Source: Pyrinomonadaceae bacterium
GTDB lineage: Bacteria; Acidobacteriota; Blastocatellia; Pyrinomonadales; Pyrinomonadaceae
Direction of reading: 5' to 3'
Length of the DNA: 64,000 bases
Assembly (NCBI GenBank): GCA_021228405.1
Contig: JAJQRF010000009.1
Location: forward strand, 62,001-126,000
Shown here: positions 1 through 64,000 of the stretch, one piece after another
Position numbering within the stretch: position 1 is the stretch's first letter
Layout: every line of letters begins with the position of its first letter
Program-made: the position numbers and the translations under genes
Notes under the pieces: generated by a model
What the model was told of the DNA's origin: nothing
The model's input: only the letters and a program-made list of their open reading frames with translations
Databases searched by the model: none

Positions 1-1497
1 CAGCTCTTTTTTGACCGCATCTGCACGCGATTGCGAGAGCTTTTTGTTGGCTTCGGCATTTCCTTTATTGTCGGTATAACCGCCGATCTCGACCGTTGTT
101 CCGGCAGGTTGTTTTTTCAAAACTTCCGACGCTTTTGCCAGAATCGGTTTGGCATCAGCCGGAATGTCTGATTTGCCCGACGCAAAATTGATGATCGAAA
201 CGTTCAATGCTTTGACAACCTCATCAACCGAATCGGCTTCGCCGAGTTCCTTTAACGCTTCTTCGTTCGCTTGCTTTGTCGCGGTTTCCGCGCCCGCAAT
301 CGAAACGGGAAGCATCCAACCCGTAAACAGCGATTTGATCTGGTCTATTGCCGCTTGCGGAAGCCCTGTGGCGGTTTCGATTGCATTACCGAGGAAAGAG
401 ATCGAACCCGTTTTCCAATCTTTCAGGCTCGGCAATAATTTTGCGAAATTATCCCACCAACCTGCCGCAAAAGGCTTCGCGTTTGCATCCGCTTTCAAAC
501 CTGAAAAATCGACATTTCCTTCGCCGAACTGCGCCGTCAGAGCCGCTTTGATTTTGTCCAGGGTTGCCTGATCGGGAACTATGCCGGAAGCAATGTATTT
601 GCCGTCTTTGGCTTCGAGTTTAAAACTGGAATCGACGGTTTTTGCCGTTGAAGCGGTATTTGCGTTCGCCGCGGCTTTGTTGGCATTTGTCGGCGGAGGC
701 GTTGGCGGAGCGGGCGATTTGCCGCAGAACCAATAGCCCAAAACGATCAGGATACCAAGCAAAATAAGCGGCAAAAGCCATTTTAGAGCCGAATTACCGC
801 CGTCACCGTCCCCGTCGAAAACATCACCGACCGAACCAATCGCACCTGAAACTTTATCCCCGACTGCGCCAGCCGCGCCGCTGACCGCACCGATTCCGCC
901 GCCGATGATTTCCTTGCCTTTATCGTAAGTTGCGCCCGCCGCATCGCCGACTGCGCCGACTCCGTCGCCGATAAGCTCTTTACCTTTATCGTATGCGGCT
1001 CCGGCGGTATCGCCGACTTTATCGACCGTTCCGCCCGCAACCGAGCCGACTGCGCCCAATCCGCCCAAAACCGCGCCGGTTGCCGCGCCGCCTAATCCTG
1101 TCAAATATCCGCCGAGTTTTGAAAGCAAACTGCTTTCATCGGGAATTTCGCCGTCGGGCGTTAATTTATCGACGACCTGCGGCATCATAAAACCAAGTGC
1201 GGATGTAGCCGTTTCCTTATCGACCCCGGCGTTTTCGGCGACCGAATTGAGAGTGTCCGTGCCGAGAGCCGATTCGACTTCTTCGTTAGAAATTTCCGTA
1301 TTTTCTCCCGAACTGATCCAGGACGAAATCTTATCGCCTAAACCTGCCGTTCTGAAACGGTCAACAAAACCCGTAAATCCGCCGTTTTGCGGATCGCTGA
1401 TCAAACCGAGTAAAGCCGTAAGTAAACTTCCTGTTTTATCGCTGCTCAAACCGAATTTTTCTCCGGCTGATCCGATAATTGAATCAAACAAAGACAT
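1..1497 (-). CDS. DUF937 / transmembrane / OmpA-like envelope protein (C-terminus off window)
   Basis: About 499 residues are visible and the C-terminus lies beyond the window edge. In order there are a DUF937 (YidB-like) helical domain (about 1-115), a Gly/Ala-rich stretch (about 130-215) with repeated DKGKE-type segments, one membrane helix (about 222-240), a Pro/Asn/Ala linker, a BON-like region, and an OmpA peptidoglycan-binding domain starting near residue 435. The OmpA part shows a GYTDNKGN motif and the usual NxxLSxxRA helix. It probably anchors the envelope to peptidoglycan through the OmpA part, with the DUF937 part on the other side of the membrane. The start is the ATG before SLFDSIIG, with a GGAGG-like site upstream. 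The domain calls are firm; the role is inferred. Confidence 0.8.
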   Translation of the reverse strand, partial: MSLFDSIIGSAGEKFGLSSDKTGSLLTALLGLISDPQNGGFTGFVDRFRTAGLGDKISSWISSGENTEISNEEVESALGTDTLNSVAENAGVDKETATSALGFMMPQVVDKLTPDGEIPDESSLLSKLGGYLTGLGGAATGAVLGGLGAVGSVAGGTVDKVGDTAGAAYDKGKELIGDGVGAVGDAAGATYDKGKEIIGGGIGAVSGAAGAVGDKVSGAIGSVGDVFDGDGDGGNSALKWLLPLILLGILIVLGYWFCGKSPAPPTPPPTNANKAAANANTASTAKTVDSSFKLEAKDGKYIASGIVPDQATLDKIKAALTAQFGEGNVDFSGLKADANAKPFAAGWWDNFAKLLPSLKDWKTGSISFLGNAIETATGLPQAAIDQIKSLFTGWMLPVSIAGAETATKQANEEALKELGEADSVDEVVKALNVSIINFASGKSDIPADAKPILAKASEVLKKQPAGTTVEIGGYTDNKGNAEANKKLSQSRADAVKKEL

Positions 1498-1543
1498 AGT
1501 TTTTCCTCCTGTCTATCTGCTAAAAATTTGTAATAGAAAAATA

Positions 1544-1571
1544 AATAAACTTGCAAATGCTTGAGTTTATT
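1544..1571 (-). terminator. Weak A/T-rich hairpin after the DUF374 gene
   Basis: An 8-bp stem AATAAACT/AGTTTATT has a 12-nt loop. On the minus strand it is followed by a T-rich run. It sits just past the stop of the acyltransferase gene. The stem has little GC, so it may be a weak terminator only. Confidence 0.35.
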
Positions 1572-1605
1572 TAGCTTATTCTGAAATCGTCTGGGGACAG
1601 TCGAA

Positions 1606-2331
1606 CTATTTTGTAATGCTTTCTCGCCATTGTTTACCAAATTCGACCGCTTCGTCAAGTTTAGATTGCAGTTCACCGCGTTTATTTTCGATCTCGGCTT
1701 CGTCGGCATCTTTTGAAACGTAGATCGCTTCCCTGAAAACAACGAGCGCACGGCTGAACGGTTTCGGAATCTGCATATTATCCCAACTTTTTACCGTCCA
1801 AAATTTTGAAACTTCGACCGAAAAGGGAATCATCGGATTTCCTGTTTTCTTAGCGAGTAAAACTGCGCCCGATTTAGCGATATATTTCGGACCTTTCGGA
1901 CCGTCAACCGTAAAAGCCATCGGCAAGCCTTGACGCATTAGACGAATCATTTCGACCAGTGCGCCGATTCCGCCGCGTGTCGAAGAACCGCGAATCGCGC
2001 CGTAACCGAGCCGCATAATGAAACGCGCAATGTATTCGCCGTCAAAACTTTGCGAAGTTATAACGACGATCCTGCGGTCGCGGAAATAGTAAGTTCCGGC
2101 AAAAATGCGGTTGTGCCAGAAAGAATAGATCGGAATTTTACCGTTTTCCGCGATCGAATCGTAAAATTCGCGGTTTTGAGTTTCATAGCGGAGAGTCTTG
2201 CCGATGAACTTTATCAGGCAATAAAATCCGAAATCGGCAAGGCGAATGATGAGCCGTTTTTTGAACGGATATTGTGAGAGCGAAGCAAATTCGTAAACTT
2301 CCTGAATATTTTTTTTAGTTTTTTCCGACAT
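1606..2331 (-). CDS. DUF374-type lysophospholipid acyltransferase
   Basis: This 241-residue protein matches the DUF374 branch of the LPLAT acyltransferases, which transfer acyl chains to lipid or lipid A-like acceptors at the inner membrane. Visible marks are the FWHNRIF motif (catalytic His block), SSTRGGIGAL and VDGPKGP, in family order. A 14-codon longer reading frame exists upstream, but the ATG at MSEKTKKN gives the usual family length and avoids overlap with the divergent gene's leader. It may act in outer-membrane lipid assembly. The acceptor cannot be read from sequence. Confidence 0.85.
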   Translation of the reverse strand: MSEKTKKNIQEVYEFASLSQYPFKKRLIIRLADFGFYCLIKFIGKTLRYETQNREFYDSIAENGKIPIYSFWHNRIFAGTYYFRDRRIVVITSQSFDGEYIARFIMRLGYGAIRGSSTRGGIGALVEMIRLMRQGLPMAFTVDGPKGPKYIAKSGAVLLAKKTGNPMIPFSVEVSKFWTVKSWDNMQIPKPFSRALVVFREAIYVSKDADEAEIENKRGELQSKLDEAVEFGKQWRESITK

Positions 2332-2443
2332 TGTTAGAAGATTTCTACCAATTTGCGATATTATGTGCAACAAAGGTGTTCATTTTATCGTAGATTTTTG
2401 TCGTAAAAAAGCTCTTTTACCGCAAAATTTTGGAAGGTTTACA

Positions 2444-3256
2444 ATGCAAAGACGAATTTTAATTGTTGATGACCACGACGACTTAAGTAGCGCACTAACC
2501 GAGGTTTTCAGCAAAACGGGTTATCTTGTCAAAACGACGGAAAGCCGCGACGAAGCCGTGCGGCTTGACGGGATCAATGATTATGACATCGTTATTTCCG
2601 ATCTCGACGGCGACACAGCTTTTCCAAAAAATGACGAAGATCAGTCGATTGAGAGTTGTTTGCCCGAACCGAAAGGAGAAATCTTAAATCGCAGTCACGT
2701 TAAAGCCTTCAAAGTTTGCGCGACCAATTTTCGGCGCGAAGAGTTTGACGAAGACGAACTAAAAAATCTTTTTGAAACCGTTCTCAACTACAAAGCTCAG
2801 TTTGTCGATGAAGCAAATACTGTCAAACAGCTTCACGAAATGATCGAATTCGAGTTTCCAAGTGCGATCAGTTTAATGAATTCGATCCTCGATTATTTGA
2901 TGAAACGCGTGGAAAAGGTCGGCGTTATAAACACTGAAAACTCCAATCTTTTCATCGCTTTGGACGAAGCTTTCGTGAACGCTGTGAAGCACGGCAACAA
3001 ATTCGATGCTAATAAGATCGTTCGCGTCACTGCCGAAGTTTCCTCGAAAGAAGCGCGTTTTACGATCGAAGACGAAGGCGACGGTTTCGATGTCGCCTCG
3101 ATTCCTGACCCGCGCAATCCCGAAAATCTCTTCAAAACATCCGGTCGCGGGGTTTTGATTATTCACAATGTGATGGACGAAGTAACCTACAACGAACGCG
3201 GAAATCGTTTGACGATGATTAAGCGAAAGATCAGTGAAGACGTAATCAGCCACTAA
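2444..3256 (+). CDS. Half-receiver domain fused to RsbW-like serine kinase / HATPase domain
   Basis: The 270-residue protein begins like a response regulator: ILIVDDHDD acidic pocket, then a phospho-acceptor-like SDLDG near residue 53. The second half of the receiver, with its Thr/Lys switch residues, is not visible; an acidic linker follows. The C-terminal half is a GHKL ATPase of the RsbW/SpoIIAB anti-sigma type, with N-box DEAFVNAVKHGN, G1 box DEGDGFD and G2 box GRGVLII. The ATG was chosen because GGAAGG lies 6-10 nt upstream. It likely controls an anti-anti-sigma partner by phosphorylation. No STAS or PP2C partner is adjacent. Confidence 0.8.
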   Translation: MQRRILIVDDHDDLSSALTEVFSKTGYLVKTTESRDEAVRLDGINDYDIVISDLDGDTAFPKNDEDQSIESCLPEPKGEILNRSHVKAFKVCATNFRREEFDEDELKNLFETVLNYKAQFVDEANTVKQLHEMIEFEFPSAISLMNSILDYLMKRVEKVGVINTENSNLFIALDEAFVNAVKHGNKFDANKIVRVTAEVSSKEARFTIEDEGDGFDVASIPDPRNPENLFKTSGRGVLIIHNVMDEVTYNERGNRLTMIKRKISEDVISH

Positions 3257-3298
3257 AAATTACTTCTAAAATCTATTATTGCATTATTTTACAAAGAA

Positions 3299-3335
3299 AG
3301 TTTGTTGTGAAAACAAACTAAGTTTGCTTTTTCTG
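3299..3335 (+). terminator. Weak hairpin after the HATPase gene
   Basis: An AGTTTGTT/AACAAACT stem with a 5-nt loop is followed, after a short gap, by a T-rich run. It is placed correctly to end the upstream gene, but the stem is A/T-rich. Confidence 0.3.
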
Positions 3336-3355
3336 CCAAAAATAAAATATAATTC

Positions 3356-3384
3356 TTGACACATTTGAAAATTTCTTTGATTGT
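3356..3384 (+). promoter_or_regulatory. Candidate sigma-70 promoter for the CGTase gene
   Basis: A perfect TTGACA box is followed after 17 nt by GATTGT, a poor -10. It lies about 120 nt upstream of the secreted amylase. A good AAGGAG ribosome site precedes that gene's ATG. Confidence 0.35.
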
Positions 3385-3501
3385 TTCCCCTTTTTTACCG
3401 CTATTTTATCGGTTATCTGAATATTTCGGATAATTTTTCAATTTAATAATTAATCTCCCGCAACCAGAAGTTGTGCGGAATAACGAGTAAGGAGACTTTA
3501 A

Positions 3502-5637
3502 ATGAGAAACTTTTTGAGAAAAACCGCAGCGTTTTTTTGTTTGATGTGTTTGGTTTCGATTTTGCCTTTGAGCGTAAGATCGGCTGATTTCAAACGCGAA
3601 ACGATCTACCAGATCATTACCGACCGTTTTTACAACGGAAATACGGCAAACGACAATCCGTCGCAAAGCTCGGGGCTTTTCGATGCGACGCAATCAAACT
3701 GGCGTTTGTATTGGGGCGGCGATTTGCAGGGAATTCAAGCCAAAATGACCTATCTGAAAAATATGGGCATCACGGCGATCTGGATTTCTCCGCCGATCGA
3801 CAATCTGAATCTGAGCGTTCCGTTTGCAGGACAGCCGACCGCGCCGTATCACGGCTATCAGGGACGCGATTTCAAACGCATCGAAGAACACTCGGGCGAC
3901 AGCACAAATGCCTGGACGGATTTTGATAATATGGTCAATTCAGCGCACGCCAACGGTATCAAGGTCATCGTCGATTTTGCGCCGAATCATACCAATCAGG
4001 ACGACGCGGGCGAATTCGGGGCTTTTTACAACAACGGCGTTTACGTCGGAAATTATCCTTCCGACACGACCGGATTGTTTCATCACAACGGCAACATTGC
4101 TAATTTCGACGACCGTTATCAGGTTCAATATTACTCGCTTTTCAATTTAGCCGATTTAAACCAGGAAAATGCGACGGTCGATCAATATTTGAAAGATTCG
4201 GCGATTTTACTGCAAGCACACGGGGTTGACGGTTTTCGTTTCGATGCCGTGAAACACGCGACCTGGGGCTGGCAATACAGTCTGGCAAACACGATCAGCA
4301 CCAACAAGGACAGCTTTATGTTCGGCGAATGGTATCAGGGAAATACGTCCGATCCGCTTTACCGCGATTCGTATAAATTTGCCAACAAGAGCGGCATTTC
4401 TCTGCTCGATTTTCCGCTTAATCAGGCGATCCGCAATGTTTTTGCGGGAAGCGGTAATTTTTCGGAGATCGATAATGTGCTGAATACCGAAAACGCTAAT
4501 TTTACCTGGAAGGAAGATTTGATTACATTCATCGACAACCACGATATGAAGCGGTTCTTGTCGGTAAATAACAACAATAATCGGCTTCATCAGGCAATCG
4601 CGTTTGTTCAGACGGTGCGCGGCATTCCTTGCATTTATTACGGCACGGAACAATATCTGCACAACGACACGAACGGCGGCGACGATCCGTATAATCGTCC
4701 GGCAATGCCCGGATTTTCGACCACGACGACCGCTTACGGGTTGATTAAAAAACTTTCCGATTTACGTAAAAGCAACGTCGCACTTGCCTACGGCACATCG
4801 CAACAGCGTTGGATGAACAATGACGTTTACATTTACGAACGCAAGTTTTTCAATAATGTCGTGTTGGTTGCCATCAACAAAAGCGCGTCGAGCACATACA
4901 ATATTTCGGGCTTGAACACGTCGCTTCCGGCGGGAACTTATTCCGATTATTTAACGGGAACGCTCGGCGGCGGCGGTTTGACGGTGAACACCGGAACGGG
5001 CGGAAACAATCCTGCCGTGAGCTTTAATTTGAATCCGAACACGGTTGCCGTCTGGCAGTATACCGCACCTGCCGTGACGACTCCGCAGATCGGTTCGCTC
5101 GGACCGACGAGTGCGCAGGCGGGCGTGAAAGTGACCATCGGCGGTAAGAATTTCGGAACGACGACCGGAACCGTCAAATTCGGCACAACGGTCGCAACGG
5201 TCAATTCGTGGACAAACGACAGTATCGTGGCAACCGTTCCCGCCATTACGAACGGAAACTATAATGTCACCGTAACGCGCGGAACGTCGGTTTCAAACGG
5301 AATCAATTTTACGGCTTTGGGGGCTAAACTGATTCCGATAACTTTCACCGTAAACAATGCCACCCCGACGAGTCCGGGCGATTACATTTTCCTGACCGGA
5401 AACACGGTTGAATTGAGCAATTGGAATACGACCTGGGATGGCGCGGTCGGACCGATGCTGACACCGAATTATCCGAACTGGTTTCTCAATGTGAGCGTTC
5501 CGGCAGGGCAAACGATTCAGTTCAAATTTATCAAGATCGCCGCGAACGGAACTGTGACCTGGGAAAACGGCGCAAACCACTCTTATACCGTCCCGACGAG
5601 CGGAGTCGGTTTTGTCAATGTTAACTGGCAGTATTAA
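3502..5637 (+). CDS. Cyclomaltodextrin glucanotransferase-type GH13 enzyme, secreted
   Basis: A 711-residue protein with a signal peptide (about 1-27) and the five-domain plan of CGTases: a GH13 (beta/alpha)8 barrel, a C domain, an IPT/TIG domain (about 529-610) and a C-terminal CBM20 starch-binding domain (about 612-711). Conserved regions are VDFAPNHT (about 156), GFRFDAVKH with the nucleophile Asp (about 248), GEW with the acid Glu (about 276) and DNHD (about 348). A Phe in SLFNLADLN occupies the central aromatic position that separates CGTases from plain amylases, and KH follows the nucleophile as in CGTases. It would convert extracellular starch to cyclodextrins. No cyclodextrin transporter is nearby. 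Product specificity is inferred. Confidence 0.87.
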   Translation: MRNFLRKTAAFFCLMCLVSILPLSVRSADFKRETIYQIITDRFYNGNTANDNPSQSSGLFDATQSNWRLYWGGDLQGIQAKMTYLKNMGITAIWISPPIDNLNLSVPFAGQPTAPYHGYQGRDFKRIEEHSGDSTNAWTDFDNMVNSAHANGIKVIVDFAPNHTNQDDAGEFGAFYNNGVYVGNYPSDTTGLFHHNGNIANFDDRYQVQYYSLFNLADLNQENATVDQYLKDSAILLQAHGVDGFRFDAVKHATWGWQYSLANTISTNKDSFMFGEWYQGNTSDPLYRDSYKFANKSGISLLDFPLNQAIRNVFAGSGNFSEIDNVLNTENANFTWKEDLITFIDNHDMKRFLSVNNNNNRLHQAIAFVQTVRGIPCIYYGTEQYLHNDTNGGDDPYNRPAMPGFSTTTTAYGLIKKLSDLRKSNVALAYGTSQQRWMNNDVYIYERKFFNNVVLVAINKSASSTYNISGLNTSLPAGTYSDYLTGTLGGGGLTVNTGTGGNNPAVSFNLNPNTVAVWQYTAPAVTTPQIGSLGPTSAQAGVKVTIGGKNFGTTTGTVKFGTTVATVNSWTNDSIVATVPAITNGNYNVTVTRGTSVSNGINFTALGAKLIPITFTVNNATPTSPGDYIFLTGNTVELSNWNTTWDGAVGPMLTPNYPNWFLNVSVPAGQTIQFKFIKIAANGTVTWENGANHSYTVPTSGVGFVNVNWQY

Positions 5638-5660
5638 ATAAATTGGTAAATCCAACTAAA

Positions 5661-5697
5661 GAGGACGTATTCCGCAAATGGGAATGCGTCCTCTTTT
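5661..5697 (+). terminator. Strong intrinsic terminator after the CGTase gene
   Basis: GAGGACG.ATTCC pairs with GGAAT.CGTCCTC around a short loop, followed by TTTTT. It starts 23 nt after the CGTase stop codon. Confidence 0.85.
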
Positions 5698-5815
5698 TAT
5701 CATAGATCACGTTTATCCGATTCGGAATTCGTCGGACGATTGAAGATCGAAATTGCCCGGGGAGGTTTTCATTCCGCTTGCCCGCCGGATTTTTATTACA
5801 TAAACTCTAACTATA

Positions 5816-7495
5816 ATGAAAGTTACCATCGGACAGATAAATACGACGAACGGCGATTTTGACGGGAATATCGCCAAAATTTTAGAAGCGGTTGAAAAGG
5901 CAAAAACGGACGGTTCGGATCTGATCGTTTTTCCCGAAGTGGTCACTCACGGTTATACTTCGCAGGATTGGTTTCAAGACCGCGATATTGTCGAACACGC
6001 GCTCGATTCGCTTGAAAAAATTATTCCTGCAACCGTCGGAATAACGGCGGTTGTCGGGACGATTCGTCCAAACGAAGATACGGACGGACGGCGTTTGTAT
6101 AATTCGGCGGCGGTCATTTCAAACGGTGAACTGATCGCTTTTGTCGATAAAAGTCTGCTTCCCGAATACGATGTTTTTGATGATCCGCGTTATTTTGAAC
6201 CCGACCGAAATCCTGACGGGGTTGTTGAAATAACCGCACGTGACGGGAAACGGCATCGCCTCGGCGTGGTTGTTTGCGAAGATTTCTGGAACGATAAAAC
6301 TTTCTGGAAGGAAAGGCTTTACGAAAACGATCCGACTGAATTGGTAATCCGGCAGAACGCGGAAATTGTCGTCGCCATCAATGCTTCGCCGTATAACAAA
6401 GGAAAGATAAAACTGCGCTGTGAGATGGTTTCGCATCGGGCAAAACAGGCGAAGATTCCGATCGTTTTCGTGAATCTTGTTGGTGGAAACGACGGAATTA
6501 TTTTCGACGGCGCAAGCCTCATCGCCGATTCGCAGGGCGACATTATATTGCAGGCTCCGGCATTTCAGGAGTTTGTCGAAACGGTCGAAATAGACGATGC
6601 TTTACCCGACTCACGCGGCATTACGGGCGGAGAAATCGCCGCGATCCGTGATGCGCTGGTTTTGGGAGTTCGCGATTATGCACGAAAAAACAATTTCAAA
6701 AAAGCCGTTCTCGGACTTTCGGGCGGAATCGATTCGGCACTTGTTGCGGCTTTGACAGCAGAAGCGATCGGCGCGGAAAATCTTTTATGCGTGATGATGC
6801 CGTCACCGTTTTCGTCGGAAGGAAGTGTGAAGGATTCCGAAAAATTAATCGAAAACATCGGTTGTGAAGGCAGAATCGAACCGATTTCGGACGCGTTTCA
6901 AGTTCTTTTAAATCAGCTTCATTTGAACAAACCGACCAAAGGCGGCGAAAATCTCGCGGCGGAAAATATGCAGTCGCGTCTGCGCGGCGTGATTTTGATG
7001 GCGATTTCCAATGCCGAAGGTCGTCTGCTCGTTTCGACCGGAAACAAATCGGAACTCGCCGTCGGTTATTGCACGCTTTACGGCGACACGAACGGCGGTC
7101 TGGCGGTTTTGGGCGATTGTTTGAAAACCGAAGTTTGGGCGATTTCGCGTTATATCAACGAATCTGCCGGACGTGAAATAATTCCGAACGCGATCATCGA
7201 TAAAAGACCGTCCGCCGAACTTGCGCCGAATCAGTTCGATCAGGATTCCTTGCCGCCATACGAACTAATGGACCCGATCCTGCATCTCTATTTTGAAAAC
7301 AAATTTTCGCCGGGTGAAATCATCGAACGCGGACACGACGCAAAGCTGGTTTACGAAATTCTGAATAAGGTCGAACATCCGTCGAACGAATTCAAACGTC
7401 AACAGCTTCCCCCGACAATTATTATTTCCAAAAACGCCATCGGAGTCGGGCGGCGCAGACCGATCACGCATAAATATCGAAGATTGCAAAAATAA
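5816..7495 (+). CDS. nadE: Glutamine-dependent NAD+ synthetase
   Basis: The 559-residue two-domain enzyme makes NAD from deamido-NAD, ATP and glutamine in the cytoplasm. The N-terminal nitrilase-fold glutaminase has its Glu-Lys-Cys triad at about E41 (VFPEV), K112 (VDKSLLPEY) and C154 (VVVCEDFW). The C-terminal synthetase has the PP-loop SGGIDS near residue 302, and TGNKSELAVGY further on. Length is normal for the family. The ATG at MKVTIGQ matches the conserved start, although no Shine-Dalgarno is visible. It stands alone between terminators and unrelated genes. Confidence 0.96.
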   Translation: MKVTIGQINTTNGDFDGNIAKILEAVEKAKTDGSDLIVFPEVVTHGYTSQDWFQDRDIVEHALDSLEKIIPATVGITAVVGTIRPNEDTDGRRLYNSAAVISNGELIAFVDKSLLPEYDVFDDPRYFEPDRNPDGVVEITARDGKRHRLGVVVCEDFWNDKTFWKERLYENDPTELVIRQNAEIVVAINASPYNKGKIKLRCEMVSHRAKQAKIPIVFVNLVGGNDGIIFDGASLIADSQGDIILQAPAFQEFVETVEIDDALPDSRGITGGEIAAIRDALVLGVRDYARKNNFKKAVLGLSGGIDSALVAALTAEAIGAENLLCVMMPSPFSSEGSVKDSEKLIENIGCEGRIEPISDAFQVLLNQLHLNKPTKGGENLAAENMQSRLRGVILMAISNAEGRLLVSTGNKSELAVGYCTLYGDTNGGLAVLGDCLKTEVWAISRYINESAGREIIPNAIIDKRPSAELAPNQFDQDSLPPYELMDPILHLYFENKFSPGEIIERGHDAKLVYEILNKVEHPSNEFKRQQLPPTIIISKNAIGVGRRRPITHKYRRLQK

Positions 7496-7582
7496 TTTCA
7501 AAAAAATCTGCAAGAAAACTTTTCGCGCTCCGTTCAGATAACCAAAGGCAATTTGCCTGAAACATTTGAACGGAGATTTTTT

Positions 7583-8134
7583 ATGGATAAATTCGATAAT
7601 CCGCTGAATAATTTGAAGATCGCGAGTCCCTGTTCGCAGAATTGGGAAGCAATGATGGGGGACAACCGCAAACGCTATTGCGGTGAATGTAAATTGAATG
7701 TTTATAACCTTTCGGGAATGACCAAAACGGATGCCGAAAATCTGATTGCGAATGCCGAAGGTCGCTTGTGCATCAGATTTTACCAACGCGCGGACGGAAC
7801 GGTTTTGACGCAAGATTGTCCGGTCGGTTGGGCAAAAGTGAAACAACGCGCAAAGATTTTTGCAACGGCGGCTTTTTCGTTAATTATGAGCCTTTTCAGC
7901 GGATTGCTGATAGTTTCTGCTTTTAAGCCGAAAGAGCACAGAAACATCACAATGGGAGCGGTTGCGATTGAAACAAATTCAAATAAACAAGTCGAACCGT
8001 CGCCGATTCCCGTGATGGGTAATGTCGCGCCGATTCCGAAAACAACACCGCAACAGCGTGAAATAATGGGTGAAGTGGCTATGCCGAAAGAATATCAAAT
8101 GGGCAAAATGGCAGTAAAAGATCGTCGAAATTGA
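7583..8134 (+). CDS. Conserved hypothetical protein with cysteine motifs and one membrane helix
   Basis: I do not recognise a named family. The 183-residue protein has an N-terminal Cys-rich cytosolic part (SPCSQNWEAM, RYCGECKLNVYNLS, RLCIRFYQRADGT, QDCPVGW) that may bind a metal, a membrane helix at about 93-113, and a short Pro-rich exterior tail. I recall similar N-termini in acidobacterial proteins of unknown role. The ATG at MDKFDNP is preferred over an upstream start because GGAG lies 8-11 nt before it. A strong hairpin follows the gene. Confidence 0.75.
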   Translation: MDKFDNPLNNLKIASPCSQNWEAMMGDNRKRYCGECKLNVYNLSGMTKTDAENLIANAEGRLCIRFYQRADGTVLTQDCPVGWAKVKQRAKIFATAAFSLIMSLFSGLLIVSAFKPKEHRNITMGAVAIETNSNKQVEPSPIPVMGNVAPIPKTTPQQREIMGEVAMPKEYQMGKMAVKDRRN

Positions 8135-8170
8135 TTTGCTCCGACCTTCCCCGGATACTCACAACAAAAA

Positions 8171-8206
8171 AGAAGCGTCAAGATTTTCATCTTGACGCTT
8201 CTTTTT
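8171..8206. terminator. Bidirectional intrinsic terminator between convergent genes
   Basis: A perfect 12-bp stem AGAAGCGTCAAG/CTTGACGCTTCT has an 8-nt loop, T-rich on the right and A-rich on the left. It can therefore end both the plus-strand gene and the minus-strand VWA gene. Confidence 0.85.
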
Positions 8207-8223
8207 GCTGAAAAAAATTTCAT

Positions 8224-9345
8224 TTAATTTTTCACAAAATAGCCTTGTCTGGCGCGAACCTTATAATTCAAAGGATTGTTCAAACCAACATCGAGTTTTA
8301 CATATCTGCCGTTTTGAAAATTTTCTTCCGAATAGTATTGCACCAAATACTGAGCCTGTAATTCGTTTGCCAATTGACGGAAAATCTTTGTCAAAACTTC
8401 CTGATTTTTCCGCGTATTGACCGAATTTTGCATTGTATCCTTCAGGTCGATCGGCTGAAATTTCGGCAAAAAAGCCGTTCCGCCGGTTTCGTCGGCAAAT
8501 TTCTGCATATTCGATTGACCGAACTGGCTGATCTTATTCAGTTGATAAGAACCTCCCGCCGGGTTGATCGAATAAAAAACCGTATCGGCATTTTGAACGG
8601 TTTTCAAAACACGGCTTTGTTCCTTGATGTTTGCTTCATTACGGCTCGTAACCGTATATTGATAAAGCGTTTTTGAATCCAAACTATTTACTTTTTCGCC
8701 AAGTTTGGAATATCCGTCCTGGATTGCTTTGGCAATTCTGACGCTGTTCGTATCTTCGCCGTCGGAAATTACGACGATAACTTTACGCCGTCCGCTCGGT
8801 GCATTTTTTTGCAGATAAGCGGCGGCTTCGGCGACCGAATCGTAAAAAGCCGTAAATTCTTTGGTCGGTTGGATCGTTGCGATTGCAGTGGCGGCTTTTT
8901 CAGCCGTGTCACGCGGTTGAACGACGACCGGTTTTGCGCCGACCGTAAAAATCGTTGCGCGATCTTCGGCACGCATCACGTCCTTCAAAAACTGCGCCGC
9001 CGTTTCCTGTTCAAATCTGAACATCGCGTCAGTGCTTGCCGAAACGTCGAAAAGTAAAGCTATTTCGAGCGGCACTTTTTCCGCATCCGAAACGTTTTCG
9101 ATCTGCTGATTTTTGTTTTCTTCGCGAATCCGAAAATCCTTTGCCGTAAGTCCCAAAACCGGTTGTCCGCCGGCATCCGTCACGGAAACGGGAACAATCA
9201 CCAGTCGCGAATCTACTTTTATTACTTCTCCATCGTCCTGAATGTCGGGAGTCGGGGTGGCAGTTTGTGCTGAAAGGGAAAAAGTAAAGGCGAAAAAGGT
9301 TAGCAAAAGTAAAGCAAATTTTGATGATCTTTGTAATTCAATCAT
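8224..9345 (-). CDS. Secreted VWFA-related domain protein (acidobacterial type)
   Basis: The 373-residue protein has a signal peptide ending near SLSAQ and a von Willebrand A domain of the TIGR03436 VWFA-related acidobacterial family. The MIDAS starts at FDVSAST (about 95) and VVISDGEDT follows. The C-terminal YKVRARQGYFV ending is typical of this family. It likely binds protein ligands through a divalent metal in the periplasm or outside the cell. It is separated from the OmpA gene upstream by that gene's terminator, so it is probably its own unit. Confidence 0.85.
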   Translation of the reverse strand: MIELQRSSKFALLLLTFFAFTFSLSAQTATPTPDIQDDGEVIKVDSRLVIVPVSVTDAGGQPVLGLTAKDFRIREENKNQQIENVSDAEKVPLEIALLFDVSASTDAMFRFEQETAAQFLKDVMRAEDRATIFTVGAKPVVVQPRDTAEKAATAIATIQPTKEFTAFYDSVAEAAAYLQKNAPSGRRKVIVVISDGEDTNSVRIAKAIQDGYSKLGEKVNSLDSKTLYQYTVTSRNEANIKEQSRVLKTVQNADTVFYSINPAGGSYQLNKISQFGQSNMQKFADETGGTAFLPKFQPIDLKDTMQNSVNTRKNQEVLTKIFRQLANELQAQYLVQYYSEENFQNGRYVKLDVGLNNPLNYKVRARQGYFVKN

Positions 9346-9386
9346 TTCAAATTTTTCTCCTCAGACACATTAAAAATGGTCAAAAT

Positions 9387-9435
9387 AAAAAGGGCAAAAG
9401 GTGATAAGTTTTCAGCTTTCACCTTTTGCCCTTTT
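9387..9435 (-). terminator. Intrinsic terminator after the OmpA gene
   Basis: A long stem (AAAGGGCAAAAGGTGA with its complement) surrounds a 13-nt loop, directly after the minus-strand OmpA stop codon. It is U-rich on that strand. Confidence 0.8.
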
Positions 9436-9447
9436 ATGATTCATAAA

Positions 9448-10437
9448 TTACTGTTGATCGTTAGATGAAACATCGGTCGTCGGTTCCGCTGTTTTGCGGA
9501 TTTCGACGTTTTGATTCATTCCACGGCTGACCATCAATTTAACTTCGACACGGCGGTTTTGTTCACGACCTTCACGCGTTGTATTGTCGGCAACTGCCTG
9601 AAGCTCACCAAATCCGTAAGATTGTCCGATTCTGCGAAGCGGAACATTGTGCGTTTCAACCAAATAATCGATCACCGCCTGTGCTCTGCGTTGGCTCAAA
9701 GCTTTGTTAGCTTTTGCACTGCCTTCTGCCGAAGCAAAGCCGGTAATTTCAATTACATAACCTTTCATCGTCATTGCCGAAGTAGCAACTTCATCGAGTT
9801 GCGCTTTGGCTTCCGGTGAAAGAACCGCACTGTTGACTCTAAAATTAACCGTAGCCGTATTTTGAACAACATAGTCGTCCAAAGCCGAGATACGATTGTT
9901 TGTGGCGTTGACACCTTCGATCGCCGCATCAGCCGTATCTTGAGCCGCTTTTGCGCCGCCGCGTGCCGCGTTCGAGATTGCCATTAACTCGTCGATCTGA
10001 CCCGAAATGCGTTGTGCATTCTGTTCAGCCTGATTCAATCTTTCTTCCGCCGGTGCGACACGGCTGTCAATCGATTGTGCGACACGAAAATCGTCCTTAC
10101 CGAAACGAACTTTGTCTGCCGCCAACATTCCCGCATTATCACCGCGTCCTTCGACTTCGAGATTCAAACCGCGAACGATCTGACTTGAAGCAACCCGGTC
10201 GCCGCCACCGAAAAATCCGCCTTTTGTTTTGATGCTTGTATTGGGAGCGATGCCGACTTTAGTATCAACACCGACTGCATCGCGGACAATAAATCCGGTA
10301 TCGTCTTTTGCGACGACGACACCCTTGATCTTATATTTTTGTCCGGCGTTCAAGGTGCGAACCTGCGCATCTTGTGCGAAAACACTGACGGCTCCAAACA
10401 TCAAAGCCAAAAACAAAACTGAAATTCTTCTTACCAT
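9448..10437 (-). CDS. OmpA-family protein with N-terminal beta domain and coiled coil
   Basis: A 329-residue secreted protein. The signal peptide (about 1-21) is followed by a DUF5666-like beta segment (KYKIKGVVVAKDDTGFIVRD), a helical coiled-coil segment with AEERLNQAEQNAQRISGQ, and a C-terminal OmpA domain (about 200-305) with TVNFRVNSAVLSPEA, ITGFASAEGS and LSQRRAQAVIDYL. It should bind peptidoglycan and span the periplasm. A good terminator follows. The roughly 370-nt upstream region belongs to its promoter area. Confidence 0.88.
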   Translation of the reverse strand: MVRRISVLFLALMFGAVSVFAQDAQVRTLNAGQKYKIKGVVVAKDDTGFIVRDAVGVDTKVGIAPNTSIKTKGGFFGGGDRVASSQIVRGLNLEVEGRGDNAGMLAADKVRFGKDDFRVAQSIDSRVAPAEERLNQAEQNAQRISGQIDELMAISNAARGGAKAAQDTADAAIEGVNATNNRISALDDYVVQNTATVNFRVNSAVLSPEAKAQLDEVATSAMTMKGYVIEITGFASAEGSAKANKALSQRRAQAVIDYLVETHNVPLRRIGQSYGFGELQAVADNTTREGREQNRRVEVKLMVSRGMNQNVEIRKTAEPTTDVSSNDQQ

Positions 10438-10811
10438 AACTATTAACTCCTGGTTTAATTAAATTTTATATTTTCAATTAACACTACTATTTAATTAACA
10501 CTACTCGATGTATGACGTTGACCAGACGTTCTAGGTTGTAGGGAAAATTTTTATTAAGAATTTTTGCGAACTAATATATTTAATAATTCCCTCGCAATAA
10601 ACCTAGTTAAACATCATCGCATAGTTGCTAACACATTTTCAATAAAAATCTTTGAAAACAATTAGCGTGCCATTTCAGCTAAATGCTGAAATAAGCTAAA
10701 GATAAGCAATTCGGGGAAGAATTGTGTCGGAGAGCTTTTAGCGGGCTATGTTTTTGTTGCGGACAGAAGTTCATATAGTTTCTGTCCGCTTTCAATTCAC
10801 AAGAAAAGATT
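10438..10811. other. Intergenic region with a 17-nt-spaced direct repeat and two hairpins
   Basis: No gene is visible. Next to the OmpA start, AATTAACACTACT occurs twice (10476-10488 and 10493-10505), which could be a regulator site or promoter-linked repeat. A small hairpin ATTTCAGC/GCTGAAAT sits at 10672-10692. A second one lies close to the E2 gene stop (listed separately). Confidence 0.4.
10759..10789 (-). terminator. Hairpin after the E2 gene
   Basis: A 10-bp stem GCGGACAGAA/TTCTGTCCGC has an 11-nt loop and lies 22 nt past the E2 stop codon. On the minus strand the following bases are A-rich rather than U-rich, so it may be a stabilising or factor-dependent end. Confidence 0.45.
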
Positions 10812-12617
10812 CTACAGCGAAAACTGTGTATTTTCAAGATAATCTTTGACAAAAGACAAGAATTTTTCACCGTCTGCGCCATCAACGATACGGTGATCGT
10901 ATGTTAAAGCGAAGTAAGCCATTTGGCGGATCGCGATGTAATCGTCGCCGTCAGGCGAAGTTAAAACCTTCGGACGTTTTTCAATCGTTCCGACACACAT
11001 AATCGCAACCTGCGGCTGATTGATGATGGGTGTTCCGAAAAGTCCGCCGAAAACGCCCGGATTTGTGATCGTAAAAGTTCCGCCCTGAACTTCGTCGGGC
11101 ATTAACTTCTTCGTGCGCGCACGATCGGCAAGGTCGTTTGCCGTCATTGCTAGACCGGCGAGCGAAAGCGTATCGGCTTTTTTGATGACGGGAACGATCA
11201 AGCCCCAATCGAGCGCGACCGCCATTCCGAGATTGATGTCGCCTTTGTAAACGATATTGTCGCCCGAAACCTGCGCGTTGACGACCGGATATTTTCGCAA
11301 AGCCTGATTGACGGCTTGGAAAATGAACGGCATAAACGTCAGTTTCGTGCCGTAACGCTGGTTGAATTCCGCTTTGTTTTTCTCGCGGAATCTTGCCACG
11401 TTGGTCATATCGATCTCGTAAACGCTCGTCACGTGCGCCGAGGTTTGTTTTGAGAACGTCATATGTTCCGCGATCTTCTTGCGCATCACGGACATCGGTT
11501 CAACGCGGTCGCCGACCGAGGTTGCCGTTTGCGGTGCTTTAGATTCGGCTTTCGGTGCAGGTTGCGAAACGGTTTGCGGTGCAGGTGTCGGCGCAATTGC
11601 CGGAGCGGAAACTTTTCCGACCAGCAAATCTTCAGGGCGAAGAGCCGCGCCTGTTTCGATGAAGTTTAGAATGTCGTTTTTCGTGACACGACCGCTCATT
11701 CCCGTTCCCGGAATGCGCGAAATGTCGATGCCGTGTTCCTTTGCAATGTTACGGACGAGCGGAGAAGATTTCGTTTTCCGCAAATCTTCGACCGTCGCAT
11801 CGCCGTTTGAACTCGAGTTCGATTTTGCATCTTCGACCGCTTCAGGACGTTGATAATCGTAGCTTCTGCCTTCCGTTTCTGCCGCATTCCGGGAAGATGC
11901 ACCTGCGCTTGCGGCGGCGGTTTCAACTGGTTTCGGAGCTTCGACAGGTGCGCTCGGTGCGGCGGTCGTTGATGCGCCTTTTGCGCCGACCAATGCGACG
12001 ACCGAACCGACTTCGACGGTTTCGCCTTCGTTTGCACGAATCTCCAACAAAATACCTGCCGCCGGAGAGGGAACTTCGGCATCGACTTTATCGGTCGAGA
12101 TTTCCAAAAGCGGTTCGTCTTTGTCGATCGTTTCGCCGACCGCTTTGAGCCATTTTGAAACCGTGCCTTCCGTAATGGATTCGCCCATTTGCGGCATTAC
12201 GACCTCTGTCGCTTCGCTCGATTGGGGATTTTGGATTTCGGATTGCGGATTTGTTTCAATTGCCGTTTCAACTACAGGCGCGGGTTTTACTTCTTCGGCA
12301 ACGGGTTTCGGTTCTTCCGTTTTCGGGGCTTCGACGGCTTCGGCTTTCGGTTGTTCGGCAGGTTTTGCCGCTTCGCCCGAAGCATCGCCGATCACGGCGA
12401 CGACCGAGCCGACTTCGACGGTTTCGCCTTCCTGCGCTCTGATCTCCAATAAAACGCCGGCGCCCGGCGCGGGAACTTCCGCATCAACCTTATCGGTCGA
12501 AATTTCAAGAATCGGTTCGTCTTTCTCGATCGTTTCGCCGACTTGCTTTAACCATTTTGAAACCGTGCCTTCCGTGATAGATTCGCCCATCTGAGGCATC
12601 ACAACTTCTACGCTCAT
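10812..12617 (-). CDS. sucB: Dihydrolipoyl acyltransferase (E2, SucB type) with two lipoyl domains
   Basis: The 601-residue E2 core of a 2-oxo acid dehydrogenase complex, most like 2-oxoglutarate dehydrogenase. Two lipoyl domains each carry EISTDKVDAEVP with the lipoylated Lys; they are nearly identical in protein and DNA (around 12404-12602 and 11998-12199). Next come a Pro/Ala linker, an E3-binding domain (SPLVRNIAKEHGID), a second linker and the catalytic domain ending with the YDHRIVDGAD active site. The linker between the lipoyl domains contains NPQSEIQNPQS, encoded by a short dispersed repeat. Gene symbol and substrate are the best fit only, as E1 and E3 are not in the window. Confidence 0.85.
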   Translation of the reverse strand: MSVEVVMPQMGESITEGTVSKWLKQVGETIEKDEPILEISTDKVDAEVPAPGAGVLLEIRAQEGETVEVGSVVAVIGDASGEAAKPAEQPKAEAVEAPKTEEPKPVAEEVKPAPVVETAIETNPQSEIQNPQSSEATEVVMPQMGESITEGTVSKWLKAVGETIDKDEPLLEISTDKVDAEVPSPAAGILLEIRANEGETVEVGSVVALVGAKGASTTAAPSAPVEAPKPVETAAASAGASSRNAAETEGRSYDYQRPEAVEDAKSNSSSNGDATVEDLRKTKSSPLVRNIAKEHGIDISRIPGTGMSGRVTKNDILNFIETGAALRPEDLLVGKVSAPAIAPTPAPQTVSQPAPKAESKAPQTATSVGDRVEPMSVMRKKIAEHMTFSKQTSAHVTSVYEIDMTNVARFREKNKAEFNQRYGTKLTFMPFIFQAVNQALRKYPVVNAQVSGDNIVYKGDINLGMAVALDWGLIVPVIKKADTLSLAGLAMTANDLADRARTKKLMPDEVQGGTFTITNPGVFGGLFGTPIINQPQVAIMCVGTIEKRPKVLTSPDGDDYIAIRQMAYFALTYDHRIVDGADGEKFLSFVKDYLENTQFSL

Positions 12618-12745
12618 ATAATCTCCGTTTTATAAATAAATGCTGAATAAAATTATCAAACTAATAGAATACTAAAAAAATCACGGAAATGTGAAAAGTA
12701 GATTATGATTTGAAGTTATTATCGGATAAGTTGGAGTAAGCACAG

Positions 12746-13219
12746 ATGCCGAAAATAGAACTCGAAACCGAAATAAATGCGCCGATTGAAATAATTTTCG
12801 ACCTTGCGAGGTGCATCGATCTGCACGAAGATTCGATGGCGCAGACGAATGAAAAAGCGGTTGACGGCGTGACGAAAGGCTTGATAAATCTGAACGAAAG
12901 CGTTACGTGGGAAGCGACGCATTTCGGCATCAGACAAAGATTGACCTCGCAAATTACAGCCCTCGACCGTCCGCATTATTTCCGCGACATAATGCTCAAA
13001 GGTGCGTTCAAAAGCTTTACGCACGATCATTTCTTTGAAGAAAAGGGCGGAACGGTTTTAATGAAGGACGTATTCGATTATCGATCTCCGCTCGGGTTCT
13101 TAGGAAATATTGCCGATTTTTTATTTTTGGAACGCTATATGAGGGAACTTTTGACGAGTAGAAATTTGCTCATCAAAAGAATCGCCGAAAGCGGCGAATG
13201 GCGGAAGTTTTTGGTTTGA
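12746..13219 (+). CDS. START-like (SRPBCC) family protein
   Basis: This 157-residue protein begins ELETEINAPIEIIFDLARCIDLHEDSM-like, the signature of the polyketide cyclase/SRPBCC ligand-binding fold, with FRDIMLKGAFKSFTHDHFF and a helical C-terminus (LERYMRELLTSRNLLIKR) that close the pocket. Such proteins bind hydrophobic ligands; the ligand cannot be told here. It is divergent from the E2 gene. It is followed by a dispersed inverted repeat. Confidence 0.8.
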   Translation: MPKIELETEINAPIEIIFDLARCIDLHEDSMAQTNEKAVDGVTKGLINLNESVTWEATHFGIRQRLTSQITALDRPHYFRDIMLKGAFKSFTHDHFFEEKGGTVLMKDVFDYRSPLGFLGNIADFLFLERYMRELLTSRNLLIKRIAESGEWRKFLV

Positions 13220-13232
13220 ATTATGAAGGATT

Positions 13233-13359
13233 TGCCCGCGAATAAACGTGAATAAACGTGAATAAGAGCGAAATAAAAACAAAAATGTAAGGAAAGAAGC
13301 TATTAAATATTCTTTTCTTTTTTCTTTTTTTCGTGCAAATTCGCGTTTATTCGCGGGCG
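13233..13359. repeat. Dispersed inverted repeat, GCCCGCGAATAAACG type (family 1)
   Basis: The left end GCCCGCGAATAAACGTGAATAAACGTGAATAA and right end CGTTTATTCGCGGGC form an imperfect long hairpin with an A/T-rich centre. It is built from repeated short words, like other copies at 22231, 36041, 40046 and 43490. Confidence 0.7.
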
Positions 13360-13366
13360 GATTTTT

Positions 13367-13786
13367 CTATTTTACCTTTTCATTGACACGTTCGATGATG
13401 TGTTGAATGCCGTCGATGGCTTCGCTCAGACTTATCGTTTCGCCGCCTTTTTTGCGGATTTCGAGATTTATTTTGCTTCCCGAGGTTTTTGTTTCGACCG
13501 CTTCTATTTCGTTCCAGAAGGCTTCAAATTTTTTATAGGTGATGCCGTTTTCGTAGATTTTTACGTTGTATTTACGCATCACGAGCCAGCCGAACATTGT
13601 CAGGATGTAAACCAGCAAAAACGCCGATGCAAGCAGAAAATAGCCGATGTTCTGCCGCACGTAAAAGCCGAGCATCATTCCCAGAAAGAAAAGAAACGAC
13701 AAAACGGCGACGATCACTGCACGCTGCATAAAAGCGGGCGCGATGCCGTGCGTGGTTTCGAGTTTTCCAAAATCGGTTAAAGCCAT
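13367..13786 (-). CDS. Small membrane protein with PH-like domain (DUF6585-like)
   Basis: The 139-residue protein has two membrane helices (about 22-40 and 47-67) followed by a beta-rich YENGITYKKFEAFWNEIEAVETK segment that resembles a PH-like membrane-associated domain. It is shorter than, but similar to, the next gene (YENGIVAEKGGKRHTARWNEIAVL), so the two are tandem paralogs. Its ATG overlaps the neighbour's stop (TAATG), which points to translational coupling. Function unknown. Confidence 0.7.
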   Translation of the reverse strand: MALTDFGKLETTHGIAPAFMQRAVIVAVLSFLFFLGMMLGFYVRQNIGYFLLASAFLLVYILTMFGWLVMRKYNVKIYENGITYKKFEAFWNEIEAVETKTSGSKINLEIRKKGGETISLSEAIDGIQHIIERVNEKVK

Positions 13787-14508
13787 TACGAATCTCTCTC
13801 AACAAACAGATGTTCTTCCAGTAATTTTAACAGAAGATGCGCGTTCGGCGTTGCGCCGTAGGAACCGTGAACGACGGTTTTTCCTGCTTTATTTTTTACT
13901 TCGAGCAGATCGTCTTTCACCTTTACTTTTGAAAGTTGCGCCCATTCGATCCCGCTCAGACCGTTTTTATCGACAAACAGCGAATCGAACATCACTTTTT
14001 CGCCGTTCGCGATCTTTTCTTTCGCTTGCGGGTAAAGATTTTCGAGCGTTTTGCGTTTCAGAACGCGCCCGATCTCGTTAATATCCGCGATCATATTGCT
14101 CAAAACGAACTCTTCGCCGTCCTGTTTTTTGATGGTGTAAAGATAACGGTCGTAAACGTAAACGCCTTTCATATAAATCTTTTCGACGCTTTCATACAAA
14201 ACCGCGATCTCGTTCCAACGCGCCGTGTGCCGTTTTCCGCCTTTTTCGGCGACGATGCCGTTCTCGTAAAACGCAACGTTTCCGCCCTGATTTCGCAGAA
14301 ACGACTGGACACAGCCGATGCCGCCGATCAATGCAAAGATTCCGCACGCACCGAAAAGAAATTTATTGAATGAAATTTCCTTTTCGCCGAAAAAGAGCGC
14401 GACCATTCCGACCGTCAGCCCGAAACACACAAAACCGATCATCAATGTCGAGCCGGTCGCCGTTTCGTTTCCTTTATGTTCGCTGATTAAATTTCCGAGT
14501 TCGTTCAA
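13786..14508 (-). CDS. Membrane protein with PH-like domain (DUF6585-like)
   Basis: A 240-residue protein with two membrane helices (about 22-40 and 48-66) and a cytosolic part with the FYENGIVAEK...ARWNEIAVLYESV signature seen in DUF6585-type proteins, then helical and beta segments. It is the first gene of a two-gene unit and overlaps the second by one base. The role is unknown; the pair may form a membrane complex. Confidence 0.7.
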   Translation of the reverse strand: MNELGNLISEHKGNETATGSTLMIGFVCFGLTVGMVALFFGEKEISFNKFLFGACGIFALIGGIGCVQSFLRNQGGNVAFYENGIVAEKGGKRHTARWNEIAVLYESVEKIYMKGVYVYDRYLYTIKKQDGEEFVLSNMIADINEIGRVLKRKTLENLYPQAKEKIANGEKVMFDSLFVDKNGLSGIEWAQLSKVKVKDDLLEVKNKAGKTVVHGSYGATPNAHLLLKLLEEHLFVERDS

Positions 14509-14541
14509 GGTTTTATTTTTATGCTCAAGCCTGAATTTTAA

Positions 14542-14608
14542 GTTCAGAGTCCCGCGTTTACGCGGCTTTGCGCTAAACGTCCGCTTCCTGAAGACAGGAC
14601 TCTGAAAC
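14542..14608. repeat. Dispersed inverted repeat, GTTCAGAGTCC type (family 2)
   Basis: GTTCAGAGTCC and GGACTCTGAAAC bound an inner region with GCGGCTTTGCGCTAAACG. Related copies are at 42173-42241 and, in the other orientation, 50472-50538. Confidence 0.65.
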
Positions 14609-14695
14609 TATTTTATCCGAATTTTGAAAAAAGTATGGACTTTCATACCAATTTTCAGTTATATTTTCGGCAAATCTTAAAGATGAGGGAAATGT

Positions 14696-15169
14696 ATGAA
14701 AAACTTGATCAAAATTTTCTTAACAGCAGAAGAAATCGAACAATTGATATATCACATCACGCAGATCGAAAACATCTTGCGCGGAAAATTAGCCGTTTTG
14801 AGCCGCAAAGAAAGAAGTCATTACGGTTCGGTCAAAGAAAAAAACAAACTTCTGATCGATAAGGCTTACCAGTATCATCAAAGCAGTCCTTCGATAAGTT
14901 CGAAAGAAGTGGATTGGGAAGAATTTAAACGCGATTATGAAATGCGTTCTTTTATTGAATCCTTTTTACTACGCATCGGCAGTCTGGTATATAGTCTTGA
15001 AAGCACGAAAATGCTGCACGATTACGACAATTATCGTGATGCCCTGACTGATTATGCCTACACACAATACAAAATCTCTTCGGGAGAAAGCGGATTCGAC
15101 CAAAAAGCCGCCGAAATGAAGCAATTCTTCAGTCGAACGGGCAAATCGAACGAAAATAATAACAGATAA
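14696..15169 (+). CDS. Hypothetical helical protein
   Basis: I do not recognise this 157-residue, mostly alpha-helical and charged protein (TAEEIEQLIYHITQIENIL, SRKERSHYGSVKEKNKLL). It has no signal peptide, membrane helix or cysteine motif. A GAGGGA ribosome site 5-10 nt before the ATG supports the start. It stands alone, followed by the 22-nt repeat array and a convergent gene. Confidence 0.6.
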   Translation: MKNLIKIFLTAEEIEQLIYHITQIENILRGKLAVLSRKERSHYGSVKEKNKLLIDKAYQYHQSSPSISSKEVDWEEFKRDYEMRSFIESFLLRIGSLVYSLESTKMLHDYDNYRDALTDYAYTQYKISSGESGFDQKAAEMKQFFSRTGKSNENNNR

Positions 15170-15181
15170 ACCATAATTTGG

Positions 15182-15357
15182 ACGGTTAGGTGTGTAAAAT
15201 TGGACACTTAAATGCCTAAACTTATACACTTATGTATCCAAATTTACACACCCAAATGCCTAAACTTGCACATTCAAGTGCCTACATTTACACATCTAAA
15301 TGGTTAAGTTTAGACACTTAACCATCCAAACTTACACACTTAAGTGTATAAGTTTTA
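15182..15357. repeat. Intergenic array A: eight 22-nt units, convergent gap
   Basis: Units begin at 15182, 15204 and then every 22 nt to 15336. A typical unit is ACACTTAAATGCCTAAACTT plus two bases. Each can also be read as two 11-nt halves. The last contains the perfect dyad ACACTTAAGTGT. It fills the gap between two converging genes. No spacer-repeat alternation of the CRISPR kind is present. Confidence 0.85.
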
Positions 15358-15377
15358 GTTATTCGATAAGAAAATAG

Positions 15378-15983
15378 CTATTTCAGTTTCTGTCTGAGTT
15401 CGTATGGCAGATAAGTTCGCGTGACGTAATCGGTCGATTTGTAGTCGAGATGGCAGGCTTGGCAGGTTTCGAGCTTGCCTTTGGCGGAAATTTCGGTCGC
15501 TTCGCCGTTAACGGTCATAAATTCCCAATCGCCGACTTTTTTATTAAAACCTTTTTCGCGTTTTATCATCACGGTCAGAAGTTCCGGCGTTTTGCTTTCA
15601 GCCGCCGTGAGTTTTTCCTTGACGATAACCGTTCCGACAGGAAACTTCGGATTCTTTTTCGTAAGCATTTCATTCTTGCCTGCTTCATTTACATAAACCT
15701 CGATATATTTGTCGGAATGCGGGTTTAATTCTTCTCTTTCGATTATTTCTCTGCTCGGTGTCGCACACATTATCGCTACTCTGGAAATCATTAACGCGGG
15801 TTTATCATTTACTTTCGTCCAATTTTTATAGCCTGAAATTTCCGCAATTTCCTCGATTTTTTTCCCAGGCGTTGCGGCAGGAGCCGCCGTCTGCATTTCG
15901 GTTTTTTGCGTAAACAAAAAGCCGACCAAACTCATCATCAAGATAACCGCTATAATTGCGGCTTTGAAAAAGTTCGTTTTCAT
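15378..15983 (-). CDS. Cytochrome P460 family protein
   Basis: This 201-residue secreted protein has an N-terminal membrane anchor or signal (about 7-25) and a P460 fold ending in CQACHLDYKSTDYV, whose CxxCH binds haem c. In P460 proteins a Lys cross-link tunes the haem. These proteins oxidise hydroxylamine or act as periplasmic redox or NO-linked cytochromes; which applies here is unclear. The gene stands alone. Confidence 0.85.
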   Translation of the reverse strand: MKTNFFKAAIIAVILMMSLVGFLFTQKTEMQTAAPAATPGKKIEEIAEISGYKNWTKVNDKPALMISRVAIMCATPSREIIEREELNPHSDKYIEVYVNEAGKNEMLTKKNPKFPVGTVIVKEKLTAAESKTPELLTVMIKREKGFNKKVGDWEFMTVNGEATEISAKGKLETCQACHLDYKSTDYVTRTYLPYELRQKLK

Positions 15984-16018
15984 AAAAATTTTCTCCCTGC
16001 CGGAAAGATGCGCTGAAA

Positions 16019-16468
16019 TTATTGTTTGTTGCTTTCGCCCAACTGTTTTGTTTCGTCTTCGCTTTCGTCGAACAGGCGGCTGACGGGCGTATGGGTCGGC
16101 GGCAGTTCGGATTGTTCCTGCAATTGAGCTCTCTGAATTCTTTCGACGGCTTCGCGGGCGCGGTCGAAATCGTCGCGGCGGATTTTCAGGCTTAATTTAC
16201 CGTCTTTGTTCGGAAGCTGACTGAGTTGGGTAAAACTTTTCAGGCGGATTTCGATCTTTGCGCCGATTTTGATAAAGCCTTTGCGGAATTTGATGTCGAG
16301 AATGTCGGCGACTGGAATCCGCGCTTCCTGAACGCCGTTTTTGATGAGTCCGAAAAGTTTCGATTCAAACTCCAAAACGATTCCGGCGGACGAAAATTTG
16401 CCCATTCCGTCGATCTGCGACAGACCGCTTTCCGCTTTGAACGGGACGCTGATGAAACCTGTTTGCAT
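16019..16468 (-). CDS. Hypothetical PH-like/GRAM-type protein
   Basis: The 149-residue protein has beta-rich features (GIVLEFESKLFGLIKNGVQEARIPVADILDIKFRKG) that resemble a bacterial PH/GRAM fold, then a charged helix and a polar, low-complexity tail. It has no signal peptide. I do not know the family or role. Short dispersed repeats separate it from the TPR gene. Confidence 0.6.
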   Translation of the reverse strand: MQTGFISVPFKAESGLSQIDGMGKFSSAGIVLEFESKLFGLIKNGVQEARIPVADILDIKFRKGFIKIGAKIEIRLKSFTQLSQLPNKDGKLSLKIRRDDFDRAREAVERIQRAQLQEQSELPPTHTPVSRLFDESEDETKQLGESNKQ

Positions 16469-16477
16469 AAATATTTG

Positions 16478-16548
16478 TCAGTCGTTAGTTGTTCGTGGTT
16501 CGTTGCAAATATACAGAAACAACGAACTACGAACGACTAACGATGAAC
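16478..16548. repeat. Short inverted repeat of GTTCGT words
   Basis: GTCAGTCGTTAGTTGTTCGTGGTTCGTTG-like words are mirrored on the right by CAACGAACTACGAACGACTAACG. The sequence can form a long imperfect hairpin between two co-directional genes. Confidence 0.6.
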
Positions 16549-16552
16549 CAAA

Positions 16553-17128
16553 TTAGAAATGATTCGACGGATTGAGAATCTCCAATTTTTTCTTACAGCG
16601 TTCGATGCCTTCCTTGTATTTATCGAGCTTTCCGCCGTCGAGCGTGATGAGCGCGGCTTTTTGGTAATAGTCCATCGCCTGGCTCAGATTGCCCTGCATT
16701 TCATACATTATCGCGTATTCGTTGGCGATCGTGTCCTTGGCAATGCCCGGAATCTGCGAAACGCGGTCGAGATGCGCTTTCAGATCATCGAAACGTCCGA
16801 GATTCGACAGAAAATAACTGTAATTCAGATAAGCGGCGTTGTAATGCGGCGCATACCGGATCGCGGCTTGGTAATATTCTTCGGCGCGCGCGGAGTTTTT
16901 ATACTTCGTTTCGTAAACCCAGCCGAGATGATTATAGGCTTTGCCGAATTTAGGATTGCGCTTGAGAATCTGCGACAGTTTTTCAACCGCTTCCATAATT
17001 ATGCCATCGTTCAAAAGCCGGTCGGCTTGCGCGAAAAGCTCTTCGCATTCGAGCTCGGCGCGGTCGGGAAGCAGATTATTAACCGGATTTTGGTTACTGA
17101 AATCGTTTTGTCCATTAGAAAATTCCAT
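16553..17128 (-). CDS. TPR-repeat protein
   Basis: The 191-residue protein has at least three tetratricopeptide repeats, visible as AEKLSQILKRNPKFGKAYNHLGWVY, AEEYYQAAIRYAPHYNAAYLNYS-type and AMDYYQKAALITLD-type helical pairs. There is no signal peptide or membrane helix. It should act as a protein-protein scaffold in the cytoplasm; the partner is unknown. Confidence 0.8.
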   Translation of the reverse strand: MEFSNGQNDFSNQNPVNNLLPDRAELECEELFAQADRLLNDGIIMEAVEKLSQILKRNPKFGKAYNHLGWVYETKYKNSARAEEYYQAAIRYAPHYNAAYLNYSYFLSNLGRFDDLKAHLDRVSQIPGIAKDTIANEYAIMYEMQGNLSQAMDYYQKAALITLDGGKLDKYKEGIERCKKKLEILNPSNHF

Positions 17129-17185
17129 AATGTTTTTACTCCATAAATTAAAATTTTCAGCCCTTGCGGACGCGCGGGCTTTTGC

Positions 17186-17707
17186 TTATTTCTTCAAATC
17201 TTCGGCACGTGTTTCACTGCCGTCCTCCAACTCTTTTTCGATCTTTTTCGCTTCTTTTTCCTTGATGCTGATAAAATTAAAAGCCGTCAGCGCAAACGCG
17301 ACGAGCGCGATCGCCGCCCCGTAATACAGCGTGTCAACGGCATTTTCGTATTTCAGAATCTTCTGCACGAACTTGACCGCCATCACGGGAATAATCACGA
17401 ATGTAAACTTTGCTTTGAGTTCCGTCAAATCCTTAACGAGCATCCAGTCGGGAACTTCGAGTCCGCTGATGAAAAGTTCGTAAAGACTGACCGCCACCAC
17501 GATCAACGCCGTCGCCACGAGAAAACAGTCCAACGCTTCAAACAAAACATAAAGCGAGGGTTCGGATTCGTGATAATTGCCGATGACGGTCTTTATCAAT
17601 TCAAAAGTTTTGACCGCACCGAGAAAAAGCGCGGCAATCGCGCCCGTCAGCATCCCGAGCACGCTCACGATCGGCAAATATCTCGATCTTTCAATAAGCC
17701 ATTTCAT
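17186..17707 (-). CDS. YqhA / UPF0114 family membrane protein
   Basis: A 173-residue protein with four predicted membrane helices and the family signature around ELFISGLEVPDWMLVKDLTELKAKF (about 85-110). The function of the family is not known. It starts only 15 nt after the NhaA stop codon, so the two are probably co-transcribed, and it may work alongside ion homeostasis. A highly charged C-terminal tail (KEKEAKKIEKEL) follows the last helix. Confidence 0.85.
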   Translation of the reverse strand: MKWLIERSRYLPIVSVLGMLTGAIAALFLGAVKTFELIKTVIGNYHESEPSLYVLFEALDCFLVATALIVVAVSLYELFISGLEVPDWMLVKDLTELKAKFTFVIIPVMAVKFVQKILKYENAVDTLYYGAAIALVAFALTAFNFISIKEKEAKKIEKELEDGSETRAEDLKK

Positions 17708-17722
17708 ATAAATTGTGAATCC

Positions 17723-18931
17723 TTAAACTTCCGTCATATCAAAATCCATTGTTTCCATATCGTCGTCGCTTTCGTTCGGTGCACCGAGAAGCTTGAGCCA
17801 GAGAAAACCGATCGTTCCGGCGGTTAAAGACGCAAGCAGAATCGCCATTTTCGAGCCGTTGATTTCGACCACGTTGCCGGCAAACGCCAGATTCGTGATA
17901 AAGATCGACATCGTAAAACCGATTCCGCCCAAAATTCCCGCGCCGAAAATATGTTTCCAGTTCAGGTCGAGCGGCAATTTGCAGATGCCGACCGAAACCG
18001 CGATAAAACTCAAAAGCGTAATGCCGAGCGGTTTGCCGATGACCAAACCGCTCATAATGCCGATCTCGTTAGAATGCGTCAGTGTTTTCAGCGATTCCGA
18101 ATCGATCACGATTCCCGTATTTGCGAGCGCAAAGATCGGCAAAATTATAAATGCGACGGGTTTGTGCAGAAAATGTTCCATCTTGTAGGAAAGCGATTCC
18201 TCGTCGTCTTCCTTCGCCGAAAAGGGAATCGCAAAACCGAGCAAAACGCCCGCAATCGTCGCGTGAACGCCCGATTTCAGCATCAGAAACCACATCAAAA
18301 TGCCGCCGAGAAGATACGGAACGAGCTTATTTACTTTTGCTTTGCTCAGTAAAACCAGGATTCCGAAAACGATGATCGCGCCGAAAAGGTAAGCGGTCGA
18401 GAGCTTTGCCGTGTAAAAAACGGCGATCACGATAATTGCGCCGAGATCGTCCATCACGGCAAGCGCGGTCAGAAAGATTTTTAACGAAGCGGGCACGCGG
18501 CTTCCCAAGAGCGCGAGAACGCCGAGCGCAAAAGCGATGTCGGTCGCCATCGGAATCCCGATTCCGGGTTGCGTCGGGGTTCCTTGATTTAAAGCGAAAT
18601 GAATACTTGCAGGCAGAGCGATTCCGCCGATCGCCGCAAAGATCGGGAGAAGTGCGGTTTTAAAGTTGGACAATTCGCCGTTGTATAATTCGCGTTTTAA
18701 TTCGAGTCCGATCAGCAAAAAGAAGATCGCCATCAGCGCGTCGTTGACCCACAATTCAAGGCTCAAACCGCCGATGCCCAAATGCCAGAATGTCAGATAT
18801 TGCTTGCCGATCGGCGAATTTGTAATCAAAAGCGAAATGACCGTGCAGACGATCAGTAAAATACCGCCCGCTTTTTCCGATTCAAAAAAAGCATTAAACG
18901 ATTTCGATAATTTTCTTCTTACAATACCCAT
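17723..18931 (-). CDS. nhaA: Na+/H+ antiporter NhaA
   Basis: The 402-residue inner-membrane antiporter expels Na+ (or Li+) in exchange for protons. The signature residues are present: TDIAFALG (Asp of the ion path) and ALAVMDDLGAI with the paired Asp of the ion site. The N-terminus FFESEKAGGILL matches the family. It is the first gene of a unit with the YqhA protein. Length is normal. Confidence 0.94.
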   Translation of the reverse strand: MGIVRRKLSKSFNAFFESEKAGGILLIVCTVISLLITNSPIGKQYLTFWHLGIGGLSLELWVNDALMAIFFLLIGLELKRELYNGELSNFKTALLPIFAAIGGIALPASIHFALNQGTPTQPGIGIPMATDIAFALGVLALLGSRVPASLKIFLTALAVMDDLGAIIVIAVFYTAKLSTAYLFGAIIVFGILVLLSKAKVNKLVPYLLGGILMWFLMLKSGVHATIAGVLLGFAIPFSAKEDDEESLSYKMEHFLHKPVAFIILPIFALANTGIVIDSESLKTLTHSNEIGIMSGLVIGKPLGITLLSFIAVSVGICKLPLDLNWKHIFGAGILGGIGFTMSIFITNLAFAGNVVEINGSKMAILLASLTAGTIGFLWLKLLGAPNESDDDMETMDFDMTEV

Positions 18932-19015
18932 ATTCGTTAATTTGCGGAAAATAAAAAGGAAAAACTATTATTTTGCAATGAATTGCCTTAATTTTAGCAG
19001 AATTGCGGCAAACGG

Positions 19016-19061
19016 AAAAAAGGCAAAAGCCGAGAATTGTTTTCTCCTGCTTTTGCCTTTT
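19016..19061 (-). terminator. Intrinsic terminator after the tldE-type gene
   Basis: A 12-bp stem with GGCAAAAGC/GCTTTTGCC surrounds an 18-nt loop, with TTTTTT on the minus strand. It lies about 20 nt past the stop codon. Confidence 0.8.
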
Positions 19062-19081
19062 GGTTTTTGGTTTTTATTTTT

Positions 19082-20431
19082 CTATTCGCCGCCGACCGTC
19101 ATCTCGGAGATCAAAAGCGTCGGTGATGCGGTGCTTCCGCGTTTGAAACTGAGATCGTTGCCGATCGCCTGCACGTTTTTCAAAACATTCAGAACGTTTC
19201 CGGCAATCGTAATTTCCTGAACCGGATAAGTCATCTCGCCGTTTTCGATCCAATAACCGCTCGCGCCCTGCGAAAAATCGCCCGTCACCGAATTTACGCC
19301 CGAACCGAACATTTCCGTCAGATACAAACCGTTTTTGACGGATTTGATAATGTCCTGCGGAGCGGTTTTACCATTTTTCAGGAAAAGATTGGTCGGGGAA
19401 ACGCCCGGCGCGGATTGATAACTGCGTCCCGCATTTCCCGTAACTTTCGCGTTCAAACGTCTTGCCGAGTAAGCATCGCAAACGTAGATTTTCAAGATGC
19501 CGTTTTCGATGACCGTCACGGCGGAAGAACGCACGCCTTCCGCATCGAACGGACGCGAAGCCAGACCGTCTTCGATGGTTGCGTCGTCAATGATCGTGAT
19601 CGTCGGGGCGACGATTTGCTGTCCGACCTTATCGACCAGATAAGACGAACGGCGGTATATGCTTCCGCCCGAAGCCGCGCCGAAAATCATATCGACAAAA
19701 TCGCCCGCGACACTCGGATCGAGCACGACGGGAACAGCTTGCGATCTGACCTTTTTACCGCCGATTCGGTGAACAACGCGCCGCGCCGCTTCCTCACCGA
19801 TGGATTTCGGTGAATCGAGTTTGTTGAAAAAGCGGTTGAAGGAATACCAGCGGTCGGTATATTTTACGCCGTTTTCTTCCGCCAAAAGCCCGACCGACAT
19901 ACTTGCATTCGTGGTTTTGTATTGCCCGATAAAGCCGTCAGAATTAGCCAGCGTGACCTGCCCGACCGAATTAGACCAGCCCGCGCCGTTTGAATTCGTG
20001 ATCCGTTTGTCGAATGCGCGTCCGGCATCTTCCATTTCCTTGACCATTTCGATCTTTCTTTCGGGCGTGATCTTTTCGATAGAATCGTCGAAAAGCATTA
20101 ATTTTCCCGTGTATTCGCCCAAAAGTTCCTTCGCGGCAAGCCCGTTAAACTTATCGGCGTTGGAAACTTTCACGATTTCGAGCGTTTCCTTGACGAGCTG
20201 TTGAACGGTTTTATTCTGAAAATCGGTCGTAAACGTTGAAGCCGTCGCACCGTTTTTGAAAACCCGCAAACCCAACCCTTTCGAGGTCGATTGCTGTAAT
20301 TTTTCGATGTTTCCGAGCCGAATTGTCGTGTTGAATCCGTTCGACGAAACAATATAAACATCGGCGGCATCCGCGCCTTCCTTCTTCAAAGCCGAAACGA
20401 GTTCGGACGCTAAATTTCTGTAATCAGTCAT
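19082..20431 (-). CDS. tldE: TldE/PmbA-type subunit of the TldD-TldE protease
   Basis: The 449-residue protein is the TldE (PmbA) partner of a metalloprotease that cleaves peptides such as modified microcins and helps degrade unfolded chains. It lacks HExxxH, as expected for this subunit. Typical features are AADVYIVSSNGFNTTIRLGNIEKLQQST at the N-terminus and GANSVTGDFSQGASGYWIENGE-like residues near the C-terminus. It follows tldD with an 89-nt gap made of short repeats. It has no signal peptide, unlike the neighbour. Confidence 0.9.
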   Translation of the reverse strand: MTDYRNLASELVSALKKEGADAADVYIVSSNGFNTTIRLGNIEKLQQSTSKGLGLRVFKNGATASTFTTDFQNKTVQQLVKETLEIVKVSNADKFNGLAAKELLGEYTGKLMLFDDSIEKITPERKIEMVKEMEDAGRAFDKRITNSNGAGWSNSVGQVTLANSDGFIGQYKTTNASMSVGLLAEENGVKYTDRWYSFNRFFNKLDSPKSIGEEAARRVVHRIGGKKVRSQAVPVVLDPSVAGDFVDMIFGAASGGSIYRRSSYLVDKVGQQIVAPTITIIDDATIEDGLASRPFDAEGVRSSAVTVIENGILKIYVCDAYSARRLNAKVTGNAGRSYQSAPGVSPTNLFLKNGKTAPQDIIKSVKNGLYLTEMFGSGVNSVTGDFSQGASGYWIENGEMTYPVQEITIAGNVLNVLKNVQAIGNDLSFKRGSTASPTLLISEMTVGGE

Positions 20432-20515
20432 ATCAATTTCGGATTGGTGATTTCGGATTTCGGATTGAAATTAAAAAATCCCAAATCCGAATTCCCAAAG
20501 CCCAAATCGTCCGCC
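20432..20515. repeat. GATTTCGGATT-type short repeat tract between tldD and tldE
   Basis: Direct and inverted copies of words such as GATTTCGGATT and AATCCGAA. The same words occur at 32236-32277 and inside coding sequences at about 12220, 45640 and 62310. Confidence 0.6.
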
Positions 20516-20520
20516 TCCTT

Positions 20521-22065
20521 TTATTCGGTTTTTCCCTTAACTTTCGTTCCGCCGACAGTGATTTCCGACACTTTGACGGTCGGCGTTCCCATTCCGACGG
20601 GAACCATCTGTCCGTTTTTACCGCACGTCCAGCCGCCGTCCGTGAATTTCAGATCGTTGCCGACCATTGCGAGCTTTGTCATTACGTCGGGACCGTTGCC
20701 GACGAGAGTTGCACCTTTCACGGGCGTGGTGATCTTTCCGTCTTCGATCAGGTATGCTTCCGAACAGCTAAATGTGAAATCGCCTTTCGTGATGTCCACG
20801 TTGCCGCCTGTAAAGCCTTTCGCGTAGATTCCTTTTTTGACCGATTGCAAAATTTCGTCCGCCGAATATTTGCCGTTTTTCAGATAAGTATTCGTCATTC
20901 GCGGCATCGGCGGATAATTGTAAGCCTGGCGGCGACCGTTACCTGACGACTTTACGCCGAGCTTTTTCGCGGAAATACGGTCGTTCATATAGCCGCGCAA
21001 AATTCCGTTTTCGATTAGAACCGTGCTTTGCGGCGTGTTGCCTTCGTCGTCAACGTTGATCGTGCCGCGCATATTTTCAAACAAGCCTTCGTCAACCACG
21101 GTGCATTGGTCGGAAGCGACCTTTTCACCGACGCGTCCCGAATAATTCGAGAGTTTTTTGTAATTGAAATCGGCTTCGAGTCCGTGTCCGACGGCTTCGT
21201 GCAAAAGCACTGCGCTGTCCGAGTTTCCGAGAACGACGGTTTGCATTCCGGCTTCGATCTCGACCGCCGAAAGATTCAGCACCGCGAGCCGCGCCGCGTC
21301 TTTCGCAATGTCGGAAGCTCGGCGGTTTTTATTGAAATATTCCAACCCGATGCGACCGCCGCCCGATGAATAACCCGTTTCGCGCCGTGTTCCTTGCTCG
21401 GCAATGCAGACGGTCGAAAACACGAACATCGGCTGTGAATCTTCCCAATAAACGCCGTCGCTGTTGGCGTAAACGACGTGTTTCACTTCGTCGTTAAAAC
21501 CGACATTTACGCGCACGATCTTTGAATCGTATTTTTTCGCGGTTTCGTTGGCTTCTTTGATGAATTCGAGTTTTTTCGTTAAATCGGCTGATGTGGCAAG
21601 CTCGTTGATCTGGTAAAGATTTTTCGGTTTTAAGGGCGAGATCGGCTGAATTCTCGTCTTGGCAGTATTGTCCGCCGCGATCGCCGCCGCCGCGTTTGCC
21701 GCTTCGAGCATCTTTTCAATCGACAGTTCTTCGGAAAAAGCAAACCCGATCTGGTCGCCTTTAACGGCGCGAATGCCGACACCCTGAATGATTCCGCGCC
21801 TTGCGGATTTCACAATATCTTCTTCAAATGCAAGGTTCGATGTGATTCTATATTCAAAGAATACATCGGCAAACTCGGCACCTTTTGCCAACGCCGTGCC
21901 TAAAACTTTTTTGATCTGCTCTTGTGAAACTTGAAAATAAGTATCGAGCAATGGATTTTTAAACATCGCAGGTTCTCCCGCAATCATTTTACCAACCCAG
22001 AGGTCACTTGTCGCAAGCGCACCGAGGGCAAAAGCACCTTTTACGATAAAATCTCTTCTTTTCAT
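20521..22065 (-). CDS. tldD: TldD-type metalloprotease with a Tat-like signal
   Basis: The 514-residue catalytic partner of the TldD-TldE protease, with the zinc motif HEAVGHGLE. The N-terminus MKRRDFIVKGAFALGALATSDL is a twin-arginine-like signal with a hydrophobic stretch, so the protein may be exported to the periplasm. Classic TldD is cytosolic and about 480 residues long; the extra N-terminal length here is about 30 residues. It is upstream of tldE on the same strand, so they likely form one unit. Confidence 0.9.
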   Translation of the reverse strand: MKRRDFIVKGAFALGALATSDLWVGKMIAGEPAMFKNPLLDTYFQVSQEQIKKVLGTALAKGAEFADVFFEYRITSNLAFEEDIVKSARRGIIQGVGIRAVKGDQIGFAFSEELSIEKMLEAANAAAAIAADNTAKTRIQPISPLKPKNLYQINELATSADLTKKLEFIKEANETAKKYDSKIVRVNVGFNDEVKHVVYANSDGVYWEDSQPMFVFSTVCIAEQGTRRETGYSSGGGRIGLEYFNKNRRASDIAKDAARLAVLNLSAVEIEAGMQTVVLGNSDSAVLLHEAVGHGLEADFNYKKLSNYSGRVGEKVASDQCTVVDEGLFENMRGTINVDDEGNTPQSTVLIENGILRGYMNDRISAKKLGVKSSGNGRRQAYNYPPMPRMTNTYLKNGKYSADEILQSVKKGIYAKGFTGGNVDITKGDFTFSCSEAYLIEDGKITTPVKGATLVGNGPDVMTKLAMVGNDLKFTDGGWTCGKNGQMVPVGMGTPTVKVSEITVGGTKVKGKTE

Positions 22066-22230
22066 CGATTGAACTCCCTATAAAAATGTTATTTCAGAAT
22101 GAAAAATCAGTCCGTAGCATTTACGCGAATTTTTGGAACTAAACGTATCAATAATTAAAACACCGTCCGAAATAATTTTATGACAGGTTTTTGGGAATGG
22201 CAGAAAAGAGAAGTTAAACTCAAAAAGTTT

Positions 22231-22312
22231 GCCCGCGAAATACACGAGAAGGACGAAAAAAGAATTATAGATTTTTCTGTTTTATTTCGTTTCTTTCGTG
22301 TGTTTCGCAGGC
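22231..22312. repeat. Dispersed inverted repeat, family 1
   Basis: GCCCGCGAAATACACGAGAA on the left is mirrored by TTCTTTCGTGTGTTTCGCAGGC on the right. It lies next to the stop codon of the following minus-strand gene. Confidence 0.75.
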
Positions 22313-22319
22313 AAAAAAA

Positions 22320-22574
22320 TTATTTTTTAGCTTTGCCGAGAAAATATTTTCCGATTCCGTAAAGACTTATCAGAACCCAGAAAAATTCGACGATAAAGGC
22401 GGAAAAGTTGAAATTGAAATAGAGCGAAAAAATAATCAGGCTCGCGCCCGAAGCGTTGAGCAGGGAATAAAGCAGACTTTCGCTTTTAATTTTTTCGGTC
22501 TGAAGCAAAACGTAAGTGATGATGATCGTTGCCACGCCGACCGAGCCGATGATGTCATACCACGCAAAATTCAT
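22320..22574 (-). CDS. CBU_0592-like small membrane protein
   Basis: An 84-residue protein with three hydrophobic helices (IIGSVGVATIIITYVLLQT, LLYSLLNASGASLIIFSLYF, IVEFFWVLISLYGIG), matching the pattern of CBU_0592-type proteins. The ATG at MNFAWYD gives the usual length. It overlaps the end of the cupin gene's region closely (5 nt gap), so the two are likely co-transcribed. Function unknown. Confidence 0.7.
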   Translation of the reverse strand: MNFAWYDIIGSVGVATIIITYVLLQTEKIKSESLLYSLLNASGASLIIFSLYFNFNFSAFIVEFFWVLISLYGIGKYFLGKAKK

Positions 22575-22579
22575 AAAAT

Positions 22580-22969
22580 TTAAACCTTCTCCCGAATTTC
22601 CGTGCCTTTTCCGTGCGTGATAATCAACATATTGCACGGCGCGAAAACTTTCGCCGTGTGCCAGGTTCCGCGCGGAATAATGACCGAACCTTTGCCGCGA
22701 AGTTCGATTGTTTGCAGGTCTCCGTCTTTCTCTAAAATTAAATCCATTTCGCCCGAAAGCAGATAAACGATTTCTTCGCCGTGCGGGTGCATCTCCCAGG
22801 ATTTCCAGTCTTCTTCAAAATGAAATTCGGTAATCAGCCAGTTTTCGCCGATCTTATCCAAATCTGCGCCCGATAAACTCCAAAATTCATCACCGCCGTC
22901 GAAAGTTTTTATCGCGCCGTTCGGTTCGAGCGAAGCATAATTTTCCGTAAAGTCCGCAAATGATTTCAT
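22580..22969 (-). CDS. Cupin-domain protein
   Basis: The 129-residue single-domain cupin has the metal motif HPHGEEIVYLLSGEMDL and the second motif PRGTWHTAKVFAPCNM. It may be an isomerase, a dioxygenase-like enzyme or a sensor; the substrate is not evident. It lies 4 nt downstream of the BNR-repeat gene and 5 nt upstream of a small membrane gene, in one direction. Confidence 0.83.
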   Translation of the reverse strand: MKSFADFTENYASLEPNGAIKTFDGGDEFWSLSGADLDKIGENWLITEFHFEEDWKSWEMHPHGEEIVYLLSGEMDLILEKDGDLQTIELRGKGSVIIPRGTWHTAKVFAPCNMLIITHGKGTEIREKV

Positions 22970-22973
22970 AATT

Positions 22974-23984
22974 TTATTTCAGCGTGAATTTGCTGACCAA
23001 TCCGCCCGCGCCGACTGCCCAGATCGCGTTTTTGCCTTTTGACTGAACGGCGTTGTAATTTTCCTTGTCGAGATTTTTCCAGGTTTTCCCGCTGTCCGTC
23101 GAAATATCCGAACCGCTCGAGCCGACCGCGAGAATCGTTTTTTTATCGATATACGTTACGCCCGAACGATAGCCGTTCAAACCCTTCGACAAGTTCCAAC
23201 TCTTTCCGCCGTCGGTTGTAAAAGCGAGATTATTTGTGATGTCGTTCGGTTTTTCATAGTTTCCGCCGACGATCACGCCGGTTTTCGCGTCGCGCATTGC
23301 GATCGAAAAAATTCCACTGCCCGCCGTGCCTTTGACGAACGGCGTGTCGGAAACCGTCCAATTTGCGCCGCGATTTTCCGAGCGGAAAACTCGCGCATCA
23401 TTTCCGCCCGAGATCAGAAAGACGTTGTTTTTGCCGTTTGAGAGCAGACAAGTTCCACTTGCCGCAAAAGCCGCTTCGCCGTCTTTGGCGTTCGGCATTT
23501 GCGCGTTTTCGGCAACGCTCCACGTTTCGCCGTCGGTCGTTTTTACCAATAAATATTTGCCGTCAACGGGGTCTGACATCGCCATCCCGTTTTTTGTATC
23601 CCAGAAGGCGAGCGCGTCGAAAAAGGCTTTCGGGTTCGTATTTTTGAATTGCAGTTTCCAGGTCTTTCCGCCGTCCGCCGTTTTGTAAATGCGTGAATTT
23701 TCGCCTTCGCCGATGCTCAAAATATAAGCCGTTTCCGCGTCGAACGCTTCGATGTCACGGAAATCGAGTTTTTCGGCATCGGGAACCTTTAAAACCTGCC
23801 AATTTTTTCCGCCGTCAACAGTTCGCAATACCGTTCCGCCCGTTCCGCTTGCCCAGACGACGTTTGAATTTACCACCGCAAGCCCGCGAAAACTCGCCTT
23901 AGTGTCGATATTTTGCTTTTGCCATTGCGCCGTTATTGTGGAAACGAAAAACAGCAGAGCCGTAAAGAAGATAAATGTTTTCAT
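22974..23984 (-). CDS. Secreted BNR/Ycf48-like beta-propeller protein
   Basis: This 336-residue protein has a signal peptide (to TITAQ) and about six BNR/Asp-box repeats (TVDGGKNWQV, TADGGKTWKL, TTDGETWSV, RGANWTV, TTDGGKSWNL, STDSGKTW), which build a beta propeller like Ycf48/HCF136 or sialidase-type folds. It probably binds protein or sugar outside the cytoplasm. It heads a short unit with the cupin gene. Confidence 0.82.
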   Translation of the reverse strand: MKTFIFFTALLFFVSTITAQWQKQNIDTKASFRGLAVVNSNVVWASGTGGTVLRTVDGGKNWQVLKVPDAEKLDFRDIEAFDAETAYILSIGEGENSRIYKTADGGKTWKLQFKNTNPKAFFDALAFWDTKNGMAMSDPVDGKYLLVKTTDGETWSVAENAQMPNAKDGEAAFAASGTCLLSNGKNNVFLISGGNDARVFRSENRGANWTVSDTPFVKGTAGSGIFSIAMRDAKTGVIVGGNYEKPNDITNNLAFTTDGGKSWNLSKGLNGYRSGVTYIDKKTILAVGSSGSDISTDSGKTWKNLDKENYNAVQSKGKNAIWAVGAGGLVSKFTLK

Positions 23985-24103
23985 AACTTTTAGAGAAATA
24001 TTCTAACGTAAAACGGGCGTTGAAACTAAAGTTTGCGAAAATGTTTTTTCGACGATCAGGCGGATCTTAAGATTCGGCTGTCTTTTTTCGTTATGAGGTA
24101 AGG

Positions 24104-24313
24104 AAAACCTACGTTTAGGTATTTAAAACCTAATGTTAGGTGAAGAAAACCTAAGTCTAGGTATTTAAAACCTAGGTCTAGGTTTAAAGAACCTAAGTCT
24201 AGGTATTTAAAACCTAAGTGTAGGTTTAAAGAACCTAACATTAGGTTTTCTTCACCTCAGTTGAGGTATTTAAAACCTAGACCTAGGTTTTAAATACCTC
24301 AACTGAGGTTTTC
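24104..24313. repeat. Intergenic array B: ten 21-nt units with conserved dyads, divergent gap
   Basis: Units start every 21 nt from 24104 to 24293. Eight contain ACCTA-N4-TAGGT and two contain ACCTC-N4-GAGGT, so both arms change together. The last three units also form a perfect 27-bp inverted repeat (24254-24280 with 24283-24309) around a 2-nt centre. It lies between the divergently read BNR and murI genes. Confidence 0.9.
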
Positions 24314-24431
24314 ACCGTCTTAAATTGCGAATATAAATCCTTTTATCTTTACATCTCAATTTTATAATCGCCGCAAACTGTATTATTATTTCAATTGCTG
24401 CCGATGCTGTCACGATTCATTTATTTATTTT

Positions 24432-25313
24432 GTGGAAAATTCTAACGAACAAAACCCCTTAAATAATCAAACAAAAGCAAGTCTGCCGATCGGGATTTTC
24501 GATTCGGGCGTAGGCGGTTTGACGGTTTACCGTGCGCTTCATAACCGCTTGCCGAACGAGCATTTTATTTATCTCGGCGACACGGCGCGGGTGCCTTACG
24601 GCACGAAATCGTTGGCAACGGTCGAACGTTACGCGATCGAAAATGCGGAGTTTCTCGCCTCGCACGGCATAAAGATTCTTGTCGTGGCGTGCAACACGGC
24701 TTCCGCGCTCGCTTTGCCGAAGATTCGTGAAAAGATCGGCATCGATGTTGTCGGCGTGATCGGTCCGGGCGCACGCAAAGCGGTGGCAATGACGCGGGAC
24801 AGGCAAAATGAAACGAATCAAAAAATCGCCGTCATCGCGACCGAAGCAACCGTTTCGAGCAATGCTTACGCGCTTTCGATTCATCAGGCGGAAGAAACAG
24901 CGGTCGTTTATCAAACGGCTTGCCCGCTGTTCGTGCCGCTCGCGGAAGAAAATTGGACGAAAGAGCCGGAAACCGTTTCGATCGCTAAAAAATATCTCGA
25001 AAAGATCAAAGAATTTCAGCCCGACGCGCTCGTTCTGGGATGCACGCATTACCCGATTCTGCGCGAAGTCATTCAGCAGACGGTCGGCGAAAATGTTACA
25101 CTCATTGATTCGGGCGAGGCTTGCGCCGAAGAAGTCGAACAACTTTTGGACTTCAAAGAATTGAAAAATCCGCAGAAAATCGAAGGCGAGCGCACACTCT
25201 GCGACGATCTCGATCATTTTTACGTGACCGACGCGGCGGAAAGATTTGCGCGTGTCGCCGAAAGATTTCTGGGCAGTCAGCCCGCCAAACTCGAAGCCAT
25301 CGAACTTTATTAA
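24432..25313 (+). CDS. murI: Glutamate racemase
   Basis: The 293-residue enzyme makes D-glutamate for peptidoglycan from L-glutamate. The conserved GIFDSGVGGLTV, ACNTASALAL (first catalytic Cys) and GCTHYPILR (second Cys) are present. The start is a GTG, since no ATG lies upstream of the GIFDSG core in frame; no Shine-Dalgarno is visible. It is 33 nt upstream of rph, so a shared transcript is likely. Confidence 0.95.
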   Translation: MENSNEQNPLNNQTKASLPIGIFDSGVGGLTVYRALHNRLPNEHFIYLGDTARVPYGTKSLATVERYAIENAEFLASHGIKILVVACNTASALALPKIREKIGIDVVGVIGPGARKAVAMTRDRQNETNQKIAVIATEATVSSNAYALSIHQAEETAVVYQTACPLFVPLAEENWTKEPETVSIAKKYLEKIKEFQPDALVLGCTHYPILREVIQQTVGENVTLIDSGEACAEEVEQLLDFKELKNPQKIEGERTLCDDLDHFYVTDAAERFARVAERFLGSQPAKLEAIELY

Positions 25314-25346
25314 ATCCCCTAATTGCAGTCGAAAAACAACTACGAA

Positions 25347-26066
25347 ATGAATTACAAAAGAACTGACAACAGAGCATTAGACCAGATCAGAAACACGAAG
25401 ATCACGCCGAATATTTCCCCGTATGCCGAAGGCTCGGCTTTGATCGAGGTCGGCGGCACGAAGGTTATCTGCACCGCGACCGTCGAAGAACGCGTTCCGC
25501 CGTTTTTGCGGAACAAGGGAACGGGTTGGGTCACGGCGGAATACGCGATGCTGCCGCGCGCGACGAACACACGCACACAACGCGAAACGAAAAACCCGTC
25601 GGGCAGAACGCAGGAAATCCAGCGGCTCATCGGTCGCAGTTTACGTGCCGTCGTCGATACGAAAAAGCTCGGTGAACGTCAGATTTTTCTCGATTGCGAC
25701 GTGATTCAAGCGGACGGCGGAACGCGTTGCGCTTCGATCACGGGCGCGTATGTCGCGCTTGCGCTCGCTTGCCGTAAGCTCGTCAAAAACAACATCATCA
25801 AAAATTCGCCGCTTCTCTCGGAAGTCGCGGCAATCAGCGTCGGCATCATCGAAGATACGCCGATTCTCGACCTCGCCTACATCGAAGACTCGAACGCCGA
25901 GGTCGATATGAACATCGTCTGCACCGGCGCAGGAAAATTCATCGAAATTCAGGGAACCGCCGAACGCGAACCCTTCACCCGCGAACAAATGGACGCAATG
26001 CTCGTTTTGGCGGAAAAAGGAATCAATCAACTTTTCGAGATTCAGCGGCAAGCTTTGAGTTTGTAA
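25347..26066 (+). CDS. rph: Ribonuclease PH
   Basis: The 239-residue phosphorolytic exoribonuclease trims tRNA 3' ends. [11 protein letters not shown] at the N-terminus (usually RPDGRxxDxLR), [10 protein letters not shown] and [19 protein letters not shown] fit the family. The ATG at MNYKRTD is preferred to a TTG 24 nt upstream because it gives the standard length. It lies between murI and an ACP-like gene (6 nt away). Confidence 0.94.
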
Positions 26067-26072
26067 AGAAAA

Positions 26073-26330
26073 ATGGGTTTGGATTTAGTCGAAATGGTGA
26101 TGCGGATCGAGGAAGAGTTTGAAATAATGATTCCCGACGAAGTTGCCGAAACTTTGGTGACGCCGAGAGCCGTCATCGATTATTTGATGACATTGCCCGA
26201 AATAAATAAAAATCGGTCGCGTGAACAAGTTCGGCAAATGGTTTTGATAATGGTTGAAGATGAAAGCGGCGTTTCGCGTGACCACTTTGACGAAAATTCG
26301 AGATTTATCGAAGATTTGGGAATGGATTAA
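26073..26330 (+). CDS. ACP-like protein with helix order rearranged and no attachment serine
   Basis: The 85-residue protein starts with GLDLVEMVMRIEEEFEI, which matches the helix II region after the DSL site of acyl carrier proteins, then IPDEVAETL and TPRAVIDYL (helices III-IV). Its second half, VSRDHFDENSRFIEDLGMD, matches the helix I-loop region that normally comes first, and ends where the DSL site should be. The order is therefore that of a circular permutation, and the phosphopantetheine Ser is replaced by Gly. It may be a carrier-like interaction protein. It is 6 nt downstream of rph. Fold assignment is by motif only. Confidence 0.65.
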   Translation: MGLDLVEMVMRIEEEFEIMIPDEVAETLVTPRAVIDYLMTLPEINKNRSREQVRQMVLIMVEDESGVSRDHFDENSRFIEDLGMD

Positions 26331-26334
26331 TTTG

Positions 26335-26446
26335 TAAGAAAATGGGACGCGGACGAACGCGGATCAGGCAGATTTACACGGATAAATTATAAAAATATCT
26401 GTGAAAACCCGCTAAATCTGTGTTCGTCCGTGTTCTATTTTCCTTA
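26335..26446. repeat. Inverted repeat, GGACGAAC type
   Basis: AAAATGGGACGCGGACGAACGCGGAT on the left is mirrored by GTTCGTCCGTGTTCTATTTT on the right, with AGATTT words inside. It overlaps the last codons of the endolysin gene. Confidence 0.6.
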
Positions 26447-27499
26447 GTTATAATCTCCGGCTTGCGCCATTGCTTTCGCGTCGTTCAGATAGCCGTTGTA
26501 GGCGTTTTGGATTGCCTCGAACGAACGCGCATTTTGTCCCGCGTATGCGCCGTTTCCGTCGGCTTTCGGCAAACTTGCCCATTCGTTCGCACCGCGATTG
26601 ATTGCCGTTTGCAGATCGCCGTTCAAAAGCGGTTCGATCATATTCCTTTCCTTCATCAACTGCACCGCCGCGATGTCCTGCGTGTCGGCGTGAAAATTGG
26701 TCAAACCGAGATTTTTCGCCAGATTATTCCACGTTCCCGACAAAAATTGATAACGTCCGGCGGCGGAAGAAACGAGATTTTTGTTGACCTGCACCTTCAC
26801 GTTCGGATGCTGTGACATATCGTAGGTCGTCACGTTTTTCGCGCCCGCCGCGAGTGTCGTGTCGTATCCCATCGATTTTTTATTCTGTCCGATGACCGTG
26901 CCGTTGACGACTTTGCCGTAATTCAAACCCGTTCCTTCGGTGAATCCGATGGTGTCGAGCATGGCGCGGATTTCGGGTTTACGCGCCAGATCAGCCAATT
27001 CTTTTTGTTTCGCGGCAAAAGCGGCTTGCGTTTTCGCCGTTTCGTAAGCCTTCGTGACTTCTTCCTTGACGGTTTTCGCCACTTCTTCGGCTTTTGCCAT
27101 TATTTCTTTGGCTTTTTCCTTAACTTTATCGGTCAGCGATTGTTCCTGAACTTTCTCGGTCTTGACCGTTTCGGCTTTCGTTTTTTCGGCTTTTGTCTGT
27201 TCAACCTTCGCTTGTTCGGTTTTCGCCGTTTCCGCTTTTACGTCGGCGGGCGCGGAATCCATTTTCGCGTTCAAATCCGCTTTTTGCTGCGGTTCGCGGT
27301 CGATTCCGGTTTTCGCGTTTGCGCCGTCGGTATTGTTTGCCTTTGCCGTTTCGTTCGATTTCGTTTCGTTTCCGACCGAACAACTTTTATTTGAATCCGC
27401 CGAGCTTTTTCCCGCCGCGCCCGCCGCGCCGCTTGCGCCGACCGAATTACTGTTGCCGCCGCCGTTCGTGCTTCCGCCGACTCCGCCTGTACTTGCCAT
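26444..27499 (-). CDS. Lambda-endolysin-type (GH104) lytic domain with long low-complexity N-terminus
   Basis: The 351-residue protein has a Gly/Ser/Ala-rich N-terminus, a Lys/Glu/Thr-rich repetitive middle (KTEQAKVEQTKAEKTKAE) and a C-terminal domain (about 195-350) like phage lambda R lytic transglycosylase. Marks are MLDTIGFTEGTG with the catalytic Glu, SAAGRYQFLSGTW, ERNMIEPLLNGD and NEWASLP. It should cleave peptidoglycan glycan strands. There is no signal peptide or phage neighbourhood, so release may need lysis or another secretion route. It is followed upstream by array C. Confidence 0.8.
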   Translation of the reverse strand: MASTGGVGGSTNGGGNSNSVGASGAAGAAGKSSADSNKSCSVGNETKSNETAKANNTDGANAKTGIDREPQQKADLNAKMDSAPADVKAETAKTEQAKVEQTKAEKTKAETVKTEKVQEQSLTDKVKEKAKEIMAKAEEVAKTVKEEVTKAYETAKTQAAFAAKQKELADLARKPEIRAMLDTIGFTEGTGLNYGKVVNGTVIGQNKKSMGYDTTLAAGAKNVTTYDMSQHPNVKVQVNKNLVSSAAGRYQFLSGTWNNLAKNLGLTNFHADTQDIAAVQLMKERNMIEPLLNGDLQTAINRGANEWASLPKADGNGAYAGQNARSFEAIQNAYNGYLNDAKAMAQAGDYN

Positions 27500-27565
27500 A
27501 AATTTTCTCCTTTTTAGCTAATTTATCGGCAAACGTGCGAAAGTGTTTCCTGATTTTACGACTTC

Positions 27566-27910
27566 AGAAAAGTTCTCCGAATGATTCGGAGAGCTCTTCC
27601 GACCATTCGGAGAGTGCAGAAATTGATTCGGAGAGTTTTTCCGACCACTCGGAGAACGCAGAAATTGATTCGGAGAGCGCAACTGCCCTTCGGGAGAACT
27701 TTTCTATCGATTCGGAGAGTTCTTCCGCACATCGGGAGAACGCATCCGCACATCGGGAGAACGCATCCGACGATTGGGAGAGTTCTTCCGCACATCGGGA
27801 GAGTTCTTCCGTGCGTCGGGAGAGTGCAACCGCCCTTCGGGAGAACGCAGAAAATGAACGGGAGAGTTCTCCCGTTCGTTCGGAGAACTCTCCCAATCGT
27901 TCGGAGAAGA
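27566..27910. repeat. Intergenic array C: about sixteen 21-nt units, co-directional gap
   Basis: GGAGA-containing units recur at 21-nt steps (for example 27588, 27609, 27630, 27651, 27672, 27693). Typical unit: CGGGAGAACGCATCCGCACAT. TTCTTCCG and CGGGAGAA form imperfect dyads across units. Because 21 is a multiple of three, several frames stay open and give false repetitive proteins. Confidence 0.88.
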
Positions 27911-27938
27911 TTATTTTCGGTTTGTGGGATGCTTCCGT

Positions 27939-29432
27939 TTAATAATTGCGGCGCAAAATACTGCCGGGAAGCTTGCCCGTGACTTTGCCGTTTTCCCAGA
28001 CCTTTTCGCCGTTCACGAAAACGATCTCGATGCCGTCCGACAAAGTTTCGGGCTGTGTAAATGTGTTGCGGTCGATCACTTTGTCTTTATCGAGCAGAAC
28101 GAGGTCGGCTTGCATTCCTTTTTTAATCATTCCGCGATCTTTCAAACCTAATCTTTGGGCGGGAAACGAAGACATTTTACGAATCGCTTCTTCCAACGAC
28201 AGCCATTTATTTTCGCGGACGAATCTGCCTAAAACTCGCGGAAATGTTCCCGTTCCGCGCGGATGTCTGCCGCCGATTCCGCCGTCGCTCGAAACCATTA
28301 CCCACGATCTTTGATAAAAATTCTTCACGTCCGCTTCGTTCATCGAATTGCAGACCACGCCCGCGCCGCCGTCCTTAACGATCTGAATGTAAATGTCAAC
28401 AGGCGAAACATTCTGCATTTTGGCGATTTCGGCGAGCGTTTTGCCTTGATAATCGCGATGCGCCGCGCACGAAGTCACCAAAACCTTATCCGCGCCGCCG
28501 ACGTTGTTCAAGCCCGTTTCGACTTCGTTGCGGTCTTCGTGTTTGCGCGAAGGAACCAGCACCGTGATCGTCGAACCCCAAGCCGTGTAAGGATAAGCGT
28601 CCGCCGTGATGTCGAAACCCGCTTTCTGTTCGGCTTCGATAATGGCGACCGCATCGACCGATTTTCCCCAGACGTTTTTGTTGCCCATTTTGATATGCGA
28701 AATCTGGACGGGAATTTTCGCTTCCTTGCCGATGCGGACAGATTCGCGCACCGCGTCGAGCATTCCTTCTTCCTCGTCGCGCATATGCGTCATATAAATT
28801 CCCTTGTATTTCGCCGCAATGCGCGAAAGCGCGATCAATTCTTCGGTCGAAGCCGAATAGCCGACATCGTATTCCAAGCCTGAAGACAATCCGAACGCGC
28901 CGTCCTTCATCGCCTGTTCGATCAAAACGAGCATTTTTTGGAGTTCTTCAGGTGTAGTTTTCCGCGCATAATCGTTGTTCATCACCTGTTCGCGCAAAGA
29001 TGCGTGACCGATGAACGCGCCGACATTCGGAGCGATTTTGCCGTTCAATTTGTTCAGATAATCTGAAATCGGAAACGGCGAACCGCCGTCGGGACCGACG
29101 AGAATCGTCGTAATTCCCTGCGAAACCTGATTCGTTGCCGTGCCTTCCGACTGCAAACCGTCTTCCGAATGATTATGAATATCGATAAATCCGGGCGCGA
29201 GAACTTTACCGTTCGCATCAATAACTTGTTCGTCCTTTTTCGGTTCGATCTTGCCGATCTTCGCAATTTTCCCGTTTTTCACGCGCACGTCGCCTTGAAA
29301 CGAAGTCTTTCCGCTGCCGTCGATGATCGTTGCGTTTTTAATCACAAACGAAGCCGTTTGCGCCGAAACGAACGAAACCAAAGCGAGCATTACCGAAAAC
29401 GCCGCCCAAATTTTCCGCCAAGTTTTCTTCAT
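27939..29432 (-). CDS. Secreted N-acyl-D-amino acid deacylase (amidohydrolase superfamily)
   Basis: The 497-residue protein has a signal peptide (to SFVSA) and a metallo-dependent amidohydrolase fold. GFIDIHNHSEDG supplies metal His residues. GFDITADAYPYTAWGS and VMVSSDGGIGGRHPRGTGTF match D-aminoacylases, as does GMIKKGMQADLVLLD near the end. It should release D-amino acids from N-acyl derivatives in the periplasm, possibly from peptidoglycan turnover or diet peptides. It stands alone on the minus strand. Confidence 0.87.
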   Translation of the reverse strand: MKKTWRKIWAAFSVMLALVSFVSAQTASFVIKNATIIDGSGKTSFQGDVRVKNGKIAKIGKIEPKKDEQVIDANGKVLAPGFIDIHNHSEDGLQSEGTATNQVSQGITTILVGPDGGSPFPISDYLNKLNGKIAPNVGAFIGHASLREQVMNNDYARKTTPEELQKMLVLIEQAMKDGAFGLSSGLEYDVGYSASTEELIALSRIAAKYKGIYMTHMRDEEEGMLDAVRESVRIGKEAKIPVQISHIKMGNKNVWGKSVDAVAIIEAEQKAGFDITADAYPYTAWGSTITVLVPSRKHEDRNEVETGLNNVGGADKVLVTSCAAHRDYQGKTLAEIAKMQNVSPVDIYIQIVKDGGAGVVCNSMNEADVKNFYQRSWVMVSSDGGIGGRHPRGTGTFPRVLGRFVRENKWLSLEEAIRKMSSFPAQRLGLKDRGMIKKGMQADLVLLDKDKVIDRNTFTQPETLSDGIEIVFVNGEKVWENGKVTGKLPGSILRRNY

Positions 29433-29521
29433 AGAGCAAATAATAGTTTAATTGCTCTAATTCTTTCAAATAGATAGAATGTAGCTTAAATTTATGAGTG
29501 AATTTTAAGGATATTTTTACA

Positions 29522-30139
29522 ATGGGATTAGCACAAAAAAAGCCGCAGTTTTTTACGCCTGAAGAATATCTCGAATTCGAACGAAATTCGGAGATTCGTC
29601 ACGAATATTTCGACGGCGAAATTTATCCTTTCGATGAAAAAGTTTACGCAATGGCTGGCGAAAGTCTTTCGCACAGTCAGATTTGTATAAATTTGGCAGG
29701 TGAAATTCGCACAAAATTAAAGGGTAAAGATTGTCAGGCACTTTCGCCGAATATGAAAGTTCGTGCGGAAGGCAAAGGAATGTTTGCTTATCCAGATTTG
29801 ACCGTTGTGTGCGGTCAGCCGCTTTTTCACGATTCGCAAAAAGACGTTTTGCTTAATCCGAAAATTATTTTCGAGGTTCTTTCTCCTTCGACCGAGCGTT
29901 ACGATCAGACGAAAAAATTCTTTCGCTATCGAAAAGAATTACCGACCCTGACCGATTACGTTTTGATTTATCAAGACGCACCGTTTATCGAACACCACGA
30001 AAAACAATCCGACGGACGCTGGATTCACAACGCCGTTGAAGGAATCGAAGGCTTTTTGGAATTAAATTCGATCGAAATCGAACTAGGTTTGATTGAAATT
30101 TATGATCGGGTTGTTTTCAATGCCGATTCCGAACAGTAA
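29522..30139 (+). CDS. Uma2 family (PD-(D/E)xK-type) protein
   Basis: This 205-residue protein has the Uma2/DUF820 pattern: FTPEEYLEFERNSEIRHEYFDGEIY at the N-terminus, SPNMKVRAEGKGMFAYPDLTVV and IIFEVLSPSTERYD. The Asp and Glu resemble the nuclease core of the restriction-endonuclease-like fold. Function in the family is poorly known. The ATG 24 nt after a GTG is chosen because AAGGA lies upstream. It is the first of two adjacent Uma2 genes. Confidence 0.85.
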   Translation: MGLAQKKPQFFTPEEYLEFERNSEIRHEYFDGEIYPFDEKVYAMAGESLSHSQICINLAGEIRTKLKGKDCQALSPNMKVRAEGKGMFAYPDLTVVCGQPLFHDSQKDVLLNPKIIFEVLSPSTERYDQTKKFFRYRKELPTLTDYVLIYQDAPFIEHHEKQSDGRWIHNAVEGIEGFLELNSIEIELGLIEIYDRVVFNADSEQ

Positions 30140-30203
30140 TTGATAAAAATTAAATCAAAGTAAATTTTCAAGCTGTGTTAAAATGACGGCAAAGAGAGTT
30201 TTT

Positions 30204-30842
30204 ATGGCAGCAGTTTTAACCGAACCGAAAACCCAAATCCAAATCGAAGAACACGTAATCTTGAGCGGCGTTTCGTGGAAAACCTACGAATCTCTGATGC
30301 AGGAACACGAAGACCGCAGCGTGCCTCGGTTTACATATAATCGCGGATGTTTGGAGATTTATATGCCTTCGCAGAAACATGAAGAAAAAGCGGTATTTTT
30401 AGAAAAAATCGTTGAAATCTTTGCAGAAGAAAACGATTTGGAAGTAAGAAATATTCGTTCGACGACGTTCAAAAAAGACGAATTGGAAAAAGGTGCGGAG
30501 CCGGACGGCTGTTTTTATCTGCAAAGCTACGACAAAGTTTTCGGAATGCAAAAGATCGATCTCGAACAATTTCCGCCCGATCTCGTGCTTGAAATCGATA
30601 TTTTCAGTCCTTCGATCGACCGTTTGCCGATCTATGCCGCGTTCAAAATTCCCGAAATCTGGCGTTTTCAAAAGGACGAAGTAAAAATTTACGTTTTCGA
30701 CGGCGAAAAATATAACGAAGCGGCGGAAAGCCTTTCGTTTCCAAAAGCGACGAGCGAAAAACTGACGAATTTGTTAGCCGAAAGCGAAACGGAAAAGCGT
30801 TCGGCGTGGCTGAAAAAAGTGCGCGAAGCGGCGCAGAATTAA
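30204..30842 (+). CDS. Uma2 family (PD-(D/E)xK-type) protein, second copy
   Basis: A 212-residue relative of the gene 64 nt upstream but clearly diverged. SWKTYESLMQEHEDR, FTYNRGCLEIYMPSQKHE, AEPDGCFYL and PDLVLEIDIFSPSID carry the expected Asp/Glu residues. The ATG after AGAGAG (at MAAVLTEP) is preferred. Uma2 genes often come in groups; whether they act as nucleases here is unknown. Confidence 0.85.
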   Translation: MAAVLTEPKTQIQIEEHVILSGVSWKTYESLMQEHEDRSVPRFTYNRGCLEIYMPSQKHEEKAVFLEKIVEIFAEENDLEVRNIRSTTFKKDELEKGAEPDGCFYLQSYDKVFGMQKIDLEQFPPDLVLEIDIFSPSIDRLPIYAAFKIPEIWRFQKDEVKIYVFDGEKYNEAAESLSFPKATSEKLTNLLAESETEKRSAWLKKVREAAQN

Positions 30843-30853
30843 CATTAAAACCT

Positions 30854-31342
30854 ATGAAATTGCCGCGAATATTTACGAGTTTCGTTTTTTTATTGATTTT
30901 TACGAGCGGCGTTTTCGCCTGCACTTGTATGCATTTGGGAAGTTTTGAAAAGCCGACGCAGGAAATCATTGATTTGCAGTTAAAAGGCGCGGGTGCGATC
31001 TTTTCAGGCGAAGTCGTCAGAATCGTTTCGATCAAAGAATCGAAAAACAGTTTATATACGACATTGAAAGTTTATTTGAAAGTTTTGAGCGCGTGGAAAG
31101 GCGTGAAAACCGAAAATATCGTCGTTTCGACATCGGGAAGTTCAAATTTTTGCGGATTTCCTTTTAAGGTCAAACAAAAATATTTGGTTTACGCCGATGC
31201 TTACAGAAGAGAACTTTCGACGAGCATTTGTAAACGCACGGCACCGCTCGGCAAAGCGGAAAAAGACATCGAATATTTAGGCACAGCCGAAAAGGTTTTT
31301 GCGGAAACGAAGAAGAAAAAATCGATAAAAAAGAAACCATAA
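30854..31342 (+). CDS. Secreted NTR/TIMP-like cysteine protein
   Basis: The 162-residue protein has a signal peptide ending at GVFAC, with CTCMHLGSF right after it, and YLKVLSAWKGVKTENIVVSTSGSSNFCGF. This pattern (N-terminal CxC then a beta-barrel-like region with a late Cys) resembles tissue-inhibitor/netrin-type OB folds found in bacterial secreted proteins. The Cys could be lipidated. The Lys-rich end (KKKKSIKKKP) is unusual. It starts 11 nt after the Uma2 gene. Function unknown. Confidence 0.7.
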   Translation: MKLPRIFTSFVFLLIFTSGVFACTCMHLGSFEKPTQEIIDLQLKGAGAIFSGEVVRIVSIKESKNSLYTTLKVYLKVLSAWKGVKTENIVVSTSGSSNFCGFPFKVKQKYLVYADAYRRELSTSICKRTAPLGKAEKDIEYLGTAEKVFAETKKKKSIKKKP

Positions 31343-31451
31343 ACGGAAGTGAAAATCTTGCTATTATCGTAATTTGAAAAGAATTTTATAAAAGGTAAGC
31401 AATTATTTCGAGAGTGTTTCAGTTAAAAAAAATGCTCCGAAAATTTATTTT

Positions 31452-32207
31452 ATGAGCGAAAAACAATTTGAAGGAAAATCGGCGATCGTGACGGGCGGAA
31501 CGCGCGGCATCGGGAAAGCGATTGTTTTGGAACTGGCGAAACGCGGTGCGAATGTCGCTTTTAATTATGCGAAAAGCGCGGATGAAGCGGAAAAGTTAAA
31601 GGCGGAAATCGAAACTTTGGGCGTGAAGGCAATGGCGGCGCAGTGCGATGTCGCAAACACCGAATCGGCGGCGGAATTTGTCAAACAAGTGACGGCGGAA
31701 TTCGGCACGGTCAATTTTTTGATTAATAACGCCGGAATCACGCGCGATACTTTGATCTTGCGGATGAAGGAAGACGATTGGGACGCGGTTTTGGACACGA
31801 ATCTGAAAGGCGCGTTCAATTTTTCAAAAGCGGTTCTGCGTCCGATGATGAAAAACGCGGACGGCGGTTCGATTCTCAATATCGCTTCGATTTCGGGCGT
31901 GGTCGGAATGCTCGGACAGACGAATTATTCGGCATCGAAAGCGGGGATGATCGGTTTCACAAAGGCATTGGCGAAAGAGATCGCCAGCCGTAAGATCACG
32001 GTCAACGCGCTGGCTCTGGGCTTGATCGAAACCGAAATGGCATCTGAAATGAATGCCGAATATCGTGAAAAAATCCTGTCGCAGATTCCTCTGGGCAGAC
32101 TCGGAAACGTGCAGGAAGTTGCCGAAACCGCTTGTTTCCTGCTTTCGGATTCGGCGCGTTATATTACAGGTCAGGTCATTCAGCCCGACGGCGGGCTTGC
32201 AATGTAA
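31452..32207 (+). CDS. fabG: 3-oxoacyl-ACP reductase
   Basis: The 251-residue short-chain dehydrogenase reduces 3-oxoacyl-ACP with NADPH in fatty acid synthesis. Visible are TGGTRGIG (cofactor loop), NNAGITRD, the catalytic Ser in IASISGVVG, YSASKAG (Tyr and Lys), and a C-terminal GQVIQPDGGLAM. Length is typical. It is not next to other fab genes, though an ACP-like gene lies 5 kb upstream. Another short-chain reductase role is possible. Confidence 0.88.
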   Translation: MSEKQFEGKSAIVTGGTRGIGKAIVLELAKRGANVAFNYAKSADEAEKLKAEIETLGVKAMAAQCDVANTESAAEFVKQVTAEFGTVNFLINNAGITRDTLILRMKEDDWDAVLDTNLKGAFNFSKAVLRPMMKNADGGSILNIASISGVVGMLGQTNYSASKAGMIGFTKALAKEIASRKITVNALALGLIETEMASEMNAEYREKILSQIPLGRLGNVQEVAETACFLLSDSARYITGQVIQPDGGLAM

Positions 32208-32235
32208 TGAATGAGAGATGAGGGACAAGAGATGA

Positions 32236-32277
32236 ATTAAGCAATCCGAAATCCGAAATCTAAAATCCGAAATTGAA
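32236..32277. repeat. AATCCGAAATC-type short direct repeats upstream of the rhomboid gene
   Basis: Three tandem versions of AATCCGAAATC/TAAAATCCGAAATT end just before the start codon. It is the same word family as at 20432-20515. Confidence 0.6.
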
Positions 32278-32279
32278 AT

Positions 32280-33056
32280 ATGCCTTTAAGAAAAGAGAGA
32301 GAAATTGAAGAAACAGGTGAGGCACAGCCCGAAAATGCAAGGACTGTGGTTATTCTTTTTCCTTTGTATTCCGTAATTTTGATCGGTTGTTTGGCGGCGG
32401 TATTTATTTGTCAGGTTGCCGACGACGGGATCGATTCGATCTTGATGGGCAATGCTCTTTCCGTCGATCTTGCCGGGTTTGTAAAAAGCAATTTTGCGAA
32501 GGGCGAATATTGGCGAATCTTGACGGGCGCGGTTTTGCACGGCGGTTTGATCCATCTGTTTTTCAATTGTTACGCGCTTTATCAGCTCGGCAGAGCCATC
32601 GAAATTCTTTCCAACCGCGCACATCTCGCCATAGTTTTTCTATTGTCGGCGATCGGCGGCGGGATTTTGAGTTTCATTTTTTATCCGATCACGGATTCGG
32701 TCGGCGCGTCGGGCGGAATTATCGGCTTTGTCGGTTATTTGACGGTGTATGCCTACAAACGCCGTAAACTGATGCCGCCGGATTTTCTGAAAAGTATGAT
32801 CTACAACATAATTTTTATCGGGGTGATGGGATGGTTTATTCCCTACGCAACCGATAATAGAGTTATGATCGATAATTTCGGGCATCTCGGCGGTTTGCTG
32901 GTCGGTTTGGTTTACGGTTTTCTGCAAATTCCTTCGGATGTTTACAAAGACCCACGTGAGGTCGGCAAAGCGGTAGACATTCTCGGGCTGGTTTCGCTCG
33001 GAATTATGATCGCCGTTTCCGCGTTTGCCGTTTTGCTTTTATTGAAGATCGTTTGA
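32280..33056 (+). CDS. Rhomboid family intramembrane serine protease
   Basis: This 258-residue protein has six or more hydrophobic segments, the catalytic Ser in SVGASGGIIGF (GxSG) and the catalytic His in NFGHLGGLLVG. It cleaves membrane-anchored proteins within the bilayer. HGGLIHLFFNCYALYQLG matches the loop and second helix of the family. The start codon directly follows a short repeat tract, so no normal ribosome site is visible. It lies 14 nt upstream of trmB. Confidence 0.93.
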   Translation: MPLRKEREIEETGEAQPENARTVVILFPLYSVILIGCLAAVFICQVADDGIDSILMGNALSVDLAGFVKSNFAKGEYWRILTGAVLHGGLIHLFFNCYALYQLGRAIEILSNRAHLAIVFLLSAIGGGILSFIFYPITDSVGASGGIIGFVGYLTVYAYKRRKLMPPDFLKSMIYNIIFIGVMGWFIPYATDNRVMIDNFGHLGGLLVGLVYGFLQIPSDVYKDPREVGKAVDILGLVSLGIMIAVSAFAVLLLLKIV

Positions 33057-33070
33057 ATTAATCCTTAGAA

Positions 33071-33700
33071 ATGCCCAGAGTCAGAGTTCACCAACACGTC
33101 AACCCGTTTGCGCCCTTTTATATTTTTGAGCCTGAGCCGATCGAATTGGAAAAGGCATTTGCAAATCCCGCTTTGCCTTTACACCTCGACATCGGTTGCG
33201 CGCGCGGGCGTTTTATCCTGAAAATGGCACAGCTCGAAACGTCGCATAATTTTCTCGGTGTCGAAATCCGCGAACCGCTCGTCGCCGAAGGAAACCGCAT
33301 CGCAAAAGAGAAAAATCTCGACAATCTGCATTACGCATTCTGCAACGCGATGCTCAAGCTCGACAAGCTTCTCGAAAATATTCCCGCCGGCGTTTTGCAG
33401 ACCGTGACGATCCAGTTTCCCGATCCGTGGTTTAAGAAAAAACACGCGAAACGCCGGATGGTCAACGCGGAACTGGTCGAAACGGTCGTCGGAAGAATCG
33501 CGGAAGGCGGAAAGATATTCGTGCAGACCGACATCGAGTTTCTCGCCGATGAAATGTTTGCTTTGTTTCGTGAAAACAAAAAATTAAAGGAAAGCGCGAC
33601 CGGAACAAACCCGTTTCCCGTCAAAACCGAAAGGGAAAACGCCGTCGAAGAAAAAAATCTGCCCGTTTACCGCACGATCTTCGTAAAAACGGCGCGGTAA
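33071..33700 (+). CDS. trmB: tRNA (guanine46-N7)-methyltransferase
   Basis: The 209-residue SAM-dependent enzyme makes m7G46 in tRNA. HLDIGCARGRF is the SAM loop, FLGVEIREPLV motif II, and QFPDPWFKKKHAKRRMV the family signature. The late TNPFPVKTERE segment matches the substrate loop. Length is normal. It is the last gene of a short plus-strand run and is followed by array D. Confidence 0.94.
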   Translation: MPRVRVHQHVNPFAPFYIFEPEPIELEKAFANPALPLHLDIGCARGRFILKMAQLETSHNFLGVEIREPLVAEGNRIAKEKNLDNLHYAFCNAMLKLDKLLENIPAGVLQTVTIQFPDPWFKKKHAKRRMVNAELVETVVGRIAEGGKIFVQTDIEFLADEMFALFRENKKLKESATGTNPFPVKTERENAVEEKNLPVYRTIFVKTAR

Positions 33701-33745
33701 GGTTTCAAATGCGGTGTTTTGGATTGCGAAACCTCAATCTGAAGT

Positions 33746-34039
33746 CACTGAAGCCCTTTCCCTAAGCACTGAATCTTCAATCCGAAGTCCTGAAACCTCT
33801 TCGCCAAGCACTGAATGTTGAATCTGAAGCACTGAAACCTTAGCTGTAAGAACTGAATCTCCGTCTGCAAGCACTGAAAGTCTTTCTATCACCACTGAAA
33901 CCTCGGCTGTCAGCACTGAATGTTGATGTGTAAGCACTGAATGCTCGGCTATCAGCACTGAATGCTCGGCTGTCAGCACTGAATGTTCAGCTGTCAGGAT
34001 TGAATGCTCGGGTGTCAGCACTGAAACCTTAGCTGTCAC
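33746..34039. repeat. Intergenic array D: fourteen 21-nt units, convergent gap
   Basis: CACTGAA (or close variants) starts at 33746, 33767 and every 21 nt to 34019 without a single indel. A common unit is CACTGAATGCTCGGCTGTCAG, in which TCAG-CA-CTGA forms a dyad across the unit joint. The array keeps a false 101-codon frame open on the minus strand. Confidence 0.9.
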
Positions 34040-34061
34040 TCTCGTAAGTTTTCTCGAATGC

Positions 34062-34127
34062 GTTCAGAGTTCAAACTTCAGTTTGAATCTTGTAAGTAAA
34101 ACTCAAACTGAAGTTTAAACTCTGAAC
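34062..34127. repeat. 25-bp inverted repeat beginning GTTCAGAGTT
   Basis: The left arm 34062-34086 and right arm 34103-34127 match at 24 of 25 positions around a 16-nt loop. The ends resemble family 2 repeats (GTTCAGAGT...ACTCTGAAC). Confidence 0.75.
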
Positions 34128-34212
34128 AAATTGACTGCGAAATGTAACGGATAATTACGAAAATGATTTTCTTATTAATTTTCGCTTCTTTCGTTTATTT
34201 CGCAGTCAATTT
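34128..34212. repeat. Dispersed inverted repeat, family 1-like
   Basis: AAATTGACTGCGAAATGTAACG is mirrored by CGTTTATTTCGCAGTCAATTT. It directly follows the 25-bp inverted repeat and ends near the stop codon of the next gene. Confidence 0.65.
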
Positions 34213-34235
34213 GTTTTTTTCTAAATTTCGACGCT

Positions 34236-35372
34236 TTACCAGGTAATATCGACTTCGTAATTGTCATCGCTTCGGTCAGGGTCGAAAACCTGAATGATGG
34301 CGACGAAATCGTTGTCGGCGTTCGGTTGTTGTAAAACCGTGACCGTTCCGCGTCCGCTGCGTTTTCTCGCCGTGACGTTTCCCGTGCGGCGCGCGAGATA
34401 GCCGTTGATGTTAAAGTTCGTTCCCGAAACGGGACCTGCGACCGTTTGAGTTTGCACGTCACTGCCCGAAATAACGATATTAACGGTTTGGTCAACGCGC
34501 CCGCGCCAGCTCACTCTACCCGCCTGATACGGCTCTTCGGCGGTGCTCGCCTGCCACGAAATATCGAGGCGGTAATTGTCGGAACCGCTCTTCGGGTCGG
34601 AAATCTGAACGATCGCCGTGTAATCGTTGGCGCGGCTCGGTTGCTGGACGACCTGCGCCGTTCCGCGTCCCTCGTTTTTGGCGACCGCGACAATCGCGTT
34701 ACGGCGCGGCAAAACTCCGTTCATATTTACATAACCTTGCTGAGAACCCGAATTCGTGATGTCGTCGGTGCGGACATTTGCGCCCTGAATCACGACATTG
34801 ACGCGGTTATCGACGCGTCCCGTCCAGCTGACCATTCCCGTCGGCGTGCCGGGTTGCGTCGGGTTGGTCGGGTAAGTCGGATAATTCGGATTGGTCGGAT
34901 AATTTCCGCCTAACGGCACGTCGTATTGACGCGGTCGGTTGTCGAACGCGTCGAAATAGCCCTGCTGATAGTAAATTTCGTAGTTGCGGTCGTATTGTCC
35001 TTCGTAACGCGCGGGCAGACGGCTGACATTGCGGCGGCGGTCGCTTTCGCCGAGCCGGTAGCCCGTATCGTATGCGCTTCTCTGCGACGAATCCCATCGC
35101 GAATAAGGTCTGACGCTCGCATATCCGGCATCGTAGCCGTCGCGGTAATTGCCTTCGTAGCGGCGCGTGTCGATCTTGTCGCGGTAGCGGCGGTAATCAT
35201 TGGCGCGGTTGTCCTGCGCGTCGCTCGCGCCGTCCTGATAACCTTCCTCGTAATAACCGCATTGGATCGGCGAATAACGGTTGCGGTCGCACTGCCCGTA
35301 TTGTGCCGAAACGGTAACGCTCGAAAAGCCGAGCAAGCCGCTCAACAGTAAGAAAAATAATAGTTTTCTCAT
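34236..35372 (-). CDS. Secreted protein with Tyr/Arg-rich repeats and a duplicated C-terminal domain
   Basis: The 378-residue protein has a signal peptide (to TVSAQ), a Tyr/Arg/Asp-rich region with repeated GYQDGASDA, GYDAGYASV, GYRLGESDR and YYQQGYFDA segments, and a PTNPNYPTYPTNP linker. Two copies of a beta domain of about 90 residues follow: VSWTGRVDNRVNVVIQGANV and VSWRGRVDQTVNIVISGSDV begin them. DNYRLDISW and DNYEVDITW end them. I do not know the family. The copies may bind sugars or the outer membrane. It has its own leader. Confidence 0.72.
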   Translation of the reverse strand: MRKLLFFLLLSGLLGFSSVTVSAQYGQCDRNRYSPIQCGYYEEGYQDGASDAQDNRANDYRRYRDKIDTRRYEGNYRDGYDAGYASVRPYSRWDSSQRSAYDTGYRLGESDRRRNVSRLPARYEGQYDRNYEIYYQQGYFDAFDNRPRQYDVPLGGNYPTNPNYPTYPTNPTQPGTPTGMVSWTGRVDNRVNVVIQGANVRTDDITNSGSQQGYVNMNGVLPRRNAIVAVAKNEGRGTAQVVQQPSRANDYTAIVQISDPKSGSDNYRLDISWQASTAEEPYQAGRVSWRGRVDQTVNIVISGSDVQTQTVAGPVSGTNFNINGYLARRTGNVTARKRSGRGTVTVLQQPNADNDFVAIIQVFDPDRSDDNYEVDITW

Positions 35373-35542
35373 CTTAATCTCCGTTCGATTTTTTTAGAAT
35401 AGCTTTTGGGGACAAGATTAAAATAGCACAGTTTCGGGAAACAATTAATTTATAAATATAGATTTCTGGCAAAGAAAAGTTATTGAAAAATGACTTTTTC
35501 AATAACTGACAATTGATAACTGATAACTGTTTTTTGTAGAAA

Positions 35543-36031
35543 CTATTTCCAGCGTTTCTCTTTTTTGAATCTGGTGACGACCATATCGCGGCGCAGTTTC
35601 GGCAGATGATCGATGAAAAGTTTGCCGTTGCAGTGATCGGTTTCGTGCATAAAAGCACGGGCGGCATAGCCTTCGGCTTCGCGCTCGAACCATTCGCCTT
35701 TGACATCCTGGGCGCGGAGTCTGGCTTTCATCGGGCGCACGACGACCGCCGGAACTTTGCCGACCGAAAGACAGCCTTCCTGACCCGATTGTTCGCCTTC
35801 CGTTTCGATGATCTCGGGATTGGCGGCAACGAGCTTGATGTCTTCGCAGTCCATCACGAAAAGACGCAGATTCAAACCGATCTGCGGTGCGGCAAGCCCG
35901 ACACCTTCCGCGTCATACATCGTTTCAAACATATCTTCGCAGAGCTTTTCCAATTCTTCGTCGAACTTTTCGACGGGCTTTCCCATTTCGCCCAAAACTT
36001 TTTCGGGATATTCAGTGATTTTTCTAATCAT
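35543..36031 (-). CDS. def: Peptide deformylase
   Basis: The 162-residue enzyme removes the formyl group from new proteins. All three motifs are present: GVGLAAPQIG, QEGCLSV (Cys metal ligand) and HETDHCNGKL (HExDH). The ATG at MIRKITEYP is preferred to an upstream GTG. The gene is first downstream of a family 1 repeat. fmt, its usual partner, is not visible nearby. Confidence 0.95.
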   Translation of the reverse strand: MIRKITEYPEKVLGEMGKPVEKFDEELEKLCEDMFETMYDAEGVGLAAPQIGLNLRLFVMDCEDIKLVAANPEIIETEGEQSGQEGCLSVGKVPAVVVRPMKARLRAQDVKGEWFEREAEGYAARAFMHETDHCNGKLFIDHLPKLRRDMVVTRFKKEKRWK

Positions 36032-36040
36032 AAAGTTTTT

Positions 36041-36113
36041 GCCACGAACAAACACGAAAATTCACGAATAAAAACAAATTAAATTTTCGTGGACTTTCGT
36101 GTTTGTTCGTGGC
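36041..36113. repeat. Dispersed inverted repeat, family 1
   Basis: GCCACGAACAAACACGAAAA is mirrored by TTTCGTGTTTGTTCGTGGC in a strong hairpin, lying between the def start and the zinc-ribbon gene stop. Confidence 0.75.
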
Positions 36114-36119
36114 TAAATT

Positions 36120-36329
36120 CTATCTTGGAATTACTCCAAAGCGCGAACCGCGCCGGAAATCGCGTTTGGCGTTAAAGCCTTTTTCCTCGCGTTGTGTGCA
36201 TTCCCAGCAGACGACGACGGTTTCGTTGGTCGGCTCGATAAACGTGTTGTAATGTTCCATTTCGCGGTCGCATTTGGCGCATCTGACCGCCGGTTTTTCT
36301 GTTATTTTCGGATCGACTGATTCAATCAT
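36120..36329 (-). CDS. Small zinc-ribbon-like protein
   Basis: A 69-residue protein with CAKC and CWEC pairs 25 residues apart, which could hold one zinc, and a basic C-terminus (KRDFRRGSRFGVIPR). No named family recognised. Its start overlaps the stop of the GT39 gene by 4 nt (ATGA), so it is coupled to that gene. Confidence 0.7.
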   Translation of the reverse strand: MIESVDPKITEKPAVRCAKCDREMEHYNTFIEPTNETVVVCWECTQREEKGFNAKRDFRRGSRFGVIPR

Positions 36330-37831
36330 TGGACTTTTTTCCTCAATAAACGAACTTTTTCCTGATAAAAATCTCTTTCTTCAACAATAGTGTAATTCCG
36401 TTCGACAAAATTTTCCAAAGGCAGACACGCATCTTTGATCTCGCATTTTTCATTCGTCAAAAGCCAGATTTCATTTGCTTCGGGCGGGATTTCGGAAATG
36501 ATGAATTCGGTTTGCTTTGCCCAACGCTGTGCACTTCCCGCCGCGGCTTCGGCTTCCCAATCGAAAAACTTTTCGTCGGGAAATATCTTGTTCTGCCCTT
36601 TGTAATGATAGGGCAGAGCAAGCGCGTCAAAGGTCGTAAAGACAATTATCGGCTGATTCGGACGTTCGTTTTGCGCGATGAATTCGCCGACCCGCGCCCA
36701 ATCGCCGCGTTTCGCCAGCTTCGGATAAAGCGCGTAAAGCGAATATCCAAAAAGCGAAAGATAAAAGACGCTTAAGAAAATCAAACTTTTACGCGGCAAA
36801 AGCGGAATCACAACCAGAGAAACCGCCAAAATAACGGGCACAAAGACGACCGCCAGATGCCTGATGCCGATGTAAACTTCGCCGAGAAGCAGATAAGCCG
36901 CGAGCAAAAATGCGAAAATAACGGCGGAAATAACGCCGAAAACGAGCGTTTTTTCATTTAAGATTTCGCGTCGTTTCCTGATCGCAAAAAACGCGACCAT
37001 CAAAATTACGGCGCGGATAAACCAATTTCTGACCGCAGAAATCTGCGTCACTTCGTCCGACGGATAAATCTCGGTCGGCAAAACGAACGTCATAAAATGA
37101 TTCCAGAAAATCTTCAGCGCGATGATAATCTCCTTCTCTTCCTGAAACGCTTTCGTATTCACCGCAAACTGCGCTTTTATCACCCACAGAAGCGGTAAAA
37201 TAAACGCGCCGACGATAATCATCTGCAAAAAATAAGTTCGTGACCCGCGCCATTTTCGCAAAACGAGCAATGCCGCAAATCCGCCGACGAACAGAAATCC
37301 GAGATAATAATTCGTATAAAGCGCAACGACGGAAAGCAGAACAAACAAAAAATCTTTGCCCTTTTGCGCCTCCGCATCTTCGCGTCGAACGAAATTCTCA
37401 AAAAACAGATTCAGCCACCAGACCGAAAGAAAGACAACGAGCGAATAAACGCGGATTTCAAGACTTGCCCAAAACAAATACGGGTGAAGTGCGAAAAATG
37501 CGGTCAGAAAAAACGCCGCTTTTTCATCAAATAATTTTTGCGCCAAAGCAAAGAAAAACCTGATCGCCAGCAATGAAAAAAAGATCGAAAGAAGCCGCGC
37601 AAACAGGATCGAACCGTTGACGCTTCGCCATAAACTCAATAACCAAAAATAAAGCGGAGCCTGTTTTTCATCCGTCAGCGCATTCTGAAGCGCGAAAAAG
37701 AATCCGCGTTCGGTCGTGTATAGCGACGATGCTTCGTCGACCCAGATGTTCAGAAAATAAGCGAGAGGCAAAGCGACCGCCAGATGCAAAAGCAGTAAAA
37801 TCAAAACATATTTTTTGTGATTTTCGCTCAT
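36326..37831 (-). CDS. GT39-family membrane glycosyltransferase
   Basis: The 501-residue protein has about 11-12 membrane helices and the N-terminal WVDEASS motif with the catalytic Asp-Glu of ArnT/PMT-type enzymes, then TDEKQAPLYFWLL. It should transfer a sugar from a polyprenyl-phosphate donor in the periplasm. RREDAEAQKGKD in a loop is encoded by a short GCGCCTCCGCATCTTCGCG-type repeat that looks inserted. It starts the downstream end of the polysaccharide cluster. Confidence 0.83.
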   Translation of the reverse strand: MSENHKKYVLILLLLHLAVALPLAYFLNIWVDEASSLYTTERGFFFALQNALTDEKQAPLYFWLLSLWRSVNGSILFARLLSIFFSLLAIRFFFALAQKLFDEKAAFFLTAFFALHPYLFWASLEIRVYSLVVFLSVWWLNLFFENFVRREDAEAQKGKDFLFVLLSVVALYTNYYLGFLFVGGFAALLVLRKWRGSRTYFLQMIIVGAFILPLLWVIKAQFAVNTKAFQEEKEIIIALKIFWNHFMTFVLPTEIYPSDEVTQISAVRNWFIRAVILMVAFFAIRKRREILNEKTLVFGVISAVIFAFLLAAYLLLGEVYIGIRHLAVVFVPVILAVSLVVIPLLPRKSLIFLSVFYLSLFGYSLYALYPKLAKRGDWARVGEFIAQNERPNQPIIVFTTFDALALPYHYKGQNKIFPDEKFFDWEAEAAAGSAQRWAKQTEFIISEIPPEANEIWLLTNEKCEIKDACLPLENFVERNYTIVEERDFYQEKVRLLRKKVQ

Positions 37832-37839
37832 TTTCGCGG

Positions 37840-38670
37840 CTATTTCTTTTGATACAAAGCCCAGAATAAATCTTCGCTCGGGTAGGGAAAATTTAAATTG
37901 CCGGGAATCAGTTTCAGGAGAAAATTATCGCCCAAACGATATTTTAGCAACGATTTGGCGTGTGCGCCCGAAATCTTTTTCGACGGGCGACCGCGTGCGA
38001 TCTTTGCAAAACCGAGTGTTTCCAAAAAATCCGTCAAGCCTTTTTCCGAGAAAAACTGCAAAACCGAAGGCGGCGAATATTCGTGCCAGTTTCTGCCGAA
38101 AATCCGCGCTGAAAGTGACTCGCGATTCCAGGTTTCGATCAGTAAAAAACCGTTTTCGTTCAGCAAATCAAACGCTTTTTCAAACGCTTTGCGCGGTTCG
38201 TAAAAATGCGCGGCGACCTGGATCATCGAAATGAGATCGAATTTCTCGTTCGTTTCAAACTCTTCGAGCGAACCTTGTTTTATGTCTAAATTCAATTTTT
38301 CGCGCCCGAATCCTGCCATTTCCGCATTCGGTTCAAGCCCGGTTCCGTTCCAATTTTCGTTAACAAAACCTTTCAGCAAAAATCCAGCCGCCGCGCCGAC
38401 ATCGAGCATTTTTCCTTTTTTCCCGGAATACTTTTCCAAAATTTTCGCATACATCCGTCCGCGCTTTGTGAGCATTTCACCTTCCTGCAAATAGTCCGAA
38501 TAGCCTGCGCCGCCGCCGGAAAAATATTCATCGCCGTAAACTTCGGCAACGTGCGTTTCATCCGCCGAAATCGCCGTAAAACGATGCGAACATTTCACGC
38601 AATCGTGCAAGTCGAACCCTTTCGCCGCAAAAGCGAATTTCGATTCTGAATTACAAAGCGGACAAACCAT
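37840..38670 (-). CDS. SAM-dependent methyltransferase with N-terminal zinc ribbon
   Basis: A 276-residue protein. CPLC and CVKC form a zinc ribbon at the N-terminus. A class I methyltransferase follows, with MLDVGAAAGFLLKGF (SAM loop), GLEPNAEM and LISMIQVAAHFYEP. Such enzymes often methylate sugars in surface polysaccharide clusters. The ATG at MVCPLC is preferred to a TTG one codon upstream. It lies 9 nt before the GT39 gene. Confidence 0.83.
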   Translation of the reverse strand: MVCPLCNSESKFAFAAKGFDLHDCVKCSHRFTAISADETHVAEVYGDEYFSGGGAGYSDYLQEGEMLTKRGRMYAKILEKYSGKKGKMLDVGAAAGFLLKGFVNENWNGTGLEPNAEMAGFGREKLNLDIKQGSLEEFETNEKFDLISMIQVAAHFYEPRKAFEKAFDLLNENGFLLIETWNRESLSARIFGRNWHEYSPPSVLQFFSEKGLTDFLETLGFAKIARGRPSKKISGAHAKSLLKYRLGDNFLLKLIPGNLNFPYPSEDLFWALYQKK

Positions 38671-38720
38671 CAATTAAAAGTTAAAAATTAAAAGTTAAAA
38701 AAGTCATTTTCAAGAAGACT

Positions 38721-39071
38721 TTATGATTTTTTAGAGGAAACTATTATTGCTCCGATGATTTTCTTTATTTCTTCTGATTCTTTCAATAAATCAATGAGTT
38801 TTTCTTTTGGTAGAATTTCGCTTGCTTCTAAAAGCCGTAACCAATAGTTAGTTTCTCTGGCTTCTTTCAGCGCGATTGACATTTTATGAATGAAATCCGA
38901 ACGGCTTTGACCTGCTTGTGCTTCCTCCACATTTGCGCCGATCGAAGTTCCTGAACGTAACAATTGTTTTGCCAAAATGTTGTTTTCTAACGAATAAGTC
39001 TTACTCAAAAACTGACAAAGTTTAATTATCCTCAAAGCAAAATCAAACGACCTTTTGTTTATATCGCTCAT
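38721..39071 (-). CDS. Four-helix-bundle (23S rRNA intervening sequence type) protein
   Basis: This 116-residue protein matches the IVP/four-helix family: FDFALRIIKLCQFL, QLLRSGTSIGANVEEAQAGQS, DFIHKMSIALKEARETNYWLRLL. First seen as ORFs in 23S rRNA inserts, it is also widespread elsewhere with unknown function. Its ATG overlaps the stop of the deacetylase gene (ATGATG), with GGAG upstream. A/T-rich TTAAAAATT words flank it on both sides. Confidence 0.88.
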   Translation of the reverse strand: MSDINKRSFDFALRIIKLCQFLSKTYSLENNILAKQLLRSGTSIGANVEEAQAGQSRSDFIHKMSIALKEARETNYWLRLLEASEILPKEKLIDLLKESEEIKKIIGAIIVSSKKS

Positions 39072-40036
39072 CATAAATCTCCGATTTTTTTAATTTTTAA
39101 CTTTGAATTTTTAATTGAATAGCGGGCGTGTGCGCGGACGTTTTGCAATTCGTAATATTTCTGAAAGTCTGCCAAGAATCCGCTGATGAGTTCCATTTTC
39201 TTTTCTGCCGCGAGATTCATTGCGGGAAAAAATTTAAGTTCTTCGGCATCGTTTCCGTCTAGAAAATCGAGCGGATGAAGCAAAAGCGACGGCGCAATTT
39301 GGTTGAGAACGCAGAATCTTAAAGCCGTTTTGAAATAAATTTTTGCCGCCAGTTCGGAAAAGGTCGCCAGATATAAAAGATAAGAAAAGTGGATCGGCGT
39401 TTTAAATATCGGCAAGGTCGTCACGGGAATTTCCGTCAAAGTCCGTTCGCCGATCTGCCATTTATAAGGTTTTAGCGGCTGAAATCCGTCGGAAAATTTA
39501 CCGAAAAGTTTTTTGCGTTTTTCGCGTTCTTCGTCGGACATTTCGGGCGATTTGAAAAAATAATAGGCACGCGCAAGCGGCGCGATATAGGTCGGTAAGG
39601 TCGAGCAATCGTATTCGTAATTTCTTTCCGCCAAAACTTCCAGAACCGTCGGCGAGAGCGAATAACCCGGACCGCGAAAACCTATCGGCAATTTTCCTGC
39701 CGCTTTTTCGAGCGCGTTTTCCGTCCGCTCAAATTCCGCGATCAATTCATCTTTCGAGTAAAGATGCAGCCAGGGTTCGTGTTTGAAACTGTGATTCCCG
39801 ATCTCGTGGTCTGCCTCGGAAATCTGCCGGATCGCGTCAAAATTTTTCTCCAAAGCCGCGTCTTGCCCGACGATAAAGTAAGTGATTTTCAGATTTCGCT
39901 CTTTCAAAAATGCCAGCGAACGCGGCACGACCGTATCGAGATAAGTCGGAAAACTTTCCCAACCCGCATCGCCGTGCGTTTTCATATACGACCATTTATT
40001 GTCGAGGTCTAAAGATAAACTTGCTATCGGTTTCAT
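39071..40036 (-). CDS. Polysaccharide deacetylase
   Basis: The 321-residue protein has the NodB-like fold: SLDLDNKW (Asp pair), HSFKHEP (metal His pair), FRGPGYS and LHPLDFLD (late His). All catalytic motifs look intact. It probably removes acetyl groups from an envelope sugar. It has no signal peptide. The last 12 residues (YSIKNSKLKIKK) are encoded by an AATTAAAAATT-type repeat, so the tail may be an added sequence. The ATG at MKPIASL is preferred. Confidence 0.87.
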   Translation of the reverse strand: MKPIASLSLDLDNKWSYMKTHGDAGWESFPTYLDTVVPRSLAFLKERNLKITYFIVGQDAALEKNFDAIRQISEADHEIGNHSFKHEPWLHLYSKDELIAEFERTENALEKAAGKLPIGFRGPGYSLSPTVLEVLAERNYEYDCSTLPTYIAPLARAYYFFKSPEMSDEEREKRKKLFGKFSDGFQPLKPYKWQIGERTLTEIPVTTLPIFKTPIHFSYLLYLATFSELAAKIYFKTALRFCVLNQIAPSLLLHPLDFLDGNDAEELKFFPAMNLAAEKKMELISGFLADFQKYYELQNVRAHARYSIKNSKLKIKKIGDL

Positions 40037-40045
40037 AATTTTTTT

Positions 40046-40130
40046 GCCCACGAAATACACGAAAAATACGAAAAAGAAGAACCTTTTAATCTTTTGTATT
40101 TATTTCGTTTCTTTCGTGTGTTTCGTGGGC
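40046..40130. repeat. Dispersed inverted repeat, family 1, overlapping a gene end
   Basis: GCCCACGAAATACACGAAAA is mirrored by TTTCTTTCGTGTGTTTCGTGGGC. The right part encodes the last nine residues (PTKHTKETK) of the FAD enzyme. Confidence 0.8.
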
Positions 40131-41443
40131 AGATATTCTTCAAAAAATCTTTCAGCTAATTGAATCGTTTCGTTGACGTTCAAAGTTCCGTTCGTGATCT
40201 GCGCCGAATTGACTATGTAAACTCCATCGATAGAAGTTTTCACGTTCGGCAGATTTTCGGAATAATTCAGCGTCGGAATCGGAAAAACGTTTCTGACGCG
40301 CGAGATTTTGAAGACTGAAACATCTTTTCTGTCAAAATGAGGATACATTTTTTCGAGCGCGGAAAGAAATATTTCTTCGATCTCCGCGTCGGTTTTTTCA
40401 AAAAGTTCATCGTCGGGCGCGACGTATTTCGGCAGGTAAACGAGCGCGTTTCCGCCGAATTCCTTTTTATCGACGAGCGCACTCATTTCGATGATTCCCG
40501 TAAAAGGCGTTTCGTCGGTGATGTTTGTGACGTAGAAATCTGAAAGCGGATTTTTCATCAGAACGGATGCACAGACGATGCCTTGATATTTGATGTTTAC
40601 GAGTTTTCGCTTTTCGTTTTCAGTTAATTGCGGACAGATTTTCGCGGCAGCATTTGCAGGGCAAGTGAGGATAACTTTGTCATAGTCCTGAGTCCTGGGT
40701 CCTGAGTTTTGAGTCTGATATTCCAAAATTACCTTTGCATCTTTGCGGCTTTGCGGCTTTGCGTTAAAAACCGCCGAATTTAACCGGATTTCAACGCCTT
40801 TTTCCTTCAGATGTTCGCCGAATCTTTTCAAAATCCGTGCATAGCCGCCGCGCACGTAGCCGAACAATTCCTTTTTCAAACCCGAATTTCGCGCCGCATA
40901 CATTCTTTGGATCGTCGCCCAGATAAATGCGGCGGACGTTTCTTTGTAGGCTTCGCCGAGCTTGGCTTGAAGAAGCGGTTTCCACATTTTTTCAAATGTC
41001 TTTTTGCCCGAAAGTTTCGTGAGCCAATCTTCGACCGGGATTTTTTCAAGCGATTTCCAATCCTCGACGCGCGAAGCGTAAAAGATAGTGCCGCCGAGCC
41101 GGAATTTTGAAATCAGATCGAGTGGCGGAAACCGCAAAAATTCGAGTGTGTTCGACATCGAAACCAATTTTCCGTCCGTATAAAATCCCGTTTTCGTTTC
41201 GACCCATTCAAAATCGTCTTTTAATCCGATCTCTCCGACGATCCTGCGCGTAAAACTGTCTGAAAGCAATGTGACGTGATAATGCTTATCCCACACGACA
41301 TCGCCGATCTTCCACGCGCTTGCCAAGCCGCCGATCTCGTCGGCAGATTCAAAGACCGTCACACGATTTCCTTGTTCGGCTAATCTTAAAGCAAGCGTTA
41401 AGCCGAGAAATCCGCTTCCGATGATGGCGATTTTTTGAAACAT
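40100..41443 (-). CDS. FAD-dependent amine-oxidase-like oxidoreductase
   Basis: A 447-residue protein with the GxGxxG FAD loop (IIGSGFLGLTLALRLAEQG, then VFESADEIGGLAS) and a late INTSIDGVY-like FAD segment (VKTSIDGVYIVNSAQ). The family covers protoporphyrinogen-oxidase-like and UDP-galactopyranose-mutase-like proteins often found in polysaccharide clusters. Two stretches (QTQNSGPRTQD and NAKPQSRKDAK, coded by 40682-40770) come from short repeats. The C-terminal PTKHTKETK comes from a family 1 repeat. The reaction is unknown. Confidence 0.78.
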   Translation of the reverse strand: MFQKIAIIGSGFLGLTLALRLAEQGNRVTVFESADEIGGLASAWKIGDVVWDKHYHVTLLSDSFTRRIVGEIGLKDDFEWVETKTGFYTDGKLVSMSNTLEFLRFPPLDLISKFRLGGTIFYASRVEDWKSLEKIPVEDWLTKLSGKKTFEKMWKPLLQAKLGEAYKETSAAFIWATIQRMYAARNSGLKKELFGYVRGGYARILKRFGEHLKEKGVEIRLNSAVFNAKPQSRKDAKVILEYQTQNSGPRTQDYDKVILTCPANAAAKICPQLTENEKRKLVNIKYQGIVCASVLMKNPLSDFYVTNITDETPFTGIIEMSALVDKKEFGGNALVYLPKYVAPDDELFEKTDAEIEEIFLSALEKMYPHFDRKDVSVFKISRVRNVFPIPTLNYSENLPNVKTSIDGVYIVNSAQITNGTLNVNETIQLAERFFEEYLPTKHTKETK

Positions 41444-41464
41444 TTTAGGATTTATCTAAAAGAA

Positions 41465-41526
41465 GGCACGAAGCTTACACGAAGAAAAATCAACTATTTT
41501 CGTGTGTTTTCGGATTGCCTCGTGGA
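41465..41526. repeat. Short dispersed inverted repeat, family 1-like
   Basis: GGCACGAAGCTTACACGAA is mirrored by TTTTCGTGTGTTTTCGGATTGCCTCGTGG. It lies just ahead of the FAD gene start. Confidence 0.6.
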
Positions 41527-42153
41527 TTATAATTCTTTGACATTGAGGTTTTCAATTTCATACTTCAAACCGCAAACGCATTGTTTTTCGCTTTGCTCAA
41601 CGGGCGAGGATAAACCGCCGCCCCTGCTGTTGTCGAACTTATGAAAAAGCTGTCCGCATTTGCAGACCGCGCCGATTGAACGTGCGGGCGAACCTAAGAC
41701 GAGATGAAAGTCGGGAACTGAACGCGTCACGACCGAACCCATTCCGACCATTGCCCAACGTCCGATCGTCAGATCGTTGCCGATGATACATCCCGCGCCG
41801 ATGGTCGCGCCTTCACGAACTAATGTTTTTAATGTATGTTCGTCAGGCTCGCTCGGACGCAGGGTTTTGAGGTCGGGAAACGTTGCGCGGGGAAATCTGT
41901 CGTTCGTAAACGTCGTTGAAGCGGAAATCATCACGCCGTCTTCGATGGTTACTTCGGCGCAGATGTAAACCATCGCGTTGATCTTCACGCGGTTGCCGAT
42001 CTTTACGTCGTATGCGATGTAAGTTTTTTCGCCGATAATGCACTCTTCGCCGATCTGCGCGCCGTGCCGGATGTGAACATTGTCCCAGACGCTCGTTCCT
42101 TCGCCGATGCGGACGTTTTCCTCGATGATCGCGGTCGGATGAATTTTAGTCAT
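41527..42153 (-). CDS. Left-handed beta-helix sugar N-acetyltransferase (WbpD/WlbB type)
   Basis: The 208-residue protein has regular hexapeptide repeats (IEENVRIGEG..VWDNVHIRHGAQIGEECIIGE) and matches WbpD/WlbB enzymes, which acetylate the 3-amino group of UDP-2-acetamido-3-amino sugars. FTNDRFPRA and GSPARSIGAVCKCG are typical. A C-terminal CxC...CxC may bind zinc. It is in the same cluster as Gfo/Idh, DegT and wecB, which supports amino-sugar synthesis. The substrate is inferred. Confidence 0.85.
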   Translation of the reverse strand: MTKIHPTAIIEENVRIGEGTSVWDNVHIRHGAQIGEECIIGEKTYIAYDVKIGNRVKINAMVYICAEVTIEDGVMISASTTFTNDRFPRATFPDLKTLRPSEPDEHTLKTLVREGATIGAGCIIGNDLTIGRWAMVGMGSVVTRSVPDFHLVLGSPARSIGAVCKCGQLFHKFDNSRGGGLSSPVEQSEKQCVCGLKYEIENLNVKEL

Positions 42154-42172
42154 AAGAATTTTCCGTTTTAAT

Positions 42173-42241
42173 GTTTAGAATTCCGCCTTGAGGCGGCTTT
42201 TCGCTAAACGACAGCCTTCTAAAGAAGGGACTCCAAACGCG
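42173..42241. repeat. Dispersed inverted repeat, family 2
   Basis: GTTTAGAATTCCGCC, GCGGCTTTTCGCTAAACG and GGGACTCCAAACG follow the same layout as the copy at 14542-14608. It lies directly next to array E. Confidence 0.65.
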
Positions 42242-42244
42242 TTC

Positions 42245-42454
42245 AGAAGTTCTATTTGCCCGGATATATCTTCTAACCGAATAAATAGAAGTTCTATTTG
42301 TTCAGATATATCTTCTATCTCGCCGTTTAGAAGATATACCTCGCCATTTAGAAGTTCTATCTCGCCGTTTAGAAGTTCTATCCGCTCGGTTAGAAGATAT
42401 ATCTCGCCGTTTAGAAGAACTATTTTCGGATTTCAAAGATATATTTTGCGAGTT
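42245..42454. repeat. Intergenic array E: ten 21-nt units inside the polysaccharide cluster
   Basis: Units begin at 42245 and every 21 nt to 42434. Typical unit: AGAAGTTCTATCTCGCCGTTT, with AGAAGATATATCTCGCCGTTT as a second form. AGAA-G-TTCT and GATATATC are short dyads. It lies between the acetyltransferase and the dehydrogenase genes, both on the minus strand. Confidence 0.9.
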
Positions 42455-42467
42455 TGTGCGGATAAAA

Positions 42468-43478
42468 TTAAGCCGAATTCGCCGAACTTTCCTGCGAAAC
42501 TTTAACGCTCGTCCAGACGTTTTGATCGAGCGAACGGTAAGCGGCTTCGATGACTTCGACGGAAGCCAATGCGTCGGCGGGTTTCGTTAAAAGTTCTTCA
42601 CCTGCGACGATCGCGTTGCGAAAATTCTCCAATTTGGCGCGGAAAGCCTGCACTTTGTCGTAGCCTTTGCCGAAAACGTTCCAATCGGGCGACGAATTTA
42701 TTTTATACTTCGATTCGCGCCAGCCGATGTGGAGCGTTCCGTTCGTCCCGTAGACCGAGATGAAATGCGGAAGCTCTTTGTTGATGCCCCACGTCAGATC
42801 GACGCTCGCGACTACGTCTTTTTCGGTGCGCGTTAAGAGTTTGACGTTTTCATCGACCGCGATGCTCTGCGTTCTGCTCGTTTCGACGGCGAGCACGTCC
42901 GTGATCGCGCCGAGAAAATAGCGGATAATATCGACCGAATGCGTCCCGTTGTCGATCAATACGCCGCCGCCCGCGATCTTCTTGTCCGAGTTCCAGCGTT
43001 TGGACATATCGACCTTCGCCGTGAACGCATTTTCAAACAAAATGATGTCGCCGAGCACGCCCGAAGCGATAATTGCCTTTGCCTTGACGACATCTTCGCA
43101 GTAACGAAACTTCGTCGCCATCGTGAAAACGACATTCTCGCGTTTTGCCGTTTCGATCATCGCGGTTGCTTCTTTTACGGAGAGGCACAAAGGCTTTTCG
43201 CAGAGCACGTGAACGCCTTTCCGCATAAAGAATTCGGCAATCTCGGGATGCGAATCGGGCGGCGTGGCAATTATCACGGCATCGGGCAGAGTTTGTTCGG
43301 CAAGCATCCGGTAATCATCGAACGCCTTTGCGCAGAAAGGCTCTGCAAACGCTTTTGAAGCTTCAAAACGCACGTCTGCCACGCCGACAAGTTCGCAACA
43401 GCCGCTTGTCTGAAACGCCTGCGCATAAGTCTGCGCGATTCCGCCCGTTCCGATCAATGCAAATTTGAGTTTATTCAT
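42468..43478 (-). CDS. Gfo/Idh/MocA-family sugar dehydrogenase
   Basis: A 336-residue NAD(P)-dependent oxidoreductase: ALIGTGGIAQTYAQAF nucleotide loop, then CEKPLCLS (catalytic Lys in EKP) and DNGTHSVDIIRYFLG (Asp/His). In such clusters this type (WlbA/WbpB) oxidises the 3-position of a UDP-hexuronate before transamination. Here the order Gfo/Idh, DegT and acetyltransferase in one unit fits that use. The actual substrate is inferred. Confidence 0.85.
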   Translation of the reverse strand: MNKLKFALIGTGGIAQTYAQAFQTSGCCELVGVADVRFEASKAFAEPFCAKAFDDYRMLAEQTLPDAVIIATPPDSHPEIAEFFMRKGVHVLCEKPLCLSVKEATAMIETAKRENVVFTMATKFRYCEDVVKAKAIIASGVLGDIILFENAFTAKVDMSKRWNSDKKIAGGGVLIDNGTHSVDIIRYFLGAITDVLAVETSRTQSIAVDENVKLLTRTEKDVVASVDLTWGINKELPHFISVYGTNGTLHIGWRESKYKINSSPDWNVFGKGYDKVQAFRAKLENFRNAIVAGEELLTKPADALASVEVIEAAYRSLDQNVWTSVKVSQESSANSA

Positions 43479-43489
43479 AAATTTATTTT

Positions 43490-43570
43490 GCCCACGAAAT
43501 ACACGAAAAGAACGAAAAAAGAAAGAATGCTTTTATTTTTAATTTCGTTTCTTTCGTGTATTTCGTGGGC
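43490..43570. repeat. Dispersed inverted repeat, family 1
   Basis: GCCCACGAAATACACGAAAA is mirrored by TTTCTTTCGTGTATTTCGTGGGC. It lies in the gap between the Gfo/Idh start and the DegT stop, and is almost the same sequence as the copy at 40046. Confidence 0.8.
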
Positions 43571-43576
43571 AATATC

Positions 43577-44806
43577 TTATTTGATTTTAGTAGCTTCGAC
43601 GGCTTCGCGAATCGAGTCTGCGAGGAAATAGATGTGATGTTCTTCGTAGCATTCGTTAATCGGGAGCACGAGAACGTCGTGTAAACCTTTCAATGTGCCT
43701 TGAAAGTTCGCGTCGTCGTAATCGACGGCTTCGGGACGCGCCAAATTGAACGGGTAATGCGAATCGCCGAACGTATTCTGCTCCTGGAAGACCTGACATT
43801 TGTAGGCGGGCTTGACGACATAGCGCGGCGCGCTCGCGACATCGTAGGTTTTCAACGCTTTGGCGAGTCCGACCGCGCCGTCTTCGATCAATTGGTCGTC
43901 AACTCTCAAACAAAATTTCCAATATGTCATTGTCGAACCCTGTGCGGGCTTATAACTTTCGATGCCTTCGATGTCTTTGAGCTTTTCGTCGAGCAAGCCC
44001 GCCATTTTCTGTCTTTGGGCGACCGAATGATCGAGTTTTTTCAACTGTGCATACGCGACGGCGGCTTGCAGTTCGGTCATCCGGTAATTCAAAGACGCGA
44101 AATAATGGTCGGGATTCGCATCGCCGTAGCCCCAGGCTTTATTGATGAAAAGATACATCCGGCGCGCGAGCGCATCGTCGTTCGTGACGACGATCCCGCC
44201 TTCGCCCGTCGTCATCTGTTTGCCTTGCTGAAACGAAAACGCACCGATCTTGCCGATCGTGCCCGCATATTTTCCGTCACAGGTCGCCAAAAACGATTGC
44301 GCCGTGTCTTCGATGACGGGAATCCCGCGTTCGTCGGCAAGTTTCATAATCGCTTCCATTTCGCAAGGGTTTCCGAAAAGATGCGTGACGATGATCGCCT
44401 TCGTTTTCTCGCTCAAAACCTTTTCGATGGCTTCCGCCGTGACGTTCAATGTTTTCGGGTCAACGTCCGCAAAGACGGGAATCGCGCCCTGAAAGATGAT
44501 CGGCGTGAGCGCGCCCATATCGGTGATCGAAGTGGTGATGATCTCGTCGCCCGGATTCGGGTTGATCGCGGCAATCGCGACGTGCACCGCCGCCGATCCC
44601 GAATTGCAGGCGTAGGCGTATTTCACGCCGAGCTTTTCGGCGAATTCCTTTTCGAGCAGTTTCCCGTATTTTCCTTTCGTGGTAATCAAAACGCCCGATT
44701 GCAGGACTTCAGTGACGGCGGCAAGCTCTTCTGCGCCGAAAGTTCTGCCCGAAATGTCCTGATCGGACGGTAATTTGACGATCTCTTTTTCTAATTGCGG
44801 ATTCAT
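43577..44806 (-). CDS. DegT/DnrJ/EryC1-family PLP aminotransferase
   Basis: The 409-residue sugar aminotransferase has GDEIITTSITDMGAL, VIEDTAQSF (Asp of the PLP site) and FSFQQGKQMTTGEGG, in which Lys is the PLP-binding residue. The FSFQQGK form is the StsC/AHBA-like branch rather than the common FSFFPSK form. It likely adds an amino group to a keto-sugar made by the neighbouring dehydrogenase. It has no signal and is of normal length. Confidence 0.87.
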   Translation of the reverse strand: MNPQLEKEIVKLPSDQDISGRTFGAEELAAVTEVLQSGVLITTKGKYGKLLEKEFAEKLGVKYAYACNSGSAAVHVAIAAINPNPGDEIITTSITDMGALTPIIFQGAIPVFADVDPKTLNVTAEAIEKVLSEKTKAIIVTHLFGNPCEMEAIMKLADERGIPVIEDTAQSFLATCDGKYAGTIGKIGAFSFQQGKQMTTGEGGIVVTNDDALARRMYLFINKAWGYGDANPDHYFASLNYRMTELQAAVAYAQLKKLDHSVAQRQKMAGLLDEKLKDIEGIESYKPAQGSTMTYWKFCLRVDDQLIEDGAVGLAKALKTYDVASAPRYVVKPAYKCQVFQEQNTFGDSHYPFNLARPEAVDYDDANFQGTLKGLHDVLVLPINECYEEHHIYFLADSIREAVEATKIK

Positions 44807-44872
44807 ATTGATACTTCTGATAAATTTGTCGGATTTGCCGATAAATTCGGCGGTTTCGTTTGTAATACAGTC

Positions 44873-46558
44873 TTATTCGATTTCCGATTTCACGGAATTG
44901 TGCGAAATCTTGGGCAAATTGCTGTCTTTCGGAGCGGTAAGTCGTAGTTTAGCAAGTTTTGAGAGAAGTTTTAAATGCCCGAAAACGGTTCGGGCGGTCT
45001 TCATTTTTGAAAATCCGAAGAGACGGACTTCGAGAATGGCGGGATATTCGACGATATTGCCGCCTTTCAAGTCCAGTCTGCCGAGCATTTCGGCAACGCC
45101 TAAAAATCCTTTCTCGGTCGTCGGCAGATCGATCACCGAAGAACGGCGGTAAACGCGGAAACAACTCGTATAGGTCGAAAGTTTCGAGCGCAAAGTCCGG
45201 CGGTAAAGCCACGACGCGCCCTTCGATAAGAACAAACGCCATTCGGGAACGTTGCGCACGCCGCCTTTCGCGTGATACGGCGAAGCGGTGACGAGATCGA
45301 CATTCTCCGTCAAGAGCGGCAGCATTCCGACCAATTCGTGCGGGTCGTAGGTGCAGTCGCAATCCATCGAACAAACGATTTCGGTGTTCGCCGCTTTGAT
45401 TCCCGTCATAATTCCCGCCGCCACGCCCTGATTCGTTTCGTGACGGATGATGCGGAAGTTTGCCTTTTCGCCGAAAAGCTTGTTCAATTTTTCGAGCGTT
45501 TTGTCCGTCGAACGGTCATCGACGAAGATAAAATCGGGCTGATAGCCGTTTTCGTTGAGTTCGGCTTCGACGCTCCGCAAAGTGTTCGCCAGATACGGCA
45601 AAGACGCTTCTTCGTTGTAGCAGGGAATCACAATGCTGATTTTGGATTTTGGATTTTGGATTTCGGATTGTTTTATTTCGATCGGACTTTCGCGTAATTC
45701 GTAATTCGTAATTCGTAATTCGTCTTTTAGTCCGAGAAATTCCGCCGCGTCGCAGAAATTATATTTTTGCAGGTTTTCGCGGATGATCCATTCCATCTTA
45801 TCGAGTTTGCGGTAATGACGGATGCGGTTAAAGTTTGAAGCCGCATTGATGCGCGGCTGTTCGGGGTCGAGCTCCCAAACGTGGAAATATAAAATAAACG
45901 GCTCTTCATAACGGTTTGTCCAGTCACGGACGGCGTGGCGCATCAAGGTATAAGGAATCTGGCGAAAATAATTGCCGCCCGAGATCGGCAAAAGTCCGAG
46001 TCCGACGTTGCGCGTCGAATACGGAAACTCCCAGACCGCTTTGCCGTTCGTGTGCACCTGATGCGTAAAGCGTTTCGCTTTTTCGCTCTTTTGCGCCGGC
46101 AGAAACGAAGCGTCGTAAACGAAACCTTCTTCGGCTAAAACGTCGAAAATCCACGAATCTTTTTCATAAGAAAGCTTTTCCGCCGCGCGATAACCGATAA
46201 CTTTCTGCCCGCCCGCTTCTTCCAAAACGCGATTCGTGCGGCGCAAATCTTCGCGGAATTCTTCGTTCGTCAGATTCTTCAAACTGCGGTGATAAAATCC
46301 GCGCGAAGCGACTTCGTGACCGCGTGAAACTATTTCCTTGATTAATCTCGGATTTTGTTCGGCAATCCATCCGAGCACGAAAAACGTTGCTTTCGTGTCG
46401 AATTCATCGAGCAGATCGAGAGTCTTGAGCGTGTTTTTTTCGTAGCGCGGTTCAAAATTTGTCCAATTCCGCTGTTGGATCAGATTTTCAAACGCGCCGA
46501 CGTGAAAATAGTCTTCGACCAAAACCGTGAGCAAATGTTTTTTTGAAGGGGGCATCAT
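44873..46558 (-). CDS. Fused NodB-like (XrtA-type) deacetylase and GT2 glycosyltransferase
   Basis: 561 residues. The N-terminal half (about 1-275) looks like XrtA-system polysaccharide deacetylases (VEDYFHVGAFENLI, ATFFVLGWIAEQNP, GHEVASRGFYHRSL, YFHVWELDPEQPR). The usual metal-site HG becomes RG and the usual VDVEDYF becomes VLVEDYF, so activity is doubtful. The C-terminal half (from about 305) is a GT2 domain: SIVIPCYNEEASLP, FVDDRSTDKTL and SMDCDCTYDPHEL. The linker (ELRITNYELRE, SEIQNPKSK) is encoded by two kinds of short repeat. It should act on the same polysaccharide as its neighbours. Confidence 0.82.
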   Translation of the reverse strand: MMPPSKKHLLTVLVEDYFHVGAFENLIQQRNWTNFEPRYEKNTLKTLDLLDEFDTKATFFVLGWIAEQNPRLIKEIVSRGHEVASRGFYHRSLKNLTNEEFREDLRRTNRVLEEAGGQKVIGYRAAEKLSYEKDSWIFDVLAEEGFVYDASFLPAQKSEKAKRFTHQVHTNGKAVWEFPYSTRNVGLGLLPISGGNYFRQIPYTLMRHAVRDWTNRYEEPFILYFHVWELDPEQPRINAASNFNRIRHYRKLDKMEWIIRENLQKYNFCDAAEFLGLKDELRITNYELRESPIEIKQSEIQNPKSKISIVIPCYNEEASLPYLANTLRSVEAELNENGYQPDFIFVDDRSTDKTLEKLNKLFGEKANFRIIRHETNQGVAAGIMTGIKAANTEIVCSMDCDCTYDPHELVGMLPLLTENVDLVTASPYHAKGGVRNVPEWRLFLSKGASWLYRRTLRSKLSTYTSCFRVYRRSSVIDLPTTEKGFLGVAEMLGRLDLKGGNIVEYPAILEVRLFGFSKMKTARTVFGHLKLLSKLAKLRLTAPKDSNLPKISHNSVKSEIE

Positions 46559-46564
46559 TAAAAC

Positions 46565-47785
46565 TTAAATTTCTAGCTTACTGCTAACTACTTTTTTCAC
46601 AATTTTGGCGGGAAATTCCTTTTCCAAAATCCTGACGATTCTTTTAGCGGCTTTCCCGTCGCCGAACGGATTTTCCACTTGTTTGACGCTTTTTATCCAC
46701 GTCGGCAGGGAATAATTTTCTTCGAGCATCCGCCGCAAAATTTCGGGATTTCCACCGACTAATTTGGCAACCATCGCACGCACGGCTTCGGGGCGTTCCG
46801 TGTTTTCGCGCAAGATCAAAAGCGGTTTTCCCAAGCTCGGTGCTTCTTCCTGAACACCGCCCGAATCCGAAACGATCAGCCACGATTCCTTCATCAAACT
46901 GACGAAATCGATGTAATTGAGCGGGTCGAGCAGAAAAACGCGTTGGCGGTTTGCCAGAATATCACGCGTGGCACGGCGGACGTTCGGGTTCAGGTGAACG
47001 GGAAAGATCAAACAAACATCCTGATGCTTTTCGACAAATTCCGCCAAAACCTTTAAGTTATTCCGTATTTTTGCACCGAAGCTTTCGCGGCGGTGCGTCG
47101 TCAGCAAAATTCGTTTCAGGCGCGAAGTTTTCGCGATAAGATTTTCGATCTCGTCGCTCGGCGAGAAATTTTTCAGAATATAATTGAGCGCATCGACGAC
47201 CGTGTTTCCCGTGACGTGAATGTTTTGCATCGAAACGCCTTCGGCAAGCAAACTGTGGCGGTTTCGCTCGGTCGCGGCAAAATGATAAGTCGCCATCTGC
47301 GAAATCAGACGGCGGTTGAATTCTTCGGGAAACGGGCTGTGCAGATTGCCCGAACGCAGTCCGGCTTCGACGTGCCCGACCTGAATTTTGCGGTTAAAGC
47401 CAGCCAATGCTCCCGCGAGCGCAGTCGTCGTGTCGCCCTGCACGAGAATGAGATTCGGTTTTTCGATGTGCAGAACCTTGTCCAAACTCAGCATCACGCG
47501 CGCGCAAATCTCGTTCGGCGTTTGGTTGTCGGTCATTATTTCCAGATCGTAATCGGTTTTGATCTTTAACAGATCGAGAAACGGATCGAGCAAATCTTTG
47601 TGCTGGCTGGAAGAAACGATGACAATTTCAAATTTTCGTTTTTTTAATTGATGAATAACGGGAGAAAGTTTAATGACTTCGGGACGCGTGCCGAAAAGTA
47701 TGAGAACTTTCTGCCCGCGATTATTTCCCGCGCCATTTTTCGTCGGTTTCGGTAAAACGGTGATTATTTCTTCCAATAATTCCAT
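46565..47785 (-). CDS. wecB: UDP-N-acetylglucosamine 2-epimerase (non-hydrolysing)
   Basis: A 406-residue enzyme converting UDP-GlcNAc to UDP-ManNAc. LFGTRPEVIKLSPVI, VQGDTTTALAGALAGF, HVEAGLRSGNLHSPFPEEFNR and SDSGGVQEEAPSLGKP are classic. An extra N-terminal stretch of about 26 residues precedes the usual start. It is the first gene of the minus-strand cluster, with about 480 nt of non-coding DNA upstream. The 7-nt gap to the fused deacetylase gene supports an operon. Confidence 0.93.
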   Translation of the reverse strand: MELLEEIITVLPKPTKNGAGNNRGQKVLILFGTRPEVIKLSPVIHQLKKRKFEIVIVSSSQHKDLLDPFLDLLKIKTDYDLEIMTDNQTPNEICARVMLSLDKVLHIEKPNLILVQGDTTTALAGALAGFNRKIQVGHVEAGLRSGNLHSPFPEEFNRRLISQMATYHFAATERNRHSLLAEGVSMQNIHVTGNTVVDALNYILKNFSPSDEIENLIAKTSRLKRILLTTHRRESFGAKIRNNLKVLAEFVEKHQDVCLIFPVHLNPNVRRATRDILANRQRVFLLDPLNYIDFVSLMKESWLIVSDSGGVQEEAPSLGKPLLILRENTERPEAVRAMVAKLVGGNPEILRRMLEENYSLPTWIKSVKQVENPFGDGKAAKRIVRILEKEFPAKIVKKVVSSKLEI

Positions 47786-48220
47786 CGGTTTTTATTTCGG
47801 ATCTGAAAAATTTAAGTTTAAATAGACGCAAATAACGATTTATTCCTTAATTTGATTGATTTTAAGGAACAAACGCGGAAAATTAACGAATCCGTTAAGT
47901 CTTCAGTTTTTGATTTTTCGATGTAGTTTCGCACAAATAGTTCAAATTAGTAAAGTTAGTTCTTGTGGAAGAATTCGATTTGCAGTTATAAATGAATGAA
48001 AAGAAAAATAACAAGAATCGAATTCAGAAAAACTCGCTGTCTGTCGGATTAATTGAAAATTCCAGATCGAAATTTATATTTGAACGCGGTTTGTCTTGCG
48101 GTTTGTAAAAAGCAAGACACTCTATTTTTTAGCCGAAATATGTGAAAAAGACAAGAAATATTTGTCTTAATAGCTTAAAAACCGCATATTTTCGGTAAAA
48201 ACCTAATATTTTAAAGTAAA
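47786..48220. promoter_or_regulatory. Long leader region of the polysaccharide cluster; no gene
   Basis: No coding frame is convincing. It holds several inverted repeats: TTAACG/CGTTAA at 47882-47897, CCTTAA...TTAAGG at about 47848-47870, GAATTCGA...TCGAATTC at about 47972-48030, and TGTCTTG...CAAGACA at about 48087-48120. Control sites for the wecB unit are likely here. No clear promoter boxes are certain. Confidence 0.4.
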
Positions 48221-48246
48221 AAAGGCGGAATTACTCCGCCTTTTTT
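48221..48246 (-). terminator. Intrinsic terminator after the ferredoxin gene
   Basis: AAAGGCGGA/TCCGCCTTT has a 5-nt loop. It has T-runs on both strands and ends 22 nt past the ferredoxin stop. Confidence 0.85.
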
Positions 48247-48268
48247 ATGGATTTGTTCTTTTCCGGAA

Positions 48269-48565
48269 TTATTCCGGCTGACCTTTACAGCCTGAACCGT
48301 AAAGCGCAGGTTGTTTTGTGCTGATGATCGGGTAATTTTCCGCTTCTTTGTTGATTTCAAGCCAATTCATATATTCTTCGGGAATCGACATATCGGAAAA
48401 AATCGCTTCGACCGGACATTCCGGCAGGCAAGCATCGCAATCGATACAGGTATCGGGGTTAATCAACAGTTTGTCGGGCAATTCGTGAAAAGCCTCGACG
48501 GGACAAACCGCCGCGCAGTCAGTATATTTACAATCTACACAAGGTTCGGTAACAATATATGCCAT
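48269..48565 (-). CDS. fdxA: 7Fe-type (3Fe-4S/4Fe-4S) ferredoxin
   Basis: A 98-residue electron carrier. The N-terminus has CVDCKYTDCAAVCPV, the first cluster motif, and CIDCDACLPECPVEAI, the second. The C-terminal extension of about 40 residues is normal for FdxA-type 7Fe ferredoxins. A good AAGGAG site precedes the ATG by 11-16 nt. The redox partner is unknown. Confidence 0.92.
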   Translation of the reverse strand: MAYIVTEPCVDCKYTDCAAVCPVEAFHELPDKLLINPDTCIDCDACLPECPVEAIFSDMSIPEEYMNWLEINKEAENYPIISTKQPALYGSGCKGQPE

Positions 48566-48712
48566 TTAATTCGTAAATCTCCTTAGATTCATCCTAAAAA
48601 TCAAAATAAAACCGTAATACTGAAAGCATAACTTGTCAAATGAGGTTGGACAAGTGGTAAAATGCCTTCGTTATCAAAACTAATAATTTAGGATTTTTTT
48701 TATACGAATATA

Positions 48713-49756
48713 ATGAAAACTTTGAAGGCAGAACGCGATCTGGCATTGGACTTTTTGAGAGTAACGGAAGCGGCGGCGATCGAATCGGCAAGAACGATGG
48801 GACAAGGCGACCGCAAACATTCCGACCACGTTGCCGTCGAAGCGATGCGTCAGGTGATGGACACGGTTCCGATGCGCGGACGCATCGTGATCGGCGAAGG
48901 CGAACGCGACGAAGCGCCGATGCTTTACATCGGCGAAGAGGTCGGCGGCGGCGCATTTTCGGAAGAAGCAAAAGCGGAATTTCCCGAAGTAGATATTGCC
49001 GTCGATCCGCTCGAAGGGACGAATCTCTGCGCGCTCGGCGCAAATAATGCGATCGCGGTTCTGGCGGCGGCGGAACGCGGCGGTTTGTTGAATGCGCCCG
49101 ACATTTATATGGATAAAATCGTGGTCGGTCCGTCGTGCCGCGGTGCGGTCGATATTGACGCGCCGGTAAAGGACAATCTGAAGAATATTGCGCGGCGTTT
49201 GGGACGCGACATCGACGATCTGACCGTGATGTGTCTTGACCGTCCGCGTCATAAACAATTGGTGCAGGACGTTCGTGCGGCAGGTGCGCGAATCCGTCTG
49301 ATCTCGGACGGCGATCTTTCAGCGGGAATTTCGGCGGCGGTTGCCGGAACGAACATCCACGCGCTGATGGGCATCGGCGGTGCGCCCGAAGGAGTTATCA
49401 CCGCGGCGGCAATGAAATGTCTGAACGGCGAAATTCAGGCAAAACTAGTTTTCGATCCCGAAAGATTGGGCGTTGATAAATCGAAGGTTCCGCCCGCGAC
49501 AGAAGTGATGAAGCGTTTGAAGAAAATGGGAATTTCGGACACGGAAAAAATATATGACACGAACGATCTCGCACCGGGCAAAAAGATCATTTTTGCCGCA
49601 ACAGGCGTAACCGACGGTGCATTGCTTCGCGGCGTTCGCTTTTTCGGAGCCGGAAAACGCACTCATTCAGTGGTTATGACGAGCGATTCAAAAAACATCC
49701 GATTCGTCGATACGGTTCACGTCGAAGGCGGACCCGATGCCGTGATACGATTTTAA
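48713..49756 (+). CDS. glpX: Class II fructose-1,6-bisphosphatase
   Basis: The 347-residue enzyme removes the 1-phosphate from fructose 1,6-bisphosphate in gluconeogenesis. [34 protein letters not shown] (metal Asp/Glu) and [13 protein letters not shown] are conserved family blocks. Length is typical. It stands alone, with no visible ribosome site ahead of the ATG; ATATA lies just before it. Confidence 0.95.
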
Positions 49757-49863
49757 ACATCTATCATTCAAAATTTATCAGTTAACATTCGTCCGATATT
49801 CATTCATATGTTTTGTAATTAATACTTTCCAAGCATCGATAAATGTTGAATGATAAATGACAG

Positions 49864-50400
49864 ATGAATATGCCTGAATCGGTCGAAAATTATCAATCGC
49901 TCGCAATGGGCGAAAGATTTAGAAAGCAAGCGTGGAAAGTTTGGATAATTTCTGCGCTTGCCGTTTTTCTCTGGGCATTTTTGATCGTTCTCGCGCCGCT
50001 TGCCGCAATGAACGAAATTCCGCAGATTTCTACGCCGATCTACAAGTTTTTCAGTTATCTTTGCCATCAGCAATCCGAACGCTCGTTTCACATTTACGAA
50101 CACCAATTTGCAGTTTGCGCCAGATGTTTCGGCGTTTATTCCGGGTTGTTTTTAGGGTTCGTAATTTATCCGATTATCAGAAAAGTCGAAAATATCGAGC
50201 CTTTGCCGCGTTTCTGGTTGTTTTTGTCACTCATTCCAATCGGAATTGATTGGACGCTCGGCATTTTAGGGATATGGGAAAATACGCATTGGTCGCGATT
50301 GGCAACGGGAATGATTTTAGGTGTGGCGTGTGCGGTTTTTATCGTTCCTTCTTTGGTCGAACTTTTTCGGCTTTTGACAATGAAAAAACGGTCGCGCTAA
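49864..50400 (+). CDS. DUF2085 membrane protein
   Basis: The 178-residue protein has four membrane helices and the DUF2085 signature CHQQSERSFHIYEHQFAVCARCFGVYSG (in pieces: CHQ...CARCFG), suggesting a metal-binding site near the membrane surface. Function of the family is unknown. It lies about 100 nt after glpX on the same strand, in a gap with short repeated words. Confidence 0.85.
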   Translation: MNMPESVENYQSLAMGERFRKQAWKVWIISALAVFLWAFLIVLAPLAAMNEIPQISTPIYKFFSYLCHQQSERSFHIYEHQFAVCARCFGVYSGLFLGFVIYPIIRKVENIEPLPRFWLFLSLIPIGIDWTLGILGIWENTHWSRLATGMILGVACAVFIVPSLVELFRLLTMKKRSR

Positions 50401-50471
50401 AAACTCTAAAACTTAATGTTTATTTATATTCGGAAAGTTTCCAAAGATAGAAAAACCTTGACGATATATAT

Positions 50472-50538
50472 GTTCAGATTACCTTCCCGAAAAAGGCTTT
50501 GCGCCCAGGCAAAGCCGCCTGAAACCGGAACTCTGAAC
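50472..50538. repeat. Dispersed inverted repeat, family 2, reverse orientation
   Basis: GTTCAGATTACC on the left and GGAACTCTGAAC on the right surround GGCTTTGCGCCCAGGCAAAGCC. Read on the minus strand it matches the layout of 14542-14608. Confidence 0.65.
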
Positions 50539-50585
50539 GTGCTTCAATGTCTTCAATTTCATATGGCTTTTCGGAGATTAAATTA

Positions 50586-50640
50586 TTGACGGGCAATATT
50601 TTGCTGTAGATAACCGAAGTTTTCCACAGGTGGAAAACTT
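50586..50640 (+). promoter_or_regulatory. Candidate promoter with an 11-bp dyad operator
   Basis: TTGACG, 17 nt, then GATAAC. Immediately downstream, 50617-50627 and 50630-50640 form a perfect inverted repeat AAGTTTTCCAC-AG-GTGGAAAACTT. The 2-nt centre suits a protein dimer better than a hairpin. It precedes the small gene at 50718. Confidence 0.5.
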
Positions 50641-50717
50641 GTGAGGACATATTATTCCTTTGACTAATTGCTAAAAGAAGCGCAAAATCATTTCTGCGAT
50701 CAACCGAATTAAAAATA

Positions 50718-50999
50718 ATGAGTTTTAATCAAACAAGTGCAACCGAACGAGCTAAACAAGACTTAGCTCAACGTTTAGGCATTGGCGAAGGCGATATTAA
50801 AGAAGTTTCCGTTTCCGAAACGGATTTCCCCGATATGTCGCTCGGCGCGCCCGTTGACGGCGAAATGTCAGCGCAGATGATTTCGAGCGGATGGAAAATC
50901 ACGCTCGGCGCAAGCGGTAATAATTACGAATACCGCGCCGATAAATATCAGCTTCGGTTGTATAATTTTAACGGAACAAATTACATCGTTGTTTCGTGA
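50718..50999 (+). CDS. Small hypothetical protein
   Basis: A 93-residue protein with no signal or membrane helix. The first half is helical (ERAKQDLAQRLGIGEGDI), the second is beta-rich (GWKITLGASGNNYEYRADKYQLRLYNFNG). I do not know the family. It resembles small PepSY-like or lipocalin-like fragments only loosely. It lies 48 nt upstream of the subtilase and shares its direction, so it may be an inhibitor or partner. Confidence 0.55.
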   Translation: MSFNQTSATERAKQDLAQRLGIGEGDIKEVSVSETDFPDMSLGAPVDGEMSAQMISSGWKITLGASGNNYEYRADKYQLRLYNFNGTNYIVVS

Positions 51000-51047
51000 T
51001 AGAAAATTAGGAATTTTTCAATTTTGAAGTTTTTAGGAGTTTGAAAA

Positions 51048-52481
51048 ATGAATCGAAATAATTTTTGGATACATCTTGGAATAGCCGTGATCGTTATTAC
51101 AATGGCAGCGGTTTTAGGACAGATCGGGCGTTGGGAAAAATCCCTGCGCGAATCGGTTCCGGCTCCGAGCGAAAAAGTTAAAACGCCGGGCAAACCGACC
51201 GTCGTCAAGCGTTCAAACGCCGAAGGCGTTCCTGAAGTAAACGTGAGATTTCGTCCCAACGTAAGTTTGGCGGAAATTAAAAAGATCGCGGCAAAAAATA
51301 ACGACCGTGTTGAAGATGAGATTGAATCCGTCAACGGTTTGGTGGCAATCGACGATCTCGATAATGCCGATGCCGAAACGGTCGCGAAACAATATGCTTC
51401 AATGGGCGATCTGGTGATGTATGCCGAGCCGAATTTCCAAATCAAATTTGATGATCCGGCACAAATTCCGGCGGCGAAGGATTTGCTCCAGCGCGAATCC
51501 GACGAAATCCAGCCGAACGATCCGAAATTTGCCGAGCAATGGGCTTTGAACAACCTCGGACAAAACGGCGGCAAGAAAAATGCCGACATCGGCGCACTGA
51601 AAGCATGGTTGAAAACACGCGGAAGCGACAAGATCGTAGTTGCCGTTTTGGACAGCGGAGTTGATTATACGCATCCCGATCTCGTCGGAAATATCTGGTT
51701 TCGTCCTGACAGCGTTCCGCAATATAAAGACGACGAATTAGGCACTTTCGACGACTTTCGCGGGTTTAATGCCGCTGAAAATCAATCGGACCCGATGGAC
51801 GATAACGGTCACGGAACGCATTGTGCGGGAATTATCGGCGCGGAAGGCAATAACGACGAAGGCATCGCCGGCATCAACTGGAACGTGCAGATTATGCCGC
51901 TCAAATTTATGGGACGCGGCGGATTCGGCACGACGAAGGATGCGATCGAAGCAATCAATTATGCCATCGACCGTAAACGAAACGGTGTAAACGTCCGCGT
52001 TATCAATGCAAGCTGGGGTTCGACGCTTTATTCAAAAGCTTTGGAAGATGCGATTCGGGCGGCGGGCGAAGAAGGAATTTTATTTGTCGCGGCGGCAGGA
52101 AATGCCACGACGAACAACGATAGAAGTCCGCATTACCCGTCAAATTACGATCTACCGAACGTTATCAGCGTTGCCGCCCTGGACAGATTCGACAATTTAG
52201 CTTCGTTTTCAAACTACGGTGCAAAAACGGTTCACATCGGTGCGCCCGGCAAGGACATTCATTCGACCTGGTTAAATGACGAATATCGCGACGCGTCGGG
52301 AACTTCGATGGCGGCTCCGCAGGTTGCGGGTGTAGCGGCTCTGATTCTCTCGCTTGAACCGAATCTGACGGTTGAAAAACTGCGCGAACGTATTTTGAAA
52401 TCGGTTGATAAAATCGATTCATTAAACGGAAAAGTAGAAAACGGCGGACGCTTGAATGCCGCGAAAGCTTTAGGCGAATAA
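51048..52481 (+). CDS. Secreted S8 family serine protease (subtilase)
   Basis: A 477-residue protein with a membrane-anchor or signal (about 9-25), an I9-like propeptide region (about 60-150) and the catalytic domain. The triad is Asp in VLDSGVDYTHPDL, His in NGHGTHCAG and Ser in SGTSMAAPQVAG. It likely matures by self-cleavage and digests protein outside the cell. AGGAG lies 9-13 nt before the ATG. A small gene precedes it and a strong terminator follows. Confidence 0.93.
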   Translation: MNRNNFWIHLGIAVIVITMAAVLGQIGRWEKSLRESVPAPSEKVKTPGKPTVVKRSNAEGVPEVNVRFRPNVSLAEIKKIAAKNNDRVEDEIESVNGLVAIDDLDNADAETVAKQYASMGDLVMYAEPNFQIKFDDPAQIPAAKDLLQRESDEIQPNDPKFAEQWALNNLGQNGGKKNADIGALKAWLKTRGSDKIVVAVLDSGVDYTHPDLVGNIWFRPDSVPQYKDDELGTFDDFRGFNAAENQSDPMDDNGHGTHCAGIIGAEGNNDEGIAGINWNVQIMPLKFMGRGGFGTTKDAIEAINYAIDRKRNGVNVRVINASWGSTLYSKALEDAIRAAGEEGILFVAAAGNATTNNDRSPHYPSNYDLPNVISVAALDRFDNLASFSNYGAKTVHIGAPGKDIHSTWLNDEYRDASGTSMAAPQVAGVAALILSLEPNLTVEKLRERILKSVDKIDSLNGKVENGGRLNAAKALGE

Positions 52482-52504
52482 GCGAATATAATCTTAAAAC
52501 GATC

Positions 52505-52535
52505 AAAAGGCGAAGTGTGAACACTTCGCCTTTTT
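52505..52535 (+). terminator. Intrinsic terminator after the subtilase
   Basis: AAAAGGCGAAGTGT/ACACTTCGCCTTTTT with a 2-nt spacer at the tip is followed by a T-run. The stem starts 23 nt past the stop codon. Confidence 0.88.
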
Positions 52536-52690
52536 CTTTTTCGACAATCTGCGTTATACGACTAACCATTTGGAACAGAGAAATTCTAAAAACGGATCAC
52601 ATTTGTTTTCGCAAAAAGCATTAAAACTAAAAAACTCCTTATAAATAAAGAAGTTTAAAGATTTGTCAGGCTCTGTAAATAAATTGGCAC

Positions 52691-52752
52691 ACGCTTTGCA
52701 GAATCTGACGGCAAGGCAACGATGCCTGACGAAAAAGCCGAAAGCAAAGCGT
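52691..52752 (+). ncRNA. Structured 5' leader of unknown type
   Basis: A closing stem ACGCTTTGC (52691-52699) pairs with GCAAAGCGT (52744-52752). Inside are a GGC/GCC pairing and a hairpin AGGCA-ACGA-TGCCT. The unit lies 44 nt before the start codon of the downstream gene and its AAGGAG site. I cannot match it to a known riboswitch. Confidence 0.5.
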
Positions 52753-52796
52753 CGGAAGTTGCTAAATAAATGTTTTTCGTTAAGGAGAAAATTAAA

Positions 52797-53372
52797 ATGA
52801 ATCGCTTTAGAAATTTGTTTACTTTGTTTGCTTTTTCTTTGTTAGTTTTGGCTTTACCTGCAATCGCTTCCGCGCAGTGGCGTGACCGTGACCGTGATCG
52901 TGATGACGATTATTACGGTCGCAACAACGGCAATTACAACCGCAATCTTCGTTCGACGGTCAAAAATCTGAAAAACCGCAGCAGAAGTTTTGAAAGAACG
53001 CTCGACCGCGCACTCGACAACAGCCGCTATGATCGCAATCGTCGTGAAGATAATCTGAACGAACTTGCCGAAAGATTTAAAGAAGCCGCTGACGATCTGG
53101 AAGATTCATACGATAACAGCCGTGATTACAACAATAGCCAGGATGAAGCGCGGCGCGTGCTTGATCTGGGTCGCCAGCTCGACCGTGCCATTTCACGCGC
53201 CCGGCTCGATTATAATGTCGAAAACGAATGGAGCAACATCAATCAGGATTTGAGAGTGTTGGCGGATGCTTACGGTTACAACTACAACAATCGCAACAAT
53301 CGCAACAATCGTAATAACCGCAACAGAAACGGCAACGGCGGATGGATCAACAACATTCCGTTTCCTTTCTAA
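52797..53372 (+). CDS. Secreted helical protein with charged and Asn/Arg-rich tracts
   Basis: The 191-residue protein has a signal peptide (to IASAQ), an Arg/Asp tract (WRDRDRDRDDDYY), a central coiled-coil-like region (RSFERTLDRALDNSRYDRNRREDNLNELAERFKEAADDLEDS) and a C-terminal run of NNRN repeats. I do not know the family. It resembles secreted acidobacterial proteins with amphipathic helices. It has a structured leader, AAGGAG 10-15 nt upstream, and a terminator, so it is a single-gene unit. Confidence 0.7.
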   Translation: MNRFRNLFTLFAFSLLVLALPAIASAQWRDRDRDRDDDYYGRNNGNYNRNLRSTVKNLKNRSRSFERTLDRALDNSRYDRNRREDNLNELAERFKEAADDLEDSYDNSRDYNNSQDEARRVLDLGRQLDRAISRARLDYNVENEWSNINQDLRVLADAYGYNYNNRNNRNNRNNRNRNGNGGWINNIPFPF

Positions 53373-53432
53373 AAAATAAATCAAAATTTGCACGATTCAA
53401 ATCAGCCAGCCCAACCCCCGAATCGTGTAAAG

Positions 53433-53466
53433 TAAAAGCCTGAGTTTTACGACTCAGGCTTTTTTC
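53433..53466 (+). terminator. Intrinsic terminator upstream of rsmI
   Basis: AAAGCCTGAGT/ACTCAGGCTTT has a 6-nt loop and a T-run. It ends the secreted-helical-protein gene. Confidence 0.88.
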
Positions 53467-53496
53467 ATTTTGTCCGTTTGGCTTTAACATTTGAAT

Positions 53497-54336
53497 ATGA
53501 TCGGAACTCTTTATTTGGTCGCGACACCAATCGGAAATTTGCAGGATATGACATTTCGCGCCGTCGAAACGTTGAAAAACGTCGATCTGATCGCTTGCGA
53601 AGACACGCGTCACACTCGAAAACTGACGAATCATTTCGGCATTTCCGCAAAACTTGTCAGTTATCACGAGCACAACGAAACGGCGCGCGCCGAAGAGTTC
53701 GGCAAGATTTTGCTTGACGGAAAATCGATCGCGGTCGTTTCCGATGCCGGAACTCCGGCGATCTGCGATCCGAGCTTTGCGGTCGTTCAAAAGGCAATCG
53801 AGATCGGTGCAAATGTCGTTTCGATTCCGGGCGCAGTCGCTTTTGTGAATGCTTTGATCGTTTCGGGACTTGCGACCGATTCCGTTTTTTTCGGCGGATT
53901 CCTACCGTCGAAAAGTAGTGAAAGGCTAAAGCGTCTGGAAGAAGTGAAAACGATTTCTGCGACTCTTTGTTTTTACGAAACTCCGCATCGCATCGCAAAA
54001 GCCTTAGCCGATTGCACGAAAATCTTAGGAAACAGAAAAACGGCGATTGTGCGCGAAATAACGAAACTGCACGAAGAAGTTTTGCGTGGAAATTTGGATG
54101 AACTGACGAAACAAATCAACGAAAACCCGATCAAAGGCGAAATTGTTTTAATAATCGACCGCCGCGAAGAAAAAACTTGCAAGTCCGAAGCGGAAAATCG
54201 TTCAACGATTGCCGAAAGAGTCGCGGAATTTGAAAATGAAGGATTTGACCATAAAAATGCGTTGAAAAAAGCCGCGAAAGAGTTTGGTTTGAGCAAGTCG
54301 GAAGCCTACCGCATCTGGCAAAGCGAAAAGAAATAA
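53497..54336 (+). CDS. rsmI: 16S rRNA (cytidine1402-2'-O)-methyltransferase
   Basis: The 279-residue enzyme methylates ribose 1402 in the 16S rRNA decoding centre. LYLVATPIGNLQDMT at the N-terminus, EDTRHTRKLTNHF, VSDAGTPAICDP and IVREITKLHEEV are family blocks. The ATG at MIGTLYL is preferred to a TTG six nt upstream. It stands alone after a terminator. Confidence 0.95.
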   Translation: MIGTLYLVATPIGNLQDMTFRAVETLKNVDLIACEDTRHTRKLTNHFGISAKLVSYHEHNETARAEEFGKILLDGKSIAVVSDAGTPAICDPSFAVVQKAIEIGANVVSIPGAVAFVNALIVSGLATDSVFFGGFLPSKSSERLKRLEEVKTISATLCFYETPHRIAKALADCTKILGNRKTAIVREITKLHEEVLRGNLDELTKQINENPIKGEIVLIIDRREEKTCKSEAENRSTIAERVAEFENEGFDHKNALKKAAKEFGLSKSEAYRIWQSEKK

Positions 54337-54471
54337 CGGAACTTTTTTCCTTTTTCGGTGTCTGTTAAAAAATAAAACATTTTGCGTGAAAGCAACTTTT
54401 TCCCGAGTTGCTTACTCTGTATAGATGAAAATTGTGAAAAACAAATAATTTGCCGAAAAAGGAGATTTTTT

Positions 54472-55761
54472 ATGTTAAAGCAAAGCCGCTTTTTCTTTTC
54501 CGCAGGAGTAGTTACCGTTCTTCTGATTTCATTTTTTTCTCTTCCCAACAATTTATCGGCTAAAACAAAACGTTGTCCGATCGAACTGCCGAAACCGCTT
54601 CTTTCACTTTATCTGCAAAGCGAACAGGTCTTCATCGCCGAAATTGCGGACGAAAAATTTTCAAAGGTCAAAACCGAAAATCCTGATGAAGAAAGTTATT
54701 ATTTCAATGTCGAACGAAAACTGGACGTTATTAAAACCTTCAAAGGTCAAAAATTAAATAATATTTCGTTCACCAAAAGCGAATATCGACCGGCTTACAA
54801 ACAAAACGACGACACCGAAGAAGTTGACGAAGTTTATCTGGTCGAAGGCTACAGAATGAACACCCGCCTGGAAAAGGGCAAAAGATACTTATTCTTTTTC
54901 AATAGGGACGATGAAAATGGTTTTTACCAATCCGATTACAGGTCAGGTGCGCGTGAAGTTACGTCAGAAAACGCGACGGTTTTGGAAAAACGGCTTGATG
55001 AATTAGGCAAAATCATCGCCGCGAAAAAAGATCAGCTTTCAAAAATTACCGAATGGCTCGTGAAATTAACGGAAGATCGGCAAACCCGTTGGGATGGTGC
55101 GATGACGCTTTCGCGCAGTTTTGCCGGTTTGGGAAACGAGATTGTCGAGGGCGAAGCGGAAGATCGGGCTGATTTTACCCTGAGCGAAAATTTTAATGAA
55201 TATTCGCCCGCCATTGCCCAAAAACTTACGGAATCGCAAAAGGCACGTTTGTCGGATATTTTTATCGAATCGGTGAATCAGCATTTCTTCGACGGCGGTG
55301 AAAACTCGCAATATGATTACACGATGGGAGAGCTTGTCGGAAATTGGGACAAGGCGAGATTGGCAATTTACGGTTTCGGAATCCTTCAATCGGTTGACAG
55401 ATCGAACATCGAAAAAACTTCGCAAGCGATGAATTTTGTCGCTGATATGGCGGGCGACAGTAAACTTTACGATATTTACTACGAATACAGCGAATTATCA
55501 CGTCAAAGCGATGAAACGGAAGTGGTCGACGAACCTGCACAAGCCGCGGTAGATGCCGAAACCGACACCGTCGAAAATCGTGCAGAGGTTATTACGGAAA
55601 AAAATTCCGAGCCGGAAGATTTAATGGAAACTCCTGTTTCGGAAGCTGAAAAAACAACGCCCGAACAGCTTCGTGAACAAGTAATGCAAAAGTTTTTCGA
55701 GCGTTACCAACAGCTTCTGGCGCGCAATTTCGAGCCTGAGCCGGAAGCGGAAAATAATTAA
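54472..55761 (+). CDS. Secreted protein, paralog of 56859 gene, with acidic C-terminus
   Basis: A 429-residue protein. The signal peptide is followed by CPIELPKPLLSLYLQSEQVFIAEI, a beta-rich NTR-like region (DVIKTFKGQKLNNISF) and GKRYLFFFNRDDENG. A helical middle (LAKWLVKLTEDRQTR-like; EWLVKLTED) is followed by an acidic, low-complexity end. It shares order and motifs with the 384-residue protein at 56859 (TFLSLYMNSDLIVVAK, GGEYLFFLTKD, AEWLVKNIEE). Function unknown. A good AAGGAG lies 8-13 nt before the ATG. Confidence 0.68.
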   Translation: MLKQSRFFFSAGVVTVLLISFFSLPNNLSAKTKRCPIELPKPLLSLYLQSEQVFIAEIADEKFSKVKTENPDEESYYFNVERKLDVIKTFKGQKLNNISFTKSEYRPAYKQNDDTEEVDEVYLVEGYRMNTRLEKGKRYLFFFNRDDENGFYQSDYRSGAREVTSENATVLEKRLDELGKIIAAKKDQLSKITEWLVKLTEDRQTRWDGAMTLSRSFAGLGNEIVEGEAEDRADFTLSENFNEYSPAIAQKLTESQKARLSDIFIESVNQHFFDGGENSQYDYTMGELVGNWDKARLAIYGFGILQSVDRSNIEKTSQAMNFVADMAGDSKLYDIYYEYSELSRQSDETEVVDEPAQAAVDAETDTVENRAEVITEKNSEPEDLMETPVSEAEKTTPEQLREQVMQKFFERYQQLLARNFEPEPEAENN

Positions 55762-55851
55762 GCGGAAATAATTAAATAACCGTTTTTTCGAGAGCAACTT
55801 TCGCCAAATCTCTTCCATCTAAAATTATTGTTACACCTGACAAAGTGTGAC

Positions 55852-55893
55852 AAGCCTATCAAATTTAGCAGTATCGAATTTGTTAGGCTTTTT
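55852..55893 (+). terminator. Intrinsic terminator after the 54472 gene
   Basis: AAGCCTA.CAAATT/AATTTG.TAGGCTT has an 10-nt loop and TTTTT. Confidence 0.75.
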
Positions 55894-55945
55894 CTATTGC
55901 CTCGGCAATCGAAGTTTTTTATTAACAAGGAGTAATTTATACATC

Positions 55946-56593
55946 ATGAAAAAATTTATTTTGGCTGCGTGTTTAGCAGCAATTTCCAGTGTTGCGTCTT
56001 TCGCACAGTCAACAGACGATTACAAAAAAGGTGAAGTTTTCATCGGTTATTCAAACAATCAGGTCGATACGGGCGTTGACAGCGGCGACGATTTTGAAAG
56101 TTTCGTTGACGACCGCGAATCGTTTCACGGTTTCAACGCTTCGGGCGTTTACAACGTGAGCCGTTATTTCGGTTTGAAAGCCGACGTTTCGGGAACCTAC
56201 AAAAACAAGGATTTCAACTTTTCGGTTCCGGTCGGAACGGGAACGGGAAATGTTCGTTTTGACACGAAAAACTCGCTTTACAACTTCCTCGGCGGCGTTC
56301 AGGTGAAAGACAATTCATCCGATGCGCGTTTCAAACCCTTTGCTCACGCTTTAGTCGGCGCGGGACATCAAAGAACGAAAATTGACAACGTTAGCTGTCC
56401 GGCAGGCGTTGATTGCAGCGATCTGTTCAGCGACAGCGAAACCGGTTTAGCCGGAGCTTTCGGCGGCGGAATCGACATCAAAGTTAACGATAAAATCGAT
56501 TTTCGTGCTATTCAGGTTGATTACAACCCGATCAAATTCGACAGCGGCACGCAACACAACGTCCGCCTCGGAATCGGAATTGTTTTCAAATAA
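55946..56593 (+). CDS. Outer-membrane beta-barrel protein
   Basis: A 215-residue protein with a signal peptide (to ASFAQ) and an eight-strand OmpA-like or OmpW-like barrel: alternating strands GEVFIGYSNNQVD, FGLKADVSGTYKNKD, NSLYNFLGGVQVKD, FKPFAHALVGAGHQRT, GLAGAFGGGIDIKV and a C-terminal VRLGIGIVFK ending in an aromatic-type residue, as Bam complex substrates require. AAGGAG lies 14-19 nt upstream. It lies between two paralogous secreted proteins. Confidence 0.82.
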   Translation: MKKFILAACLAAISSVASFAQSTDDYKKGEVFIGYSNNQVDTGVDSGDDFESFVDDRESFHGFNASGVYNVSRYFGLKADVSGTYKNKDFNFSVPVGTGTGNVRFDTKNSLYNFLGGVQVKDNSSDARFKPFAHALVGAGHQRTKIDNVSCPAGVDCSDLFSDSETGLAGAFGGGIDIKVNDKIDFRAIQVDYNPIKFDSGTQHNVRLGIGIVFK

Positions 56594-56620
56594 ACTTTAA
56601 TACCAAATACAAACTTCAAG

Positions 56621-56645
56621 GAGCGATTTCGGTCGCTCTTTTTTT
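56621..56645 (+). terminator. Intrinsic terminator after the barrel gene
   Basis: GAGCGA/TCGCTC with a 6-nt loop is followed by seven T residues. It lies 28 nt past the stop. Confidence 0.8.
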
Positions 56646-56858
56646 GTCGATAAATCAGCTTTTTACCGTAGTATCCACAGTCGCGAAATGTTGTTTACAC
56701 GCTGTTTTCGAGGCGTTTCAAAAGTTATTTTTGCTTCGGATAATTTATTTCGGAAAATAGTCGAAAATATTCAAAAAATTCGGCAATAAAAACAGGGTGA
56801 ATCGTCCATCATTTGTAACGCAGGGAGTCGTTTACGAGAAGGAGTTTTAATAACTTAT

Positions 56859-58013
56859 ATGTTGAAAAAATCGCGCTTTTATTTTTCCGTGATGCTTGCC
56901 GCATTGGTTCTGGCATCTCTCTTAATTACATCGAACGTCAAAGCTTGTGAAGACCCGCCGCAAACGTTTTTATCGCTTTATATGAACAGCGATCTGATCG
57001 TCGTAGCAAAATACGAAAGCAATGGCGAAGCAAAAAAGACGAACGAGGACGAATATGGTTATTCACTCGAAACACCGCGAAATCTGACTATTAGCAAAGT
57101 CTATAAAGGACAGAAGGATTTGGAAAATGTTTCGTTTATTTTTACCGATTGGGTTTCGACACAAACAAACGGCGAAGCTCCGGTTGAAGAAGATTATCAC
57201 GGCGGCGAAGATTATTTTGACGTTTCAAAGATTCAAATCGGCGGCGAATATCTGTTTTTCCTGACAAAAGACAAGGAAAGCGGACAATACAACGTAACCG
57301 ATTACGTTTCGGGCATAAAGAAAACGACGGAAAATTTAAGCATTTACGAAAAGAATCTGAACGAATTGGCGGACATCGTTGCCGTGAAGAAAAATCAATC
57401 AGGCAGATTAGCCGAATGGCTCGTGAAAAATATCGAAGAACCCGCAATGCGCGACGATGCGATCAGCGATCTTTCGGAAAGTTTTTCGAGATTGAAATAC
57501 CCTGAAGAAGGCGTTGCTGAAAAAGACGGTCCGTTTATTGTCAATGAAGGTTACGGCATTTATACGGTCGGCGTTGCATCGAAGCTTACACCGACACAAT
57601 TGAACAGAGTTTCAACCGTTCTTTACCCGATGCTTCAGGAAGCGTGGTTTGCGCCCGAAGCGCGCTATGCGGATTACGGAATCTCAATGATTCTCGGCAG
57701 TATAAACAAATCGCGGCTTGCCGTTCACACTTACAATTTACTGCAAAGTGTCGATAAAAACGACACGGAAAGAAGATTCATCGTAATGGAATTCTTAACG
57801 TCGTCGGTGGAAGACGAAACACTTTCGCAAATTTATTACGATTATCAGGAGTTGGAATACAAGATCAAGGAAGCATCGGCAGACACGCCCGAAGCGAAAA
57901 AACAGTTGAAGGCGATGCAGGATTCAAAAGCCCTGATGCTGAAAAATTTCGACAAACGTTTCAAATTACTCTATTCAAAAAACTTTGCGAAAGTTGAAGA
58001 GAAAAAGCAGTAG
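56859..58013 (+). CDS. Secreted protein, paralog of the 54472 gene
   Basis: A 384-residue protein with signal peptide (about 1-30), an early Cys (VKACEDPP), an NTR-like beta region (ISKVYKGQKDLENVSFIFTD, GGEYLFFLTKDKESGQ) and a helical second half (GRLAEWLVKNIEEPAMRDDAISDLSES). No membrane helix or enzyme motif is seen. The ribosome site GAAGGAG lies about 15 nt upstream, a little far. It is followed by a bidirectional terminator. Role unknown; shares ancestry with the 54472 gene. Confidence 0.68.
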   Translation: MLKKSRFYFSVMLAALVLASLLITSNVKACEDPPQTFLSLYMNSDLIVVAKYESNGEAKKTNEDEYGYSLETPRNLTISKVYKGQKDLENVSFIFTDWVSTQTNGEAPVEEDYHGGEDYFDVSKIQIGGEYLFFLTKDKESGQYNVTDYVSGIKKTTENLSIYEKNLNELADIVAVKKNQSGRLAEWLVKNIEEPAMRDDAISDLSESFSRLKYPEEGVAEKDGPFIVNEGYGIYTVGVASKLTPTQLNRVSTVLYPMLQEAWFAPEARYADYGISMILGSINKSRLAVHTYNLLQSVDKNDTERRFIVMEFLTSSVEDETLSQIYYDYQELEYKIKEASADTPEAKKQLKAMQDSKALMLKNFDKRFKLLYSKNFAKVEEKKQ

Positions 58014-58028
58014 AATTCCAGCAATTGA

Positions 58029-58071
58029 GAAAAAAGCCGTTCCCGTTGATATTAACGGGCACGGCTTTTTC
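58029..58071. terminator. Bidirectional intrinsic terminator between convergent genes
   Basis: AAAAAGCCGT.CCCGTT pairs with AACGGG.ACGGCTTTTT around a 6-nt loop. It has T-runs on both strands and serves the plus-strand secreted protein and the minus-strand peptidase. Confidence 0.88.
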
Positions 58072-58086
58072 AATTGCGTTTGTAAA

Positions 58087-59724
58087 TTAGTTGTCTTCGG
58101 TCAATTCCTTCGGCAATTTTTTATCGACCTTCGGACGTTCTTTCAGATCGGTCAATTCCCAGAGCGTCAAAAAGATCGTGCGTGTGACTTTTTCCATCTT
58201 GGCATAATCTATTTTGTCGGGATGATCGCCGGGCTGGTGATAATCTTCGTGAACGCCGTCAAACCAGAAAACGATCGGAATGCCTTTCTGCGCATAATTG
58301 AAATGATCCGAACGGAAAAAGAAACGATTCGGGTCTTTCGGATCGTCGTAACGATAATCGTAACCCAATTTCAAATAAGAATCGTTCGTTTGTTTGGTGA
58401 TCGCGCCGAGCGTCGAACTCATCATCTCCGAACCGATCACGTAGATCGCATTTTCGCCTGAAAGCTCTTTGTTTTTCTCATTTGTATCGCCCGCTTTTCG
58501 ACTGCGACCGATCATATCGATGTTGAGTTGGGCGACGACCTGTTTCAGATCGACAGTCGGGAATTTGTTGAAATATTCGCTTCCCCACAGTCCTTTTTCC
58601 TCTCCGGCGTGCCAGACGAAGAGCACCGAACGTTTCGGACGAACTTTCGATTTTGCCAGTGTTTCGGCAATCGAAAGAACGGCGACCGTTCCTGAACCGT
58701 CGTCGTCCGCGCCGTTCCAGATTTTATCTTCGGTTTTGGCATTCGGATTCACGCCGACGTGATCGTAATGTGCGCCGATGGCGACCATCTCGTTTTTCAA
58801 TTTCGGATCGCTTCCTTCCCAGATGGCGACCACGTTCTGCGTCCATTTCGTTTCACTGCGGCTCATCGCGCCGACCGTTGCTTTTTTGTTTATTTCAAAA
58901 GCCGATGTCGAAGTTTTATTACCCGGTTCGTCTGCAAAGATCGTATCTCCGACGCTTTGCGAGGCAAGAATTATCGGCAACGGAGTCGGACTCGCCGAAT
59001 TTCCCTGACGAAGTTTTTCGGGATACATTCCGCCGCGTCCAAGAAATCCGTTAAGCTGTGCCCACGCACCCTGAAGCTGAGGCGAAGCGACCAGGATGAT
59101 TCCGACTGCGCCTTTCTGTGTCGCGTTCGTAACCGGATCAGCCCAATCCGTTCCGCGTGTCCCGATCAGGTCGGCTTGCACCATTCCGTTCGGCAGTGCG
59201 GTCAAACTACGCTGGCTCGGAAAACCATCGGTGTAAAGCACGACAACCTTGCCTTTTACGTCAACTCCGGCGAGCGCGTCGATGTTTTTCGATTTGATCA
59301 TCCAGCCGCTGCCGCCGAAAACCATTCCCGCATCGGCTGCCATTCCGCTTCCGCCCATACGGTAAAAGTCCGTATTCAACTGATAAGCTGTTTCGCCGAC
59401 CTTTAAGACCGTGTTGGCAGGATCGAGCGATTCGCTTTTCAGCGCGATTTTTTGATAAAAAGTTCCGTCATCTCCGGCAGGTTTGAAACCCCAGCGCGAG
59501 AGCATCGTTCCGATGAATTTTGCCGTCAGATCAAGCCCGCGTGAAGGTGTGTCGCGTCCTTCCATCTCGTCGGAAGCGACGTAATAAAGATAATCTTTCA
59601 GTTGAGCGGCAGTAATTGCATCCGCCATTTGTTTTTCCTGCGGCGTTAGCTTAACCGTCTGTGCAAAGGCGGACGGAATCAGAAAAGTAAATAGCAATAA
59701 AGAAACAAGTAAATTTTTTCGCAT
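58087..59724 (-). CDS. Secreted M28 family metallopeptidase
   Basis: The 545-residue protein has a signal peptide, an inserted PA-like domain (about 140-290) and a zinc peptidase domain. The metal residues are AIGAHYDHVGV (His), GADDDGSGT (Asp) and WHAGEEKGLWGS (Glu pair); a late SDHFNYAQKGIP has the last His. It should cleave N-terminal residues from peptides in the periplasm or outside. The ATG at MRKNLLV is preferred because it gives a signal peptide at the very start. Confidence 0.91.
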   Translation of the reverse strand: MRKNLLVSLLLFTFLIPSAFAQTVKLTPQEKQMADAITAAQLKDYLYYVASDEMEGRDTPSRGLDLTAKFIGTMLSRWGFKPAGDDGTFYQKIALKSESLDPANTVLKVGETAYQLNTDFYRMGGSGMAADAGMVFGGSGWMIKSKNIDALAGVDVKGKVVVLYTDGFPSQRSLTALPNGMVQADLIGTRGTDWADPVTNATQKGAVGIILVASPQLQGAWAQLNGFLGRGGMYPEKLRQGNSASPTPLPIILASQSVGDTIFADEPGNKTSTSAFEINKKATVGAMSRSETKWTQNVVAIWEGSDPKLKNEMVAIGAHYDHVGVNPNAKTEDKIWNGADDDGSGTVAVLSIAETLAKSKVRPKRSVLFVWHAGEEKGLWGSEYFNKFPTVDLKQVVAQLNIDMIGRSRKAGDTNEKNKELSGENAIYVIGSEMMSSTLGAITKQTNDSYLKLGYDYRYDDPKDPNRFFFRSDHFNYAQKGIPIVFWFDGVHEDYHQPGDHPDKIDYAKMEKVTRTIFLTLWELTDLKERPKVDKKLPKELTEDN

Positions 59725-59738
59725 TATTCTCCTTAGAA

Positions 59739-59831
59739 GATTTATCCCGAACCACGAAAACACGGATGAAGCAAGAAGATTAGAGAAAAATGACTAAAAA
59801 TACTCGGTATTTTCGTGTTTCGGAATAAATC
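59739..59831. repeat. Inverted repeat, family 1-like
   Basis: GATTTATCCCGAACCACGAAAA is mirrored by TTTTCGTGTTTCGGAATAAATC in an imperfect stem. It lies between the M28 and lpxI genes. Confidence 0.55.
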
Positions 59832-59839
59832 TATCTTTT

Positions 59840-60667
59840 TTACGCTAAATTCGCTAAATTAGTTTCTTTTGTTGCGGAAACAATGCAGATTTTGTTTTCA
59901 TTGGCGAGCTTGAGCATTTTTTCGCGGTCGAAGATCAGAGTTTTATCCGGGGTCAAACACAGACAAGTCGCCCCGGCGCGAATCATCGTTTCGATGGTCG
60001 GAACGCCGACGACGGGAACATCAAAGCGCATATCCTGATTCGGTTTCGCAACTTTCACGACGGTTAATTTTCCTTTTGCCAATTCTCCGGCGCGTTTGAT
60101 GGTTGCGTCCGTTCCTTCCATCGCTTCGATGGCGACACAGGCGTTTGCACGGACGACGATCGTTTGTCCGAGGTCGAGCCGTGCGATTTCGTTGGCAATG
60201 TGCAAACCGTATCCGATGTTTCCGCTTTCAAAATCCGACGGCTTGCGCTTTGATAAAACTCCTTCGTGCGCGAGATGCTCCTGCATAAAATAAGTCGAAT
60301 CGATCAATTCGATACCGTCTTTCGCCAGCTCGTCGGCGATTCCGCCGATCAGGGAATCGGTATTTCGGCGCGGCAGATTGTAAAGCATTTTCGCCATTCG
60401 CCAATCGGGAAACGCGCCCGAAAATATCTGAACGTGTTTGACCTGTCCCGCCATAATCGCTTTTTCAACGCCTTCCTTTTTGAAGAAAGAAATCATTTTT
60501 CCGAGCTGACCGATGCCGACCCAGATCACTTTATCGGCGATATTTTCGATCGATCTGTCGGTTTCTTCCTTGATGGCGACGACCGATAAAGACGCGCCGG
60601 CTTTTCGTGCGCCTTCGACGACGAGAAAAGGGAACTGACCGTTTCCGGCGATAAGTCCGAATTTCAT
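59840..60667 (-). CDS. lpxI: UDP-2,3-diacylglucosamine pyrophosphatase, LpxI type
   Basis: This 275-residue enzyme makes lipid X for lipid A in bacteria without LpxH. LIAGNGQFPFLVVEGA, IMAGQVKHVQIF, VVRANACVAIEAMEGTDATI and QDMRFDVPVVGVPTIETM are typical LpxI (former DUF1009) blocks. It shows that the host makes lipid A. It follows the M20 gene by 10 nt on the same strand, so they probably share a transcript, although other lpx genes are absent here. Confidence 0.92.
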   Translation of the reverse strand: MKFGLIAGNGQFPFLVVEGARKAGASLSVVAIKEETDRSIENIADKVIWVGIGQLGKMISFFKKEGVEKAIMAGQVKHVQIFSGAFPDWRMAKMLYNLPRRNTDSLIGGIADELAKDGIELIDSTYFMQEHLAHEGVLSKRKPSDFESGNIGYGLHIANEIARLDLGQTIVVRANACVAIEAMEGTDATIKRAGELAKGKLTVVKVAKPNQDMRFDVPVVGVPTIETMIRAGATCLCLTPDKTLIFDREKMLKLANENKICIVSATKETNLANLA

Positions 60668-60677
60668 AAATAAAAGT

Positions 60678-61943
60678 TTAGCGAGTTAGGCGATAAATGA
60701 GCAAAGCCGCGCGTTTCGTTTGCGGCGGCAGACTTTCGAGATCGACAAATTCGCCCGCCGCGTGAGCTTTTCCGCCCGTCGCGCCGAGTCCGTCGAGTCC
60801 GGGAATCAGATGCGTGACGAATGAAATATCGCCCGCGCCGCGTTCGCCCGGATCGAGCGGCGCGATGTTTCCGAGATTTAAATCCTGCGAAACACGGTCG
60901 AGTTTTTTCAGTAATTCATAATTCGCATCGGTCGGAGCCATCGCCGGAATTCCGTCAAAGAAATTGATCTTTGCCGAAGTTCCGCTCAAGTTTTTGCTGA
61001 CGATCCCGCGCATTTTCTCACGCGCCGCCTCTTCCTGCGCTTTGCTGATGAAACGAATATCGCCGCGCACGATCGCTTTTGCCGCGACGACGTTGGTTTT
61101 TCCGCTCGCTTTGCCGTTGTGGTCGGGCGCGTCGGCTGTCGTGCCGCCGACAAACAACCCCGGATTAAAGGTCAGATATTTTTCACCGCGAAGCTGTTCG
61201 TAAAACTGGTTCAGAATGCGCGAAGCCTCAAAGATCGCGCCGCTTCCCATCTCTTCTTTAAAGATCGCCGAAGAATGTCCCGTTTTCGCCGTCACTTCCA
61301 GAGTCCAATCGCTGATGCCGCGCCGTGCGACGGTTGCAATGCCGTTTCCGCCGTTTTCAAAACTCAAAACCAGATCGCTCCGTTTCGCCGCTTCGACCAT
61401 CTCGCGCCGCGCAACCTCGACAGGTTCGGCGGCATTTTCTTCGTCGCCCGTCAGAAAAACGATGATATTGGCATCTTTGAGCGCGTCCGCACTGTTCAGA
61501 GCCTTCAACGCGTAAAGCAAAACGATATTTCCGCCCTTCATATCCGAAGTTCCCGTGCCGTATGCCATATTACCTTCACGGCGGAATTTTTCACCGCTCA
61601 AAACCGTGTCGAGATGTCCGAGCAGAAGCACGGTTTTGCCTTTTCCGCCTTTTTTTTCGGCGATCAGATGTCCGGCGCGTTTCATTTCGGCGGGAAGTTC
61701 GAGCCATTTTGTTTGAAAACCGAGCGCGTCGAGTTCTTTTTTGAAGATCATCCCGACTTCCTTCACGCCCGCGACGTTTTCGGTCGGACTTTCGATATTG
61801 ACGGTTTTTTCGAGCAGGGCAATCGCCGAACCGTTGTTCGCGTCAACCGTTTCGGCAATTTTCTTTTCGACGGATAAAAGCTGTGCCGAAGCCGAAACCG
61901 CGAGCAAAAGAGCGAACGAGAATGCTCTCAGAATGTTTTTCAT
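60678..61943 (-). CDS. Secreted M20 family peptidase (carboxypeptidase G2-like)
   Basis: A 421-residue zinc peptidase with a signal peptide (to SASA). LLGHLDTVLSGEKF, GTSDMKGGN (bridging Asp), FLTGDEENAAEP (catalytic Glu) and a late HAAGEFVDL (His) form the metal site. It most resembles glutamate carboxypeptidase-like enzymes that trim peptides or folate-like N-acyl glutamates outside the cytoplasm. It precedes lpxI. Confidence 0.88.
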   Translation of the reverse strand: MKNILRAFSFALLLAVSASAQLLSVEKKIAETVDANNGSAIALLEKTVNIESPTENVAGVKEVGMIFKKELDALGFQTKWLELPAEMKRAGHLIAEKKGGKGKTVLLLGHLDTVLSGEKFRREGNMAYGTGTSDMKGGNIVLLYALKALNSADALKDANIIVFLTGDEENAAEPVEVARREMVEAAKRSDLVLSFENGGNGIATVARRGISDWTLEVTAKTGHSSAIFKEEMGSGAIFEASRILNQFYEQLRGEKYLTFNPGLFVGGTTADAPDHNGKASGKTNVVAAKAIVRGDIRFISKAQEEAAREKMRGIVSKNLSGTSAKINFFDGIPAMAPTDANYELLKKLDRVSQDLNLGNIAPLDPGERGAGDISFVTHLIPGLDGLGATGGKAHAAGEFVDLESLPPQTKRAALLIYRLTR

Positions 61944-62030
61944 ATTAAAGTTTCCTCCGGTAAAAATGGCAGGATCATTTTACATCAGATCAATCGAAAT
62001 ATAATTGATGAAAATGGCAGTTTTTGAAAA

Positions 62031-62606
62031 TTAAATATTTATCGAAAAGAGTTTGAGCGTTTCGTTGTCGCTTTCGATGAGTCCGTCGTATTTGAAACCG
62101 AGCTTATCTAAAAGTTTTCCCGAACTTTCGTTGTCCTGCGTCGTGATCGCCAAAACGCGCTTCAAGCCTAAAACTTCCTTGCCGTATTTCATCACCGCAC
62201 TTGCCGCTTCAAAAGCGTAGCCTTTCTTTTCAAACTGCGGCAAAAACGCAAAACCGATGTCGGCATCGGGAAGCGTGTCGCGTTTGACAAAACCGCACAT
62301 TCCGATAGATGGATTTGGGCTTTTAGATTTTGGATTCCGGATTTCTAAGTCCGGAATTTGGAATTTGGAATCCGGAATCTCGGATTTGAGTTCAACCGTA
62401 TAGAGTCCGAAACCGTGTTGCGCGTAGCTGACGCGGTAGCGTGTTTCGATAAAATTTTTTGCCTCTTCGACGGTTCGCACATTGCGGTCGCCGATATATT
62501 TCAGAAAAGACGGCTGATTGAGCAGATCGAGGATGAATTCGGCATCCGTTTCGACGATCTCGCGTAAAATCAAACGTTCGGTTTCGAGAATTTTTTTAAC
62601 AGACAT
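62031..62606 (-). CDS. GNAT family acetyltransferase (RimJ/RimL-like)
   Basis: The 191-residue protein matches RimJ/RimL acetyltransferases: LETERLILREIVETDAEF, IGMCGFVKRDTLPDADIGFAFLPQFEKKGYAFEAA (acetyl-CoA loop) and NESSGKLLDKLGFKYDG. Residues encoded at about 62310-62390 (KSEIPDSKFQIPDLEIRNPKSK) lie between two core strands and are made of short AATCCGGAATT-type repeats, so this insert may form an outside loop. The ATG at MSVKKIL is preferred, 63 codons inside a longer frame. Confidence 0.8.
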   Translation of the reverse strand: MSVKKILETERLILREIVETDAEFILDLLNQPSFLKYIGDRNVRTVEEAKNFIETRYRVSYAQHGFGLYTVELKSEIPDSKFQIPDLEIRNPKSKSPNPSIGMCGFVKRDTLPDADIGFAFLPQFEKKGYAFEAASAVMKYGKEVLGLKRVLAITTQDNESSGKLLDKLGFKYDGLIESDNETLKLFSINI

Positions 62607-62655
62607 TGAGTTACCAGCTAAGTTTTTATTAATTTGCCTTAATGATCGGTCGAAT

Positions 62656-63690
62656 TCATTCAGGATAATAACGCTTCCACGTTTTCGGCGGGGCTTTGAG
62701 AATTTCTTCGGTTGAATAACCGCGTCCCGTCCAGGTAAATTTGGCGCGAAACTCCAGTAGTTTCGGTTTCCCGTCCGGGAAGGAGTAACGGGCATAATGT
62801 CCCGCGTCGCCGATTCCGCGCGCCTTGACGAAGACGATCAATTCCTTTTTTTGCGGGTCGAAAAATCTTCCGCCGACCGTTTTCACGTTTGTTTTTTCAA
62901 TGGTTTTGGCAACGTCCGAATCTTCGTCGTGCGTAAATTCAAAGCCCGGAAACTCCAGCACTTCCGTTTTGGCGGGAAGCGAAGATTCATCATACATCAA
63001 ATAAGCGTTGATCTCATTGTATACGCCCTGTGAGCAGGGAATTTTGACGAGATATTTATTAATCGAAAACGGGTAAAACTCGATGCCGTAATTTTCAAAC
63101 CATCCCGACGCGGATTTTTCGAGATGCGCTTTTTGATATTTTAATTCCTGACCGACCGCGAGTTTTCCCGCTTTGAATTGATTGTTGCCGATGATGTTCA
63201 GCTTCGTCGTGCCGAGTTTTTTTGCCAGTTTTTCGAGATCGTCGATGTCGTTTTCCTGAACCGTGTAAGTCAACATCTGCGGGTTATCGACGACCGTGAT
63301 AAAACGACCGTTCTCCTTTTGAATTTCGCGGTATTCGCAGTTTTCGTCGGGCGGCAGTTGCGGCAGAACGTCTTCCAACGCTTCGGCGCAAGCGATCTGC
63401 AATTCCCGGTTCCGATCGCTCTGATCGTTAGAAAAACGGCAGTCTTCGGGAAATTTGATCGTTTTCCGGCGGGCTTTCGTCTGCAACGGCAAGACGATCT
63501 TTGCATTGTTCGCTTCCGCGTTCTTATCGGCGGAAGCGGAAACGTTTGCCGTGTTTTCGGGCGCGCTTTCGGAAACGTTCGGCGGCAGTCCGGCGGCACG
63601 GCACGCACCGGACAGGAAAACGCCGATCAGTAGAACCGCGTAGATCGCGCGGTAGGATTTGAAATTTCTGCTTAACATAATAAAAAACAT
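62656..63690 (-). CDS. LysM lipoprotein with DUF1176-like C-terminus
   Basis: A 344-residue protein. A signal peptide with a lipobox-like SGAC near residue 30 suggests a lipoprotein. The middle holds LTYTVQENDIDDLEKLAKKLGTTKLNIIGNNQFK and LAVGQELKY, a LysM domain. The C-terminus (AYLMYDESSLPAK, FFDPQKKELIVFVKARGIGDAGHY) resembles DUF1176. Its ATG overlaps the stop of the next gene upstream (TAATG), so it is coupled to it. It likely attaches to peptidoglycan. Confidence 0.72.
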   Translation of the reverse strand: MFFIMLSRNFKSYRAIYAVLLIGVFLSGACRAAGLPPNVSESAPENTANVSASADKNAEANNAKIVLPLQTKARRKTIKFPEDCRFSNDQSDRNRELQIACAEALEDVLPQLPPDENCEYREIQKENGRFITVVDNPQMLTYTVQENDIDDLEKLAKKLGTTKLNIIGNNQFKAGKLAVGQELKYQKAHLEKSASGWFENYGIEFYPFSINKYLVKIPCSQGVYNEINAYLMYDESSLPAKTEVLEFPGFEFTHDEDSDVAKTIEKTNVKTVGGRFFDPQKKELIVFVKARGIGDAGHYARYSFPDGKPKLLEFRAKFTWTGRGYSTEEILKAPPKTWKRYYPE

Positions 63691-64000
63691 TATCGCGGCG
63701 TGCGGCTGACGATGATCTGGTAAGCGCGCGTAAATTTATCGACGTATTCCGTATCGCCCTTCTTGTTAGGCGTTTTGCTGTTGTAGTTGCGCATTGCCGT
63801 CTGCCAGTCGAGCCAGCCCGTGATAAATTTTTCGAGATGCGCTTTTTGATATTTCAGTTCCGTTCCGACTTTCAAAACGGTCGTTTTCGTCATTCCGCTG
63901 GTATTTCTGATGATATTTTCGCTCGTCGTTTCCAATCTTTTCGCAATGTCGTCGAGTCCTTTGCGGTCGGTGTTTTGAATCTTATAGCTTAAAATCTGCG
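63690..64000 (-). CDS. LysM-domain protein, N-terminus beyond window
   Basis: About 103 residues from the C-terminal part are visible. QILSYKIQNTDRKGLDDIAKRL...LKVGTELKYQKAHLEKFITGWLDW matches the LysM segment of the downstream gene, including the identical LKYQKAHLEK. It is therefore a tandem paralog. The C-terminal tail (DKFTRAYQIIVSRTPR) is short and lacks DUF1176. The start lies beyond the window. Confidence 0.65.
   Translation of the reverse strand, partial: QILSYKIQNTDRKGLDDIAKRLETTSENIIRNTSGMTKTTVLKVGTELKYQKAHLEKFITGWLDWQTAMRNYNSKTPNKKGDTEYVDKFTRAYQIIVSRTPR

Follow-up and report, generated by a model that had tools for sequence, protein, structure and literature searches.

Bacterial tandem arrays are usually viewed as slippage products with arbitrary periods, and bacterial minisatellites (VNTR) are known as intergenic tandem repeats with diverged units and broad period spectra. 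Tandem protein sites of about 20-22 bp, i.e., two DNA turns, which are read cooperatively, are found in plasmid iterons and in ParR/parC-type centromere arrays; these occur once per replicon, beside a Rep or Par gene. Cro/CI-type control regions consist of two to three dyad operators about two turns apart, located in promoters, where small HTH dimers bind cooperatively and control their own gene. REP/BIME and the REPINs with their RAYT are short palindromic intergenic repeats, sometimes forming ordered tandem clusters (PMC3116915). Heptamer tandem repeats (STRR) are also intergenic, displaying one preferred period with many sequences, and are both widespread and unexplained (SPADE survey, PMC6344855). 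The ranges used for CRISPR in that survey are repeats of 23-55 bp and unique spacers of 25-60 bp (PMC6344855).

In this work, we analysed a stretch of 64,000 nucleotides (hereafter, the window) as part of 1.597 Mb studied from a genome of 5.72 Mb in 20 contigs, which belongs to the family Pyrinomonadaceae; among named genome records, its closest murI relatives are also Pyrinomonadaceae (Acidobacteriota). A sequence-only reading of the window had reported five intergenic tandem arrays with periods of 21/22 nt; all were located at the claimed places and in the claimed gene contexts, with A and D in convergent gaps, B in a divergent gap, and C and E in co-directional ones:

Array A, 15182..15361, unstranded: about 8 units of 22 bp, lag 44 being stronger, with a core like AAACTTACACACTTAA; convergent gap
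Array B, 24104..24312, unstranded: 10 units of 21 bp; divergent gap, upstream of murI
murI (glutamate racemase), 24432..25313, plus strand: adjoins array B; anchor for the same site in relatives
Array C, 27566..27914, unstranded: 16 units of 21 bp, core GGAGAGTTCT(T/C)CC; flanked by two minus-strand genes
Array D, 33734..34040, unstranded: 14-15 units of 21 bp, with a AAGCACTGAA core and an 11-bp variable part; convergent gap
Array E, 42243..42450, unstranded: 10 units of 21 bp, core TAGAAGTTCTA and linker TCTCGCCGTT; flanked by two minus-strand genes

All five arrays were recovered both by TRF and by direct reading of the sequence, and a scan of the whole window returned the same five, plus coding repeats. 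Self-match at their own period was 0.59-0.69, far above the Markov shuffles, in which the best lag from 5 to 60 reached at most 0.44 (500 first-order shuffles for each array). The double lag (42, or 44 in A) was stronger than the single one (21, or 22 in A) in five out of five arrays, indicating that their units alternate two by two. The window also carries two neighbouring Uma2 genes (putative restriction endonuclease fold) at 29498-30842.

Arrays A-E are a sample of a genome-wide class. An array was defined by a self-match of at least 60% within 100 bp, at a lag anywhere between 5 and 100. By this test, the 1.6 Mb contained 84 intergenic arrays and Markov-resampled sequence none; the term intergenic is approximate here, as genes were called by a simple hexamer model, which missed, for example, the minus-strand gene at 26444-27499 beside array C. 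Periods of 19-22 or 41/42 were displayed by 66 of the 84, about one array per 24 kb, namely 45 of period 21, 11 of period 20, two of period 19, one of period 22, and seven of period 41 or 42; the remainder comprised 13 of period 7 and five others. Furthermore, the pooled intergenic autocorrelation presented peaks at 21, 42, 63, 84, 105 and 126. The period shared by the window arrays is thus a general property of the class, and no broad spread of periods was seen. Extrapolation from the density in 1.6 Mb gives about 230 arrays (200-odd) in the 5.7 Mb of the genome, a number that may in fact be higher since arrays with indels are under-detected. After refinement, 69 arrays remained, 64 of them intergenic, and the median length over all 69 was 270 bp; the typical array comprises 12-13 units over about 270 bp, and unit lengths were distributed as 607 of 21 bp, 108 of 20 bp and 14 of 22 bp. 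The exact register cannot serve as evidence of constraint, because the detection pipeline itself selects for register. Likewise, we rejected the rarity of indels (23, compared to 3014 mismatches) as proof of constrained spacing, given that heptamer arrays show an equal ratio and that, in simulations, the pipeline dropped indel-bearing arrays.

Several other repeats were observed in the DNA studied. Heptamer arrays, a class apart from the 21-bp arrays and present in relatives too, occur in the window at 20436-20508, 32243-32273, 35502-35529 and 45638-45723 (ATTTCGG, AATCCGA, GATTTTG, CGTAATT and others). REPIN-like dispersed palindromes with the core GCCGCCTGAAGGCGGGACTCTGAAC are found in the window at 42184-42240 and 14500-14560, and at many places in C4 and C19 of G000, in many cases paired in inverted orientation at a distance of about 50 bp; the 24 exact GGGACTCTGAAC copies in 1.6 Mb were all intergenic (24/24), and some of the nine Y1/RAYT genes may have this family as their partner. 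Beside array D, at 34045-34131 of the window, stands another dispersed palindrome, TTCAGAGTTCAAACT...AGTTTGAACTCTGAA; of eight exact TTCAGAGTTCAA copies, five are found no more than 150 bp from a 21-bp array. Two further repeats are a 26-bp GC-rich array (GGAAAGGGCTTTGCCCGCTGATATGC) at L016:13629-13888, abutting a 21-bp array, and a 66-nt repeat present 14 times at L023:3506-4446, probably within a minus-strand leucine-rich-repeat gene.

The arrays constitute a lineage-specific class, the pattern being missing from the sampled relatives, all of which belong to other genera (29 relatives were listed). By the same test, the murI surroundings of 80 genomes of many phyla, 1.23 Mb in total, contained no array of period 19-23, and a single weak, GC-rich case appeared in about 0.95 Mb from 16 family members and a further 60 kb from one class member; heptamer arrays were present in many of these family genomes. 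At the site of array B, the murI loci of 23 relatives, all of other genera, carried no such array, and array B itself had no match among phages or plasmids. The lag-21 excess was weak elsewhere (0.003-0.020, compared to 0.039 in this genome), had no harmonics at 42 or 63, and was accompanied by other multiples of three, probably representing coding sequence left uncalled. No description of such arrays was found in full-text literature of incomplete coverage, which is weak evidence of novelty.

Each unit consists of a conserved part and about 7 bp that vary freely. The conserved columns are clustered: their autocorrelation has z 9.4 at shift 1, turns negative at 5-7 bp (z about -4) and is neutral again at 9-10; this spatial test was preferred over core-versus-linker rate heterogeneity (40 of 60 arrays), which presumes unrelated units. 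A short dyad, proposed earlier as common to the five window arrays, is significant in A (p<0.005), in B, whose unit is an ACCTA-N4-TAGGT dyad with a 7-bp linker present in either orientation, and in C and E, but not in D (p 0.16); genome-wide, 36 of the 64 arrays display a dyad-symmetric unit (p<=0.05) and around 40% have none, hence the dyad is not universal. Where present, it consists of two conserved half-sites about one turn apart, together with the variable linker, and conservation peaks 2-7 bp out from the dyad centre and is lower at the centre itself, as in a dimer operator. No covariation between arms was detected over 35 dyad arrays, either in Watson-Crick pairs (2948 observed, 2959 in shuffles) or in complementary double changes (115 in both), thus disfavouring hairpins or base pairing and fitting independent recognition of the half-sites. 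No motif is common to all arrays, A-runs and TGAAA being the only enriched ones. Inside the 21-bp units, there was no 7-bp similarity and no excess at shifts 7 or 14; a derivation from heptamers was rejected on this basis, and almost every exact lag-21 repeat lying outside arrays is a heptamer run.

Regarding genomic placement, arrays occupy 20 of 145 convergent gaps (13.8%), 9 of 167 divergent gaps (5.4%) and 33 of 674 co-directional gaps (4.9%), a preference for convergent gaps over all others with p 0.0003. For the most part, the genes flanking arrays show no relationship to one another, and only two families recur, beside seven arrays:

HTH_26 family (Cro/CI-type, 115 aa), L217:4808-5155, L076:18678-19025 and L250:1018-1371 (C19:44808-45155, C4:38678-39025 and C4:901018-901371, respectively): an array upstream of each
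Helical family (about 220 aa), L077:3949-4611, L253:1369-2001, L215:16803-17471, L217:5577-6251 and L233:11199-11870: an array upstream in five of six members

In the HTH_26 family, an array is located directly upstream of all three members within the DNA studied, starting at most about 216 bp away; the enrichment beside arrays has p 0.001 uncorrected, and is modest once corrected for the number of families tested. Close paralogues number eight in this genome and one in the relative G013, with two weak matches in one other of the 29 relatives, and no members were found in viral contigs. Upstream of the HTH gene at C4:901018, the array units resemble AACAG-NN-CTGTT, which would be plausible as an HTH operator. 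The array upstream of the HTH gene at C19:44808-45155 has a related array at C10:5976-6206. In the helical family, the directly upstream arrays have periods of 20 or 21 bp, the paralogues have diverged widely, sharing 24-29% identity with the first member, and members also occur in 9 of the 29 relatives. The protein model is confident and all-helical (mean pLDDT 87), with no structural match below E 0.1 in the PDB or among viral models, and the family had no match in plasmids. Genes of both families flank the array at C19:45153-45348, and in G013 they lie about 3 kb apart.

The conserved dyad core, the arms lacking covariation, and the half-site and unit spacings of one and two turns make a row of dimer sites the simplest reading. 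We consider it the best reading, not a proven one and with a little less than an even chance of being right, that the arrays are rows of putative binding sites for DNA-binding proteins, two DNA turns apart. Each array would then be a row of candidate sites for a sequence-specific protein, usually in the form of a dimer whose two half-sites lie one helical turn apart, and adjacent dimers, at two turns, could touch each other and bind cooperatively. Such a lattice might serve regulation, DNA bridging or insulation. For some arrays, candidate binders are the Cro/CI-type HTH_26 proteins whose genes are directly preceded by an array, and autoregulation is hypothesised for these. The main difficulty for this reading is the private sequences: there being no universal core motif, a single protein cannot read every array by sequence, and eight HTH paralogues are too few for about 230 mostly private arrays. 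Moreover, transcription operators are expected at promoters, so the preference for convergent gaps counts against an operator lattice, as do the roughly 40% of arrays showing no dyad and the modest HTH enrichment. Binding on one DNA face, as suggested by the sequence-only reading, is supported insofar as the conservation pattern fits binding, but a strict 20-bp period drifts by about 34 degrees per unit, so that helical phase is lost along the array and a purely one-face version is strained. It is also possible, though rather doubtful, that what is shared is the spacing and not the sequence, i.e., that more than 100 private sequences were each amplified into a two-turn lattice organising the chromosome mainly at convergent gene ends, which would be read by diversified dimeric proteins or by one protein sensing repetition or shape.

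The chief rival to rows of protein sites is neutral amplification with an unusual length preference, in which a lineage-specific quirk of replication or repair duplicates segments of about 21 nt, leaving functionless minisatellites; we hold this to be unlikely, if to be taken seriously. It agrees with the private sequences, the Poisson-like spacing of arrays along contigs, the absence in other genera at the single site examined (array B), the preference for convergent gaps, where insertions are tolerated, and the two-unit duplications seen as lag 42 exceeding lag 21. However, slippage normally generates broad periods and many short arrays, whereas the period is here nearly single-valued and hardly any short arrays of low divergence occur at period 19-21 (three outside known arrays, a count valid for little-diverged ones only). 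In addition, the conserved columns form a core, unlike the outcome of uniform mutation, although part of this pattern could also be produced by related units and by patchy gene conversion.

Most arrays have a private sequence, and some have been copied whole to other loci. The five window arrays had been described as unrelated, which holds for A, C, D and E, each single-copy across the genome, but not for B, which has three copies genome-wide (relatives at C19:32399-32588 and C4:598831-599039 of G000); besides, more than 12 pairs of arrays have sequence in common. In the clearest pairs, unit order is conserved, 20-bp units occur at matching places, the flanks are unrelated and the copies are often inverted. 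The pair a32/a51 displays 86% identity over 161 bp spanning both 20- and 21-bp units, indicating that it was copied and not amplified twice. Such whole-array copies, together with the characteristic length near 270 bp, are what would be expected from non-autonomous mobile elements made of transposase sites and copied whole, an explanation to which we assign a small probability. The 120-bp flanks presented weak k-mers only and no convincing common boundary motif usable as a terminus, and most window arrays are single-copy. Y1/RAYT transposases are equally common in array-free relatives; from the nine Y1 genes, two lie within the DNA studied, one with no array within 10 kb and the other with arrays at least 1.4 kb away. 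A RAYT/REP origin was unsupported, and the REPIN-like family of this genome is separate and has its own sequence.

Hairpin arrays acting as RNA or single-stranded DNA, either as bidirectional terminators or as stabilisers of mRNA 3' ends, would suit the dyads present in about half of the arrays and the enrichment in convergent gaps and at 3' ends; they are nevertheless improbable, as the arms do not covary, numerous arrays either lack a dyad or leave too little room at its centre for a hairpin loop, a shared terminator signature was not observed, and the window had no match to Rfam models. Real or decayed coding repeats can hardly be the explanation: 21 nt equals seven codons, at least one frame is open in 24 of 64 arrays and coding DNA probably yields the weak lag-21 peak of other genomes, but column-permuted controls are open in 15 of 64, arrays of 20 or 22 bp cannot keep frame, and a coding-type signal does not have strong harmonics at 42, 63 and 84.

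With about 80% of intergenic arrays at one period and their sequences differing, either an enzyme measuring about 21 nt or selection on spacing is required; both are testable, and either would be new if true. To our knowledge, few bacterial regulatory elements are known at convergent gene ends, which these arrays favour, and three of them have a candidate binder in the adjoining HTH gene.

Compared with described systems, the arrays have in common with REP/BIME/REPIN the tandem order and the inverted copying, which in REPs reaches opposite sides of the genome (PMC3116915). REPINs form one or few sequence families per genome, with high copy number, hairpin formation and RAYT linkage (PMC3116915); the sequences of the arrays, instead, are many and mostly private, their step is fixed at 20-22 bp and their arms do not covary, and a high-copy shared repeat is absent, none of A-E exceeding the three copies of B. 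Heptamer STRR have period 7 and short, simple units (PMC6344855), unlike the 21-bp units, which lack internal 7-bp similarity, and both coexist in this genome. CRISPR is not matched either, the whole array unit being 21 bp and its variable part about 7 bp. The tandem sites about two turns apart, with a conserved core and a variable linker, resemble those of iteron and partition arrays, but an estimated 230 chromosomal arrays, mostly beside ordinary genes and not beside a cognate one, do not. Minisatellites and VNTR are likewise head-to-tail and intergenic, from which the arrays differ by the concentration of around 80% of this genome's intergenic arrays at one period and by the core and linker structure. 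Resemblance to Cro/CI-type control is restricted to the arrays immediately upstream of HTH_26 genes (3/3); the arrays depart from such regions by their 8-20 units, mostly away from promoters. The specific families (REPIN, heptamers, CRISPR, iterons and Rfam RNAs) each miss one or more of the features tested. The arrays fit no label narrower than the generic one of intergenic tandem repeats, and there is a real chance that they represent something further away.
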